A DNA stretch of 64,000 nucleotides from Utricularia gibba. Its lineage: Eukaryota; Streptophyta; Magnoliopsida; Lamiales; Lentibulariaceae. Under the pieces are notes generated by a model. The model was not told the origin of the DNA. It worked only from the letters and a program-made list of their open reading frames with translations, and did no database searches. Positions 1 to 64,000 of this stretch are shown in pieces; position 1 is the first letter of the stretch; every line of letters starts with the position of its first letter. Position numbers and translations under genes: made by a program. The stretch covers positions 6,076,001 through 6,140,000 of the forward strand of contig CM007990.1 of assembly GCA_002189035.1 (NCBI GenBank). Reading direction: 5' to 3'.

Positions 1-275
1 CTTTTCACACCAGGGGGCTGCCCAGCCGAAGCTCCTTCTAAGCTTACAAATGGAGCCTGAGTTTGATTCTCAGATTTCCTTCTCATGTTAACACGTAAAG
101 ATGGTTTATGAACACCCCGCCGCCGCAGGCGTGTCCTCAAAACAGACATCATTGTGCAAAAAACAAACTTCTCATATAAAAAAGTTTGGGATGCATTTAC
201 ACCCTTTAATATGAAAGCATCCAAAGCATGCGATCCAAAAAAGTAATTGCAAGAAAGCAAACTGAAGAGCCTTTT

Positions 276-1204
276 CTAGGGCAAGGCTCTTGGGGGCAGA
301 AGGACGACGACGCCCGTGATCGTGGAGGTGTAGCCCGTAAGTCGCAAAGGGAGAGGTAACAGTTTTCCATCGACCGGGCTCCGTCGGCAAAGGGCAATCC
401 CATGAATCCCCAACTCTTCCTCTATCTTCCACAACAACTCCACCACGCTGCTTCCTTTGAAGTTGATGGTGAACTCTCCCAGGGCCTCGTGAATCTTTCC
501 CCTTTCAGAAAACTTGAAGTGAACTGTAATCTCCCTCTCCTCGGATATTTCCAAGGCTTCATCATGCTCCAGGGAATCACATTGGCTTTCCTGCAATGTT
601 GGAAGCATATTAAATACGTGTCTAGGGCTTCTATTTCGATTTGACTCTTATGTGAAAAACAATAGATCACCTCATCTGAGGGAGAGTTGGAAGAATGGCT
701 TCTTGCTGGCGAATGGAGGTCCGCTGAATCATAGTTCTGCGGCGGAGGGGACTCGGGCGGGATGAATTCGACAACTTCTATCTCCCATGAAGCGGAGTCA
801 TGCGGCGTCGCTTTAGGAGGAATACCATGCGCAACAAAATTATGCCACGGCGGGGGAAGCCCCTGACTCGCCTTAAGTAGACTCCCTTCCGTCGACCTAA
901 GCCTTATTCCGCCGTTATCAAAATACGGCTCCCAGACGGCGGAGCCCTCGATGCTATCCGGCGTAGACTGCACCACCTTCAGGCCAGTGTTGAAGGGGAG
1001 GTGATCATGGGAGGCTGTGAGATAATTCCCATAGCAACTTTTCAACCGGATGAAGTTTCCTCCCAGAACCTGGACGATCCAATCCACCGATGGGGAGCAT
1101 CCCCGGCGATTCAGGATGACGGATTTGCCGTCATTGTCGGCGAAGAGAAAGAAACCATGGCTGGTTTTCAGACGGACGGACCTTGCGTTGTGGAAGAACT
1201 CCAT
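276..1204 (-). CDS. DUF569 (actin-crosslinking-like beta-trefoil) protein, two exons
   Basis: Exons on the minus strand are 1204-671 and 590-276. The join is phase 0 (GAG/GT donor, CAG/GAA acceptor) and gives about 282 residues. The first exon encodes the DUF569 fold, which begins MEFFHNARSVRLKT and includes FIRLKSCYGNYLTAS and WEPYFDNGGIRLRS. The second exon encodes the small C-terminal domain typical of the family, with FTINFKGSSVVELLWKIEEE and SPVDGKLLPLPLRL. DUF569 proteins resemble fascin-like beta-trefoils, but their biochemical role in plants is not established. A second DUF569 gene lies directly upstream in the same orientation, so this is a tandem pair. The start is the first ATG in frame with the conserved domain. 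The family call is secure; function is unknown. Confidence 0.88.
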
Positions 1205-1452
1205 GGAGGAAACTTCAGGCGGGAGATTGGAGAATAGAGTCCAGTGAGAGAGTAGGAAGTATTTATAGAACTAAGGAGATCCCATAATCTCCCGCCCGGT
1301 AACAGGATATATGTGATAAGGAAATATTTCTTTCCTTGTTTCTGGGGTAAGATACATCCAGTTGTTGTTGACTAGGTCAGATTTCTTTCCTTGTTTCGTG
1401 TCTACTTATCTACAAATTAAATTTGAATACCGAACAACGATTTTCTCCCGCG

Positions 1453-2319
1453 TTATTTTATAACCGCAACGAGATCCACAGTAAGAAGATGTCTCTTGTA
1501 TTTTGTATTGATGTGAATCAATCCATTGAATTTACATAACAAGGTATAGAATTTGGCCAAGGAGGCCGAGACAACAACATGAATGCTGCTAATGAATGCA
1601 GGAATCGCCCTTCGGGCAGCTGCTGAGGTTTCCCTCCCCGTCCGGGTCTCGCCTAACTGGAAATGGAGATGGCCGCCACGGAGTCGAATGAGTTCTTCTG
1701 GAGCCATGACTAACGAAAACCCTAATTCACAAATGACCGAACGATGTGACCTTGGGGGGAGTTCCTTTATTTGGGGACTGTGGGGTTTCAGAAGTAGGGT
1801 TAGGGTTCGCATGATCATCTGATGATAACAAGAGAATGTGAGTACCTGGTAATCTGTTGGCGGCCGGGGGATGGCCACTATGATATCCAGTACGTGCACC
1901 TCCCACAGAGCGCCATGACGGGGCGTCGTTTTACGAGGAGCGCGATGCGTTACGGAATTCCTCCATGGCGGGGGAACCCCTAGATTTGCCTGCAGAAATC
2001 TCCCTCCCATTGTCCTCAGCTGAATCCTGCCGTTTTCATGAACCGGCTCCCAGTGGACCCCGCCGTGCAAACGATCGGTCGAGGACTGCGTTACTCTACG
2101 GCCGGTGTGGAGGGGGAAATGGTGGTCGGAGGCAGTGAGATATTTGCCGTAGCAACTCTTCAATCGGATGAAGTCGCCTGCAAACTCGACTTGCCAACGT
2201 GCCGGTGGAGAGGCGCCGTGGCCGCTGTGGACGACAGACGCCTCGTCTTCGTCGGCGAATAGAAAGCGATTATGGCCGACTTTCAGGCGGATCAATCTCG
2301 CCATCTTCAGCAAGTCCAT
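1453..2319 (-). CDS. DUF569 protein, tandem copy with a degenerate C-terminal part
   Basis: Exon 1 (2319-1846) encodes MDLLKMARLIRLKVGH and a complete DUF569 N-terminal domain with FIRLKSCYGKYLTAS and ALWEVHVLD. It is clearly paralogous to the gene at 276-1204. It ends at a GT donor in the same place as its neighbour. The best phase-0 continuation uses the acceptor before 1818 and runs to a stop at 1453. That segment lacks the FKG.S.V.EL and SP..GK motifs of the normal second domain; only a short SSIHVVVSASLA stretch faintly recalls the family terminus. The second exon is therefore uncertain, and this copy may be a shortened or decaying duplicate. The start Met at 2319 is chosen because the family begins immediately there; the open frame extends further upstream without conservation. 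Confidence 0.68.
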   Translation of the reverse strand: MDLLKMARLIRLKVGHNRFLFADEDEASVVHSGHGASPPARWQVEFAGDFIRLKSCYGKYLTASDHHFPLHTGRRVTQSSTDRLHGGVHWEPVHENGRIQLRTMGGRFLQANLGVPPPWRNSVTHRAPRKTTPRHGALWEVHVLDIIVAIPRPPTDYQVLTFSCYHQMIMRTLTLLLKPHSPQIKELPPRSHRSVICELGFSLVMAPEELIRLRGGHLHFQLGETRTGRETSAAARRAIPAFISSIHVVVSASLAKFYTLLCKFNGLIHINTKYKRHLLTVDLVAVIK

Positions 2320-2438
2320 TGCTGAAAAGCTAGGAGTTCTCAAAAATGGCGATGGAGACCTGAGATTGTGACCCCCGGCCCCGGAAGTACTTATATGAGA
2401 AGTAAGCTGAGATGGAGGCAACAGTATCTTTCAGTGCT

Positions 2439-2499
2439 TGGGCCCAGTTGTGAACCGGACCGGCCCAAGTTCATAGTTTAGGCCGTGGCGTTGGGCCCA
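2439..2499. promoter_or_regulatory. Cluster of TGGGCC/GGCCCA site II-like elements in a divergent promoter
   Basis: The 358-base gap between the DUF569 start (2319, minus) and the receptor-kinase start (2678, plus) holds three groups of TGGGCC/GGCCCA, at about 2439-2446, 2462-2467 and 2492-2499. Such elements are known binding sites for TCP factors in plant promoters. A shared bidirectional promoter is an inference from the spacing and the palindromic elements. Confidence 0.5.
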
Positions 2500-2677
2500 G
2501 TCCGGTATGAAAAGCTTAATAATATTTCAGAGCGTGGGGCCCACGATTTCCCGAAGTTCATTTCTGATCTTTTGTCCTCCACGACTTCACGGGGCCGCAG
2601 CGGAAACATCTTTTCTTCTGTTTCTCTTTTGTCTTCACACTTCACGTCCAGTTGATGACCTCCGGCGTCGTCTCCCC

Positions 2678-4645
2678 ATGCCTCCACCGACAATCCCCGC
2701 GGTTCCCGTAATCTTCTTCTTCTTCTTCTTATTCTTGATTCCATTTTCACTGTCTACGGCGGCGGAAGTATCCCATTCATGCTCCGCTCTGGCGTCGATG
2801 ACCAAGTGCTCGCCTTTCTCTTCTCCGCTGCCTTTCCCCTTCTCCAGTTCCCCCGGCTGTGGCCACCCCCATTTCCGAATTCTCTGCTCGGCGAACTCCA
2901 CGGCGGCGATTTTAATCAATAATCTCTCGTTTTCCGTCATTCATTACGACCCTAACGCCACCTCACTCACAATCTCTCTAGCTTCGATCCCACACGGTGA
3001 ATCCGGTGACTGCTCTTCTTCATCTTCCGTTTCCTCTCTTGGTAAGCCCATTTCCTTTTCTGGGTCACCGTTCCGGGTCTCCGATTCGTCGTGCTCTCGT
3101 CTCTCCGTTCTCCGCCCTTGCGAAACCCCGGATCTTTCCAATTGCACCGCTTGTCCTTGGGAGTGCAAGCTTATCAAAAACCCTGCACACCTTATTCGCG
3201 ATTGTGGTGGGTTCTCCACGCGCCGCCACGAAGCTTTTCAGCCGGAATGCCCAAATGACGTACTCGGGGTTCTTGATAGAATGCTGAAAATTGGGTTGGA
3301 AGTTGAGTGGGATGGAAATCAAGACCCGTATTTCTCAAGCTGCGAAACTTGCACAAATTCTAATGGATTATGTGGGTACAATTCTTCTGATCCAAGGAAA
3401 CCATTCCTCTGCTACTCGCCCTTAGGAAGAATCCATCGTCAGGGTCCCAATACTATCGCCATTTACACCATAACCTTCCTATTTCTCTGTATTTTGATAG
3501 CTCTGTTCCTCGGCTTCGCAATTTTTCGGTCTAAGGCAATGTACTCCCTTGATGAGGATCCCACTATTACTTTCCTCCGGCGCCACCGCTCCTCCCGCCT
3601 ACTTCCTCCGGTCTTTACATTCGAGGAGCTTGATTCATCGACCGATCACTTTGACTCCAAAAGAAAAATCGGAGACGGAGGTTTTGGGTCTGTTTATTTA
3701 GGCCATCTTCGTGATAATCGTCTAGTTGCAGTGAAGTTTCTTCATAAACATGCCTCTGGTGGAGACTCAGCGGCAAGGGGCAACTCCAAGAAGTCATTTT
3801 GCAATGAGATTTTGATATTGTCATCAATTAACCATCCAAATCTGGTTAAGCTTCATGGATATTGCTGTGATCCAAGGGGACTTCTCCTGGTTTATGATTT
3901 TGTTCCCAACGGTACTCTTGCTGATCATATTCATGGTTCAGTTGGCAAGAAAGGGATTTTGCCGTGGATCACTAGGGTTGACATGGCCTTCCAAACAGCT
4001 GTGGCTATTGAATACCTTCATTTCTCTGTGATCCCACCTATTGTTCATAGAGACATTACTTCCTCCAACATCTTTGTTGAGAAAGACATGAGAGTGAAGC
4101 TAGGCGATTTTGGGCTATCTAGACTTCTAGTTCTCCCTGAATCAGCAGCGGAATCCGAGAAATTTTCCAGTAGCAGTATTTGGACAGGGCCTCAGGGTAC
4201 ACCAGGATACTTAGATCCTGATTACTATCAATCATTCATGCTGAATGAAAAGAGCGACATTTACAGTTTTGGCGTGGTGCTGCTAGAGCTGGTAACTGGA
4301 ATGAAGGCTGTAGATGCACAGCGGGAGAAAAGGGAAGTGGCGCTTGTGGATTTGGTGGTGCCTAGAATTCAAAAGGGGGCGTTGGAAGAAGTCGTGGATC
4401 CTGTTCTGGTGATGGATGAAGAGGTGATGCGAGGAGTGAGTGCCGTTGCAGAGCTTGCTTTCCGGTGTGTCGCCACGGATAAAGACGACCGGCCAGATGC
4501 ACGGGAGGTGGCAGCTGAGCTGAAGAGAATCAAGTGCCACTGTCATGGCGGGAGTGGATTGTTGAGAGGTCCAAGCTGTAGCAGCAATGCAGTGGTTCCT
4601 GACGAAGCTGGAATAGCAGCGCAGCAGCTGCCGTGCAAGACTTGA
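2678..4645 (+). CDS. LRK10L/WAK-associated receptor-like protein kinase, intronless
   Basis: A 655-residue protein in a single exon. The start at 2678 is preferred because it opens a signal peptide with a long Phe/Leu core; the frame stays open to 2507 without one. The Cys-rich extracellular region has the GUB_WAK_bind and WAK-associated C-terminal pattern (CGHPHF near residue 68, CTACPWEC and CGGFS further on, then CGYNSSDP). A membrane segment of about 25 hydrophobic residues lies near residues 260-285. The kinase domain follows: glycine loop IGDGGFGSVYLG (about 330), VAVKF lysine (about 350), HRDITSSN catalytic loop (about 455), DFG (about 476), GTPGYLDPDYY activation segment (about 506). 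The usual Lys in HRDxK is Thr here. It probably signals from the plasma membrane or cell wall; the ligand is unknown. Confidence 0.9.
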   Translation: MPPPTIPAVPVIFFFFFLFLIPFSLSTAAEVSHSCSALASMTKCSPFSSPLPFPFSSSPGCGHPHFRILCSANSTAAILINNLSFSVIHYDPNATSLTISLASIPHGESGDCSSSSSVSSLGKPISFSGSPFRVSDSSCSRLSVLRPCETPDLSNCTACPWECKLIKNPAHLIRDCGGFSTRRHEAFQPECPNDVLGVLDRMLKIGLEVEWDGNQDPYFSSCETCTNSNGLCGYNSSDPRKPFLCYSPLGRIHRQGPNTIAIYTITFLFLCILIALFLGFAIFRSKAMYSLDEDPTITFLRRHRSSRLLPPVFTFEELDSSTDHFDSKRKIGDGGFGSVYLGHLRDNRLVAVKFLHKHASGGDSAARGNSKKSFCNEILILSSINHPNLVKLHGYCCDPRGLLLVYDFVPNGTLADHIHGSVGKKGILPWITRVDMAFQTAVAIEYLHFSVIPPIVHRDITSSNIFVEKDMRVKLGDFGLSRLLVLPESAAESEKFSSSSIWTGPQGTPGYLDPDYYQSFMLNEKSDIYSFGVVLLELVTGMKAVDAQREKREVALVDLVVPRIQKGALEEVVDPVLVMDEEVMRGVSAVAELAFRCVATDKDDRPDAREVAAELKRIKCHCHGGSGLLRGPSCSSNAVVPDEAGIAAQQLPCKT

Positions 4646-4711
4646 ATGAAGAAAATGCTTGCAACTCTGGGATGTCTCATTCTGGTTGTGTTTCTCGAGG
4701 CTAATAGCAAC

Positions 4712-4732
4712 TATATATATATATATATATAT
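4712..4732. repeat. (TA)n microsatellite
   Basis: About ten TA units lie roughly 65 bases downstream of the receptor-kinase stop, probably in its 3' UTR. It is likely to vary in length between individuals. Confidence 0.9.
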
Positions 4733-4933
4733 CTTGACTACAGCAACGCACTTCCCCCCACCGCATAGAATCTTCGTCAGTAAACATGCTTCATCCATTG
4801 TATCAGTAGTATATACAATGTGCACACGAAAGCCGCAACCCCGATGGGTTTACTATCAGTAAACCCTTTGAGCGGCGGGGATCTTATTGAAGTCAACAAG
4901 CAGCAGGAACCCATCGATCGCACAGTTACAACC

Positions 4934-7732
4934 TTAGGCGAAGTATGCAGCTTCTAACTCGCGGGCTTTCTTACCACAACTCGCAGCCTCTTCACTTCCT
5001 GACATGTTATAAGCTTTCCCCTGCACAAAAGTTTCGGCGGGTAAGCACGCGTGCTGAAATACTCTCGGATTCCATACACATTTCAGTAAGTCTGCAACGC
5101 AAAAGCGGACAGGATATTTACCAGAAGAGACCACAAGAATGGTGAACGTTCCCGTTGCTTCAGTTGTTTCTTAATAGCTTGTATTGCTTCAGACACGGAG
5201 ATATGTGGTTAGTGAACATGGAAAATGATCATGTCCTGATGCTCTAGTGCTTATTCAGAAGTGTGTCAGCATTGTTTTTGGTGTAGAAAAGGAAACGACT
5301 TTTAAGGTTTTTCTTGATAAGAAGATGAAGCAAGCTCCCACAGGATTTGCCTCGATCTCCAAACTATTAATACCTGCTTGGGGTTCCCCAGAATTAATGA
5401 GCAATCTGATGTGCAAGAGGATGAATACGTCAAGCTGTTCATCAGACGCACCAATCATCTACACACGGGGAAAAGATGATCCTCCACCGTTCTGCTTCAT
5501 CATAAGAATGGAATTTCAGAGGCTTTTGCTCAAGTTACCTTGTACTCTTGGGCATTGAATTCATGCCCAAGAAGCTCCAAAGCTTTCCTGTTGTTGCCCC
5601 TTCCATACTCATAGACAGCTTCTGCAAGCTACAACATTAACAGACACGCTGAATAGCGGAGGACTGACTCCAATACGAAAACTAAAGAGCATGGCGGAGC
5701 AAAACAAACCAATATTGGTCTTTTCATCAGTAGTTGTTTCTTCTTGGTCATCAAGGAAAACCTGTAACAGAAGATATTATATTAAACAAAAGCGTCAGTG
5801 TGCCTCAGAACAACAAGTTTTTGATGATAGTAAGATCAGCAACCACCTTGATTTCAAGCTATTCAGTAGATCTTCAGCTTCAATTTTTCCCGTATGCGAT
5901 AAGCCCCAGAGTATCATAATGTCGAGGTGTAACTCAATAAACCAAAGGGTCTGAGACGTAAAAGTTTCATCAAACAATGAAGGACTGGTTGATTGTGGAT
6001 AGCCAAATGAACTTAAGCTAAAGGAGAAGGATAACTAATCATACGCGATCCGTAATACGCTCTGATAAATCCATCAAACGATCTCCAAACACATGAAGGC
6101 CATCTCGAAGGTGCACATGAAGAAGCAAACCGAGAGTGTGCAAGTGCACCTAAAGGAGTAGATGTGAGGAGAGTCAATGAATTCAAGAAATATTTCCAAA
6201 AATCAGCAATTGGTATCAAGACAGACCTCAGCTGGTGTAGCATCTCTTCTCTCCAGTTCTTTACATATTCGTTCATCATAAATATATCGAGCTTTTTCCA
6301 ATGGGGCAAGGCCTTCCATGTAGCAAAGAGCAACATGCCACCAGTTGTGGGTATACCTATCAGACAGCAGCCCTACTCAGCAGGTTGCACATGAGAACAA
6401 ATTTCTATTAACAACAGCAAAAGCTTTTACGGCATACATAAAAGATAGTAAGGAATTCCATGTGCTCGAACAATCTTCCATGAACTCTACAGCTTCTCTG
6501 AAACGACACTGGTACTGATAAACATGGCAAAGCTGCATGTACAACAGAAAACCATGAGCATACTGAAGGAGAGTATTTCTAGATCATACTAAATGATACA
6601 GAATCCAATTTCGAATACGTCATGGCCTATTCATATTTCTAATTATGTCTAGAATCAAGTCAAACTCACAGCATGCTGAGACCACGCATCATTCATGTTG
6701 ATCTTAAAACCTTTTTTTCCAGCTTCCTCTGCATCTTCCATTCGGCCAAGCTCCAATAATGGAAAGGCAAGCATTCCGTATATATAATGTTCATTGTCAT
6801 TTATAGGCAGAACCTGTTGATGTAATGATAAAGGCAGAAACACCAATATTGATGAAAGCAAAAAGAAGTTAGTAGCAATTTTGTGTTTGCAAGTAAAAAA
6901 CATTATGAGAATCACAGAAGGTGAATCTAGCACATCTATGAAATAAACCAAATCACATCACTTAGTTTGGTTTCTGGAATACTTGTAGCACCTGCTCTAC
7001 GAGCTTCAGTGAAATATCTGGTCGGCCCATATAAAAGCACACAATTTGAACTCTCTTCAGTGAGGCAAGATCTCTTGGAAAATCTTTCAAAAGCTGCAGC
7101 CAATGCCTTCAAGGCCTAAGAGACTAATTTGAACAGATTCACCAACCACAATCAGAAGCTTAACAATGAAAATCACCTTCGCATACAGCTCCACCACCAA
7201 ATCATCATCTCTTTCTGGGGACAACGAGTATGCAACAGCTTCATATACTGCCTTCTCATACGCAGTAGCATGCTCCTGAATAGCATCAGCAGTAACATGA
7301 GAATTCACAACAAGAAAACGTTGGAGCTGAAAAAAGAACCCAGTATAAGATGCCATCAAGGTTCTTACGAGATTAGACTTGGCAGCATCGACTAAAGTAG
7401 AGGCTCGAGAAGGATCATTCCAACTGAGAAAACTGGCAGCCAAAATGTTCCCAAGAACACACTCAGGATCACTCTTCGGAGCATCAAGTATGACTGACCT
7501 TTTCCTTCCATAACTAAGCACCTGCGCCGAAAGCCCATGTTTAATTTGAATAAACACAAAAGAAAAAGATGTGCATCACCGATCTCCAATTGCTCGCTCA
7601 TATGCCACCGTCTGAGAAGAGGCATGAAAATGCGGGTACCTCTTGATAGTAAGAATTGATGGCCGATATACAGGAATCCGAACAAGTGTTGACTTGGTAA
7701 CCCCATCTGTCCAATTTCGTTTCCGGTGCCAT
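4934..7732 (-). CDS. Tetratricopeptide repeat protein 38-like (TTC38), 14 exons
   Basis: Fourteen exons join without a frame break. In transcript order they are 7732-7640, 7521-7369, 7275-7177, 7093-6992, 6813-6670, 6532-6438, 6356-6227, 6149-6045, 5950-5847, 5761-5710, 5628-5539, 5458-5374, 5186-5122 and 5020-4934. They give 467 residues, close to animal TTC38 length. Recognisable blocks are DRWGYQVNTCSDSCI near the N-terminus, CVLGNILAA, YEKAVYEAVAY, DNEHYIYGMLAFPLLELGR, LLSFMYTHNWWHVALCYME, AEAVYEYG, IGASDEQLDVF and LEAAYFA at the end. TTC38 is a conserved eukaryotic TPR protein with no established activity. Most introns are only 77-187 bases. The promoter side overlaps the tail of a decayed GST. 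One residue looks unusual: SLLGKAY where the family has LLEKAY. Confidence 0.92.
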
Positions 7733-7929
7733 CCTTTGATCTCAGGTTTGTTTCCTTCTCGGAGATAAGAAAGATTCAACAAATTCAAGATAAAGATCGA
7801 GTCTTGACAGCGTGTACCTGTAGGCCAACGTCACGCTGCCATCTATGTCTACCCCCTACCCCTCCCTTTTTTTTTAGTATTTATCAATTCAAAGTAATTA
7901 ATTACGTATGAATGGAATCGAATCGGTAT

Positions 7930-8872
7930 CTTGATTATCTTTGCGTTGCTTCTTCCGACCCAGCCGATGAAGAAGACAATCTTGTCCTTGAGTGTATCGG
8001 TTTCCGGCATGAAATCCAAGACGGCGGCGTCGGAGGCAAAATCCAGAGCCCACCGGAACAACTTAGGCGTTTCGGTCGCATTGATCAGATCCACGCACCG
8101 TAATTCGTTTATAACCCTAACCCAACCGAGAAAACACCCCACGGCAACATCCAGGTAACCAATTCTTTCGCCGCCGAAAAATTTCTCCCCTTTGCTTATT
8201 TCGACAAACGCAACGATTTCCCCTCCTACGCTTCACCCGCCTTCGTCGCTAGTTCTTCATTCTCCGCCGGGAACCACTGTAGCAATGAAATGCGTGTGAT
8301 TCAGGGACCTCTACAACAATATTTATAGCAGTATAATATAGCCGTTGAGAGTTTTAGAAGTGTTGGTTGTATTTGCCCTAATATTCTAAATTGTAATGAT
8401 GGCAAATCAATTAATGTGTTGATTGGGTAGGCATCTGGGTCGTCGTCCAATATCTGGCTTCTTGTTAAGAGTGTGGTTCAGGATTAGTTTGTAGAGGGTT
8501 CAAAACAAAAAATCCCAAATTACTTCTTAGTCATTTTTCCATTCGTTTCTTGTGAGGGTGGCGTTTGAAATTAATCAGGTAAACCTGCATCCTTCTTCTT
8601 TGCTTCTCCGATCAGGATGAGAAGGGAGGATGGCGGGATGGGATGGCCAAACTTCATCCATATATTGAAGAATGATTAGAGATTCGGCGATGGATGAGAA
8701 CTGGGACTTTTTTGTGGACGGACGGGGTTGGATTTGAGGAGGAGATCGCTTTTGCTCCCATGTTTTCCTCCGGGAATTCGTAGCTGACGCACTTGATCCT
8801 CAGGGCTGTGTGCACCCTCATCACCACGGGACTTGCCCAGTGACCCAGAAGAGACACCTCCTTGTGATCCAT
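7930..8872 (-). pseudogene. Decayed tau-class glutathione S-transferase (GSTU)
   Basis: The first-exon remnant (8872 to about 8600) starts MDHKEVSLLGHWASPVVMR and contains the thioredoxin-fold pattern of tau GSTs. A one-base loss after ENMG is followed by a four-base GTCC duplication, so the expected SKSDLLLKSNPV is read out of frame before HKKVPVLIH returns. A further loss then removes the glycine region before a shifted IAESLIILQYMDE, and the frame stops soon after. The second-exon remnant (about 8240-7930) encodes KFFGGERIGYLDVAVGCFLGW and ending PETDTLKDK, preceded by stops. Several independent lesions make this a pseudogene rather than a single sequencing error. Its tail lies about 120-200 bases upstream of the TTC38 start codon and may now be part of that promoter. 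Confidence 0.82.
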
Positions 8873-8899
8873 CTGAACTAAAGCAAAATACAATGGTAG

Positions 8900-9638
8900 A
8901 TAAACACAGACGAATCAATAGCTTGGAGCAGGGGAAAAGGGCAAGTAAGTGGGTCCACAGTTGACTTGACTCCATCTACTCAAATGCAGGCTGGTGGCCA
9001 TCTCCATTGCTTGTTTACTCAAGTGTACAAAGGTATCGGATTTGACAGAGATTCCACAGGGAGGACCAATGTGCCATCACACAAATGCAGGTGGTGTTGC
9101 TGTGGATGCCATTCCAGGGTCATCCTCATTCTTGATGTGTGGAGCTTTCTCTACTCCTGACCCTTCTGTCATTCGTTTCAGAAAAGTTCTCTCTTCTAGT
9201 GCATATGGGCATCATGTATTTTGACCTGTGCAACGTGGCTCGCTTTATTCATTCCGTGGAAGAAGCCATGAATGGATGGGATCCCCCCGAGTTCTGAACG
9301 TGGTTGGCATGGTTCTTAGCCTGTACATTACATTCATGCACACATACACTGCATATACAATAGCATTTTTTTTTTTGCGACATAGATAGATAGATATCTA
9401 GAGCACTCAGGGAACGAGCTTCGATCCACAACATCAACAAACCAGAGTTGCCTGTCAGGCAACGGTTATGATGCTCTCCCCACCGCTCTCCTTGTAGGCA
9501 CCTGGGATCGCTTGGAATGCCGATGCGTGTCGAGCGGGCGATCCTTGCTGACTCGAATGTTGTTCGTGAATGGATTCCGGGGTGGAGTAGGCATACTGAG
9601 TGGCAGAGGTGATGCAGGGGTGAGGGATGTTGCCTTGT
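8900..9638. other. Intergenic stretch, no gene seen
   Basis: Between the GST relic and the MYB gene there are only short unconserved frames. A poly-T run sits near 9367-9377 and a short GATA repeat near 9383-9397. I see no domain, tRNA or mobile element. Confidence 0.6.
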
Positions 9639-10446
9639 TTAGGTGTAAATTTGCAAGCTTGGAAGACGGGGGAGAATAGGAATTGGCCTTATGGGCTTGG
9701 GGGAATCGCTGGGTTGAGCGAAGATGACCTTTGGTGGAACAAAAACAGGACTGATTGCCACAGGAAGAGATGGTGTGGGAAGACCGTCAAAGCTTTTGGG
9801 GTTGGCTTCATCTGCCGTGGTATCCATAACCTGATCAAAGCAAACACAGGGAACGAAGAATGCGCAATTTTAGGTAAAATCGGAGGCCGAATCCTAGCCA
9901 ACAAGCACCGGATACTCAACTGTTTATGCTGGTGCAAGAAATGAATGATACTTACCGAGTCAGTTGTGATGTCAAAGAGGCTAGACCTCCGGCGGCGCCG
10001 GGTATGGTTGCTCCGACGAAGGAAATACTTCTGGGCGTGGCTGGCAACCTGGGTAGGCGTTCTTGTTTTCACGTAATTCCTGGAAATCCCTCTCCAATCA
10101 CCTTTCCCAACTCTCTGCAACCCCAACAAGAACCGCCTGTGCTCCTCTTCACTCCATGGAACACCTGATCTCCAATTCAAACCCAACCTTCATCCCTGAT
10201 CCACAAATCAGAGCGATGAATGAATAAGGTCAACCCACCTTTTTTGCGGTCGCGATTGCCAGCGGACGGATAAACGACGTCGTCGGAGTCATAACCACCG
10301 GCATCGTCGAGGTTGGATTCGCGGCGCTGCGAATCGAATTGTGCCAGATTGCTCAAACTAGCGCTCTTCCTAAAGGATCCTTCCGTTAAAACCTTGACGC
10401 CAAACAACATGAAGCCCTCGGAGCATTTGCCTTGGACATCCGCCAT
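9639..10446 (-). CDS. One-repeat MYB (SHAQKYF class) transcription factor, MYBD/MYB1R1-like
   Basis: Three exons (10446-10239, 10164-9956, 9830-9639) join cleanly to give 202 residues. An N-terminal FMLFGVKVL contains the R/KLFGV-type repression motif. The single MYB repeat spans about residues 70-120 ([42 protein letters not shown]), followed by a basic [14 protein letters not shown] block. The SHAQKYF subgroup binds I-box/TATCCA-type DNA and acts in light, sugar and hormone responses; this member would be a nuclear repressor by analogy. It is divergent from the GATL gene, with about 760 bases between start codons. The subfamily is clear; the exact orthologue is not assigned. Confidence 0.9.
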
Positions 10447-11207
10447 GGTCGCGACAGAGAAACTTCCGAGACGTGGAGAAGACGGACTGGGAATTTGGAG
10501 GAGGAGCAGGGGATGATGGGTGGGTGTTGGTCCGTCAGATTGGGCAAAGCGTGGGTGTGTAGATCGAATCGGTGAAGGATTTGTGAAAGGAAGCGGAATC
10601 CTGTTGATTTTATCGGAAACTGGATATCGACCCGATGAGCGATGAAATTAAATCAATGTTTGTAAGTTTGAAGGAGCACGGGCACGGGGGGTGAGGTGTG
10701 ACGGCCTCCTGAGCTCGTCTCTCGTTTTCAGGGAAAAGGCGAGTGGGGGAATAAAAGACAGCAGGAGCAGAAGCAGCAGCATTATCTTTGTATCAGTTCG
10801 TTATGTGGTGGAGGCTGGAGCGTCACTCTCAGCCATTGGAATCGAATATTCCGAGACAGACAGACGGCATGGCATGCATGCTTCTGGATATGGTACACCA
10901 ACAACGCGGAGGCCCGGCCCGAACCGCCCCAACCTCCTGGGAATATCCGGCGCAACATCCATGGATGAATCTTCCAGAGGGGAGGGGTAGAAGTGATCAA
11001 GTCAGTAATTGTTGCCCTCCCGTTCAAACTTCAGACAAGACAAAATCCCTGCTCTCACGCGTATACTATATTCCGACAGACGTGTATCCCATGTATTGTT
11101 GTATTTACAACTTCGCTTTTAGACGACGCGCTGTCTTCCGGCTTTTACAGGGGGCTGCCTGCCTGCCACCTAATTGATTTGTCTCGCGGAACCAAAAGTG
11201 GAGCGGG
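10447..11207. promoter_or_regulatory. Divergent promoter region between MYB and GATL genes
   Basis: This 761-base gap separates the two divergent start codons and contains both 5' leaders. I see no further gene. No TATA box or leader boundary could be fixed with confidence. Confidence 0.4.
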
Positions 11208-12290
11208 ATGGGCCTTCCGGGATTCCCTTGCCTGCTCCTTGCTCTCTTTATCTTTCTTGTTCGTCACGGCGATGCCATTCGCTCCTTTCCGGTCGACGAC
11301 GCCGGCGGCTATCTCGGCTTCACGGAGGCGCCGGAATACCGGGATGGCGTCGGGTGCCCCAAGATCCCGCGGGACGCCTCGGGTGCGACGTGTCACCCGG
11401 AGATGATTCACGTCGCGATGACGCTGGACTCCGAGTACCTGCGCGGCTCCGTCTCCGGGGTCCACTCCGTCCTCCGCCACGCTTCCTGTCCCGAACGCCT
11501 TTTCTTTCACTTCATCGCGGCGGAGTTCAACCCGGAGAGCCCCCGCGTCCTGACCCGGCTGGTGAGGTCCGTATTCCCGTCGCTCAACTTCAGAGTCTAC
11601 ATTTTCCGTGAAGACCGAGTCATTAATCTCATATCCTCCTCCATCCGCTCCGCCCTGGAGAATCCGTTGAACTACGCACGGAATTACCTAGGCGACATAC
11701 TCGACCCGTGCGTCGACCGGGTCATCTATCTGGATTCGGATCTCGTGCTCGTCGACGACATCGCCAAGCTCTGGGAGGTAAAACTCACCGCCGGGAGACT
11801 CATCGGAGCTCCGGAATACTGTCACGCCAATTTCACCAAATACTTCACAGCGAATTTCTGGTCCGACCCGGAACTAAACCGCGCATTCGGATCCCGCAAC
11901 CCCTGCTACTTCAACACAGGGGTGATGTTGATGGATCTGGGGAAATGGAGGGAGGGGAATTTTCAGGAAAGACTGGAGAAATGGATGGAGGTCCAGAGGC
12001 AGAATCGGATCTACGAACTGGGTTCACTGCCGCCGTTCCTGCTGGTTTTCGGCGGCGACGTGGAGCCGATAGATCACAGATGGAATCAGCACGGGCTCGG
12101 AGGGGACAACGTGGCGGGATCGTGCAGGCCCCTGCACCCAGGTCCGGTGAGCCTGATGCACTGGAGCGGAAAAGGGAAGCCCTGGGTGAGGCTGAACGGG
12201 AGGCGGCCGTGTCCGCTGGATCATCTCTGGGAGCCCTACGATTTGTTCAAGGGTACAAGGTTTCGGGCGAAGGGTACAACCGCGTCATAG
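11208..12290 (+). CDS. Galacturonosyltransferase-like (GATL) family GT8 enzyme
   Basis: An intronless gene of 360 residues, the usual size for GATL proteins. It begins with a hydrophobic signal/anchor (LLLALFIFLV), then the GT8 catalytic domain: IHVAMTLDSEYLRGS, the metal-binding VIYLDSDLVLVDD (DxD), GAPEYCHANF, NPCYFNTGVMLMDL, and the C-terminal HWSGKGKPW. GATL proteins act in the Golgi and are linked to pectin and xylan synthesis. It lacks the long N-terminal stem of true GAUTs, which separates the two. The GC-rich coding sequence is typical of intronless plant GATL genes. The upstream neighbour is a divergent MYB gene and the downstream one a WVD2-like gene in the same orientation. Confidence 0.93.
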   Translation: MGLPGFPCLLLALFIFLVRHGDAIRSFPVDDAGGYLGFTEAPEYRDGVGCPKIPRDASGATCHPEMIHVAMTLDSEYLRGSVSGVHSVLRHASCPERLFFHFIAAEFNPESPRVLTRLVRSVFPSLNFRVYIFREDRVINLISSSIRSALENPLNYARNYLGDILDPCVDRVIYLDSDLVLVDDIAKLWEVKLTAGRLIGAPEYCHANFTKYFTANFWSDPELNRAFGSRNPCYFNTGVMLMDLGKWREGNFQERLEKWMEVQRQNRIYELGSLPPFLLVFGGDVEPIDHRWNQHGLGGDNVAGSCRPLHPGPVSLMHWSGKGKPWVRLNGRRPCPLDHLWEPYDLFKGTRFRAKGTTAS

Positions 12291-13396
12291 ATACAGCGTC
12301 CGGTCTGGTTTTCCCTTGGGGGGTAACCGGTAAAGAAACATTCTTTGATGTGTAGAGAAGGTCGTCCCTGTCAATTGATTGGATTGGAGTTTATAATTAA
12401 AGGTCAATTTTTTTCTGAATATAATTTGAATATATTTCCGGTCCCTCTCCCTGCTAATCACCATCTCTCCCTCCCTCTGATTATTTGGCGTATTCCAATA
12501 CGCGTGAGCTGCTTACTCCTCGGGGGTGCCGCCCACACCTCAGGCACAGTTCGCGTCGTGTATTATTGGAGGAGGAGGATGAGATCCCCCCATTTCGCGG
12601 TTTCCACTCAGACCTCTCTCTAATGGCGCCGAGCTTCACTCGCCTGGATGTGTAGCGTGGGCCTTCTCGAATCACTTCTACCTACCCGCGAATGATAATC
12701 GTCAATGCGCCTCCTCTGACTTTCTTCAAGATTCCTTCTCACGGTGCAGAGTTTATCGATATCTCCGCCAACTCTTCAGCTACACGGTCAATCCATGGGA
12801 TTTATGGCATTCGAGCTTTGTTTATTCCTCATTCTTTAGATTCTTCGCGTTTTCTTCTTATTTTAGATTGTAGACGCAAGGGCTTCACTTTTTTTTAAGC
12901 GGGATCTTCGAACGGTAGCTTAGCTGCGAGCATAGGATTTTTTCTTACTCAATGGTTTTCTATGTGCAACTTTCACCCTGATTTTTTTGGTGCTATTTCG
13001 AGGACGTGGTTGTTCTCTATTAGCTCCCTACAGTGGGTATGGTTTCACTGTACTTTACTCATCTCATGGGGTAGATTCCTTGTTCCCTAAAAATCTATTG
13101 AAGGTACAGCTTTTATGTCCGTTGTGTGGGCATGCTTGGCCCATTTGATTAAGATCTTGCTCGGGATTGTCCTATTCACTTGCACATTTTCAATAGATTG
13201 TGTGCTGTCATTCGTCGAATTGTGGAATCTGAACGTGGTTTTTTATGAGATGGTGGATTAATTGAGACAGAAGCGTAGCCTTGTAGATACTCGAGTTATT
13301 GCTCATTGGGTGGTATCCCCCTTCTCTGCAATGACATGCGAATTCATTCTTATTTCAGATCCAAGGGGAAAGCGAGGATCTTGAATTTTGAAAGGA
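12291..13396. other. GATL 3' region and probable 5' leader/intron of the WVD2-like gene
   Basis: There is no protein-coding signal. Immediately upstream of the WVD2-like ATG, a TTCAG acceptor-like site near 13360 suggests a leader intron. The CT-rich segment around 12440-12480 may be promoter or leader sequence. Confidence 0.4.
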
Positions 13397-15512
13397 ATGG
13401 ATGTCTCAATGAAATCTGAATCAAGATTGGATGTGTCAGTTTCATTTGGTCGATATGCAAATGATGCACTGTCTTGGGAGAAGTGGTCATCTTTCTCGCC
13501 GAATAAGTATCTGGAAGAAATTGGAAGCTTATCAACGCCTGGCTCTGTTGCTCAGAAGAAGGCCTACTTTGAGGCTCATTACAAGAAGATCTCAGCTCAC
13601 AAAGCTGTGATGTCAGGGCGGGAAAATCTGATAGCCCCTGATGTTTCAAGCAATGATGCTCCTGGAAACATTTCGTCTGACATGAGCAATGAATCAGTAG
13701 CCCTAAACGATGCAAAGTTTGTCGAAGAAGTCATAGGAGATTCCTGTTTGATTGTTTCTTCCTCCAAAGGCATCGCGAAACACACAGAAGACGTTAACGA
13801 ATTATCATCTGGAGGTATTAGCTTTGCTGCTCGGATGTATGCAATAGCCTCTGATGGGGAAAGGGTGAATGTTCCTAGGGTGAATCTGCTGGCCAAAGAT
13901 GAGCCGGGTGACAGTGCAACTCTTCCCGAGTTCAATGCAATAAATGATTCTGGATTGGATATTGTAGATTCTCATCAAATTCTCTCTGATTCGGGGAAAA
14001 ACACCATCCTTGAGAAATCTGTTGCCATTAAAGCAAAGAAATCCAATTTGAATCAAACTGGCAACACTGTTCGAAAGGTAAAATAGCGTCTTGTTTACCC
14101 TTTCTGTTACAGTTTTCTGGTGTCACTGTTGATCCCATTTTGCACCTGTGGTAGTCCACTACAGTGAAAAAGGAAACATGTTCAGCTGGAAGCGTGAAAA
14201 AAGTTGTGTCATCATCGAAGCAATTGCCAGCACGTACGAATTTAAAATCAGTGTCAACCTCAACTCCCACATCTGATTCTCAAGCTTCGAAAAAAAAGGT
14301 TAATGGATCACCCAGCAGAGAAGTAAGACTCTCCTGGCTCGAGATAGCAAGAAAATAGCTCCTACATCATTGCACTTGTCCCTTAATTCTGGTCCTGCGG
14401 CATCTTTTGTTGCTCACTCAACATTAAGGAAGTCATCAGTTTTGGAAAATATGGGGATAAGGATATTGTTAGACGTGCTTTCAAGACCTTTAATAAGAGG
14501 GATGATGCTTCTGTTTCTGCTGAGAAGGCATATTCATCGAAGCATGTTAGTGGTTTAACTTTACAGGTTTATATCTCTCTATGATAATCCAATAATTGTA
14601 CGTTTTTGCCTGCCACAAACAGTGTCTTTCCACTTAATATTATGCTGTCTTAACTTGGCAGGAATTCTCTTCCCTCCTGAGCTAAAGAGGGCCATTTCTC
14701 GGACCCCTGTGAAGGGAAATGAAGGGTATATACTTGTCGTTCTGATAGTAAGAAAATTAGAATGATGCATGCGGCTATGAAAGATTTCTCATTTCGTGTC
14801 AGAAATCTGGTTTCCTGCTTTTTTCATTCCCAGATCGAAATTTTGTTGGTGCTATTTGCTGGAGTGAATTTTAGATCGTGCCATGGACTTATGGATCTCC
14901 TTTTTGAATCTTCCGCACTTTCGATAAATCTGATGAGAGATGTCCAGCTCTCTGATATGTGATCACTTCGTTTACTCGCAAGTCTTCTATAGATGAACAA
15001 ATCATACTGACAGAAATCCAATTTTCAGGCTGAACAAGGAATCTGAGAAGATAACTACGAGGACTGCATCAAGTACAAGATCGAACCCTTTGCCCGGGTA
15101 ACATTTTTCTCCCTTTCATCATTTTTCATCTTTCTTGAATACTCAAACTGAGGATTCTTGACTTATTCACAGATCACATAAGAAGTATGAAATGGGTTCA
15201 TCACCGCGCGTTTCGACTATTGAGAAGCCGAGAGAGGTATTGGTGGCCCCTCATCTACTCCCCATTGGTTACTTGCATACATGGCTTATTTCATTTTTGC
15301 CAACGGTAAATCATGCTGCAGCTCCCAAGTAAGTTGCGGTCAAAACCAAACCTAAATGTGGCTGGAAATGCTAAGCAAAGCGAAGTCTCAAAGGCAAGCT
15401 GCAAGGCTAAAGCAGAATGCCCCTATACTGATGATTCAGATTTTGAAAGATTGATTCCTATCATGCAGGTGGCCATCAGGAATGAGAAACTAAGCCAATC
15501 GCTATCGATCAG
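13397..15512 (+). pseudogene. WVD2-like (TPX2 family) gene, frame-broken and lacking a visible TPX2 domain
   Basis: Exon 1 (13397-14077) is intact and typical of WVD2-like proteins: SFGRYANDALSWEKWSSFS, KYLEEI, and KKAYFEAHYKK. Exon 2 (14155-14566) encodes KKVNGSPSRE, then LARDSKKIAPTSLHLSLN, then DKDIVRRAFKTFNKRDDAS, but these lie in three frames. Single missing bases are implied near 14333 (C run) and 14454 (G run). Further exons 14662-14725, 15029-15097, 15173-15236 and 15322-15512 can be joined (KESEKITTRTASSTRS, KLRSKPNLNVAG), but the first needs another shift. No TPX2 block (KRKEF..KLEEK, LRKSL.FKA) is found before the formin gene. The family binds cortical microtubules. Either the gene is truncated and decaying, or frame errors plus real loss combine. 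Conserved exon 1 suggests recent function. Confidence 0.72.
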
Positions 15513-15908
15513 GTAAGAACTCTTTGTCGCATTATGAAATTACAGTACGTTGTCAAAGCGAGGCTTTCCAAGGACTATGGGGTGTACTAGTTTTGTGTAG
15601 AGAAGAACCTGATTATCATGGCCTTTTGCCCAATCCTCAGCTGATGCTTGTATGTACTTCAGCAGTTGCCTCTATTATCCAAAAGCAAGCAGTATTTCTG
15701 ATCATGTACTAACTGTTTGGGTTAGTTCCAAGGCAAAGGTAGTGAAAAAAATGTAACGGAGCATTACATGTGCTAGTGCTCTGCTCAACGGCTGACTTTC
15801 CTTACATTTGTTGTAATAAATCATTTGCATAAACCAACGAGAAGCAGCAACATCTGTGTCTGATTTCTTTCTTGACCAACTCATTTTTCCATTATTTCAT
15901 CTGACCTG

Positions 15909-18321
15909 TTACACACTGTCCGAGTCCGAGTCTGAGGCTTGAGACAGAATCTGTCGGAAGTTCAGGGAACCTGAAGGCCCTCTGTGATCCTCATGCGGGC
16001 CAGAAGACGAGCTGACCAAATATTTCATCTTTTCCCCTTTTTGCACGTTCCGGGTGATTTCGAGACAGACCTGATCAACCATTGCCAGGAAATCTCTTAT
16101 GATGACGAACAACTGAAATGGATTCTTCTCGTAGTCCTTTGATGACCCTGCATGGTAGTAGTTCGTCGTTCTCTTCACAAACTCCATTACGCGAGTTTGC
16201 TCTTCTTTAACTACTTGCATCTCCATTTCTGCAGTTTCAAGAAACCGCTTCATTCTGTCGGGAAATCTTCCCTCGGATCCACATTTCTCCACACTCCTCC
16301 CAATTTCAGGAATCTGGGTCTCCAAGGCTGATATGGCTTTGACAAGAGCATCGTTGTCCAAAGTTGCTGCCTTTTTCACGTTAGAGAATTCTGAACTTAA
16401 ACCGCCTACGATGGGCAACCCATAGATCATGTATTCTCTCTCTGTATCTTCATTCTGCGAACTCTGTTTTTTGTTCCTCAAGCAGCGCTTTCCCTCTGCA
16501 CGAACCACTTCTTGGACAACAAACTGGAGGAGTGTAGTTTTTCCATCAGAACCTTTAACGTCAGATAGTTTATTCAGAGCATTGAGGTTGAAAGCCTGTG
16601 CATTTCCTCTCCATGTGCCTGCGTTTAATCTGTTCCCGGTCTTGAGAACAGCTTCCAGAAGCTTCATGAACAACCCACGAGTTCTTAGTTCTTTGCAGGC
16701 ATATTCAAGAGACTGCAAAGATTCTCTGACGTGGGAAACCTCGGAGTCATAGGTTGCCTTAAAGAGCATAGCTTTGGAACGGGTGAAGGCAGAAGGGACA
16801 GCTCTGAGGAGATGGTAGAGGAATGATTCAGCGTCTGCAAGTTTAGTGGGATCTCCATCAAATGCGAGAAGTTGGGATGTTTCTTCTTGTGTTGGGGCAA
16901 TTTTTCCAAGTTTTTCAATGGTCTCAACGTGAAGGCCGTGCCCTTCAATGAGTGAATCCATGATTTCTTCACGTGTGGCACCCAGAGATTTCAGCACAAT
17001 AGCTGTGTTCTGAGATTTACGAGGATCAAGGATGAAACTGTGAGAAGGTGGGCCTGTTTTTGCTTGTCTAGGAGTGGATGATAAGTCATTGCTTATGGTG
17101 TTAGCTGTGTATCCGAACAGCAATTCCATTAGATCACCATCGAAGCTGCAGAGAAATGAAACCTTGTAAAAGAAGGGAAGCAGTAGAAGGGATTGAATCT
17201 AGAGTGGGCGAATGCCTTACCTGAAAGAGCCCTTGATAACGTTATCCCACACCATGGAATGGTCAGGATTTGGATTCACCTTTTCCCAGTGCAGAGGCTT
17301 CAGTTTGACTTCTGCATCTCTGTTTCTTGGCGTGGTTTCTCCGGGGGAGACGACAACGCCGAAGCGTCGGCTCTCAGCTTAGGGGGCAGAGGTTGAGCAG
17401 GAGGACGTCGTCTGCTGGGCGGTAGCGGTAGAGGAGGAACCGGTGCAGCCAACGAAGCTTGATTGGACCGTGGGGTGGTGGAGCAGGGCGTTTGATTGGC
17501 GGTGGCGGTGGAGGAGGAGTGGCTGCAGCCAGCGAAGACTGTGTTGACAGTGTGGGCAGTGGAGTAGGACGTTTGATGGGTGGCGGCGGTGGAGGTGGCG
17601 GAGCAATTCGGGACGGAGCCACCTCAACATCAACCGACAAGGACTGCAGCGGAGGAGAGGATGGTCTGTTTCCAAATCGAAGATGCGAATCTCGTATTTC
17701 CTCCAGTCTCCGATCCGTATCAACCCTGAAACCTCCATGAGAAGTAGAAAACATACTCTGGAGAAGAAGAAGTTTTTCACTCGAGGGCGATGATTCTTGG
17801 GTAATCGCCGTTGCTCGCTGGTCATCGTCTAAGCTTCTATAGATCTGTTTCTTGAAGTTTAATCCGTTTCCGCCGTGTTCCCAAATCCTCCAATACACCA
17901 TATCCACCCCATTCTCATCCACGATCACTCCCTTCAGATCCCAGTTCACGCGAAGAAAAACATCATTCAATGACAACACCGTCTTCCGGTCTTCATCCGA
18001 CGCTAAACCAGGTACCCTGTTTCGCTGGTCGAATCCGCAGCACCACAGGAACAAAACTAAAAAAGTCCCAGATATAGCCAAAGTAGTCGTAAATGTCACC
18101 GCGACAGCCCCCCAAGTCGATAATACTCTCGGAGGCGGAGGAGACAAACTAGGCGGAGGCGAAGGTGGAGGTGGAAGTGGAGGCGGGTGAAGGAAGGGGT
18201 AGAATGCCTGCTTGTTCTGCTCGTAAGGTGTTTGAGAATATGCCCCAGTGATGATAACCGAAGCAAAGATGAGGAGGAGGAAGCGAAGGCTCGAAGTTGA
18301 CGCCGGCATGGACATGGACAT
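15909..18321 (-). CDS. Type I formin (FH1/FH2), with apparent frame breaks in the FH1 region
   Basis: The first exon (18321-17221) encodes a signal peptide ([19 protein letters not shown]), a Pro-rich extracellular stretch, a membrane segment ([14 protein letters not shown]) and FH1 proline runs. The second exon (17145-15909) encodes the FH2 actin-nucleating domain: [51 protein letters not shown] and ending [26 protein letters not shown] joins the two through a phase-2 splice. Between FH1 and KPLHWEK the frame moves twice, near 17472-17475 (CCCC; five C would restore) and 17304-17306 (AAA; four A would restore). The intervening frame reads [17 protein letters not shown], sensible FH1 sequence. 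Alternatively, a 150-base intron could bypass it. Type I formins link the plasma membrane to actin. Confidence 0.85.
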
Positions 18322-19005
18322 GGCCAGGCAACAGGGCGGGAGTGCCTCGGAGACGATTCTCCATTTGTTGACGGTGCGCCCACCCCGAATCGTAATTGTC
18401 AACGCAGACAGCCGGCGTTGATTCATTCATTCATTCCCCTGCCGGCACCTACGCCGTTGACTACATATCTAGAGGATGCGGTTATTGTTGGGCTTTCGCG
18501 ACCGGCCCATTTTCGGTGGGCATTAAATGCGTGCGTCAAAGATAGGCCGACGGCCCCAGTCGTTGTTCCAACAAACCCTCTTCATTGCCTCCTTTGAATA
18601 CCCACCCAATCAATCCCATTTTATTTAATTACGCCCCGCCCAGCCCAGCCCAGCCCAAACCCAACCCATCCCTTGGTATAAATAAGAAAGCAATTTTTCT
18701 ATAATTTCCAAAATCCTAGGAACGGTCTGGTCTCTCTCTCTCTCACTTGGTTGCTGGGTTGAGTTGAGGTGGGGAACTCTACGACACTGGGGAAGAAGGG
18801 CTTTCCTTCGATAATCCCTATTGTTGATCCGGGGGAGGATTTGCCCCGGCATTGGCTTTCCTTTTTTCGAATTTCATTCTCGGGAGCCATTCTGGAGGGG
18901 TTTGGGTTGTATTCATGTTGCTGGGGAAAATGCCGGATTCCTCGGAGATCTGACCCGTTGATGATCTTCTTCCTTTTTTCTTGGCTTTTGTAAATCTGGA
19001 ACGAA
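18322..19005. promoter_or_regulatory. Divergent promoter region between formin and ARG1-like genes
   Basis: The 684-base gap between two divergent start codons contains GGCCCA at 18504-18509, a GCCCA tandem at about 18638-18657 and a (CT)n tract near 18731-18744. The CT tract may lie in the ARG1-like leader. Site II-like elements suit housekeeping promoters; shared control is inferred only. Confidence 0.45.
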
Positions 19006-21332
19006 ATGCCGGGTACCAAGGAGAAAGGGGGTGTTAAGCAGCAGCTGCGGCGGGATCCGTACGAGGTTTTGGGGTCAATAGGAGCTCTACGGATCAAGAA
19101 ATTAAGAGCGCGTACCGGAAGTTAGCGTTGAAGTACGAAGCTTTACCTGTTATTGTCGATACTCTTGAATTTTGGTTTGGAGATTTGTTACAACGGTCGA
19201 TTCATGTGCCTTGAAATTGGTGATTCCCGGTACAAACTTTGTCTCTCTGGCTGTTCTGTGAATTTCAGGTACCATCCTGATAAAAATCCAAATAATCCTG
19301 AAGCTGCTGATATCTTCAAAGAGGTCACTTTCGCGTCCAGCATTTTGTTAAATCCAGATAAAAGACGGCAATATGATGTAGCCGGTTTTGAGGTGATTTT
19401 TTTCTGAATGACTGATCCACGGTATTTTGGTTCCGCGCTGTGCTTTTGCGTTCAAGTTTGAAGTTTCACGTTGCATCAGGCTGTTGAATCGAGTAGCCAG
19501 GATCTGGAACTTGATCTTTCAAGTTTAGGAACTGTTACTACTGTATTTGCTGCAATTTTCAGGTTAGTCTGTGTACCTCATGAGATTCTACACTCTCAAT
19601 TGGTCAAATCACAGCATGACTTCGCGTTGTTTCTGGTACCAGCAAGCTTGGAGTTCATATCAGAACTACAGTCGCAGCCACGGTTTTGGAGGAGGCATTG
19701 AATGGTTCTGTAACTATCCGCCCTCTCTCGCTTGGGAAGCCTTTGTGTGAAAAGGTACACCGTTTATTATACTACAGAGACGGTTCGAATATAACTTGCG
19801 TTTCATCTTGATATCAGGTGGAAAAGCAGTCTGCTCATTTTTATTCAGTAACCATAACAGAAAAGGAAGCAAGGGCAGGAATCGTGTGCAGAGTTTATGC
19901 AACGGAAAAATGCAAGTTTAAGGTACTTTATTTTCTTCTACAGCATTACACCAAATGCTCGCTGTTTTATCTTTTTCCTCGATGACTGTGTATCTATTGG
20001 CTTTTGCAGCTATTGTACTTTGACAAGGAGCAGAATGGTGGGCTGAGTCTTGCTTTACAGGTTGAGATCCTGATTCATATTTTCAATCTTCAGTTTGTTT
20101 CCTTGGACGTAACTTAACTGCACTTTCCATATGCAATACGCTGGAGTTATAATCAAAAAATCATGTTTCCATATGTTTTTTTAAAATTTTCCCAACATAA
20201 AACCAAACTTTGTGACTCTTTACCTCCAACCTTCGTGGATTATATCAGAGATAAACTGGTAGGACGAAAAAATGCTGTTTTTTTCCCTCGAAATCAAAGT
20301 ATTGGCAAGAAGTTTGACCCTGGCACAACTGGAAATTTGTAATGATAGTGCAATTTCATGATGTTCACTGCCCAGTTTCTGTTTGTAGGAGGACAGTTCA
20401 AAAAGGAAGCCTGCATCTGCTGCCATGTTCTTCCTTGGGTTCCCTGTCTACAGGATGGATCACATACAATACCCTGTGAGTATATTTGCTGTAACGAACT
20501 ATTCAAAATGTCGAACACCCTCTTTTTTTTTTCCTTATGATTATTGCGGATCTTGGTACAGCTAGCAGCTTCAAAAGACCCTGAGGCTGCTTTTTTCAGG
20601 AAGCTGGATGGCTTTCAGCCATGCGAAATGACAGAACTGAAGTCCGGCACTCATTATTTTGCAGTTTATGGTGCAACAACGAATCCTTCAGCACTGCCTT
20701 ATTACTGGCAACTCGAATCTTATTGTGGCTAACACATTTTTTTTCTGTTTGGGACTGCAGGAGATAATTTTTTCAAAAGTGTGAGCTACACTATCGAAGT
20801 TCTTTCTGCTGCATCCTTTTCTGAAGAGAAAGAAAATCTGAGATCTGTGGAAACACAAATTTTGGAAAAAAGAGCCGAACTTGCTAAATTTGAGACCCAA
20901 TACAACGAGGTTTGCAGTTGTTTGAATCCCAGCAATGGTCTTTATCTCAGGCTTGTGTTGTTGCTTATCTTCTAGCGAACCAAGCAGGTCCTAGCACAAT
21001 TTTCCGGGATGACGAGTAGATATGCGCAAGAAATGCAAAGTGTAAGCTGAAGATTGGCGACCGTGATCCTGCGTACTCTACTCTTCCCATCTCTGTTTTG
21101 TGTTAACAACTTAACTTGGGTGCCTTGGTGAACAGATTGACGAGCTACTTAAAGAATGGCATGGCGTGCGTGCTTCGTATACGATAGCGCCACAGGTGAA
21201 GCAGAGCAGAAGCACGAGCAAGGACACCGAAGACGCCCCCCTCGCGACAAAAGCAAGAGGCGGGATAAGATGAAGAGGAAAATATGGCAACACTGGAAGT
21301 TGGAAAAACGGAAGCCCTGCGGCGTCGACTGA
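19006..21332 (+). CDS. ARL: ARG1-like DnaJ protein (altered response to gravity family)
   Basis: Eleven exons: 19006-19132, 19269-19392, 19480-19562, 19643-19754, 19818-19922, 20010-20060, 20389-20475, 20562-20670, 20761-20909, 20976-21041 and 21136 onward. The J domain is N-terminal ([26 protein letters not shown] with HPD, FKEV, KRRQYD). The middle matches ARG1/ARL proteins ([53 protein letters not shown]). The C-terminal coiled coil is predicted from [18 protein letters not shown]. Two single-base losses are implied: G4 at 19071-19074 ([10 protein letters not shown] needs five G) and C6 at 21236-21241. As sequenced the last exon stops at 21273; with a seventh C it reads [13 protein letters not shown] to 21332. 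ARG1 family proteins act in gravitropism at endomembranes and actin. Confidence 0.9.
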
Positions 21333-21645
21333 CTGAGTATGCCGGCCATTGCCAGTTACCGCGGCGCGTGCAGAGTACTCTCCCCTCCTGATCAATTCCT
21401 TGATTATAGTAGTGTAAATTTATGACCTCGGACTTGTCTCTCGGAGAACCTGGTGAACGCAGCCGGTTGTACCGTCCGTCCGTCTCTCCGTAACCTTCCT
21501 CTGCCCCTTCGTTATTTTATGTTGTAAATCTTTTGTATTTTTATTTTCAAAATATTTATTGCTGTATGAGAAAGAATCCTGGAAGAGAGAATCTTAGGGA
21601 GAAAAGAATTAAAAAGACATGTCAAGGACGAAACTCCATGGCCGT

Positions 21646-22635
21646 TCAGTTGGAGGACAGCGAATTCGGAGAGTCGCATTTCCGGCGGATTTCGCCTTTC
21701 CGCCCCGTCTTCACCCCGAGAACACTAACCTTCTCCATGGAGTGAGCAAAAGCTTGGAAGAAGGCGTTCTGATCCTTGGCGTACGTATCCACAAATGGCT
21801 TCGTTCTTGGATCGAACGCCATGGCCTGATCGCTGGCTAGCAGCGACACACCCCTCTGCAAGTTTTGGAAATATGAGTTGTCGAATCTCCCCGGGCTCAT
21901 CGGATCGTTGAAGGCAGCGATTGTGGGATCCTTTTTGTAGTTTTTGCAGAGGTTTCGTAGACCTTGGGCGTAGTCAGGATTGATGGAAGGATCGATTTGA
22001 GAGGATTTGCTGAAATTGAAGATTCTGGAGGCGAATTCGGAGCAGTGGGTGAATCCGATGGTGTGTGCGCCGGTGAGGGCAACCATTTCCTGGACATTGA
22101 ATCCCTTGGCAGCGAAGATGTTGATGATGTTGGAGATTGTCATGTTGGGTAGGGCAATATGGCCGTCGACGTCGCTGGCGTGGGATTCGAACGCGTCTTT
22201 GCGGCCGAGGCGGACGGGGTAATACGGCCCGCCGACCATCGAGATGAGATCTCGAGTCGCCTCGGCCAGGATGTCGGAGCAGGAGACGGTGCCGGGGCAG
22301 GCGAGTTCCAGCTTGGTTTTAGCGCGGATGACGAGGTCGAATGCGTCGCCGGGGAGTGCGCGATTGGCTTCGTAGTCGCGTTCTGCGAGATTGAAGGGGG
22401 TGGAGGAGAGGAGGAGGGAGGCGTCGCAGCCCCCGACGACGCAATCGTGGAAGAAGAGGCGGAGGGTGCCGGCGGCGGTGGTGGGGATGGACAGTTGCTT
22501 CTCCACCACCACGTCCTGGACGATTGTACCGAATTGAGGGCATGCTTTGTGGTAGTAGTCGAGGGAGAGCTTGGAATGCGCCGGCGGGAGGATGGGCAGG
22601 AGGAAGAGAATTGGAAGCAGAACCGTTGGCGCCAT
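21646..22635 (-). CDS. Class III secretory peroxidase, intronless
   Basis: A 329-residue protein. The start at 22635 (MAPTVLLPILFLLPI) gives a clean signal peptide; an in-frame ATG 14 codons upstream is less likely. Catalytic features are present: distal GTLRLFFHDC with Arg and His, VGGCDAS calcium site, and proximal MVALTGAHTIGF. All eight conserved Cys for four disulphides are visible (KACP, FHDC, GGCD, LACP, VSCSD, THC, NLC, RKCD). The SIPTTAAGTLRLFFHDC context and lack of introns resemble the Arabidopsis PRX31/41 group. It would be exported to the cell wall to oxidise phenolics or generate reactive oxygen. It is convergent with the ARG1-like gene (313 bases apart) and divergent from CYCD1. 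Confidence 0.94.
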   Translation of the reverse strand: MAPTVLLPILFLLPILPPAHSKLSLDYYHKACPQFGTIVQDVVVEKQLSIPTTAAGTLRLFFHDCVVGGCDASLLLSSTPFNLAERDYEANRALPGDAFDLVIRAKTKLELACPGTVSCSDILAEATRDLISMVGGPYYPVRLGRKDAFESHASDVDGHIALPNMTISNIINIFAAKGFNVQEMVALTGAHTIGFTHCSEFASRIFNFSKSSQIDPSINPDYAQGLRNLCKNYKKDPTIAAFNDPMSPGRFDNSYFQNLQRGVSLLASDQAMAFDPRTKPFVDTYAKDQNAFFQAFAHSMEKVSVLGVKTGRKGEIRRKCDSPNSLSSN

Positions 22636-22792
22636 CGAACGAACGGTGGAAGGGGAAAGGAGTAAATTGTTTTTCACCTCCGCTTCAAATGTAAACTGGT
22701 GACTCGTTGACCGTACTTATTTCACCCAGGGCCTCCTCCTCCGCCATTCCCTCGCTTCCATCCATCGCTTCTTCTTCTTCTTCACGTGGGTC

Positions 22793-22846
22793 TGGGCCTT
22801 GGGCGCCATCCGAGTCCGATGACCAAACCACCGCACCCGGTGGGCC
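22793..22846. promoter_or_regulatory. Two TGGGCC elements between divergent peroxidase and CYCD1 genes
   Basis: TGGGCC occurs at 22793-22798 and 22841-22846 in the 579-base interval between the peroxidase start (minus) and the CYCD1 start (plus). Site II elements are typical of cell-cycle and housekeeping promoters, so they more likely serve CYCD1. That assignment is inference. Confidence 0.4.
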
Positions 22847-23214
22847 TGCCCTCTGCCGGCCCGAAAAACCCCAGTCATGACTGATGACTTATGATGATTC
22901 TCATCATCCCCATTCCTATAGGTAATTAACTTTCGACCCTCTCCTTTCTGGTTATTTCCAAACGTGGTTCAAAATCTGGTGCTCTTTTCAGATGCTGACA
23001 AATGAAGGAATAATGAGAAATATTAGTGGTGTCCATTTCTATATCTCCAATTCCAAAGCGGAGAGCGGGTTGAGAGCAACCACAGTGGGAATCACACTCA
23101 TCCCTCCCCCACTCTCGCCACCCACCACTGCCAACATGCCGCCGTATTTCCCGGCGAGCCTCCTCCCACCAAAAATAGACTAGGTCTCGCTCCAACCCCT
23201 TGAAACTCTCACTC

Positions 23215-25037
23215 ATGTCGTTCTCCTGTTCCGACCGCCTCTCCTCCTCCGACCTCCTCTGTGCCGAGGACTCCGCCCTCGTCTTCTCCAAATACGGAGA
23301 TCACTCGCCGGAATACGTATCGGACATCGAATCCACCCCATCGGAGTTGGAGGATCCCGTATCCCAACTTCTAGAAGAAGAGAGAAGTCTCACCTGGATT
23401 ACTTCTCGTATCCCCGTCAACCCGACGGCGCCGCCGCTAGAGCGGAATCCGTTGCATGGATTCTCAAGGTACTTTCCATTATCTGTCCGATTCGATTTCC
23501 TATTCGCTCAAATAATTGGTATGCACACCCCATCGGAGTTGGAGGCTCGGAAGTACGTCCGGACGATGAAAAGGATCTGTCTCCGGCGCAAGTCAGCTTT
23601 AACGCCGTGTCTAGTGCATATCTCCGTTAATTGACGGCACTGTACTTTCCTGTTGTGGCGCAGGTGCAAAATTATTATGGATTCCAGCCACTGACGGCGT
23701 TTCTCTCCGTCAATTTCTTCGACCGTTTCTTGCACTCCCATCCCTTGCCGGTAATACCTCCGTCGTGACAATTATCAGCTGTTTTCCTTTTTTTGTAGTG
23801 AAAAATAAATTCCGGTTGGTGTTATTTTCCGTTTATTGGGTATAATATTAAAATATAATATAAATAAAAAATTAAAAAACGGAAAAGCATTGGCCGGCCA
23901 TCTATCTGTGTAGAGTAAAGTCTCCAGCCCCTCCACCGCAGAGAGGCTTCAGAGGGCGTCAGTTCATTAATTTCCATAAGGAGCAATGTGCACAGGCGTT
24001 GACTGAACTCCTGTACGAAGGCGTCATTGACTAATGAATAAGATGCATCTTTCAATGTTGGTGTCTGAATCGTTGACCATTTGCTTGTTTTGATGGAAGC
24101 CCTTTTCCCTTAGTATTCGTGTAATGATGATGGAGAGGTTTATTTCGACAGCGGAATAATGGATGGCCTTACCAATTGTTGTCCGTCGCATGCTTGTCGT
24201 TAGCAGCTAAGCTGGAGGAGCCTCTGGTTCCTTCTCTCCTTGATCTGCAGGTATTGTGGTTACATCAAACTTACTTAAAGCAGTCTGCTTTAATGGGGTT
24301 TGATGATGTTTTTGGATGAAGGTTGGAGATGCAAAGTTCATTTTCGAGCCCCGAACAGTCAAAAGAATGGAACTTCTTGTGCTGACAGTATTGGACTGGA
24401 GGCTTCGCTCCATTTCTCCCTTTTGCTACCTTAAATTCCTGTCTATGAAACTGGATCCATCTGGAGCTCATTCCTCATCCATCGCATCAAGGGCGAAGGA
24501 AATCATTCTTGCTGCTGTTAGAGGTACTACTAGTTCCTGTTGATGGATGGCGTTACTGTTCCTTTTTTTTTTCTTTATCGAGTTGTAAGGGGTTTCGCAT
24601 CCACTCAACAGAGATCAGTTTCGTTGAGTACCGACCTTCGTGCATCGCGGCAGCGGCTGTACTTTGTGCTGCGAACACTCTGCCTAACTTTTCATTTGCG
24701 GAATCGTGGAGCCAGGGACTCCACAAAGTAGGACTGACGACGTCCCTGCTTATGATGCGTTTACTTTGTTAATACTAGGACTGGTTTCCTCGTTAATGAG
24801 TGTGAAACAACTGATTTTTCTCGACAGGATGATATTATGAATTGCTACCAAGTGATTCATCAGGTACAGATTAAACAAACGGTGATTGAACAGCAGTCAG
24901 AGGTTTCACCCCAAGTCATCGGATTGATAAGCTCAGCAACCTCAAGCGACTCATGCTCTACATTATCCTCATCGTGTAAAAGGAGGAAATTGGATAACGA
25001 ATCTCGGGAAGAGGAGGAGAAAGGATCCGCTGGTTAA
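23215..25037 (+). CDS. CYCD1: D-type cyclin, CYCD1 class
   Basis: Seven blocks: 23215-23468, 23664-23750, 24152-24250, 24322-24523, 24612-24727 and 24828-25037, about 322 residues (six coding exons seen). The Rb-binding LxCxE motif is present as LLCAE near residue 15. The cyclin box includes ARAESVAWILK, NYYGFQPLTAFLSVNFFDRFL, VACLSLAAKLEE, RTVKRMELLVLTVLDWRLRS and a C-terminal CKRRKLD. One base is missing near 23380-23384: without it, exon 1 leaves the frame of SVAWILK, whereas adding one A restores EKSHLDYF and phase 0 at the donor. CYCD partners CDKA and promotes G1/S entry by targeting RBR. The tail DDIMNCYQVI matches CYCD1 proteins. Exon 1 and intron 1 share an exact 20-base repeat. Confidence 0.9.
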
Positions 25038-27642
25038 TAGAGTGTGAAGAAAAAAGAAAAACAACAAAAAAGTGGTCAAGTTTGGTCTGATCTGCTATGC
25101 TGTCTATCCTCATTGTTTTTTTCTGGAGGAGTGGGGTGTAGATTTTTTTCGTGTCTTTGGAGGGCATGGCATGCCCATCCATCCATCGATGATGGTTTGC
25201 AGATTTCCAACTGGGAGGAAATCAATTTGACACCACATTCATCTTTTTGTATCTCCTAGAGGTATTGTTCTTTTGCATCTAGTGGAGTTGTGAAGTGGAA
25301 GGTGACTGAATCTGAAAAGCTGTGGGGGTGGGGCATCGGTATTGGTATTTGGTGATTGTTTGAAAGAATAAGGATGTTTTTTGGGTCTGTCTGATCTGTG
25401 TTTCAAGTGTGATGGCACTCGGATATGGTGTTTAGGGGCTGGCCTGGGGCCGGTCCGATGCCATTGATGCCGGTTTCAGGGAACATTGCTGTGTGTTTTG
25501 TGGGACCAAAAGGGGATGTTGGGAATGTGCAAAAACTCAGTGGAGGAGTTGGCAAATTTATGAGATGAGGTTTGAAGTTATTGATGGGAACAAGGAAGAC
25601 CAAGTTGCTACTGCTGCTGTTGCTTTTACTTTCAAGGCTCCATGATTGCACTGTAAGGCTCCTATTTTCAGGTACAAAGATGAGGGGGGCTTGCAAGTAA
25701 CAACACTGGGAAGGAAGAAGGGTGGGTGTTGTTGCTTTTTTTTTTTTTTTTCTGTGTGCGCGCGCGTGTGTATGTGGGTGTATGCCACACACGTAGTGTG
25801 GATCAATCACCCTTTTCTTTCTCAGTGAGAAATTCATATTTCTTTTGGTTTCTTGGCATGCATTTTGTTGCAATGCTGTTTCTTTTTGAGAAGGTGTTGC
25901 ACCTCTTGACTCATCTAGGGGAAAGTTATCTTTTCCTGTATGGCCAAAAAGTTTGCCCCTTGGTTGAATCATTCATTGCTTAAAGCAGATTCCCTACCAA
26001 CTGGTAATGTACTTGTATCCAGGATTATAAGATTCTTGCAAAGTAATACCAATTGTAAGTATAAGAGGAGAGGCGAGCAGGCCTTTGGGATCTGTGTTAG
26101 AATAGAATGGCATACAAGGGAATCATGGGTACCCTTCCCTGTCTGCCAGTTACACTTCAACCAGCCATGCACTACAATCGCCACCTAATTGATTCCTATT
26201 AAATACATCCTGTGCCGGTAGGAAACACAAGGCGGGGTACCAAGTTGCTGAATCATATCCACACCAGGGAGCTCAAGGAGCTGTGTGAGTGGTCCTCTCA
26301 GGATCACCCTTTGGTTGGTCACGTGAACATAACTTGCCAGTTATTATTATTATTATTTTAATGGACAGCCCCATGAACACTTTTCTTGGTCTTTCCCTAA
26401 TTGAGAGCCTTTCTCAGTCACTTTCTCTCTATTCCATCCATCCAAACCGTGGACGGATGAAAGGAAGGAGAGGACTCCTCCAGTTGCAATGCAATGCAAT
26501 CGGTTTCTGGGGGCTTCCCTTTTGATCTGAATGAATTGGTGTGATTGGTTGGTAAAAGAGACTGCCCTGAAATCAGCACAGCGAGCAGCCTTTCACATTT
26601 CTCCGCTCAGGATGTTGAATAATCATCATGAAATATCAAAGGCTGCAATCGCAACTATTTCTTTTCCAAAGTCACAAGAGTAAGGCTGCTGGAGCCTGTG
26701 GGCAACAATGTTTTACGATGCAATGCGCATACCGAAGCACATGCGCCCTGGACCTGCTGCTACCTTGTGTGCTCATTTTAGAAGATCAACGAGGGACTAG
26801 CAGTGTGATGCTCAGGAAGGCACCTGACACAGCGAAGAAGATGGACTCTTGTAGTGTAGCGTTGCATCACTTTTTTTGTGTATGAAAAAAGCGTCGTCCA
26901 TCTTTGAACCCCCTTTTTCCTTTTGCAAGTCTCATCTGATACGTAGCGTGTGTATATATCCAAATTCCAATGGAAGAGGAAAGAAAAAGGGCCTCCACGA
27001 GAACCCCAGGGGCTGCTGCTGGCCCAGACACTGAGTGGCGGGCTGGGCCTCAGGTTCCTGGGGCACAATAGGCCCATTTCAAAATGGCAGTTGGTTAATG
27101 ATTGCGCAATTCCTTCTGGTTGATACTTGATACGTAGGATTTGGGGAAGGGATTGGATGAGATATGTATATTAATATCATATCATGTGATGTATGTCAAA
27201 CAATTTTTGTTGTTGATTTACTTTTCGATTTGTTCAAGTAAATTGATAATATTTTTTAATTTTCACAAACCAGATTTGCTTCCTGGGAGTGTAAAGCAGA
27301 TTTGCTCCCCTTCGGGAACAATGGAGTGGGGAGGGGAGGGGATGTGGTGGCTGTTTCAAGAAAGTTCTATTCTTTTGTGGCCATCGTTTTCACACTGGGG
27401 GCCCATTGTCCAGCTGCACGCTTCCGCTGCTTGCTTTCACTCTTCTACGCTCCCCTTTCTCGATTCCCCCTTCCGCTACTTCCTCCTCGGTCCTCTCAAA
27501 AGATCATTTTTTTTTCCCTAAAACCCTTTTCATCAGCCAACGAAAACTCACTACAGCATTTAGGGTTCTAGAAGAGTGAACTCGTCTACTGAGGTGCAAT
27601 GCTCTGTTCTTGAACTGTTTCTTGTCAGCTCCGTGCACCAAG
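25038..27642. other. Long intergenic region, no gene seen; site II elements near its end
   Basis: This is the largest gene-free stretch (about 2.6 kb). It holds the CYCD1 3' UTR, a poly-T and TG/CG-rich patch near 25736-25790, a (TTA)n near 26342-26357, and GGCCCA/TGGGCC elements at 27021-27026, 27044-27049 and 27071-27076. The elements lie about 570 bases upstream of the NHL gene and probably belong to its promoter. No conserved frame, tRNA or transposon was recognised. Confidence 0.55.
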
Positions 27643-29778
27643 ATGGCATTCAATGGTGGGAAGTACGTTCTAGTACTGCTGTTCGCACTTCTTGTCCTAT
27701 TTTCTGGGTTTTGCCCTGTTTCTGCTGCGTCATCACCCGCCAGTAAGTAGTAATTGCATACTCATTTTATGTATCGTTTGTCTTGGTTTATGATTTTTGA
27801 GTCCGTGGTTATTGCCTACTGGGCAGAGCTGGTTAATGGGTTTCTGTCGAATGCATTTTCCTTGCTGATGAAATGGGCATTCTCTTTAAAGACCACATCT
27901 AAAACAGGTACCAAACATCGCTTCTTACTGGACTTGCCCTGTGAAAAACAATTTGGATTTTGTGTAGAGCTTGCTATATATTCATCAGGTTTCGTGTGTT
28001 TTTCATTGTTGCAGTGCTAAACCGGCGCCCAGCAATGAAGTTCGAAAATGGGTATAATGTGGAGACCGTGTTTGATGGAAGTAAGCTTGGAATAGAGCCA
28101 CACTCCGTCGAAGTCTTGCCTGATGGGGATCTGCTTATTCTGGATTCTGAAAACTGTAATCTGTACAAGATATCTTCTTCTTTATCCGTGTGTAAGCTAC
28201 TGTTTTTTTTATTTTTTGTTTCATTTTAGCCTTGTTGTTTGGGGATCTGCTATGAAGGAACTAGTTCGAGAATGTTCGAATGTGCTATGTTGTTTCAGCC
28301 CTTTCTTCATGTTCAAGAACTAATCTGATGAATCTTCGAATTTGTAGATAGCAGGCCAAGGATGGTTTCCGGTTCTGCAGATGGACTGTGCGGTTATGTG
28401 GATGGAAAACTGAGAGATGCTAGAATGAACCATCCAAAAGGGCTCACAACTGATGACAGAGGAAACGTTTATGTTGCTGATACAGAGAACATGGCCATTC
28501 GGAAGATAAGTGACACTGGTGAGTTTTCTTGTTGGCTTTCTTTTGCTTGGTTGAGCAGACAAGTCTGACAATCTTTAGCTTCTTTAACCAAGGGTAGAGT
28601 GAAAACATTTCACCTACTAACTGATGCAAACGTTTTTGCAATTCCTTTTCCTGAGTGTGGCTGATTGTTTTGTGCCTGCCATTCTGGTAGTTGTCACGAC
28701 GATTGCAGGTGGAAAACGGGACCGTGGAGGAAGACATGTTGATGGACCAAGCGAGGATGCCAAATTCTCAAATGATTTCGATTTGGTTTACCTTGGAAGT
28801 AGTTGTTCTCTTCTGGTTATTGATCGTGGGAGTAAGGCAATAAGGGAGATACAGCTCCGTTTTGACGATTGCGCGCATCAGTATGGAAACAGCTTTCCAA
28901 TCGGTAAACAGCTGCTACATCAAACCTTGTGTTCTAGGATTCTGTGAAATTCTTCTATCAAACAGGAAAATGCAGTTTTTAGTTCACTTCCATAGTTTTA
29001 CACCTCTTTGCAGGCGTTGCAGTTCTCTTTGCTGCCGGCTTTTTTGGCTACATGCTCGCATTGCTTCAGCAGCGGATCAGCTTGATCGTTTCCTCTCAAA
29101 AGGTGAGACATTTTGGGTGCCAAACTCAAGAATTGTTCTGGTCTACATCATGTTTATTCGCCATCTTCCTTATTTCAGGGCCTCGTGAGGAACGAAGAAA
29201 CCATTAAACAGAACGTCACCTTAAGTTCATATCAGAGCCCCTTCAAGCAATCCACGCGCCACCAGCTGATTCAGAACGAGCATGATCCGGAAAAACATGG
29301 CAGAAGCTTGATGGGAACACTGGGGAAGCTGGCAGCACAAACTGCCCATGAAATTCTAAGAGGCTTCCATCCTCTGCTCAAGAACAAAGCTACAAGCCAC
29401 CCAGATACATGGCCTGCGCAAGAGAGCTTCATGATTCCGGATGAGGACGAGCCTCCTTCCATAGAACCGAGAACCCCAACTCCGAGCAAGACATACGCTT
29501 TCATGGCCAAAGATTCTGAGAAAATGCAGCACCTTAGGCAAAGTACAGCCCTCTACTCCCGTTGGGATGGCGAACTTGCAAAGCAGAAAACAAGCAAGAG
29601 GCATCTGCAGCATCATCTACAGTACTTTTCATCCCCATCAGAAACTTACTACGAGCACCAGCACTCTGAGGAGACGAAGGAAATCATATTTGGCGCGGTC
29701 CAGGAGCAAGACAGGCACGGCACAAATGTTGTGATCGAACCTCTGGATCATGGTACACCTTTCCATGGTTTTTTGTGA
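27643..29778 (+). CDS. NHL-repeat membrane protein, six exons
   Basis: Exons 27643-27742, 28015-28191, 28348-28518, 28691-28903, 29014-29102 and 29179-29778 join in frame for 449 residues. A signal peptide (YVLVLLFALLVLFSGF) is followed by NHL beta-propeller repeats, visible as PHSVEVLPDGDLLILDSE and HPKGLTTDDRGNVYVADTEN. The sequence then has GSKAIREIQL and a membrane segment (GVAVLFAAGFFGYMLALLQ). The last exon is a 200-residue hydrophilic tail rich in His, Glu and Ser. The architecture matches plant NHL domain-containing proteins of unknown biochemical function; the propeller is expected to face outside or the lumen and the tail the cytosol. No frame break was found. Confidence 0.9.
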
Positions 29779-30403
29779 TGTCCATGCTCCTCCTGGATTC
29801 AGATTGAATGCAGTATGGGGTTGTCACTGAGCTCCAAGGAAGCTCAGAAGTATGTAAGAGTGTGTAGGTGGTGGGAATTTGTTGTATCCTCATCTTGTCT
29901 GGCCCAAGGAAGAGGATCTGATCTTATTTCTTTTCGGAAGCCTCAAAAAACATCACCAACTTAAAATTTACATTTTTTTTTTCATGTTTTTGAAAGGAGT
30001 AAATTTTAATTATTTACTTTTGAAGGGTGTTTATATTTTGTAGGAAAGTCAGACTTGGAATTTAGGACGAGTGACACCGACGGATCCATCCCGGCCAATC
30101 AGGATTAGGGCTTACTACACCGGGGGAGCCTTACCAACGGGAAAAGTTTTTAATTCTCCTTCCAAATTGCCCACTTTTCTTCGTTGAGCGTACGGTTTGT
30201 GAATTTGGATTAATCGTTTTAGTTTGATGATATATACGCAACGATATGGCGAAAAGAAGCAGCCGCGATCTGCTGTTTTAGATCCAAAATTTTGATCCCT
30301 TCTCCCGATCTCGCGTGCTTAGGTTCGTTTGTTTTTTTCTTGGATGATTCAAGATCGATCAGAGTAGGTGCCCATTCTGGTGGAGGTATCTGGGAGCTTT
30401 AAA
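29779..30403. other. Intergenic region and AP-1 gamma 5' leader
   Basis: NHL 3' UTR followed by the probable promoter and leader of the gamma-adaptin gene. Only an A/T-rich patch with poly-T near 29972-29981 stands out; no gene was seen. Confidence 0.4.
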
Positions 30404-33400
30404 ATGGATCAAATAATGAACCAATTCACGTCGGGCACCCGACTGAGGTAAGCGATTAGATCTGTTTTGGTTTCTTTTCCATTCTTTCTACACTATTGTG
30501 TTCTTCGCTAGTGGATCAAGTCTGAAAAACGTTTCTTGGCTACGCCTCCGCTTTTCATAAGTGAAAGTTGTAATGCATATGATGATGTGTGGGTGAGATT
30601 GGATCCAGTAGCATGCTGGCATTTCATGTTCATTTGGTCTTGTTTGGGGCGGTGATGATTGTGACGGAGTGGTTGATTCGTTTGGACACAGGGATACTAT
30701 TTCTCCGTGTAATTTGAGTTACGGAGTTGTGTTTCTTTCCCCGTCAGTTCTTTGGTAAGAAATGAATGCGGCGTGGGCACAGCGTTACTTGTGACCCTAA
30801 TTTAACACCGATCCTAAGTTGACATGAGGCAACTTAGTACACGACCACCGAATGTGATGAAAGTTGGGGTCTTTTGTATGATCACTAAATGTAGAAATGG
30901 TCATAGTGGCACTTGCATTTTATGTATACCCATGTATAGAAATGGTTACTGCAACATGAGTTACCACACGCTGCAAATTCAAAACTATTTACCCAACTGT
31001 GCATTGTGCTTTTTTTAGAAAAGAAAAATCAAACAATGTTCTTTTCACTAAATCTGTTGTGGCATTATAGGGACATGATTCGAGCTATCCGTGCATGCAA
31101 AACAGCAGCAGAAGAACGTGCTGTTGTCAGAAAAGAATGTGCTGCTATACGAGCTGATATTAGTCAAAATGATCAAGATTACAGGCATCGGAACTTGGCA
31201 AAACTCATGTTCATTCACATGTTAGGCTATCCAACACATTTTGGTCAGATGGAATGCTTAAAGTTGATTGCATCACCAGGATTCCCAGAAAAGAGAATAG
31301 GATATCTTGGGCTGATGCTACTACTTGACGAAAGACAGGAAGTTCTAATGCTTGTGACCAATTCAATAAAACAGTATCCACCTGAACTTGGCCTCTCTGG
31401 ATTTATTTGAAAATACTGGGTCTGGTTGTAAGAGTATATAATTTAGTGCGGATTCCTTTTTTTTTTCTGCAGAGACTTAAACCACTCCAATCAGTATATT
31501 GTTGGACTAGCTTTGTGTGCGTTGGGAAACATATGTTCTGCAGAGATGGCTCGTGATCTTGCTCCTGAGGTTGAAAGATTGCTTCAATTTAGAGATCCTA
31601 ACATTCGGAAAAAGGTGAGATTTTCACAGTTGAGTGGAATATGCATCTTGCTGGTGACCCGACTGTATTCAACTGATGATTTTATACCTCTTTTAGAAAA
31701 TATAAAGTCAGTCTGGATCGGGAATCTGCTAAATATTAGTTACTTTTATTCAGTTGCTCCATACTTACTTTGCATATGGTGTATGCAGGCAGCATTGTGC
31801 ACTATCAGGGTAATTAGAAAAGTGCCTGACCTGGCAGAGAACTTTATAAATTCTGCTGCTTCTTTACTGAAAGAAAAGCACCATGGAGTTTTATTGAGTG
31901 GTGTTCAGCTGTGTACGGATATGTGCAAAACCAGTCCAGACTCTCTGCATTATATTAGAAATGTAATCATCATGGAAACTTTCATTTACAGATTTGTATG
32001 AAAAAAATGGTGGATGAAAAGCGATAAATGCGTATTTTCACATGAGGATATTTTTATTTATTCTCTTTTATTTTTGTGTTTTAGAAATGTGTAGATGGCC
32101 TGGTGAAAATTTTGAAGGATCTTGCGAACAGTGCATATGCACCCGAATATGATATTTCTGGGATTGCAGATCCTTTTTTGCAAATCAGGGTGCTCAAGCT
32201 ATTGCATGTTTTGGGTGAAGGGGATGCTGATGCTAGCGATGCAATGAGTGACATCCTTGCCCAGGTATGCGTGAATATTCAGAATACCCTATTTGAAGTT
32301 GGTAGATGTATGATAACATGATGCATTATCAATTGTGTCTTTGCGTCATTCTGTCAATGGTTTAGGTAGCGACAAAGACAGAAGTAAACAAGAATGCTGG
32401 TGATGCCATTCTCTATGAATGTGTAGCGACAATCTTCAGTGTGGAAGATAATGGTGGATTGCGTGTCCTTGCTGTCAATATTTTGGGCAGATTTTTGTCT
32501 AGTCGTGACAACAATATTAGGTGATTTGTTTTTTTTTTTTTCTATATTTCATGACTATTAGAGGATGTCATTGTGGTTTGAATGTGCATTTTGTGTTTGT
32601 GACTGTCTTGTCTTATTGAATTGGTGTGCTATGTTCTTAGAGTTTCAGTTGAAATTTGATGATGCCCAGAATACTTCAGTGGAGATCTCTGTATGTCGAT
32701 CAGTAGTCAATCATTTTGCTCTTTATTCAGTCTCACTACTTTGGACCTTGTTTTGCCAGATATGTTGCGTTGAACATGCTGATGAGAGCAATTTCCTTGG
32801 ATAGTCAAGCAGTGCAAAGGCATCGGGCTACTATTTTGGAATGTGTTAAGGTATCATGATGATGATTTAATTTGTTTTCATGAAAACTAGGCTTCCAGGT
32901 TCTTCGTCATCCTTGTGAAAACTCTCTGATCCTAGGATTCTGATGCTTCATTACGCAAAAGAGCCCTTGAGCTTGTTTATCTGTTGGCAAACGAAAGCAA
33001 TGTGAAACCTTTGACAAAAGAGCTCATTGACTATCTAGAAATTTGTGACCCCGAATTTAAGTCAGATCTTACAGACAAAGTTTGCTCAATTGTGGAGAGG
33101 TAACTTCAGCTTTTTGAGAGTTTTCAACATGGCTCTTCAAAGCCTCACATGTATGCTGTATTTTGGAACCTTCATTTTTTTCTCTGTTGTATCTTCAGAT
33201 ATTCCCCTGAAAAAAAGTGGTACATTGATCAGATGGTGAAGATTCTTTTAGAGGTATGGTATTTGGTTGTTTTTGTTGATACACTGATTCTCTAATGATA
33301 ACCCTGATTTGTTTTTGCAGGCTGGAATTTATGTGAAGGATGAAGTATGGCACGCTCTCATTATTGTGATTACCAATGCTTCTGATCTACATGGATATTC

Positions 33401-36037
33401 AGTAAGGGCCCTCTACAAGGCTGTACAAGCAACGGGCAAACAGGTAACCCTGGAAGTATATGCATTTTTCAATTGATGAATATCATGTTACATCATAATT
33501 ATTTTCAAAGTACGTTGCTTCTATTCAATAGGACACTCTTGCCCGAGTTGCTGTTTGGTGCATTGGTGAATTTGGTGATATGTTGATCAGCAATGCTGGC
33601 ATGCTTGATATGGAGGATCCAGTAACTGTGAGTGCGAATTCTTTGCTTGATATGGGAGATTATGTGTTAGATTTTTCTGGCTGTGAAAAACATATTCTTA
33701 CAAGTTGATATCAGAAAAACCTATTTTTCCTGATAAATTTTCTCTCTCAATCAGGTGACTGAGGCGGATGCTGTTGATGTTGTTGAAGCTGCATTGAAGC
33801 ACCACTCTGCAGATATAATAACTCGGGCTATGTGTTTGATTTCCTTGTTAAAGCTATCAAGTCGTTTCCCTTCATGTGCAGAGTATGCTGCATGCCCTTC
33901 ATCTACCCCTGCTTTTCTTTTTTGCTAGTTCTCTTGGTTTTTAATGGTTCTCACATATGAAGTCGCTCATGTTAGATGCTTTGGTTCTCACAAATAAGGG
34001 TTAAAATGAGTTAATAGAGAATACTATATAGATATGGTAACTAATCTTGCAAGAATACTGGTAGATGCACTTAGCCTTTATGGAACGCTTGAGGGTTGTC
34101 AACCTTAGAGTTACTTAGCATAGACTACAGTAGTTATGATATTGTAATGCATTAATATCATGGCTAAACTGTTTTTCTTTTCCCTTTTTGAAGTTTAGAA
34201 TTTAAATTGGAAATATATATTAGGATTTTTTACTTTTTCCCTTTTGAATGCCATATACCTCAAGCATTGATTACTCCATTCGCTTAGTTTTAATGATATA
34301 TTTGCTGCAATCCTGGTGTTCTCCAATTCATAAGTGTTATTGATTATCTGTTACAGGAGAATAAATAGCATTATCTTTCCTCAAAAGGGAAGTTTCACGC
34401 TTGAGCTGCAACAGAGAGCCATAGAGTTTAGTGCGATAATTAAAAAGCATGAAAGAATAAGGTATTCATGCATAATTTACCTACACACTGTGATACATGA
34501 ACTGTTTTTTTTTTTTCCTGCATGACACAAAACATGATGTTACTCCTGACTATTCAGGTCTCAATTGGTTGAAAGGATGCCACCTCTAGATGAGGCAACT
34601 TACAGTGGGAAGAGGACCGGCTCTATGCCTGCTGCTGTTTCAACTTCACATGGATCTCTTCCGAAGTTCCCAAATGGGGTTGCCAAACCTAGCCCTGCAC
34701 CACTAATTGATTTGCTTGATCTTAGTTCGGATGAAACTCCAGCACCCAGCTCTTCGGGTGGAGACTTTCTCCAAGATCTTCTTGGAATTGATATGTCTGC
34801 TACCTCCCAAGGTTTTTTTTCTTTTTCTTTTTGGTTGTCCCCGTGTCTTAACCATGTTGCTCTTTCATTTTATGTATTTCTTTACTTTGAACAACTGCAT
34901 TTCATGTTTATGCTGCCGAATTCTTTTGCCCTTCACTCAAATATTCTAATTTGATTTCAGCTTGTATTCATAATATGAAGAGTTTATCTCTTTCTAATCA
35001 GGTCTATGGTTGGATAAATTTTTACGTTGTCTACGGATTTGATCTTTATTTTTTTGGCCTTCATCACAGGGACCAATCAGATCCATAAAAGTGGAACAGA
35101 CGCCTTACTTGACCTCTTATCTATTGGGGATCCTCCAGCCCAGAGTTCGCCGTCCATTCTTGATATTCTATCATCTGTTGAAGATAAGAAGGGTTTGGTG
35201 GATTCCAGAAACGAACTGCCCTCGCTTGCTTCATCTCCTGCAGTTGCTCCCTCAACTACGAGTTCTCCCGTAATTGAATTAATGGACGGCTTTGGACCTA
35301 GTCAACCATTGCCTGGTAACATTCCTTTTTTAGTAGGATGTTGCCTTGTTTGTGTGCTGTATTTCTGACACTCTTAACCCCAGTTGCAGTAAGAAATGGA
35401 TCGCTCCATCCATCTATTGTCGCCTTTGAGAGCACTTCCCTAAAACTGACTTTCACACTATCAAAAGAGGCACAGCAGCCGGGGACTACCCTGATTGAGG
35501 CTCAGTTCTTGAACAAATCAACCGATACTTACTCAAATTTTGTATTCCAGGCTGCAGTTCCCAAGGTAATGATGGGCTCAATTCATTTTGAAGTTTTTTT
35601 CCCCCATTGTACTCCCTTCCTGGTCGGAGATTTAGCGCCAAATGTGACAGTTTTCTTCGCTATCTTTATTTTGTGGAAATCTTGAACTGTGAATATTATG
35701 CTTTTTGTGATTTGCTTAGTTCATTTTTATGAGCATAATATTGCTTAGCAAATATGCAGTTTCTTCAACTACACCTGGATCCTGCCAGCGGTAGTTCACT
35801 ACCAGCCAATGGTAACGGAGTGATCACACAGAAGCTTAGAGTGTCAAACAGCCAGCATGGGAAGGTACGGGATGAAGACTTGTTATAGTCTCGAGATCCA
35901 AAGTTTATCCTGATGTTTGGGTGCGTATTTTGTTTTTTCAGAAATCTCTGATCATGCGGATCCGGATTAGCTACGAGGTGAATGGAAAAGCCATGTTAGA
36001 AGAAGGGCAAGTCAACAACTTCCCCCGTGATTTGTGA
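30404..36037 (+). CDS. AP1G: AP-1 complex subunit gamma (gamma-adaptin), 18 exons
   Basis: Eighteen exons join cleanly to 880 residues: 30404-30447, 31071-31373, 31473-31614, 31789-31962, 32085-32264, 32366-32520, 32760-32850, 32936-33099, 33199-33253, 33321-33443, 33532-33627, 33755-33882, 34357-34461, 34558-34811, 35070-35315, 35384-35565, 35760-35864, 35942-36037. The armadillo trunk starts [20 protein letters not shown] and includes [17 protein letters not shown] and CIGEFGD. The hinge holds clathrin-box-like [11 protein letters not shown] and [10 protein letters not shown]. The C-terminal gamma-ear begins after [17 protein letters not shown]. Length matches plant gamma-adaptin. AP-1 sorts cargo at the trans-Golgi network with ARF1, which is encoded 13 kb away here. 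All 17 junctions conserve frame. Confidence 0.96.
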
Positions 36038-36460
36038 CGGACGAGACACAAGGATGGATGGTGATCTTTGACTGGGAGGCTCGTGTGAAGGATATTTGGG
36101 AGGAGGGCTGGGGATCCATCCATGGCGTCCGATAAGCGTATGTGTTGGTTTGCGCGGTGCAGGCAGGGCAGGGCAGAGTCAGATTATGGCGCGCGCATAC
36201 AGAGGGCCGTGTGTGTCTCTTTTGTTGGGGTTGCTGTTTGGCGTACAACAATCATCTATTATGCCTCGCTTCGTTTGTGTTATACACCGTGTGGGGGACA
36301 GGGGACTGCACTCATCATTTTTGATGTTGTTAGGCTGTTGGGAGTTTACAATACTGAAGAGCAAAGCCTCCAAAATGCCACCATTTCCCCCATCCGTCGC
36401 TACTCGCACCTCATCAGCGTCCGCTAATTAAGCAAGCGAATAAAATTCGAAATATTAAAC

Positions 36461-36484
36461 GGACCGGACCGGACCGGACCGACC
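36461..36484. repeat. (GGACC)n short tandem repeat
   Basis: Four exact GGACC units and a partial fifth lie about 160 bases upstream of the PRPF31 start codon, probably in its promoter or leader. Confidence 0.85.
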
Positions 36485-36643
36485 GCCCCTTTCCTCTTCT
36501 CGTCTGTCGTTCTCTAACCCGCGTCGAGCCCTTTTCGCTGATTCGGGAAGCCCGGGACACGAGCGTAGCGATACGACGATTCTTAACTTCTTTCAAGTAG
36601 CCGCGCGGAGGATTCGCGCTATCTTGATTTCTCGCTCATATTC

Positions 36644-39073
36644 ATGGTGAGTTCGCCGGCCGTATTCTAGATTTGTTAGTGAGTCTTTTTGCCCTGGTGT
36701 TTTTTGATGAGATCGGATTTGTCTCTACCTTAGCCGTGTTTAATCATCTTCTGGAGGCTTTTTACTTGGAAACAGCGTGATTTGGGTTTGTTTTAACTCG
36801 TGCATAACTTGCTATTCTCAATTTCAGGCGACTCTTAATGACTCTTTCCTGGCTGATATTGATGAGCTTTCTGATAATGAAGAGGAGCTACTGGTTGGTT
36901 AAACTTTTTTATTGCTTATTCTTGAATCTGTGTGCGTGTTCATTCCTTTGATGGATTAGTCACTTGGCACTTGATTTTTTCAAGGATACCGACGATGCCA
37001 ATGTTGAGAAAATGGAAGAAGATGTAGAAGGTGATTTGGCAGACATAGAAGCTCTGAATTATGACGATCTTGATAATCTGTCAAAACTCCAAAAAACTCC
37101 ACGCTTTACTGACATCATGAAGGTAACTTTTTTTGTGAGATGCAGCAGTGTCACTCGTGCTTTTTTTGAGATTTATTTGAGTTGTGAACTTGAAATGAAG
37201 TATGCAGTCACTTTTGGTGAAATCTTCTGTTACATTTTTCTCACGTGTTGATTCATTCTCTTTCAAATGAGGTATTGCAGTTAGCGTTCAAGCTCTCCCT
37301 TGTTCCCATCTGTCTAGTGATTTATTTGTTTATATTGCCATTAATTTTAGAGAGTGGAAGATGCCCTAGAAAAGGGATCAGTATCGACCTCTCAAGCAGG
37401 AGTTTTAGAGGATGATCCGGAATACCAACTGATAGTTGACTGTAATGCCTTGTCGGTTGACATTGAGAATGAAATTGTTGTAATTCATAATTTCATTCGT
37501 GACAAGTACCGACCAAAATTTCCCGAACTGGAGTCCTTAGTTCATCACCCAGTTGACTATGCTCGGGTTGTTAAGAAGATTGGCAATGAAATGGACCTAA
37601 CATTGGTAGATCTGGAAGGCCTTCTGCCTTCTGCTATTATCATGGTGGTTTCGGTCACAGCATCTACCACCAGTGGCAAGCCTCTTCCAGATGAGGTTTT
37701 GGGCAAAGCTATCGATGCCTGTGACAGAGCTCTTGCTCTCGATGCATCAAAAAAGAAAGTTCTGGACTTTGTGGAGAGTCGCATGGGTTATATTGCTCCA
37801 AATCTTTCTGCAATAGTTGGCAGTGCTGTGGCAGCAAAACTTATGGGGACAGCAGGAGGTCTTTCGACACTGTCAAAAATACCTGCATGCAATGTAATGC
37901 TTCTGGGTGCAAAAAAGAAGACCCTAGCTGGATTTTCAAAAGCAACATCTCAATTTCGTGTTGGTTATTTGGAGCAAACAGAAATATTCCAGAGCACTCC
38001 TCCACCATTGAGGATAAAGGCTTGCCGAATTTTAGCTTCAAAATCAACTCTTGCTGCACGTGTGGATTCTTCAAGAGGAGATCCAACTGGGAAAACTGGA
38101 AGAACTTTCCGTGCTGAGATTCTGAAGAAGATAGAGAAGTGGCAAGAACCTCCACCTGCAAAGCAACCTAAACCTCTTCCTGTTCCTGATTCAGAACCAA
38201 AAAAGAAGAGGGGTGGTCGAAGGTTAAGGAAGATGAAAGAAAGGTACATGAAACCTTCCTGTATAGTTTCTTTTCCATTTGTACTAGAATCGAAGCTACT
38301 CTTAGAGTGGAATATGTTGATAGCCTTTGGTATGCTACAGATATGCTATTACAGACATGCAGAAGCTGGCTAACAGGATGGCGTTTGGAGTCCCAGAAGA
38401 GAGCTCTTTAGGTAATCACCTTCAGCTTTGTTTTTACTTGTCAACCAATTAATGTTCCCTTTTTTTTTGTTGAAGGTGATGGTCTTGGGGAGGGATACGG
38501 AATGCTTGGTCAGGCTGGTAGTGGGAAGCTACGTGTGACTGCTCGTCAGAGCAAGCTTGGTGTCAAAGTAGCCAAGAAGTATGCTCTTTTTCAACTGTTG
38601 ATTTTGAACCCATTGATGTAAACTGCAGCCCCTAGGGTGATAAAATAAGCAGTTTTTAAGAGTTCATGTACGGTTTTGGCTGTCTGCTCTGTTGAGACGT
38701 TTGTGCTCACATACTGTGGTTTTCTTTTGTCAGATTCAAGGAGAAGCAATTTGGCACTAGCGGTGCAACTTCTGGGCTTACATCAAGTCTAGCATTCACC
38801 CCTGTGCAGGTACCCTATACCTTTCCTAGTCTAATAACCGATCTTGTTTTCCAGTAAAAGATAGCAAGAATGTTTCTTAAACTCGCGATCGGCAATTGGC
38901 CAAACTTCTCCGGCGCTAAGACTTTCTCGCAACTCCAACCAAGGCTAAAGTTGTTGCGATCATTTTTACAGGGAATCGAGCTTTCAAATCCTCAGGCAAA
39001 CCTTCTCGGCGGCGGGAGTGAAAGCACCTATTTCTCCGAGACTGGCACGTTTTCGAAGATCAAGAGAATGTGA
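36644..39073 (+). CDS. PRPF31: U4/U6 small nuclear ribonucleoprotein PRPF31
   Basis: Eight coding exons: 36644-36646, 36828-36893, 36985-37122, 37351-38243, 38341-38411, 38476-38578, 38734-38809 and 38972-39073, giving 483 residues. The first exon contributes only the ATG before a GT donor; the next begins ATLNDSFLADIDELSDNEEE. The acidic N-terminus leads to the Nop domain (FPELESLVHHPVDYARVVKKIGN, LPSAIIMVVSVTASTTSGKPL, GYIAPNLSAIVGS), then GLSTLSKIPACNVMLLG and a basic KKKRGGRRLRKMKERY. The C-terminal Prp31 domain has DMQKLANRMAFG and ends FSKIKRM. PRPF31 binds the U4 5' stem-loop with the 15.5K protein and is needed to build the U4/U6.U5 tri-snRNP. Frame is intact throughout. Confidence 0.96.
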
Positions 39074-39536
39074 GACAGACACCTGTAGCAGTATGAAGCA
39101 TGGAAGGAAAGCCATCCTGTGGGGACTTGTGACCAGATGAAGATGAATGCTCCACTGTAGAAGCCGGTGCCTAGCCACTACTAATCTGAAACCCGTGTTG
39201 CTGTGCCCTTTTTTATGTTGCAAATCGTCAATTGATTTCTTTCCCCCATAGAATTAGAATCTTCATTTTATCAGTCAGATCATACTCATCTGATTGGTGG
39301 GTTTTGTGGCAGTGAGAAATCCCAAAATTGACCTACACTTCAGAATACCCTTGGAGCCGGCGAGGCTCGGTCATTTGAACACGGGGTGACGGACGGACCA
39401 CTCGACGACTTGGGCTGAGCCCTTTCGGAGTCGCTGTAAATGTTCTGCTCTATCTAAAAATGTTGTTTCCCACTGCGTATTCGACAGTATGTGCTAACGA
39501 CGAATCTCTCCCATCTCTCAGTTTAATCTTGAAACG
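39074..39536. other. Intergenic: PRPF31 3' end and superoxide dismutase promoter/leader
   Basis: A 463-base gap between genes in the same orientation; no additional gene or repeat was recognised. Confidence 0.4.
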
Positions 39537-41475
39537 ATGGATTTAAGCTCCAGCGCCAGCGTTCTTACTGCAATTGACGGACCCATGAAGCCCCTCAAGG
39601 GTGCCTTGCTCAGCTCCCCCACTCTAGTATGCTAGTTCTTTTTTCCCTTTTGCTTGTTAGAGTTGTTCGAATACCCAGCCGTTCCTTCGCGCGAAACAGC
39701 AAAATTAGTTAGGGAGAGTAAATGCGTTGTTTTTATCTTGCAGGGATGCCGAAAAAGAAAGTGCAGTTTGCTTTCCAATGGCGGGGTGCTCAAAGTCTTG
39801 TCTTATTATGGCCTTAGAAGTCCACCTTACAAACTTGTGAGATGTTAATTCCAATTTTACTTGTTCACCTTCATGCCCTGTAAATTCTTTGAACAATTGT
39901 CTCAATGATCTTAAAGAACGTGCCTTCACAAACACTTGTCGCATGGAAGTTAATTTGGTGATGATGAGACAAGAACTCGTTCTTTCATGATGCATATTAC
40001 GGTGTATCGTTTTGTATGCATAGTGTCGTTCTCTTTTCTTCAGTTGGGGTTTTAGGCATGATCAGGACCTCTGTGCTGCCTGCCATTTTTCATGTATTTG
40101 CATTTCTGTTTTGGCGCATGGTTGTTTGACAGCATTTTTTTTTTTAACATTTTACCTTTGGAACCCGCAGAATGCGCTAGAACCGTACATGAGCCAGAGA
40201 ACACTTGAGATGCATTGGGGTGCTCATCATCGCGGTTATGTTGAGAATCTTAATAAACAACTAGGGAAAAATGACGTACTTTATGGATACACTCTTGAGG
40301 AGCTAATTCGAGCTACATATAATAACGGCAACCCACTGCCTGAATTTGATAATGCGGCTCAGGTACACTGGAGATGTCACATGTAGTCTTATTGAGCTTC
40401 ATTTTTTCATGTGTTGCAATCCTTCCCCTGTAAAACATACTTCTGTTAGCTTGGTTTCCGGATACACTCTACATGAAAGAATTGCATGTCTTAGTTTCTT
40501 TCGTGTATTTTTTTGGAAACCTACATTTTCCATCCCTGTCGGTTTGTCACAGAGGTCCGCATCCTTATTGAAAAATATGCTTGCCGATAAAAATCAACTT
40601 GTGCTTTTTGGCACTCATTAGCATCTCAATATGTTACCGTAGTTTCATCTTGGTAATTTTGATATCTAATATGGACTGATTGTGGCACGGCTTTATTATC
40701 TCATGACCTTCAATGTAGCTTTGGAATCATGACTTTTTTTGGGAGTCCATGCAACCAGGAGGTGGGGGCACGCCCACCCCGGGCCTACTTCATCAGATAG
40801 AGAAGGATTTTGGTTCGTTTTCCAACTTCAAAGATAAATTCACAGAAGCTGCTGTCACTGCCTTCGGATCGTCCTGGGTTTGGTTGGTTTGTAAGTCGTT
40901 AGTTGCCGTCTGAGTTTTGTTTGACGTTATCAGTTTCTAGGACACTCTTAAAAAAGTTTTGAACCTATGCAGTGAAGAGGGAGAAAAGGTGTTTTTCCAT
41001 CGTTAAAACAACCAACTCCGTGAATCCTCTAGTGTGGAATGACATCGTAAGTTGCCACAAATGCTTGCATTTCCCATTGTTCTGTCACTGTTTCCAGGTT
41101 AGAGAACCTAATTCTCCCCTTGTCCTGTGCAGCCGATTATCGGTTTGGATATGTGGGAGGTGAGCAGCCTATACAGTAGACTACTTTTGAACATGCAACT
41201 ATGCTTCCCGGAATATTACTTTTGACTGACTCCTTGCCTCATGTTTGCAGCATGCTTATTATCTGGACCACAGGGTAAGCTTGCAGTCTGTACAGGATTT
41301 GTCTTACAATGGCTCCTGGTCTTATGTTGGTTCGCCCCCTGTTGAGCAGAATGACAAAGCCAATTACCTCAACACTTTCATGGATCACCTCGTATCATGG
41401 AATGCAGCTGCTGCACGCCTCGCCCGCGCCCAAGCTTTTGTTAACTTAGGTGAACCCAAAATCCCAGTTGCTTGA
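39537..41475 (+). CDS. FSD3: Plastid Fe superoxide dismutase, FSD3-like, eight exons
   Basis: Exons 39537-39626, 39744-39836, 40171-40362, 40719-40890, 40973-41046, 41133-41159, 41251-41274 and 41350-41475 encode 265 residues. The first two form a Ser-rich transit peptide. The catalytic part has [45 protein letters not shown] and [15 protein letters not shown], including His, Asp and His metal ligands. The C-terminus [16 protein letters not shown]...EPKIPVA is closest to Arabidopsis FSD3. The enzyme converts superoxide to hydrogen peroxide; FSD3 proteins associate with plastid nucleoids. Intron 7 (41275-41349) is 75 bases, divisible by three and without a stop, so the frame stays open if retained; removing it gives the family-standard [14 protein letters not shown]. 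Confidence 0.93.
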
Positions 41476-41665
41476 AACATGCCCCTTTTCGGCGGACAGT
41501 GACAGTAGGTTTAAAACTCAATTAAAGAGCTGCAGAATCTCTCTTCTACTGATGTTTGGGCTTAGAGGCAGCTTACAAGTTGTAAATTGTAGTGGGTCAA
41601 GGTGAAATGTAAGGGAGACATGTCGTTTTTTATTGTTATTGTTTAAGGATACTCAAGCCCCATCA

Positions 41666-41737
41666 GCGTTTGTAGTCCAACGGTTAGGATAATTGCCTTC
41701 CAAGCAATAGACCCGGGTTCGACTCCCGGCAAACGCA
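41666..41737 (+). tRNA. tRNA-Gly (anticodon UCC)
   Basis: A 72-base clover-leaf. The 7-bp acceptor stem is GCGTTTG/CAAACGC with A as discriminator. The A box is TAGTCCAACGG and the B box GGTTCGACTCC, within the T arm CCGGG/CCCGG. The anticodon stem ATTGC/GCAAT encloses loop CTTCCAA, giving anticodon TCC. A T-rich run follows from about 41768, fitting pol III termination. No intron. It lies between the FSD3 3' end and the LHC-like gene. Confidence 0.95.
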
Positions 41738-41788
41738 AGGCAGTCCTCTTTCAGACCCCCATAGGCCTTTTTTATTTTATTAACTCTC

Positions 41789-41836
41789 GGCCCAACTCGA
41801 TGATTGCCTGTTCCTCTTGTAATTGATTTTTGGGCC
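41789..41836. promoter_or_regulatory. GGCCCA and TGGGCC elements upstream of the LHC-like gene
   Basis: GGCCCA at 41789-41794 and TGGGCC at 41831-41836 lie 85-130 bases before the start codon at 41922. They are site II-like; their use is inferred from position only. Confidence 0.35.
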
Positions 41837-41921
41837 GACTAAGGCCCGGTATTAAAAAAGAATGCAACAAAACTTGAAGCGCCAAAGAACCGACATGATC
41901 TATCTATCACCAAGACATCAA

Positions 41922-42485
41922 ATGGCCGCTGTTCTTTTCCCTTCATCTTCTGCTCTGAAGTTTCTCCGGCCAAATCCGGCGGCATTCTCGTCATCATCGC
42001 CACGGCGAGCCGCGTATTTTACCCTCACCGGGCCACCACGTGCCTCAGCCGAAGAAAATTCCACCTCAGTGGACCCTAAATCCGAACAGGACGACAGCTT
42101 CGAGAACCGCCTCTCGAAGGTTCGCCTCCGTTACCCCAGTAGAACCGAAGAAAGAGCCGAGATCAAGAGGTCTAAGAAGGCTAAGAAAAGCGGGTCTGGA
42201 TCTAGCGTTTTCCTCCCGCCTGTGCCTCTTAAGGAGCCCATTTCTTCCGTTGGATTGCCTGTGGAATTCGGGTTCAGCCCGTATTCGGAGCTCTTAAATG
42301 GCAGAATTGCAGTTCTGGGGTTAACCGCTTTGTTCGCCGTGGAGCTCGCCACCGGTAAAGGAGTCTTGAACTATCACTCTCCGGCGATTGTTCTGATCCA
42401 GGTGTATTTCGTGGCTGCTGTTTCTGCTTTATACATCAAGTACGAGAAAGAAGGCAATTCTGTCTGGCCTGATACAAAGCCATAG
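41922..42485 (+). CDS. Small plastid LHC-like (one-helix/HLIP-type) membrane protein
   Basis: A 187-residue intronless protein. The start at 41922 (MAAVLFPSSSALKFLRPNP) gives a Ser/Ala-rich transit peptide; an upstream in-frame ATG exists at 41862. A charged linker (ERAEIKRSKKAKKS) precedes SPYSELLNGRIAVLGLTALFAVELATGKG. This carries the ExxNGRxAV pattern of the chlorophyll-binding helix of LHC, ELIP and one-helix proteins. A second hydrophobic segment (IVLIQVYFVAAVSALYI) follows. The protein is probably thylakoid-bound with a role in pigment handling or photoprotection, by family analogy. The precise subfamily (OHP, LIL or another) was not identified. Confidence 0.75.
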   Translation: MAAVLFPSSSALKFLRPNPAAFSSSSPRRAAYFTLTGPPRASAEENSTSVDPKSEQDDSFENRLSKVRLRYPSRTEERAEIKRSKKAKKSGSGSSVFLPPVPLKEPISSVGLPVEFGFSPYSELLNGRIAVLGLTALFAVELATGKGVLNYHSPAIVLIQVYFVAAVSALYIKYEKEGNSVWPDTKP

Positions 42486-43839
42486 GCTCCTGCTCAATTT
42501 CTTTGTGTTTGCTCTAATGCTTGGATGCCATGGAAACACCAATTTCAAGAAATGTTCACACTTTTTTTCTCGAACCCACAAACCGATCAAGCTGCTCAGA
42601 GAATTGCTTGCTCAATTGCAGGCTACGTGTAAGGTGATCGGAGGTGGTTCCTAGTTCCACAAAACACACAGGCACATTTCCACTCTTGTAGCTACTGAAA
42701 GATACAAGGGTTGATTAATATACATTGATGGGGGGAAAAAGCTACCGTTTTCCTCCCATTTAAAGCAAAACAGAGAGGGAGGGAATTGTCTATCACTTGG
42801 AAAAGGGGTGATTCAGTCTCCGTGGCGGACAGAAGGAACTTGTGTATTCCTGTGCATTTTGCAGAAAGGTCCACACCAGAATACCAACGTGGAATCGGAC
42901 CCATTTTTGCGAACATTTCTCTGAATGTGTGCGCCTCCGGAAGCAGGTTGAAGAGGTCGTCGCGGTGGCAGATGACAGATAATATTCTCAGTAACAAGGA
43001 TGGTTCCAAGAAATCCACCAAGAACAGAAAGAAGTAAGGTAGCTCTCAGTAACACCAGATGGATGCTTCCCAAAGGAAGCAGGTTAATACTCGAATAACC
43101 TGGAGTGGACGTCCAACCCAGATTAGTTCAACCTCCAACCAAACCCAGGGCTGAATTGACGAACAAGTATCTGAAATTTTCAAATTTACCTTTGACTTTC
43201 CCCTTCATATCGTCCTTGGATGAGGGAGGTTATGCATCTTGAGCCACGTCAAAGGCACCCGAGGGCCGAGACACCGATGACTATGAAGTTGAATAGTGAG
43301 TCAAGGCAGGCGCAGGCTGGTTCTGGATGATGCTGAGTTTGACATTTTGACATTATGAGATTAGGCAACGTTTGGTTGGCTGCGTCGCCAGAGCAGGTGC
43401 ATGTGTTGTTTTTGGGCGTGTCCGTCCGCATTGACACGACACGGCCACCCTCCCGAGTGTAGTTGCGTGATGACTGTTGACCGTTGAAACAAACAAGAAT
43501 AGTAAACCTCAACTCTTCCTAAAGGTCCGCGATAGCCCCAAGCTAGTAGTGTGTAATGAAGCGATGAGCATTTATTTCCCCACGACGACGTCCGGCAGCA
43601 GAACTCAATCCCTCCCAGACGCGTTCTTCTAGTGTGTGCTTCTCCCATGATGCACGTGCCTCCTTTTTGAGGATGAGGCGGTGCTGCTAGTGATATGGGA
43701 GTGGATGGATGGATACCCGAATCACAATGAGGTGATTGATAGATACCAAGGGCCCCTGCGGCTGCTTCAATGTCAAGGAACACAACACATCTTCGTCACT
43801 CTCCTCTCATCGCCATCAACATTCGGAATCTAATGTGAC
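42486..43839. other. Intergenic region, no supported gene
   Basis: This 1.35-kb interval includes the 3' UTR of the LHC-like gene. Minus-strand frames around 42692-43073 lack an ATG at their upstream ends and match nothing I recognise. A G-box-like CACGTG lies near 43653. Confidence 0.5.
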
Positions 43840-45288
43840 TCATGCATTACGGCCCGGGCGGGCCTCTTCTTCTTCTGCCGCTGCCGCTTCTCCGCCGCCT
43901 TCTCCACCTCTCCTTGATATCATCGCTCTCGGTCTCCACTCCGCCCAATTCCTCCCCTCAACTCCACTTCCTTCTGTATTCCAACTAACCCTCACTCTCC
44001 CAGTTTCATCCACCAAATCGCTTATCAGCATCTCAGTCGTCTTCGTGGTGATCCCCCGCAGGTACCAGGACACCGGCGGCGGAGGAACAAACGCCGGCTG
44101 TATCAACTGCTCCAATCTCACCCTCGTGCCCACCCTCCCCTTACCCCTCGTGCACACCTCGTACTCTGCCAGTGACATGGGTCTCAATGGGTCGCACAGG
44201 TCTTCATCCACCAACAATGGCTCCATTTTCCAGCACCCTTCGAATCTCTCCATGAATCCTGACTTCACTTGTTTGAACTTCATCTGGAAGCAGCCATCAC
44301 AGTTCAAACTGGTAAGATTTGAGATCCACCAACATCCGGAAGAACACATACGTACACCAACGCACACACAAAGCTAACTCTTATGATCAGTCTTTAGGTG
44401 CCAAGATTGATTTTTTTTTTTTAAACTACTTCTCTGGTATAACTAACTGATTGTGAAGACACTTCCGGGCCATACTGGTACAAAATTCGCTTGAACTCTG
44501 TCCAAAGAGAAAAAAACAACAATCTGCATATCTGTAGCTTGAACAGAGAGAGGAGTGCAGTGAGCTTACTGTATAGTCCTCTCTATTCTGATCCACCAAA
44601 ACATGAACTGACAGGGTTCCAGTGAACCACAGAAATCTCCAAATTGCAGCTTGCTCTACTTCGACCATCTGCCTCAGTCCCTCATCAACCACCACTTTTC
44701 TAGATATCACTTCCTGATTTCAACGGAAATCATGAACAACATAAACCTGGAAACAATTTAATTACTGCAAAGGACAATTCGATTCACCTTAATGTTCTTG
44801 AAAACTCTCTTGTTTTCTGGATCAATCACAATGTTGAACACTGCATCTGGGGGCAACCCACATCCACAGTCAGATTAAGCGAAGAAAGACACCCCTTAGG
44901 TATAGTAACCTGCAAAAAGATGCTCAATCAACAGGCTGACGGTCTCGATTTAAGGAAAAATTGATTACCTTTATGTCCGGAGGATGATCAACCCATGCGG
45001 GATTATCCCTCCAGCACCCCATTTGCTTCTCTAAGTTCAATTTCCAGGTACTGGAGCTCCATGAGGCACATTCTAGTTTTTCATTAGTAGAAGAGTCGTT
45101 CTCCAATGATCCATAAGGCAGCTAGGGCAGCACAATCATCGTCCCTTCAATTCAATGACAGTTTCTTACACGAAATTTGATGAATTGAGGGGTTAACTCA
45201 CTCGTACGAGCTCGCTAACTTGCTTCTGGACCCGAGAGACGAATCTGCTCAATGAATCGATGAGAAGATCGGTACGCCCCAAGCCCAT
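43840..45288 (-). CDS. DUF220 family protein, five exons, one apparent frame break
   Basis: Exons 45288-45202, 45121-44969, 44909-44788, 44713-44570 and 44283-43840, about 316 residues. The start [19 protein letters not shown] lies in a short exon. Conserved blocks are [103 protein letters not shown] and TTEMLISDL. This matches plant DUF220 proteins, which have a START-like fold and no known substrate. In exon 3 the frame breaks at a run of five C (minus strand; 44849-44853); a sixth C would restore PPDAVFNIV. With that base, every junction is in phase. The tail is Glu/Ala-rich. The gene is divergent from the DUF1645 gene. Confidence 0.86.
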
Positions 45289-45756
45289 TTTACTGGAAGC
45301 ATTGCCTGCGAGGCAAGATTTTTTTTTTTAAAAAAAAAAAAAAGGGGTGGGTGAGGGGGTGTGGAGGTGGGGTGGATGAACCTTCGGAGTCAGGCGGAGC
45401 GATGGGAAGGCAGATCTTGATGCCACTACCTTTAGACATTTGGTTCTTCTAGGCGAATGAGAAGGAAGGGCTGCGCCGAGAAAGTAGGCGGCGCAGAAAA
45501 CTCATACCCTGACTTTTCCTCATCTCAGCGAATAGCCGGAGAATAAAGAAGAATGGTCGATGCTGGGAGCCGTACTTTCTCTAGAACAAGAGAAAGGTCA
45601 ACACCTGTGTGTGTGTCATTAGTGTGAGTGGTCTTACCCCTCGTGTAACAAAACCGTGTTTCACATTTCGACATCCTATAAAGCGTTTTACATTGAAAGG
45701 GCCTTCTTCAACATCTCCAAAGGATTTGCTGAATCCCATCCCTAGGTCTGTGCGAG
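45289..45756. promoter_or_regulatory. Divergent promoter region between DUF220 and DUF1645 genes
   Basis: This 468-base gap lies between start codons and contains a T-run/A-run block near 45321-45344 and a G-rich segment after it. No further gene was seen. Confidence 0.35.
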
Positions 45757-46602
45757 ATGCAGGCGACCGCGGAGCGGAGCGGGTGCCGGAAGGATGACGC
45801 GAGGTCGGAAATCGAGAGTAGTCTCGATTTTGGAGGAAGGTTGAAGATTGAGGACGATTTGGAAGGTTACGATGTGGAAAAGGAGGATCGTGGAGGTGAT
45901 TTGGGCGAGGAGGAGGAGGAGGAGGAGGAGGAGGAGGAGGAGGAAGAGGAGGAGGAGTTTTCTTTTATGTGTGGAGAATCGGTAGCCACGGCGATTACGG
46001 CGGACGATGCTTTCGTCGACGGTAAAATTAAGCCGATTTTTCCGATATTCGAACGAGATTTGGTGTTTTCGAGCATAGAATCCCAGGATTCGCTTGAGAA
46101 TCTACCGGTTACACCGCCCGTGGAGATGGTTTTAGTGGAAATTAGGGAGGAGGAGCGTGAAGAGGGGAAGTCGCCGGCGCCGGAAGCCGTCGGACCCTTC
46201 TGCGAGTGGTCTAGTCGGAAGGCGGAGGAAGCGCCTCTGCAGATCTGCAAGAAGAGCAATTCGACGGGAACTTCCAAATTCAGGCGGATCAAAGATCTGG
46301 TCGGAAGGTCGAACAGCGACGGAAGAGACGCTTTTGTTTTCCTCAACAAACATCACCCCCCAGCTGCCTCGTCGATGGAGCCAGCGCCGCCCATGACGGC
46401 AGAGAAGAAGGCAAGGAAAATCGTTAGGAAACCGAAGCAGAGTGTAACCAAAACGAGGCCGCCGTCGCCTCACGAGGTTTACTTGAGGAGTAAGGCTAAG
46501 CAGGAAGTGCAGCGGCGATCGTATCTTCCATACCGGCCGGAGTTCATGGGAATCTTCACAAATATCCACGGCGGCCTGTCTAAAAACCTGCACCCCTTTT
46601 GA
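45757..46602 (+). CDS. DUF1645 family protein with a poly-Glu tract
   Basis: A 281-residue intronless protein. DUF1645 features are clear: FSFMCGESVAT, VDGKIKPIFPIFERDL, the RSNSDGRDAFVFL motif near residue 190, HEVYLRSKAKQEVQRR, and the C-terminal SYLPYRPEFMGIFTNIHGGL with NLHPF at the end. The family is plant-specific and lacks an assigned activity; several members are stress-responsive. Residues about 51-67 are an uninterrupted Glu run coded almost purely by GAG, so this is a coding microsatellite likely to vary in length. The gene is divergent from DUF220 and convergent with galactinol synthase. Confidence 0.9.
   Translation: MQATAERSGCRKDDARSEIESSLDFGGRLKIEDDLEGYDVEKEDRGGDLGEEEEEEEEEEEEEEEEEFSFMCGESVATAITADDAFVDGKIKPIFPIFERDLVFSSIESQDSLENLPVTPPVEMVLVEIREEEREEGKSPAPEAVGPFCEWSSRKAEEAPLQICKKSNSTGTSKFRRIKDLVGRSNSDGRDAFVFLNKHHPPAASSMEPAPPMTAEKKARKIVRKPKQSVTKTRPPSPHEVYLRSKAKQEVQRRSYLPYRPEFMGIFTNIHGGLSKNLHPF
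45907..45957 (+). repeat. (GAG)n coding microsatellite
   Basis: Seventeen Glu codons in a row, nearly all GAG, lie within the DUF1645 gene. The complementary strand shows an open poly-Ser frame that is only a shadow of this repeat. Confidence 0.9.
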
Positions 46603-46955
46603 CATGCCACCAAACTGAACTCTGCTCCATATCCAGGCTCTGTTTCTTTCTTCTGTAGGATCAATTCATTCGTTCCGTTTATTCCCATGCAAAGAAACCA
46701 AACACCTGTACAGTTCCAGTTTCATATCTACAGAATTTGATGCAGTAGTTGTACCTCGTAACTCTGTACTGCTTAATGCGCTAATTAATCGTGAAAGAAG
46801 ATACTTTTATCCATCTGTGCTTGGAATTGGGAGAAATTGGTGGTAGTAGTATCGATGATGGCAACACAGGATGAGGATCCCTTCGTGCTATCACACCAGA
46901 ACACAAGCGAAAGACAATTAGTGTAGTAGGATAAGACGATCGGACAGAGTGGGTC

Positions 46956-48144
46956 TTAGGCAGCAGAGGGTGCGGGAATGTATGAAACCTCTGGCTCGGG
47001 AAGAGAAGCCAAGATGGTCGCAGCAGCTGGCTTCGAGTCCGCCGGTGAGTCGAGGGAAGCATCGTCGTAAACATCGAACCACTTCTTCACCAGATATTTG
47101 ATGTCCTCACGGTCCATGTTGGCCTCCACACCGGTGTACCTCCACGGCTTTGATCCCTGCTCCGGAGGCGGAAAGACAACAGCTTTACTATAAAGAGATC
47201 CCTTTTAGGACTTGCGGGGAAGACATTACCGCGGCGCAGTAGTGAACAACAACAACTTTCTCCAGCTCAACGTTCTCGGGATGGCGCCAAAGCATAGCGA
47301 GCACAAGGTTGTAGACCAGAGGAATTGGCTTGTAGATCGATTGGAAGAACATGTTGAGGAAATCCTGTAAATTGACCGACGTTAGTACGAATCTGGATGC
47401 AGATACGTTTTCCAACATGACACCACCTGCTCGGCAAAAGGTGTGGGAGGAGTGACGCGCAGAGTTGAGAGGAGATTCTCATAGGTCTCCAAGCTGGGCT
47501 CGTGAACGAACATGCCGGCGTTGAAGTAGAGCGGAGGAGGGGATCCCATCTCCGCCGGCCACGTCACCTTATCGGGGCACTGCTGGCAGTACCCGATCTT
47601 ATACTGGGGCGAGTGGCTCCATGTTTTCTCACAGAAGCAGTCCATCACAGCGTAGAAGTAGCCGTTGGGAGTGTCGAAAAGATGGTCGATGTTCTCATAA
47701 ACTTGGATGTCTGCGTCAAGGTACACCATCTTCTCGTACTCCACGAACTGTGCAACTTATCAAGTCTCTCTGAGTAACAGCAACAGAAGACTAATTTTTT
47801 TCTGATGTGCATAGAGAGAACTTACGCTCCAGATCCGGAGTTTGGAATAGTTGATGACATAATAAGCCATGGCGAACTGAATCTGGTTTTCCGGTGGGTA
47901 AATCGGCTCGATCTCCCTCACAATGCATCCCTGCGACCGGAGAAGTTGGCGGTGCTCCTCCGGGACGTCGGGAAGAATGGCAACCACCAGAGGATAAGCG
48001 CTCTTGACCTTTTTGAGGCCCTTGGCGAGCCCAACGGCTCCCTTCACGTAGTCACCGTTGCCTGCCAAGAAAGTGACATAGGCTCTGTTGGTGGTGGGGC
48101 TTGGTGGCGGCGGGGAGGGATTCGACTGGTGCTACCGGGGCCAT
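46956..48144 (-). CDS. GolS: Galactinol synthase (GT8 family)
   Basis: Exons 48144-47826, 47747-47427, 47364-47230 and 47156-46956 encode about 324 residues. Family blocks are present: AGNGDYVKGAVGLAKGL, PLVVAILPDVPEEHR, AYYVINYSKLRIW, the metal site YLDADIQVYENIDHLFD, FCEKTWSHSPQYKIGYCQQC, PPLYFNAGMFV, TPPTPFAEQDFLNM, VHYCAAGSKPWRYTG and the C-terminal APSAA signature. The enzyme joins UDP-galactose and myo-inositol to make galactinol, the first step to raffinose sugars in the cytosol under cold or drought. Family members usually read DGD where this reads DAD. A run of four G at 48096-48099 puts the N-terminus out of frame; three would give KPTTNRAYVTFL, so one base looks inserted. Confidence 0.93.
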
Positions 48145-48801
48145 CTCTGGAGGCTGAAGACTCGCAGGAAAGCTACGTAACTCTGGAGTGCCTTCTTCCC
48201 GAGTCTGGAATACTGCTGCTGTGGTGGCTTGGCTTATATAGACAGAGCTAGCTCGAAGGAGATGCTGAAACCAAATCCAGATAAAAAGTGCATACCCCTT
48301 TTCTTTTCTTTCAATATTCTTGTGTCCAGTTATGAATGAATAACTGTGCGCAAATGCATTCTCATCTCAGAATTATTTATTTATTTCCTGGAAGAGCGTC
48401 GAGCGTTTGGAGTCAACTCTCCCCAAGCCAATCTAAAAGCACAAAAATAGAAAGAGGATGGAATGTACCTACAAATACATGATGCATATACGCATACACC
48501 TTTATTCTTCGACAATGGAATATTATGAAGAAGAGTTGTGTGAACAAAAATGTAATCGCAGCTGCGAATAAAGTTTTTTATTCCTTTTTCCTGGGTGAAT
48601 ATTGATTTGAAAAGCAGGCACAGGTGTCGAGCAGCAGAGTGGCCACCACAGCCAGAAGCGAAATACAACACAGAACACAAGTATCAAGGATAAAGACATA
48701 AGATGCACCCCGCGGACCACTTGGGACGATCACGCCTGCCATCAGCCCAAAACAGGTTATTGAAATGCATGTAGTGCGCAGACGCCAAAGCAACTATTGT
48801 A
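48145..48801. other. GolS promoter side and ARF1 3' region
   Basis: A 657-base gap between two minus-strand genes. It must hold the ARF1 3' UTR and the GolS promoter and leader. No additional gene was recognised; stress elements could not be assigned with confidence. Confidence 0.4.
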
Positions 48802-50082
<1,281 letters not shown>

Positions 50083-50691
50083 TTCCTGTTTTCTGCGAGA
50101 ATAGCATTGTCAACGTCCATACAAAAAGAGCATAAGAACACAAATCCATTCGATTTGGAAACTTATAGCCAATATGCAGAGAAAATGAAACTACAAGAGG
50201 ATCTGATAAACGGACAGCGACTTGGATAAAAATCAGATCTGAAACATTTCCACAGACAACAACCACTGGATCGATACCGAAAGAGGACAGCACAACAAAA
50301 AAAAACGGGAAAACCCTTCAATGACGATTGGACGACATCGACCATTCGCTACGTAGATCGGATACGCCTCAGAGAGGCGATCTCAAGAAATATCGTACCC
50401 GGTGCGGAGAGATCTGGAAGAACAGCAGGTATCACACTGGAGGAGAAATGGAAGATCTGGTGCTTGATTTTGGGTTCCGGGTTGACAAAACTTAAATACT
50501 TGAATTCCATTTTAATGAATTGATGCTTCTCATTTTTTAAGTTTTAATAAATGCCCGCCGGCCGAGTTTGGAAATAATAATTATTCTTATTTTCCCTTCT
50601 GATGTCATACGTTCATCCGCAGTAGCAGGGACTGGGAGCATCCATCGCGCGCTTTCTGCTTCCTCCGTTGCAGCAGCCCTCCAGGTTTGTG
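50083..50691. other. ARF1 promoter/leader and INO 3' region
   Basis: A 609-base gap with an A-rich tract near 50298-50306; the ARF1 leader may contain an intron, as is usual for this family. No other gene was seen. Confidence 0.35.
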
Positions 50692-51513
50692 CTAAAACTG
50701 AGGGCGATGCGCCCACTGAACACGTCAAGGAAGTATCTGATGAGTTGCCTCGGTACATTGTAAGCAAATGCTGCTGTTCGTTCAGCACTTACGTTCTTGG
50801 AAGCGGTGGCAAAAGCTCCCCTGTGGCTCATCTCCGGGTTCTCTGTCTTCAGCCTCTTGATTTCATGCCTATACACGTAGTGCAATGCTTTAGTGTTAAT
50901 AATGCAAACACAAGACGTTGTTAGGCTAACAATTCTTGTACTTGATGAAGCTATTGTAGGCTGATCGTGGACGCTGCTTCTTCTCGGGTGCTGACGAACA
51001 AAAAGGAAAGGCATCCCCTTTCATCCTTCTCTGATGGTGAAGAGGCTGGACTGTAACATGCCTCTGTTAACTTGCCAGCGGACGGGATTTCTTCAGGAGC
51101 TGCTTCCAGTTTGTGCTGAATCTAGATGCGATTCGTGGTTATAAGAGAGCGTCCGCCATGACTTACAGAGAGCATAACGTATGGCCCATCAAATGGTTAC
51201 ATAGATCATAAAACACTCACCCGGGGTGAACAAGTTTCACTGAGACGAAATAAAGCAAGTTTCCTCATATCAACAGAGAGCATGCCGGTGCAGTGACCGC
51301 ATCGGATCTTTACAGCCATGCATAACCTGGTGCTTGGAACGAGAACCTGCCGCCATGTTAAAACAGATAAGGGATGAGATGACAGAAACTCATGCCAAAA
51401 CATTGTCTTAGCAGATCTGGGAAGTTGATTACAAGTAAGACTGTACTGCAAAATCCACATTTCATGTAGATAGGTTGCTCCTTGAAGCTCGGGGAATTTT
51501 CCAAGTCCCCCAT
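50692..51513 (-). CDS. INO: YABBY transcription factor, INNER NO OUTER (INO) type
   Basis: Exons 51513-51433, 51346-51221, 51121-50942, 50868-50793 and 50715-50692 give about 161 residues. The C2C2 zinc finger is split by intron 1: PIYMKCGFCSTVLL, then VLVPSTRLCMAVKIRCGHCTGMLSV. CGFC.T.LLV and RCGHCT..LSV match INO rather than FIL, YAB2, YAB5 or CRC. The HMG-like YABBY domain is EKKQRPRSAYNSFIK, then HEIKRLKTENPEMSHRG, and ASKNWAH. INO specifies the outer integument of the ovule. In exon 3 the frame shifts near 51019-51021 (TTT on the plus strand; two would restore EKDE to GDAFPFCSSAPEKK). The protein ends WAHRPQF, much sooner than Arabidopsis INO. The start at 51513 could instead be 13 codons upstream only with a non-ATG codon. 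Confidence 0.82.
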
Positions 51514-53016
51514 TTCCTTCACAGAGTTTTGAAGAGAATGGAGATGAAACAACGAAAGGATATAGTTCTAAACTTAACCAACGGTATGCATGTATCTGGC
51601 TGGAAATTCCCAAATGCCATCTTTAATTCTTAACGCACCTGTTCTTTTCATACTGTACTTGTCTCTGCATTCGCCCTCATAACCTGCACCTGCAACAACA
51701 GACTTAATATCTTGCGGTTTGGGGGAGTATTTTGCAAGTTTTTGGTGTCTGCAACAGGTGGCTAACAAGGAAACTGATGCTGGCATGCCAGGAAAATTGC
51801 CCTCCTCCGTGGAAAGAAAATATTTCTATATGAACACTGGAAATATGAAAGTTGCATCATCCATGTCTTTACTTCAAATGTTTCACTTTTCCACATTCTT
51901 TGTCATGAACTACGTTCTATCCAGGAAACAGTTGGAACTTGCCTAAAGATTTCAGGGTTTACGGGGCCCAATGGGTGGCCATAAGTCAAATCAAGAGTTG
52001 CATCTGTAGAATAGAGAACAATGTGCTGCTTGCCGAGGAGTGTATGTATCACAAACTAGAGCTTCACAACCTTCGGCGAAGCATCTTAGTTTTGTTTTTA
52101 CACTGTCATCTTCATGCTCTTTTTGTTTCTATCCTAACACCTGTGCATTATGTGCAATTCCAGTGGCTTCACTGCCATATATTATGCCAGTAAGCTACTT
52201 GTTCATAAGTCGAACAAAAGATCCTAGAGAATATCCTCCACGATCGTCTAATCGCCCAGCAACAGCTCCCAGATTACTCGGATTCTCCCATGAGACATGA
52301 GATCGAAGCAGCTGCAGCTTGTGAAAATGTGTCCAGCTGGTCAGCCGCATCATTCTGCGCTCTCAAATCATCAAAGCAGCTGCCTTCCCTTGCATATCCA
52401 TGTTCGGAATCTCATCCACTGGATTTGGAGTCTCATCCGCTGGAGAGCTATCCATCTCATGCACAAGCTTAACAGGTACGTAACAGAAACCAGAACAGCT
52501 GAAATGACATCAGCCGTCGTGAATGTGAAGACGCGAAATCTTCGATTAGCTGTATGATAAACCAGAGAACGGCTAATATTTCAGAAAGCCGTAAGATCTG
52601 AGCACAGTAATTCATCAGAAGGAACTCGCAAATTTAAGTCCAGAAAAATGCCCAAACGGAGAGGGCAAAAACATGGGAAAACCTGAGTTTGAACAGATAA
52701 TTAAAATAGAAATGCCTTGGTGAAGGAAGGTGCCTCACTCAAATAACGTCTATTAGGCAAAACGATGACAACTATTCAAATGCATACAAGATATCCAAAC
52801 AAAAAAGTGAAATCATTCAAAGAAGAGAAGCATACATGAGGTTGAGTAAATGGCAAATTTACGAAGCTGGTGCAAGATAATGGCGAGATACCTGGATGAA
52901 AAATGCCCACGTAAAGAAATTGTGTAGCCAGAAGGAATATCTGCAGCAAGGAAAGCAAAATAAGGAGGCTGCAGATAATTTTTAGTGTGAATTCCTCTGC
53001 ACGTGGATGAACTCAC
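51514..53016. other. INO promoter side and unresolved 3' part of the RNF170-like gene
   Basis: About 1.5 kb without a confident exon. A strong acceptor-like CTGCAG at 52941-52946 precedes a hydrophobic frame (IFLLATQFLYVGIFHP, from 52940) that may be a fourth exon of the RNF170-like gene. The remaining part should hold the INO upstream region; no other gene was recognised. Confidence 0.4.
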
Positions 53017-53788
53017 AACTAGCATTCGCACTCGTTGGTAGTTTTCTCTTACTCTGTCCGGATGTCTAACCAGGCCAACAATCACTCTACCAGGAAACGT
53101 GAGAAGACGGCTTGGCATTGTTAACAGAGAGCGCAAGAGCTCCCATAGGTAGAATTTAAAACGCTGCATTTGCAAGAGAACAAATAAAAGAATTGCCAAA
53201 TTCGGAATTTGGAAAAAAACTACATTAGGCATGTTGCTAGCTAAAACATCACGGAGGGAAAAAACTACTTGAGCAAGAAAAAGAGGTTAATGTACCAGAA
53301 AAACACCAGTTAGTCCCGCAACATATAAGCCGTTAAACTGCTGAACGTTTAGTAGAACCTCAGAAACTTCAGCAGCTGTTTTATCAAAAGATGATTGTTG
53401 AGCTGCTAGATGACTGATTGCAGAATTGCAAAATGGGCATCGGCATCGTGAAGGTTTGTATTGATATTCCCATAGTTGTAAGATGCACCTACCTGAAAGA
53501 TCAAGTGGGAAGATGACATAAATAAAGGAATACCACAAGCTAAGCGTCAACTGTGAACCAGTCTGAAGAAAAGTACCAGGGAAAACCAATCATGAAATGA
53601 ACAGGGAAATGAAAGAGAATACCACAAAACCAGTGCCCGCAGCTAGCCTTGCAGGGTATATTGAACTCCCCAAAACATATAGGGCAACAATCATCTTCTG
53701 GGGGGTTTTTAAATCCACTTTCCGTTTTGATTTCTTCCGGACCATACGTATCTCCCCCAACGTAACTAACAGCATCATCCATTTCCAT
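53017..53788 (-). CDS. RNF170-like RING-finger E3 ubiquitin ligase, C-terminus unresolved
   Basis: Three exons are clear: 53788-53623, 53492-53296 and 53163-53017. The RING finger spans exons 1 and 2: DDCCPICFGEFNIPCKASCGHWFC, then GRCILQLW and SRCRCPFC (shown split here), giving the full C3HC4 set. Exon 3 (RFKFYLWELLRSLL, VGLVRHPDRVRENYQRVRMLV) matches the linker of RNF170-type proteins. These are usually followed by two membrane helices and a DUF1232-like domain with P.D..PE and GLLDD motifs, which I could not find; one candidate hydrophobic exon starts at 52940. Animal RNF170 is an ER ligase for the IP3 receptor; the plant substrate is unknown. Either the tail is too diverged to see or the gene is truncated. 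Confidence 0.82.
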
Positions 53789-54454
53789 TGAAATTCCAAT
53801 CTAGATGAAGAAAGAGAACTGTTGCACAAGCAAAACCTCGCAGTTAAATTTTTTTTTTTTTTCTAAATCTCCGATCTTGATGCAGAATCCAAAAACTGGA
53901 ATTCCAAATTATTTTGAGTTGAGAGAAGATCGCATTGGAGCAAGCTCAAGTAGATGCAACCAGTATTGATGACCTAAAAGAAAAGAAAAGTATCATTCAT
54001 TCAAAAAAGTGGAGCAACACGAACCCTTGTTGGAAAGTTAACCTAGATCATGATTTTATCAACATGGAGAATAGGTCAGTAGTACCATCACTTAGTTTGA
54101 CGCTATCCACAGGGACAGTGAATCAAAGCAGGCTGGGCAGCAATCTCTTTATAGTGCGGTAACGAAAGCAGCATGTGAAAGTTGCCACTGGTAGGAACAG
54201 AGTTCACAGTTGTTGAATGAGCGCGAAATCGGCTTCACTCACTGCAACCTCCAAGAAACCTCGCGACTTTTTCTTCTTTTCACAGCAACTCGAGGAGTCA
54301 AAAACGCGGTCGCCAAAATAGAAAAAAAAAAAAAACCCGTTTTAAAAGAATTTCATTTTTTGCCCTATTTGAACGCTTTTGCCGAAAGTGCGAGAATTTG
54401 TAGGATTGGCCAAACCCTTGATCCTCCAAATCACAACCTGAACTTCCGGCGAAG
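53789..54454. promoter_or_regulatory. Divergent promoter region between RNF170-like and S21 genes
   Basis: This 666-base interval separates divergent start codons and contains a poly-T run near 53850-53862 and a poly-A run near 54323-54335. No gene was recognised. Confidence 0.35.
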
Positions 54455-54760
54455 ATGATTCAATCGGCGGCGAAGCGATGGTCGACCTCCTTAGTGGCTC
54501 TCAAGTCAGCGAATTGTCAGCTGCAGCAGTGGCGAGGTATCCGAGTGAAGGTTCTGAATAATAATTTAGACCAGGCCTTGGCTCTGTTGCAGAGGAAGAT
54601 GCGTGACAGTGGTATCGAGCGTATGATTAAGGTTGAGCAGACATGCCACATTAAGAATTCCGAGAAGCGCGTCCTGGCTAAGAAGAATCTGGAGCGGAAG
54701 ATCCGGTCTCAGGACCTTGCCCGTAAGCTTAAAGCGATTCTTGTGCAGAAAGTCAGGTGA
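54455..54760 (+). CDS. Mitochondrial small-subunit ribosomal protein bS21
   Basis: A 101-residue basic protein beginning MIQSAAKRWSTSLVALKSAN, a short Ser/Lys/Arg-rich presequence that suggests mitochondrial import. The S21 core follows: RGIRVKVLNNNLDQALALLQ, KMRDSGIERMIKVE and a Lys/Arg-rich tail. As drawn, the frame stops at VR TGA. The same bases form a consensus donor (AG/GTGAGA), and an acceptor at 55704-55705 would add Gly-Leu before a stop, so the last intron may lie across the stop codon. bS21 contacts the platform of the small subunit near the mRNA exit. The family is secure; localisation is inferred. Confidence 0.87.
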   Translation: MIQSAAKRWSTSLVALKSANCQLQQWRGIRVKVLNNNLDQALALLQRKMRDSGIERMIKVEQTCHIKNSEKRVLAKKNLERKIRSQDLARKLKAILVQKVR

Positions 54761-56244
54761 GATGATCGGAATTTTGATGATTTAATCAGGTTTTAGAGAT
54801 TTTATTTACGGAACGCTTACCATTTGATTCAACGTTGATCTTGCATCTGTCATTTCTTAAGCTTAGCCGAAGTGTTTAGTGTGCTGTGTGGAAAGTCTAG
54901 ATTTGATCCCAAGTGTTGCAAAAGACCCCAACTTGCAATGGATGCGCAAAAATTGGCATAATGTTACAGTTCGTGTTACTAGATTTTGTGGTCTGGTTGG
55001 TGAAGGGTATTCGCAGAGGTTCGAGTCAGAGGGGAGAAATTAGGAGTTTCAGGATTATGACTTTTTTCCTGCCTTTGGAAGCGGAAATACATGCAACAAC
55101 TTGGAGGGAAAGGGAGAGTATGATGGACATGAATGATAAACACAGATACAGCGAAAGTTATTTGTGAATAATGGATGTCCAAAAGCTAATGAATGATGTA
55201 CAGTCCCCTCTGTTGAGTGGATAGAGGGGGTTACTGTCATTCATATATTTGACTGCTGATGAATTTTTGCTGCCTGGTTCCTTGTCTTTTCTTCTTTCTC
55301 TTCTGTATTGTTTGTTAAATTTCCTTCTGGATGTAACTAGGTCATTAGGCGACGGTAGGTTCCTCTTTCTTTAGTCTTCAGTTCAAATATAACGTATGAA
55401 TGCAGATAGCTTGATTTTTCCCTAGCTGATATCAAGTAAAAAAAAATATTTCTGCTCTTATCATATGAATGCAGCTATCTTATGAGAGTTTTGAAACACC
55501 ACCTGTGGGATGTGAAGGCTACTTTAGCCATTGAATCTCCATATCCACTCCACTTATCCAGATTTTGACCGCATCCATACACTTTAGGGATTATTTGATT
55601 CCATTCATAGCGCTCAAACTATTCCGTAACATTCCCATTGTCATTCTCGGAAGTTGTGTTGTTTCATGAAGTGATTATTGGTTTCTCTCGCTTTGTATCT
55701 GCAGGGGTCTGTGAGGGAAGCTATCAGGATGCCCGCTGCTTGGCACTCCCTTTGTTTTCCGGTGGCTTTTTCGCGTCTTACAGGACAAGGAAATGCAACG
55801 TGTAATCAGGATGGCGTTTTGCTTTCTCTGAGGCTCCATTTCATTTGTTGTCTCCTGCATATAGGCATGACTGAGTGCAGGAAGCATAGGTTTTGGGAGG
55901 TCCAGACCTGAGATTGATTTGTTGTGATGATCTTTTACAAAAATATGCTGCCAGAGAAAAGGGTGCTTTTATGTTCATTATGCTGCTTATCATATGCTTA
56001 TGCAAAAGTATTGAATAATAATATAATCTCACAACGATAGTAGTTCAAGCCAATGGAGCGATTTCAGTAAAAATGAGGGGGAAAACAAATAAAATGTACG
56101 CCAAATTTTGTGGCAAAATTTAGTTGAGGGGTTTTGAGGTGGAGTCCAGGCGCGAGTAGCAACAAGCAGGGTTTAAGAGACATTCCAGCCATTTCGTCAT
56201 CGCCTTCCAGCCGGAGGACAGACTGCTCGTGTGGTGCATGGGAG
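54761..56244. other. S21 3' region or last intron, and coilin promoter
   Basis: Roughly 1.5 kb. Short frames near 54913-55167 and 55678-55911 show no conservation. If the S21 transcript is spliced at 54757/55705, the first 0.95 kb is intronic. No tRNA or repeat family was seen. Confidence 0.45.
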
Positions 56245-59200
56245 ATGGAGAAAAAGAGACTCCGATTGGTGTTTAAAGATGGAGAGATTTTGAGCGATGC
56301 CCAGAAGTCGGAAGGCTTGGCACGCTGCTGGGTTCTCCTGAAACCCCAAGAAATTGGCACTGTTTCTGATCTCATCTCTCACCTTCTCGACTTATTTCAA
56401 CTCCGAAAATCCTGCCCTCATGGTCTCATCCTTTCTGTAAGAACTACGTGAACCCCACATTTTGTATTTTTTTATTCATGTTTTTGTTTTTCTGCGAAGA
56501 CTATGTATGCTTTCTGAGATCATGTATTTGGGTTCGCATTTTATTCTCACAACTTCTGTCTTTGTGTTCTCTATCGTTGGCACCTTGTGCCTGTGTAGGT
56601 TTTTGAATAATTTGATTTTCTGAAATTAATTTATGTCAGACGTCTGGTTTCGTGCTGCCACCATTTGAGTCTTCAAGCATCTTGGAGTGTAATGAAATTA
56701 TCAGGTTAGTGTGAAGTAAGCCCCGATGGATACCTAAACATGCTCTCCATCTTTACTTTACATTTTATTGAGAAATGTTGGTGAGCACGTAAAAGGAATT
56801 AATTATGGATGAAATTATCTTTTTTTCACAACCAGAGTAACCAAGAAGAAAGCGCCCACTCTATGTTTAGAGGATGATCGTGCTTCTAATGAAGTTGAGA
56901 AAGTGAAAGACAAGCAGAGGAAGCTTGTGGATAATGGTGTCCTGCTTTTGGAATTTGAGAAACAAAAGGGTGGCTTTCAGGTTGAGGATGCTGAAGAAGA
57001 TTTCAATGAGGTGGATGAAGAATTAGACCCTTCTACTAGTAGAAGAGGATCAAAAAGTCAAAAAAGAAAAGCAGACGATAAACTTCTCCACCCAAAGTAC
57101 GCATTTTGCTTCTCTTATCCTCGGTTTATGGTTTTTCTTCTTTGTTTTATTGATGATGTTGCAAAATTGCGTCTTTCGCAGGAAGAAAAAAAAAGTCTCT
57201 GAGGCTACTGGAAGTGCTGCTGAGAATGGTGCTCCAACAGGAAACATGGTTGATTCCTCCTCCAACAAAAGGGATAACAGCGATCGTGAAGATAACCCTC
57301 AAAATAATACTGAACACGCTAATGTGGGCGATAAGGATGATATTGCACTCTCTAATATAAAAAGGTGTTATTGGAAACCACTTTGATAATTTTTGCTTTT
57401 TTAATCAAGCCAATTTTTTCCTTTATTTATGTGTTCAGATGCAGACATTCTGATGTTGAAGATAATGACAAAGGGACACCAGACACTAAACCCACACCTA
57501 CCAAAAAGGTCTTCTTCGTTGTATGTGCAATATTTATGCATACGCATTCTTACAAACGATCTTATTTGATTTAATATGTAGGGCCCTAGTAGAAGTGCAA
57601 GACGGAAGTATGCCAAGAGACGTTGGCTGAGAGAAATGGCTAAGATCAAGCAAAATACCACAAGTGAATCAGAGGGCCTTGTAAGCTCAAAATGTTTTAT
57701 TGTGAGACTACTCTTTATTAGTTTCCCATTCTTTTGTATTCTTTATACAGAAAAATTGGAAAGAAGATCAATCTAAAGCAAAAGGAAATAAGGTGCCATC
57801 TCCTGTTGAATAGTGTTTGACTACCATGCTTCACATAACTTCAAACATGTATTTTGCAGCGCAACTGGGAAAAAAATCTTGATGATCCCGTTAAAGATGT
57901 GCAGGATGATGGACCTAGAGGGCTGGTTTGTATCTTATAATTGTAGCCATTTGGTGTCTTGTTTGGTACTTTGAGATTGTGCATCATGCAGCTCCACTGG
58001 AAGCCATCATCACAGAATGGTAAACTTAACGACGGAAAAAAACGTGGATGGAATAAAGAGCGTCTTCATAAGCCTTTATTCTATGCTGATGATGCTGATA
58101 AAGGGAAAAATCAACTTAGTGGTGAAAATTCACAACCAACCATTGACTGGAGTGGCCTCGAATCAGTGACTCCAGAAAAGGATGATGTGGATGAGCAACC
58201 AGCTCCTAAAAATAGTGCTTTAGAAGGGCATCAAAATAGTCATGCACCTGGAACACCAAATGAGTCTTCTGATGAGGAAAATGAAGTTGTTCCTGTTATG
58301 ATCAGACCTGGGCACATTCGATTTGAGCCATTAGGAAAGGGTATAACTTTGTGGGTGCTGTCCGACTTTGATTTTTATTCGATTCCAAAATGTTCTTTTT
58401 TTACATAATTATATTTCATTCTTCATTCACTGGAACTTTGGCGGTCAATCAGCTCCTCTTTGTAATTGGAAATTTTTGTGATTAATTTCATGATGTGAAA
58501 CTGATTTTTCTGACATTTAATTTTTGCATAGAGTATCTCTCATATATTATAGTATGCCTACTGTTTTCTATGATCTGTTCCTTTTTCTCTTATAGGTGTA
58601 GAAGAAGCTCTTCTGGAAGATCATGTATCTTTGGTATGTATGTTTAGTAGTGATTGAGACATATGGACCTCAACATGTTGAAGGTTTCCCATACTTTCTC
58701 CACTAGGAAACCTATTCATGGAATGGGATTACCAACAAGAAGAAAGGCCAAAAATGGGGGAAGGAAGACAGGTCATTCACTCGCCAAAATTCTTACAACA
58801 ACTCTGATTTGCCTCCTAGCAAAAAAGAGAAAGAATATGAAGACTTAGACTTTGAGAAGCTTCCAATTCATGGCATACCAGAGGTAGCTAGGTTGATGTA
58901 TTCTCTGAACTTATGGTATTTCTGTACATCTCCCATCACTTAAACATGTGGTATTTTTTTTTTTTTCAGGAAGGAGACATAGTTGCTTTTCGTGAACTTG
59001 AGTTGTCATCAAATATGACTCCAGAAATTTCCAATTATCGAGTATAGACCATCCACCACCATTGGATTCAAAGCATATTTCCAGCTGCATTTTTAAATCT
59101 TAGGCTATTCAATGTGTTTGATTCAGGTTGGTAAGGTGTTATCTTTCGATGTTGAATCCAAGAATGCAGTTTTGCAGCCAGTACCAGGCCACCCATTCAT

Positions 59201-59934
59201 ACAAAAGAAGACTGCTGACGATGAAAATTCGCAACCAGATGATTCCTTTGAGAACCAGGATGGTCCTTTGCAGGTAAACAAATGTGCACACTTGGTATTC
59301 GGTATTCTACTCCCCTACTTATGGAAGATAGGCACTCCCATTATAAGAGACTTGAGTGTCAACTTGTCAATTCTAAATGTGACTCCTACCATGCCACCAC
59401 CACACTGAGCAAATGTTTGGTAGGCTTATGCTAGAAAGGAGCTAAGCGCTGTCCTGCAGGTTGACTATTCAACGCTGCTTGATGTACGGTTGGTCTCCAG
59501 GAGTTCAGGACCTCATGCCAAATGTCCCAGGAAGTTGAGCAATGGCTGTGCAGGCAACGAAAACGCTTCAAGTTCGCAAACTGTTGAGGCCATTTCAGGT
59601 TTCTACTTATTGCAACTCCCGATTTTGTATATTCCAGATCCATGTTTTTTCCATTCAGAAATTTCCGTACTCTGGAGTCCGATTTTCAGGGGTGAAAGAG
59701 TCAGAGCACTGCAAAGGAGCACTGCTTGCAGAAACAGGAATATGGGAGCAACTTAGTGAGGCTGTAGCCGCAAAAAAGGAGCAGCTTTCACAGAACCAAT
59801 GGAACAGAATTCCGGAGAAGAAAGAAAATCCAGCAGCGGATATAGGAGGGAATCGTTCATGGTCATTCAAGGCTCTCAGAGGCAGTGGCCTTGGTCCTAC
59901 AATGGCCTTGCTAAGGTCGAGCAAGAATTTGTAA
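56245..59934 (+). CDS. Coilin, Cajal-body scaffold protein, 15 exons
   Basis: Exons 56245-56436, 56640-56704, 56836-57096, 57182-57364, 57439-57508, 57582-57680, 57751-57792, 57860-57925, 57992-58340, 58596-58633, 58707-58883, 58970-59041, 59127-59273, 59460-59598 and 59690-59934 give 714 residues with no frame break. The N-terminal ubiquitin-like self-association domain starts MEKKRLRLVFKDGEILSDA and includes SCPHGL and GFVLPPFESSSIL. A long charged, disordered middle holds Lys-rich signals. The C-terminal Tudor-like domain has EEGDIVAFRELELSS, VGKVLSFDVESKNAVLQPVPG and VDYSTLLDVRLV, with WEQLSEAVAAKKEQLS at the end. This arrangement matches Arabidopsis coilin. Coilin builds Cajal bodies, where snRNPs such as U4/U6 (compare PRPF31 in this window) mature. 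Confidence 0.92.
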
Positions 59935-61074
59935 CAGCAGGTACTAGCGGAACCGCATCAATGGGGTTGGTTTGTCTCTCAAATGTATGCCAATGATGAG
60001 TGATCTTAGGTTCAGGAGTGCAAGTTGCCGTGACTGATGTTCATTGAGAATCCTATCCTCTGACGTAGCGACAGCATCCTTGCGGAACCGCCTCCGTCAC
60101 CAACTACGCGGCCCGTAACGCAAGGTGCAAGTTTATTACGCATCTCATCGAACGAGGGAGGGGAGTGTCGTGAAGTTGATCTGGGCTGGGCTTCCAAGGA
60201 ATGATGAGTACTGTGGGGACAATTACTTTAATTACATAGGCACAGTAAACAAAATAAAAATGGAATTACCAAGTACCATGTCGATTTGAACATCTATTTT
60301 TAAAGGAGGAAAATTTAATTCCAACTCATGGCTGAAATTACCCAAATCATAACCCTAAATTGGACAGCACACACCCAAGTTGCTTTTGTGATTGACTTCC
60401 GCGTCACCGGAGGGTCTCCGCCGCGGTGGATCTCGTTGGAGACCAGTATTTCGACGCACTTCTATCAGGTGAGGTTGTGAAAGGAACTGCGCACGTTGTC
60501 GGTTTACGGGCATCTCTTGGAAACTGATTGGGGTATTTGGATAGTACACGGTAGCTGGTGTTCGATATTTTCACTCGCTGATTCTAATTGTTCATAGCTG
60601 AGCAATTTCTCAGATTTGGTTGCTTGGATGAAATGGGCATCTGGGTCTTATGCCCTGATGAATATATGATGTAGGGTTCAACCTAGTTGCCTTTGAAATG
60701 CTCAAGTCTGAATGTAAGCGTATGCGAAAGAAGAAATTACTCACGAATAATTTCCGGAACCTTTTTTTTTTTTTTATTGTTGACGTATTGCGGTCGTTCT
60801 TTGCTGTAGATCTGCATGCAATGTTTTTTATTTGCTTCACCTAATTCTCCAAAGATTCATGTTTTTGTTGAATTGATTCATCGGAACCTGCGTGGTACTC
60901 CGCACTGGCAGTACTTAGGTCTCGTTTTGGGTCCTAGATCTTTAGATCTTTTATTACGAGTTAGTGAAAAGGTCTTTAAGATGTCATTGTAGATTATCGA
61001 AACTTCCCTGCCTCAATTGATTTTTTGCTTCTGCATAATCAGGTGTGTAGACTAGGAACTGATAACCAGTGTTT
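59935..61074. other. Coilin 3' region and leader/intron of the CPSF6-like gene
   Basis: The upstream part is coilin 3' UTR and promoter. A CAG/GTGAGG donor near 60466 and a TAATCAG acceptor near 61041 suggest a 5' UTR intron of about 575 bases before the start at 61075. A poly-T run lies at about 60762-60774. No other coding signal was seen. Confidence 0.45.
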
Positions 61075-62982
61075 ATGGATCCAATCCATAGAAAGCAAGC
61101 GGACTATGGAGAGGAAGAGTATGATGGACATCAAAGGATGCAAGACCACCATGGTGCAGCTATACCTGCCCTTGCTGATGAGGAAATTATTGGTGAGGAT
61201 GATGAATACGATGACCTCTACAATGATGTTAATGTTGGAGAGGGTTTCATGCAAATACAACACTCAGAAACGCAGATGCCTTCTCCTATGGTCGATGATA
61301 ATCCTTCAGGGAATGGAAATGAAGCAGTGCCCTTAATACAGGCTAACAATTCCAGATCAAGCAATGATCGGTCCTATGGACCTTCCGTTGCCCAATTACC
61401 CGAGCAGAAAGAGGGCTTTACAAGCACAGGAGAGGCATCACTTGCTACTGATCATTCTCAGAGGGGCCGGATTCCTGATGTAGCCCACATTGCTCAGTCA
61501 GATCCCTTGGGATATCAAGGATCTGTTGTCTTGTCTAATAAAAATACAGAAGATCGGGCAAACAACTCAGATAAAATTGTGGGTGATACTGCTTCTTTGG
61601 CGATTCCTAGTATGGTTAGTTCAAAAGGAGTCCCTCATGCTCCTTTCAATTCAAACAGTTTGCCTACAGATGCCAATGCAAATCGCTCTGTGGATGTGGA
61701 TTACCTTAATCGACCATCTTCTGGAAATGGAAATACCATGCTCTATGTTGGAGAGCTGCATTGGTGGACAACAGATGCAGAGCTCGAAAGCGTGCTTATT
61801 CAGTATGGAAAGGTGAAGGACATTAAATTTTTTGATGAAAGGGCGAGTGGGAAGTCAAAAGGTTATTGCCAAGTTGAGTTTTATGATCCTGCTGCTGCTT
61901 ACGCCTGCAAGGAGGGTATGAATGGGCATCTATTCAATGGGCGGGCCTGTGTAGTGGCATTTGCCACGCCACAGACCATTAAACAAATGGGTGCTTCATA
62001 CATGAATAAGAACCAAAGCCAGGGTCAGTCACAGAGTCAAGGAAGAAGTGCTATGAATGATGGTACAGGACATGGTATTGGAGCGAATTATCCAAGTGGA
62101 GATGATGGGAGAAACTTTGGACGTGGAGGCTGGGCACGAGGTGGAAATCAACAACTTAACAGAGGTTCAGGTGCTGGCAACATGAGGGGAAGAGGAGGCA
62201 TTGGAAATAAGACGATGATGGGAAATACACCTGCTGCTGGTGGAGGAAATTATGCACAGGGGATTGGTGGACCAGGTTTTGGTGTGCCTCCTGGTATGAT
62301 GCATCCTCAGGGCATGATGGGTCCTGGTTTTGACCTCGCATTTATGGGTCGGGCTGCTGGATATGGGAACTTCTCCGGTCCAGCTTTCCCAGGAATGATT
62401 CCTCCCTTTCCTGCAGTAAATACAATGGGCCTCCCTGGTGTTGCTCCGCATGTCAATCCTGCTTTTTTTAGTCGAGGTATGGCACCCAATGGGATGGGCA
62501 TGATGGGAAATTCTGGAATGACTGGTCCCCATTCCGGTGTGTGGAATGACCCAAACTTGGGTGGTGTGGGAGGTGACGAACATGGACGAGGTACAGGAGA
62601 ATCTAGCTATGGTGGTGAAGATAATGCTTCAGAATATGAGCATGGAGATGCAAGTCAGGATAAAGGAGGGAGATCCAGTGCTGCTTCACGAGAAAAGGAA
62701 CGAAATTCTGAGCGTGAGTGGCCTAATAATGTTGATAAGAGACACAGAGAAGAGAGGGAACGTGAAACACGGCGATATGATAGGGACACTAGATACAGGG
62801 AAGAAAAAGCTCGACATCGGGATTACAGCCACAGAGATCGTGATGCAGGTTATGATGATGAGCGGGACAGAGGTCAATCTTCAAGATCACACAGTCGTTC
62901 AGGTGCGGTCCCAGAAGATGATCATAGGTCTCGATCTAGGGATGCTGATTATGGGAAACGGAGGCGTATGCCATCTGAGTGA
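61075..62982 (+). CDS. CPSF6/CFIm68-like RNA-binding protein (RRM plus RS-like tail)
   Basis: A 635-residue protein in one coding exon. The start MDPIHRKQADYGEEEYDG is the first ATG; the frame opens two codons earlier without one. An acidic N-terminus (EEIIGEDDEYDDLYNDV) precedes one RRM: RNP2 LYVGEL near residue 223 and RNP1 SKGYCQVEF near 262. Then come a Gln/Ser and Gly/Arg-rich stretch (GRGGWARGGNQQ), a Gly/Met/Pro-rich middle (PGMMHPQGMMGPGF) and a C-terminal RE/RD/RS-rich tail ending GKRRRMPSE. This order matches cleavage factor I 68-kDa subunit (CPSF6), which helps choose poly(A) sites with CFIm25 and enters nuclear speckles through its charged tail. The coding frame is intact. Confidence 0.88.
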   Translation: MDPIHRKQADYGEEEYDGHQRMQDHHGAAIPALADEEIIGEDDEYDDLYNDVNVGEGFMQIQHSETQMPSPMVDDNPSGNGNEAVPLIQANNSRSSNDRSYGPSVAQLPEQKEGFTSTGEASLATDHSQRGRIPDVAHIAQSDPLGYQGSVVLSNKNTEDRANNSDKIVGDTASLAIPSMVSSKGVPHAPFNSNSLPTDANANRSVDVDYLNRPSSGNGNTMLYVGELHWWTTDAELESVLIQYGKVKDIKFFDERASGKSKGYCQVEFYDPAAAYACKEGMNGHLFNGRACVVAFATPQTIKQMGASYMNKNQSQGQSQSQGRSAMNDGTGHGIGANYPSGDDGRNFGRGGWARGGNQQLNRGSGAGNMRGRGGIGNKTMMGNTPAAGGGNYAQGIGGPGFGVPPGMMHPQGMMGPGFDLAFMGRAAGYGNFSGPAFPGMIPPFPAVNTMGLPGVAPHVNPAFFSRGMAPNGMGMMGNSGMTGPHSGVWNDPNLGGVGGDEHGRGTGESSYGGEDNASEYEHGDASQDKGGRSSAASREKERNSEREWPNNVDKRHREERERETRRYDRDTRYREEKARHRDYSHRDRDAGYDDERDRGQSSRSHSRSGAVPEDDHRSRSRDADYGKRRRMPSE

Positions 62983-64000
62983 TAATGCGGGTGAAGTTTC
63001 AAACGATTTCAAATCTGCTTCCATCATTTAAAGTGACGTTTTTAGAACAATTAACAGGTTTAGAGCTCCCCGTGATTATGTGGACGCCAATTTCCTTGCA
63101 TTTTGAGTTTGAAGAAGTAAGTGCCTTCTATCTGATACGGATGGGAGAATAGACTCTCTGCTTTTATGCCAAAAACTGACTTTGATGTTATATCATATAT
63201 GTGTGGTAAGCACCTTAAGTGCTTCGATATGATTTGATGTATGCCATGAAATTTCTCATTCAGGTTGATATAAATCTGATTTTCGTGTCAAGCATTGGCT
63301 CATTGTGTATGATAATTAATGTCTTGGACTTTTCTTTCAGTCGTAGTCATGATGCTGGGCACGGTCCTTAGGTTAATCATACTGGTTTACCCGATGACTA
63401 TTCCAAGTTCCATGTTTTTTTTTATGCATCGATAAGAAATGTTGGAAGTATTGTTATGATTTTGCATACTTCATTTAAGATGTGGATTCCTTTTTTCACT
63501 TCCCTCCCATGTGTTAGGTATGGGAGTTACTTCGTTTGGGATTTAATAATGCTTTATAACTGTAGAGTAGCTGTGTTCTGCGTATGGTGCTGTCAATAGT
63601 TGTATAGATGATTGACATGGACTTTTCTCTTATTATCCTACTCAGGAACAGATAAAAATATAACTTGTGCACCCTCCTGGGATATTTCTGAAATGCTTAG
63701 TGCTATGTTCCAAAGAAGCCTTAGTGTTTTGGGTTCATGAAGCATACGCACGCGTAGTGTCATGCTCTTGGAAGTAAATGTATATCCGATGTATATCCTT
63801 GTTATAGGTTCCCCACTGTAATTGTTTCTTTGTAAAAAATGTGTAACTGATCTCTAAGCTTGTCATCCTGGGATGTGAGATTTGTGTTCGGAGACGTTGT
63901 AAATGTGTATGAGGTCTCGTGTAAACACGCCTCCACTAGTACTTGTAACTCTTGGGAGTGTGATAGCCAACAGGCGGAGGCTCATGATAGGAGAAGCTGT
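62983..64000. other. 3' region of the CPSF6-like gene to the window edge
   Basis: There is no coding signal in the last kilobase. T-rich patches suggest a long or spliced 3' UTR; a transcript end could not be fixed. Confidence 0.4.

What the first reader, a model, noticed from the sequence alone, without database searches (positions are those of the whole stretch)
13397..51513. Recurrent one-base frame breaks in homopolymers across seven conserved genes
Single-base losses are implied in WVD2-like (about 14333, 14454), formin (17304-17306, 17472-17475), ARG1-like (19071-19074, 21236-21241), CYCD1 (about 23380-23384) and DUF220 (44849-44853). Single-base gains are implied in GolS (48096-48099) and INO (51019-51021). 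Almost all lie in runs of three or more identical bases, and each single change restores both the conserved protein and splice phase. Genes at 27-42 kb and 53-63 kb have none, so errors look patchy. This favours long-read polishing errors over decay of core genes. Automated annotation would wrongly truncate these proteins.
Basis: partly seen in the sequence, partly recalled or inferred. Interest (0 to 1): 0.6.

Follow-up and report, generated by a model that had tools for sequence, protein, structure and literature searches.

The report
Genome-wide homopolymer errors breaking intact genes
The broken reading frames in these plant genes are almost certainly mistakes in the genome assembly, which tends to drop one base from short runs of G or C across the whole genome, so the plant's genes are probably intact.

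Summary
The frame breaks are in the sequence, and consensus error is the best explanation, but several details of the finding need correcting.

Within-genome paralogs confirm breaks in WVD2-like (two), formin (two), CYCD1 and GolS. They move two coordinates: CYCD1 breaks at C4 23411-23414, not 23380-84, and formin break 1 is at G5 17343-47, not 17304-06. The INO and GolS "gains" could equally each be two losses.

Every break that can be placed to a single run in the window is one base missing from a G/C run of at least 4 (7 of 7; such runs make up 2% of the affected CDS).

The defect is not local. One-base losses also occur on other contigs: in the closest GolS homeolog, three cytosolic HSP70s, two HSP90s (3 breaks) and four PPR genes (6 breaks), 13 of 13 being losses.

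The clearest test is a pair of redundant contigs (C241/C304). Over 8.8 kb they show 0 substitutions and 3 one-base differences, all in homopolymers.

The claimed patchiness mostly reflects where G/C runs are: the unbroken genes examined at 27-42 and 61-63 kb contain one G/C run of 5 or more. One GST fragment (8.58-8.87 kb) does look decayed, with mixed lesions. The feature is an artefact of low interest.

The parts
14304..14356 (+). WVD2-like break 1: one base missing somewhere in this interval (overlap of the two open frames); no single run identified
   Evidence: Frame-aware alignment to two paralogs puts it at 14309 or 14318; open frames
14453..14456 (+). WVD2-like break 2: one base missing at GGGG (ENMG|DKDIVRRAF)
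   Evidence: Both paralogs give the same site, 14452
17343..17347 (-). Formin break 1: one base missing at the GGGGG run
   Evidence: One-base gap against the C451:148k homeolog (L055) at this run
17472..17475 (-). Formin break 2: one base missing at the GGGG run
   Evidence: One-base gap against L055, which has one more G
19071..19074 (+). ARG1-like break 1: one base missing at GGGG inside the DnaJ domain ([24 protein letters not shown])
   Evidence: Fused DnaJ 92-95 bits over 1-63; the separate frames 26 bits or no hit
21236..21241 (+). ARG1-like break 2 (moderate support): one base missing at CCCCCC near the C-terminus
   Evidence: Frame change restores a basic tail (DKSKRR...) loosely like the paralog tail SKDKSKKK; the unbroken frame only adds a short non-conserved tail
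23411..23414 (+). CYCD1 break: one base missing at the CCCC run (corrected position)
   Evidence: Both paralogs (L002, L003) align in frame past 23380-84 and break at 23411
44849..44853 (-). DUF220 gene break: one base missing at the GGGGG run
   Evidence: 113-nt exon has stops in all three frames; fused protein hits DUF220 at 98.9 bits, though in other exons; no paralog in the genome
48088..48107 (-). GolS N-terminal break: net +1 (one gain near GGGG 48096-48099, or two losses) between the start codon and RAYVTF
   Evidence: Length between ATG and RAYVTF out of phase with paralogs L010, L012 and L013; the L013 alignment shows two separate one-base gaps
51000..51040 (-). INO (YABBY) break: net +1 (one gain, or two losses at G4 and T5 runs)
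   Evidence: Frame change between the linker and YABBY C-terminal exon; YABBY_N 60.3 and YABBY 70.2 bits on the fused protein; no close paralog, so location uncertain

Best explanation
The window is part of a noisy long-read assembly whose consensus is too short by one base in a sizeable share of short G/C homopolymers, genome-wide. The seven genes are probably intact in the plant. Each break is one base dropped (in two cases possibly two bases dropped, or one added) by the consensus, which shifts the frame until the next exon or stop. Shown here: one-base lesions, G/C-run location, the same lesion in unrelated essential genes on other contigs, purifying selection downstream, and redundant contigs differing only by homopolymer length. 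Inferred: that reads would show the longer runs, and that the platform is PacBio CLR with HGAP/Quiver (assembly size and contig number fit the Utricularia gibba long-read genome).
For: (1) 7 of 7 localised window losses lie in G/C runs of >=4, which make up 2.1% of affected CDS. (2) Elsewhere: GolS homeolog C451 lacks one base at a C run; HSP70 at C451:3343.9k (G3), C496:433.4k (C3), C304:2236.3k (G5); HSP90 at C451:2558.45k (C4), C255:3189.5k (C3) and C255:3189.6k (T4); PPR genes L074, L075 x2, L078 x2, L079. All 13 are one-base losses, 10 clearly at G/C runs, 2 at G or T, 1 at T. (3) Redundant contigs C241/C304: 16497-25300 of C241, 0 substitutions, 3 one-base indels A8/A7, C5/C4, C4/C3. (4) Formin FH2 exon, downstream of both breaks, dN/dS 0.18 against the homeolog (dS 0.58); GolS exons 0.03-0.28. 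(5) Published precedent: after Quiver, 205 residual indels 'nearly all' within G or C homopolymers (PMC4832174); U. gibba was assembled from 88x SMRT reads with HGAP (PMC5793159).
Against: No reads or transcripts were available. At 88x with Quiver one would expect fewer errors, so the held version would have to be poorly polished. HSP70 at C304 and its redundant copy C241 share the same break, so error there would have to be systematic, or the break real. Cytosolic HSP70/HSP90, GolS and formin have surviving copies, so loss of one copy is tolerable. dN/dS averages over the whole branch and cannot date a recent break.
Confidence: 0.94

Rival explanations
1. Real, recent pseudogenisation of duplicated genes after whole-genome duplication: slippage in homopolymers knocked out one copy of each gene.
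For: Most affected genes have paralogs; homopolymers are real mutational hotspots; U. gibba is known for heavy gene loss after duplication (background knowledge; PMC10663240 cites high fractionation).
Against: No nonsense substitutions or larger frameshifting indels in the fused genes; all 21 securely directed events are losses (P about 1e-4 if 65% of real indels were losses, an assumed figure); G/C rather than A/T runs; essential single-copy-type genes hit genome-wide; redundant contigs differ only in run length. The GST fragment in the same window shows what real decay looks like here: mixed lesions and no second domain.
Confidence: 0.04
2. A local low-quality patch: errors confined to 14-24 kb and 44-51 kb because of low coverage there.
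For: 6 of 11 G/C runs of true length >=5 are short in 14-24 kb against 1 of 9 elsewhere in the window (Fisher p = 0.07).
Against: Same lesion on at least eight other contigs; unbroken genes NHL, AP1G, PRP31, LIL and CPSF6 at 27-42 and 61-63 kb hold only one G/C run >=5 between them, so few breaks are expected.
Confidence: 0.1
3. Some breaks are not indels at all but missed introns, non-canonical starts or variable tails (INO linker, GolS N-terminus, ARG1 C-terminus).
For: INO and GolS breaks lie in poorly conserved stretches; the ARG1 tail is variable.
Against: GolS spacing is out of phase with three paralogs and the aligned frame has no start codon; an INO intron would have to be under about 40 nt by eye.
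Confidence: 0.1

Closest known systems
Residual G/C-homopolymer indels in PacBio CLR assemblies after Quiver (e.g. Streptomyces albus SM254, PMC4832174)
   Same: One-base indels concentrated in G or C runs that create apparent frameshifts
   Different: Here in a plant nuclear genome at a much higher rate (of the order of one per few kb of the CDS examined), almost all losses; no short reads available to confirm
Frameshift errors in a PacBio Plasmodium falciparum assembly (PMC5964635)
   Same: Long-read consensus giving false frameshifts dominated by homopolymers
   Different: There mostly in tracts >14 bp; here in short G/C runs of 3-6
Processed or fractionated plant pseudogenes
   Same: Disrupted reading frames in duplicated genes
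   Different: Lack the mixed lesion spectrum and relaxed constraint expected of decay

Membership tests
Consensus homopolymer error of noisy long-read assemblies | Lesions are one-base indels located in homopolymers | tested here: met
   7 of 7 localised window losses and at least 11 of 13 outside lie in runs; WVD2 break 1, GolS and INO not localised to one run
Consensus homopolymer error of noisy long-read assemblies | Independent consensus copies of one locus differ in run length but not by substitutions | tested here: met
   C241/C304: 0 substitutions, 3 one-base homopolymer differences in 8.8 kb
Consensus homopolymer error of noisy long-read assemblies | Present genome-wide in unrelated genes, including essential ones | tested here: met
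   HSP70, HSP90, PPR and GolS copies on other contigs
Consensus homopolymer error of noisy long-read assemblies | Reads or transcripts support the longer (or shorter) run | not testable with these tools
   No reads held for this genome
Consensus homopolymer error of noisy long-read assemblies | Assembly made from PacBio CLR reads without short-read correction | tested here: inconclusive
   Size 100.09 Mb in 516 contigs fits U. gibba; the review gives 88x SMRT, HGAP, but 581 contigs; original paper not held
Pseudogenes | Relaxed constraint downstream of the lesion | tested here: not met
   dN/dS 0.18 (formin FH2), 0.03-0.28 (GolS exons); long-term average, so a very recent lesion is not excluded
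Pseudogenes | Mixed lesions: stops, larger indels, splice loss | tested here: not met
   Only one-base frame changes needed in the seven gene models; INO may have a truncated C-terminus

The most novel reading that the evidence does not exclude
The shorter G/C runs are real: this lineage has a strong one-base deletion bias at G/C runs that hits even essential genes, with function kept by redundancy or by frame correction at the RNA or ribosome level.
Probability: 0.01. Interest if true: 0.8.

Novelty: not a real feature. Interest (0 to 1): 0.12.

Why it matters
It does not show new biology, but it is a practical warning. In this assembly a share of G/C runs in coding sequence is short by one base, so predicted proteins (including HSP70, HSP90, formin and cyclin D copies) will be truncated, and counts of pseudogenes, gene losses or microdeletions made on it will be inflated.

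Tried and rejected
A redundant contig covering the window itself does not exist in the assembly, so the contig-against-contig test was made at C241/C304. The first PPR tally (69 genes, no frame change among the listed motifs) seemed to contradict a genome-wide defect; looking at the shortest ORFs showed six breaks in four genes, so that tally was insensitive because few motifs per gene were listed. The PPR sample was enriched for short ORFs and gives no unbiased rate. A CCT/Cpn60 survey has too many short exons to score breaks. Peroxidase at 21.6-22.7 kb was rechecked and is open in one frame.

Full report
What the window is. It is C2:6076001-6140000 of a 100.09 Mb, 516-contig genome. Gene content is that of a flowering plant. 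Size, contig structure and dense duplicated blocks fit the long-read genome of Utricularia gibba; this identification is an inference. A review lists that genome as 88x SMRT reads assembled with HGAP (PMC5793159); the original paper is not held.

Checking the breaks. Paralogs in the same genome were then used as references. WVD2-like: paralogs on C451 and C3 are open in one frame where the window needs three; a frame-aware alignment puts break 2 at GGGG 14453-14456 with both, and break 1 at 14309 or 14318 within an overlap of 14304-14356. Formin: the C451 homeolog (79% protein identity) is open, and the window lacks one base at G5 17343-17347 and one at G4 17472-17475. CYCD1: both paralogs run in frame through 23380-23384 and break at CCCC 23411-23414. 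GolS: the distance from the start codon to RAYVTF is out of phase with three paralogs; the best alignments allow one gain or two losses. ARG1-like: the DnaJ domain is complete only when the two frames are joined; the second, C-terminal break is less certain. DUF220: the exon has stops in every frame, and no paralog exists. INO: single copy, break in a poorly conserved linker, location uncertain.

Is it more than chance. The sharper pattern is that all seven localised losses lie in G/C runs of at least four, which make up 2.1% of the affected CDS, or 7.8% with a 6-nt margin (about 2e-8). Against A/T runs of the same length, 41 G/C to 73 A/T, seven of seven in G/C has a chance of about 8e-4. These tests are post hoc and the exon limits were set by hand.

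Is it local. The first PPR survey found no frame changes among listed motifs, but the shortest PPR ORFs turned out to be broken pieces of longer genes: six one-base losses in four genes. HSP70 and HSP90 tables show adjacent or overlapping matches in contiguous profile positions, each shifted by the loss of one base: three in HSP70 (C451, C496, C304 with its copy C241) and three in HSP90 (C451 and two in C255). Their contexts are G3, C3, G5 and C4, C3, T4 runs inside invariant chaperone sequence. The closest GolS homeolog has its own one-base loss at a C run. So 13 of 13 breaks found outside the window are losses, most at G/C runs.

A direct test of the assembly. Contig C241 (31 kb) repeats part of C304. 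Over 8.8 kb the two have no substitution and three one-base differences, A8/A7, C5/C4 and C4/C3; a neighbouring 1 kb stretch does carry 16 substitutions, so the tool would have seen divergence. True divergence would give substitutions in excess of indels. This is the signature of consensus uncertainty in homopolymers. One caveat: the HSP70 break at C304 is shared by C241, so that one is either a systematic error or real.

Decay as a rival. Downstream of both formin breaks the FH2 exon has dN/dS 0.18 at dS 0.58; GolS exons have 0.03 to 0.28. No nonsense substitution or larger frameshifting indel is needed in any of the seven models. In contrast, a GST fragment at 8.58-8.87 kb in the same window has a one-base loss, a 4-nt tandem duplication, a further frame-changing deletion and no recognisable second domain: that is what decay looks like here. 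INO is the gene for which real decay is least excluded: single copy, net +1, and a splice acceptor leading to WAHRPQF and a stop.

Patchiness. The unbroken genes that were examined at 27-42 kb and 61-63 kb contain a single G/C run of five or more, so no breaks are expected there. Counting runs of true length five or more, 6 of 11 are short in 14-24 kb and 1 of 9 elsewhere (p = 0.07). A local effect is not excluded but is not needed.

Comparison with what is known. After Quiver polishing of a PacBio assembly, 205 residual indels were found by short reads, nearly all in G or C homopolymers (PMC4832174); false frameshifts of this kind are also described for Plasmodium (PMC5964635). The window fits this class in every feature that could be tested; read support could not be tested.

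Verdict. Not a biological feature.

Noticed in passing
window 8578-8870 (-): Tau-type GST N-terminal fragment with several lesions (one-base loss at GGG, 4-nt tandem duplication GTCCGTCC, a further frame-changing deletion) and no second domain nearby: a plausible true pseudogene and a useful contrast.
   Followed up: partly
window 50690-51515 (-): INNER NO OUTER-like YABBY is single copy; a good acceptor gives WAHRPQF then TAG, so the C-terminus may be truncated. Could be relevant to ovule integument biology in this lineage.
   Followed up: partly
window 23346-23366 and 23528-23550 (+): A stretch of CYCD1 exon 1 (CCCCATCGGAGTTGGAGG) is repeated in intron 1.
   Followed up: no
L069/L088 (C241:10001-25300) against L089/L070 (C304:2228701-2244000): Small contig C241 repeats part of C304 without substitutions over 8.8 kb, then with 16 substitutions clustered in about 1 kb, then diverges: a redundant contig, haplotig or very recent duplication.
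   Followed up: partly
C451:115-149 kb (L010, L055), C375:3.03-3.06 Mb, C412:128-171 kb: Homeologous blocks of the window: GolS and formin on C451, CYCD1 and GolS on C375 and C412, consistent with repeated whole-genome duplication and heavy fractionation.
   Followed up: partly
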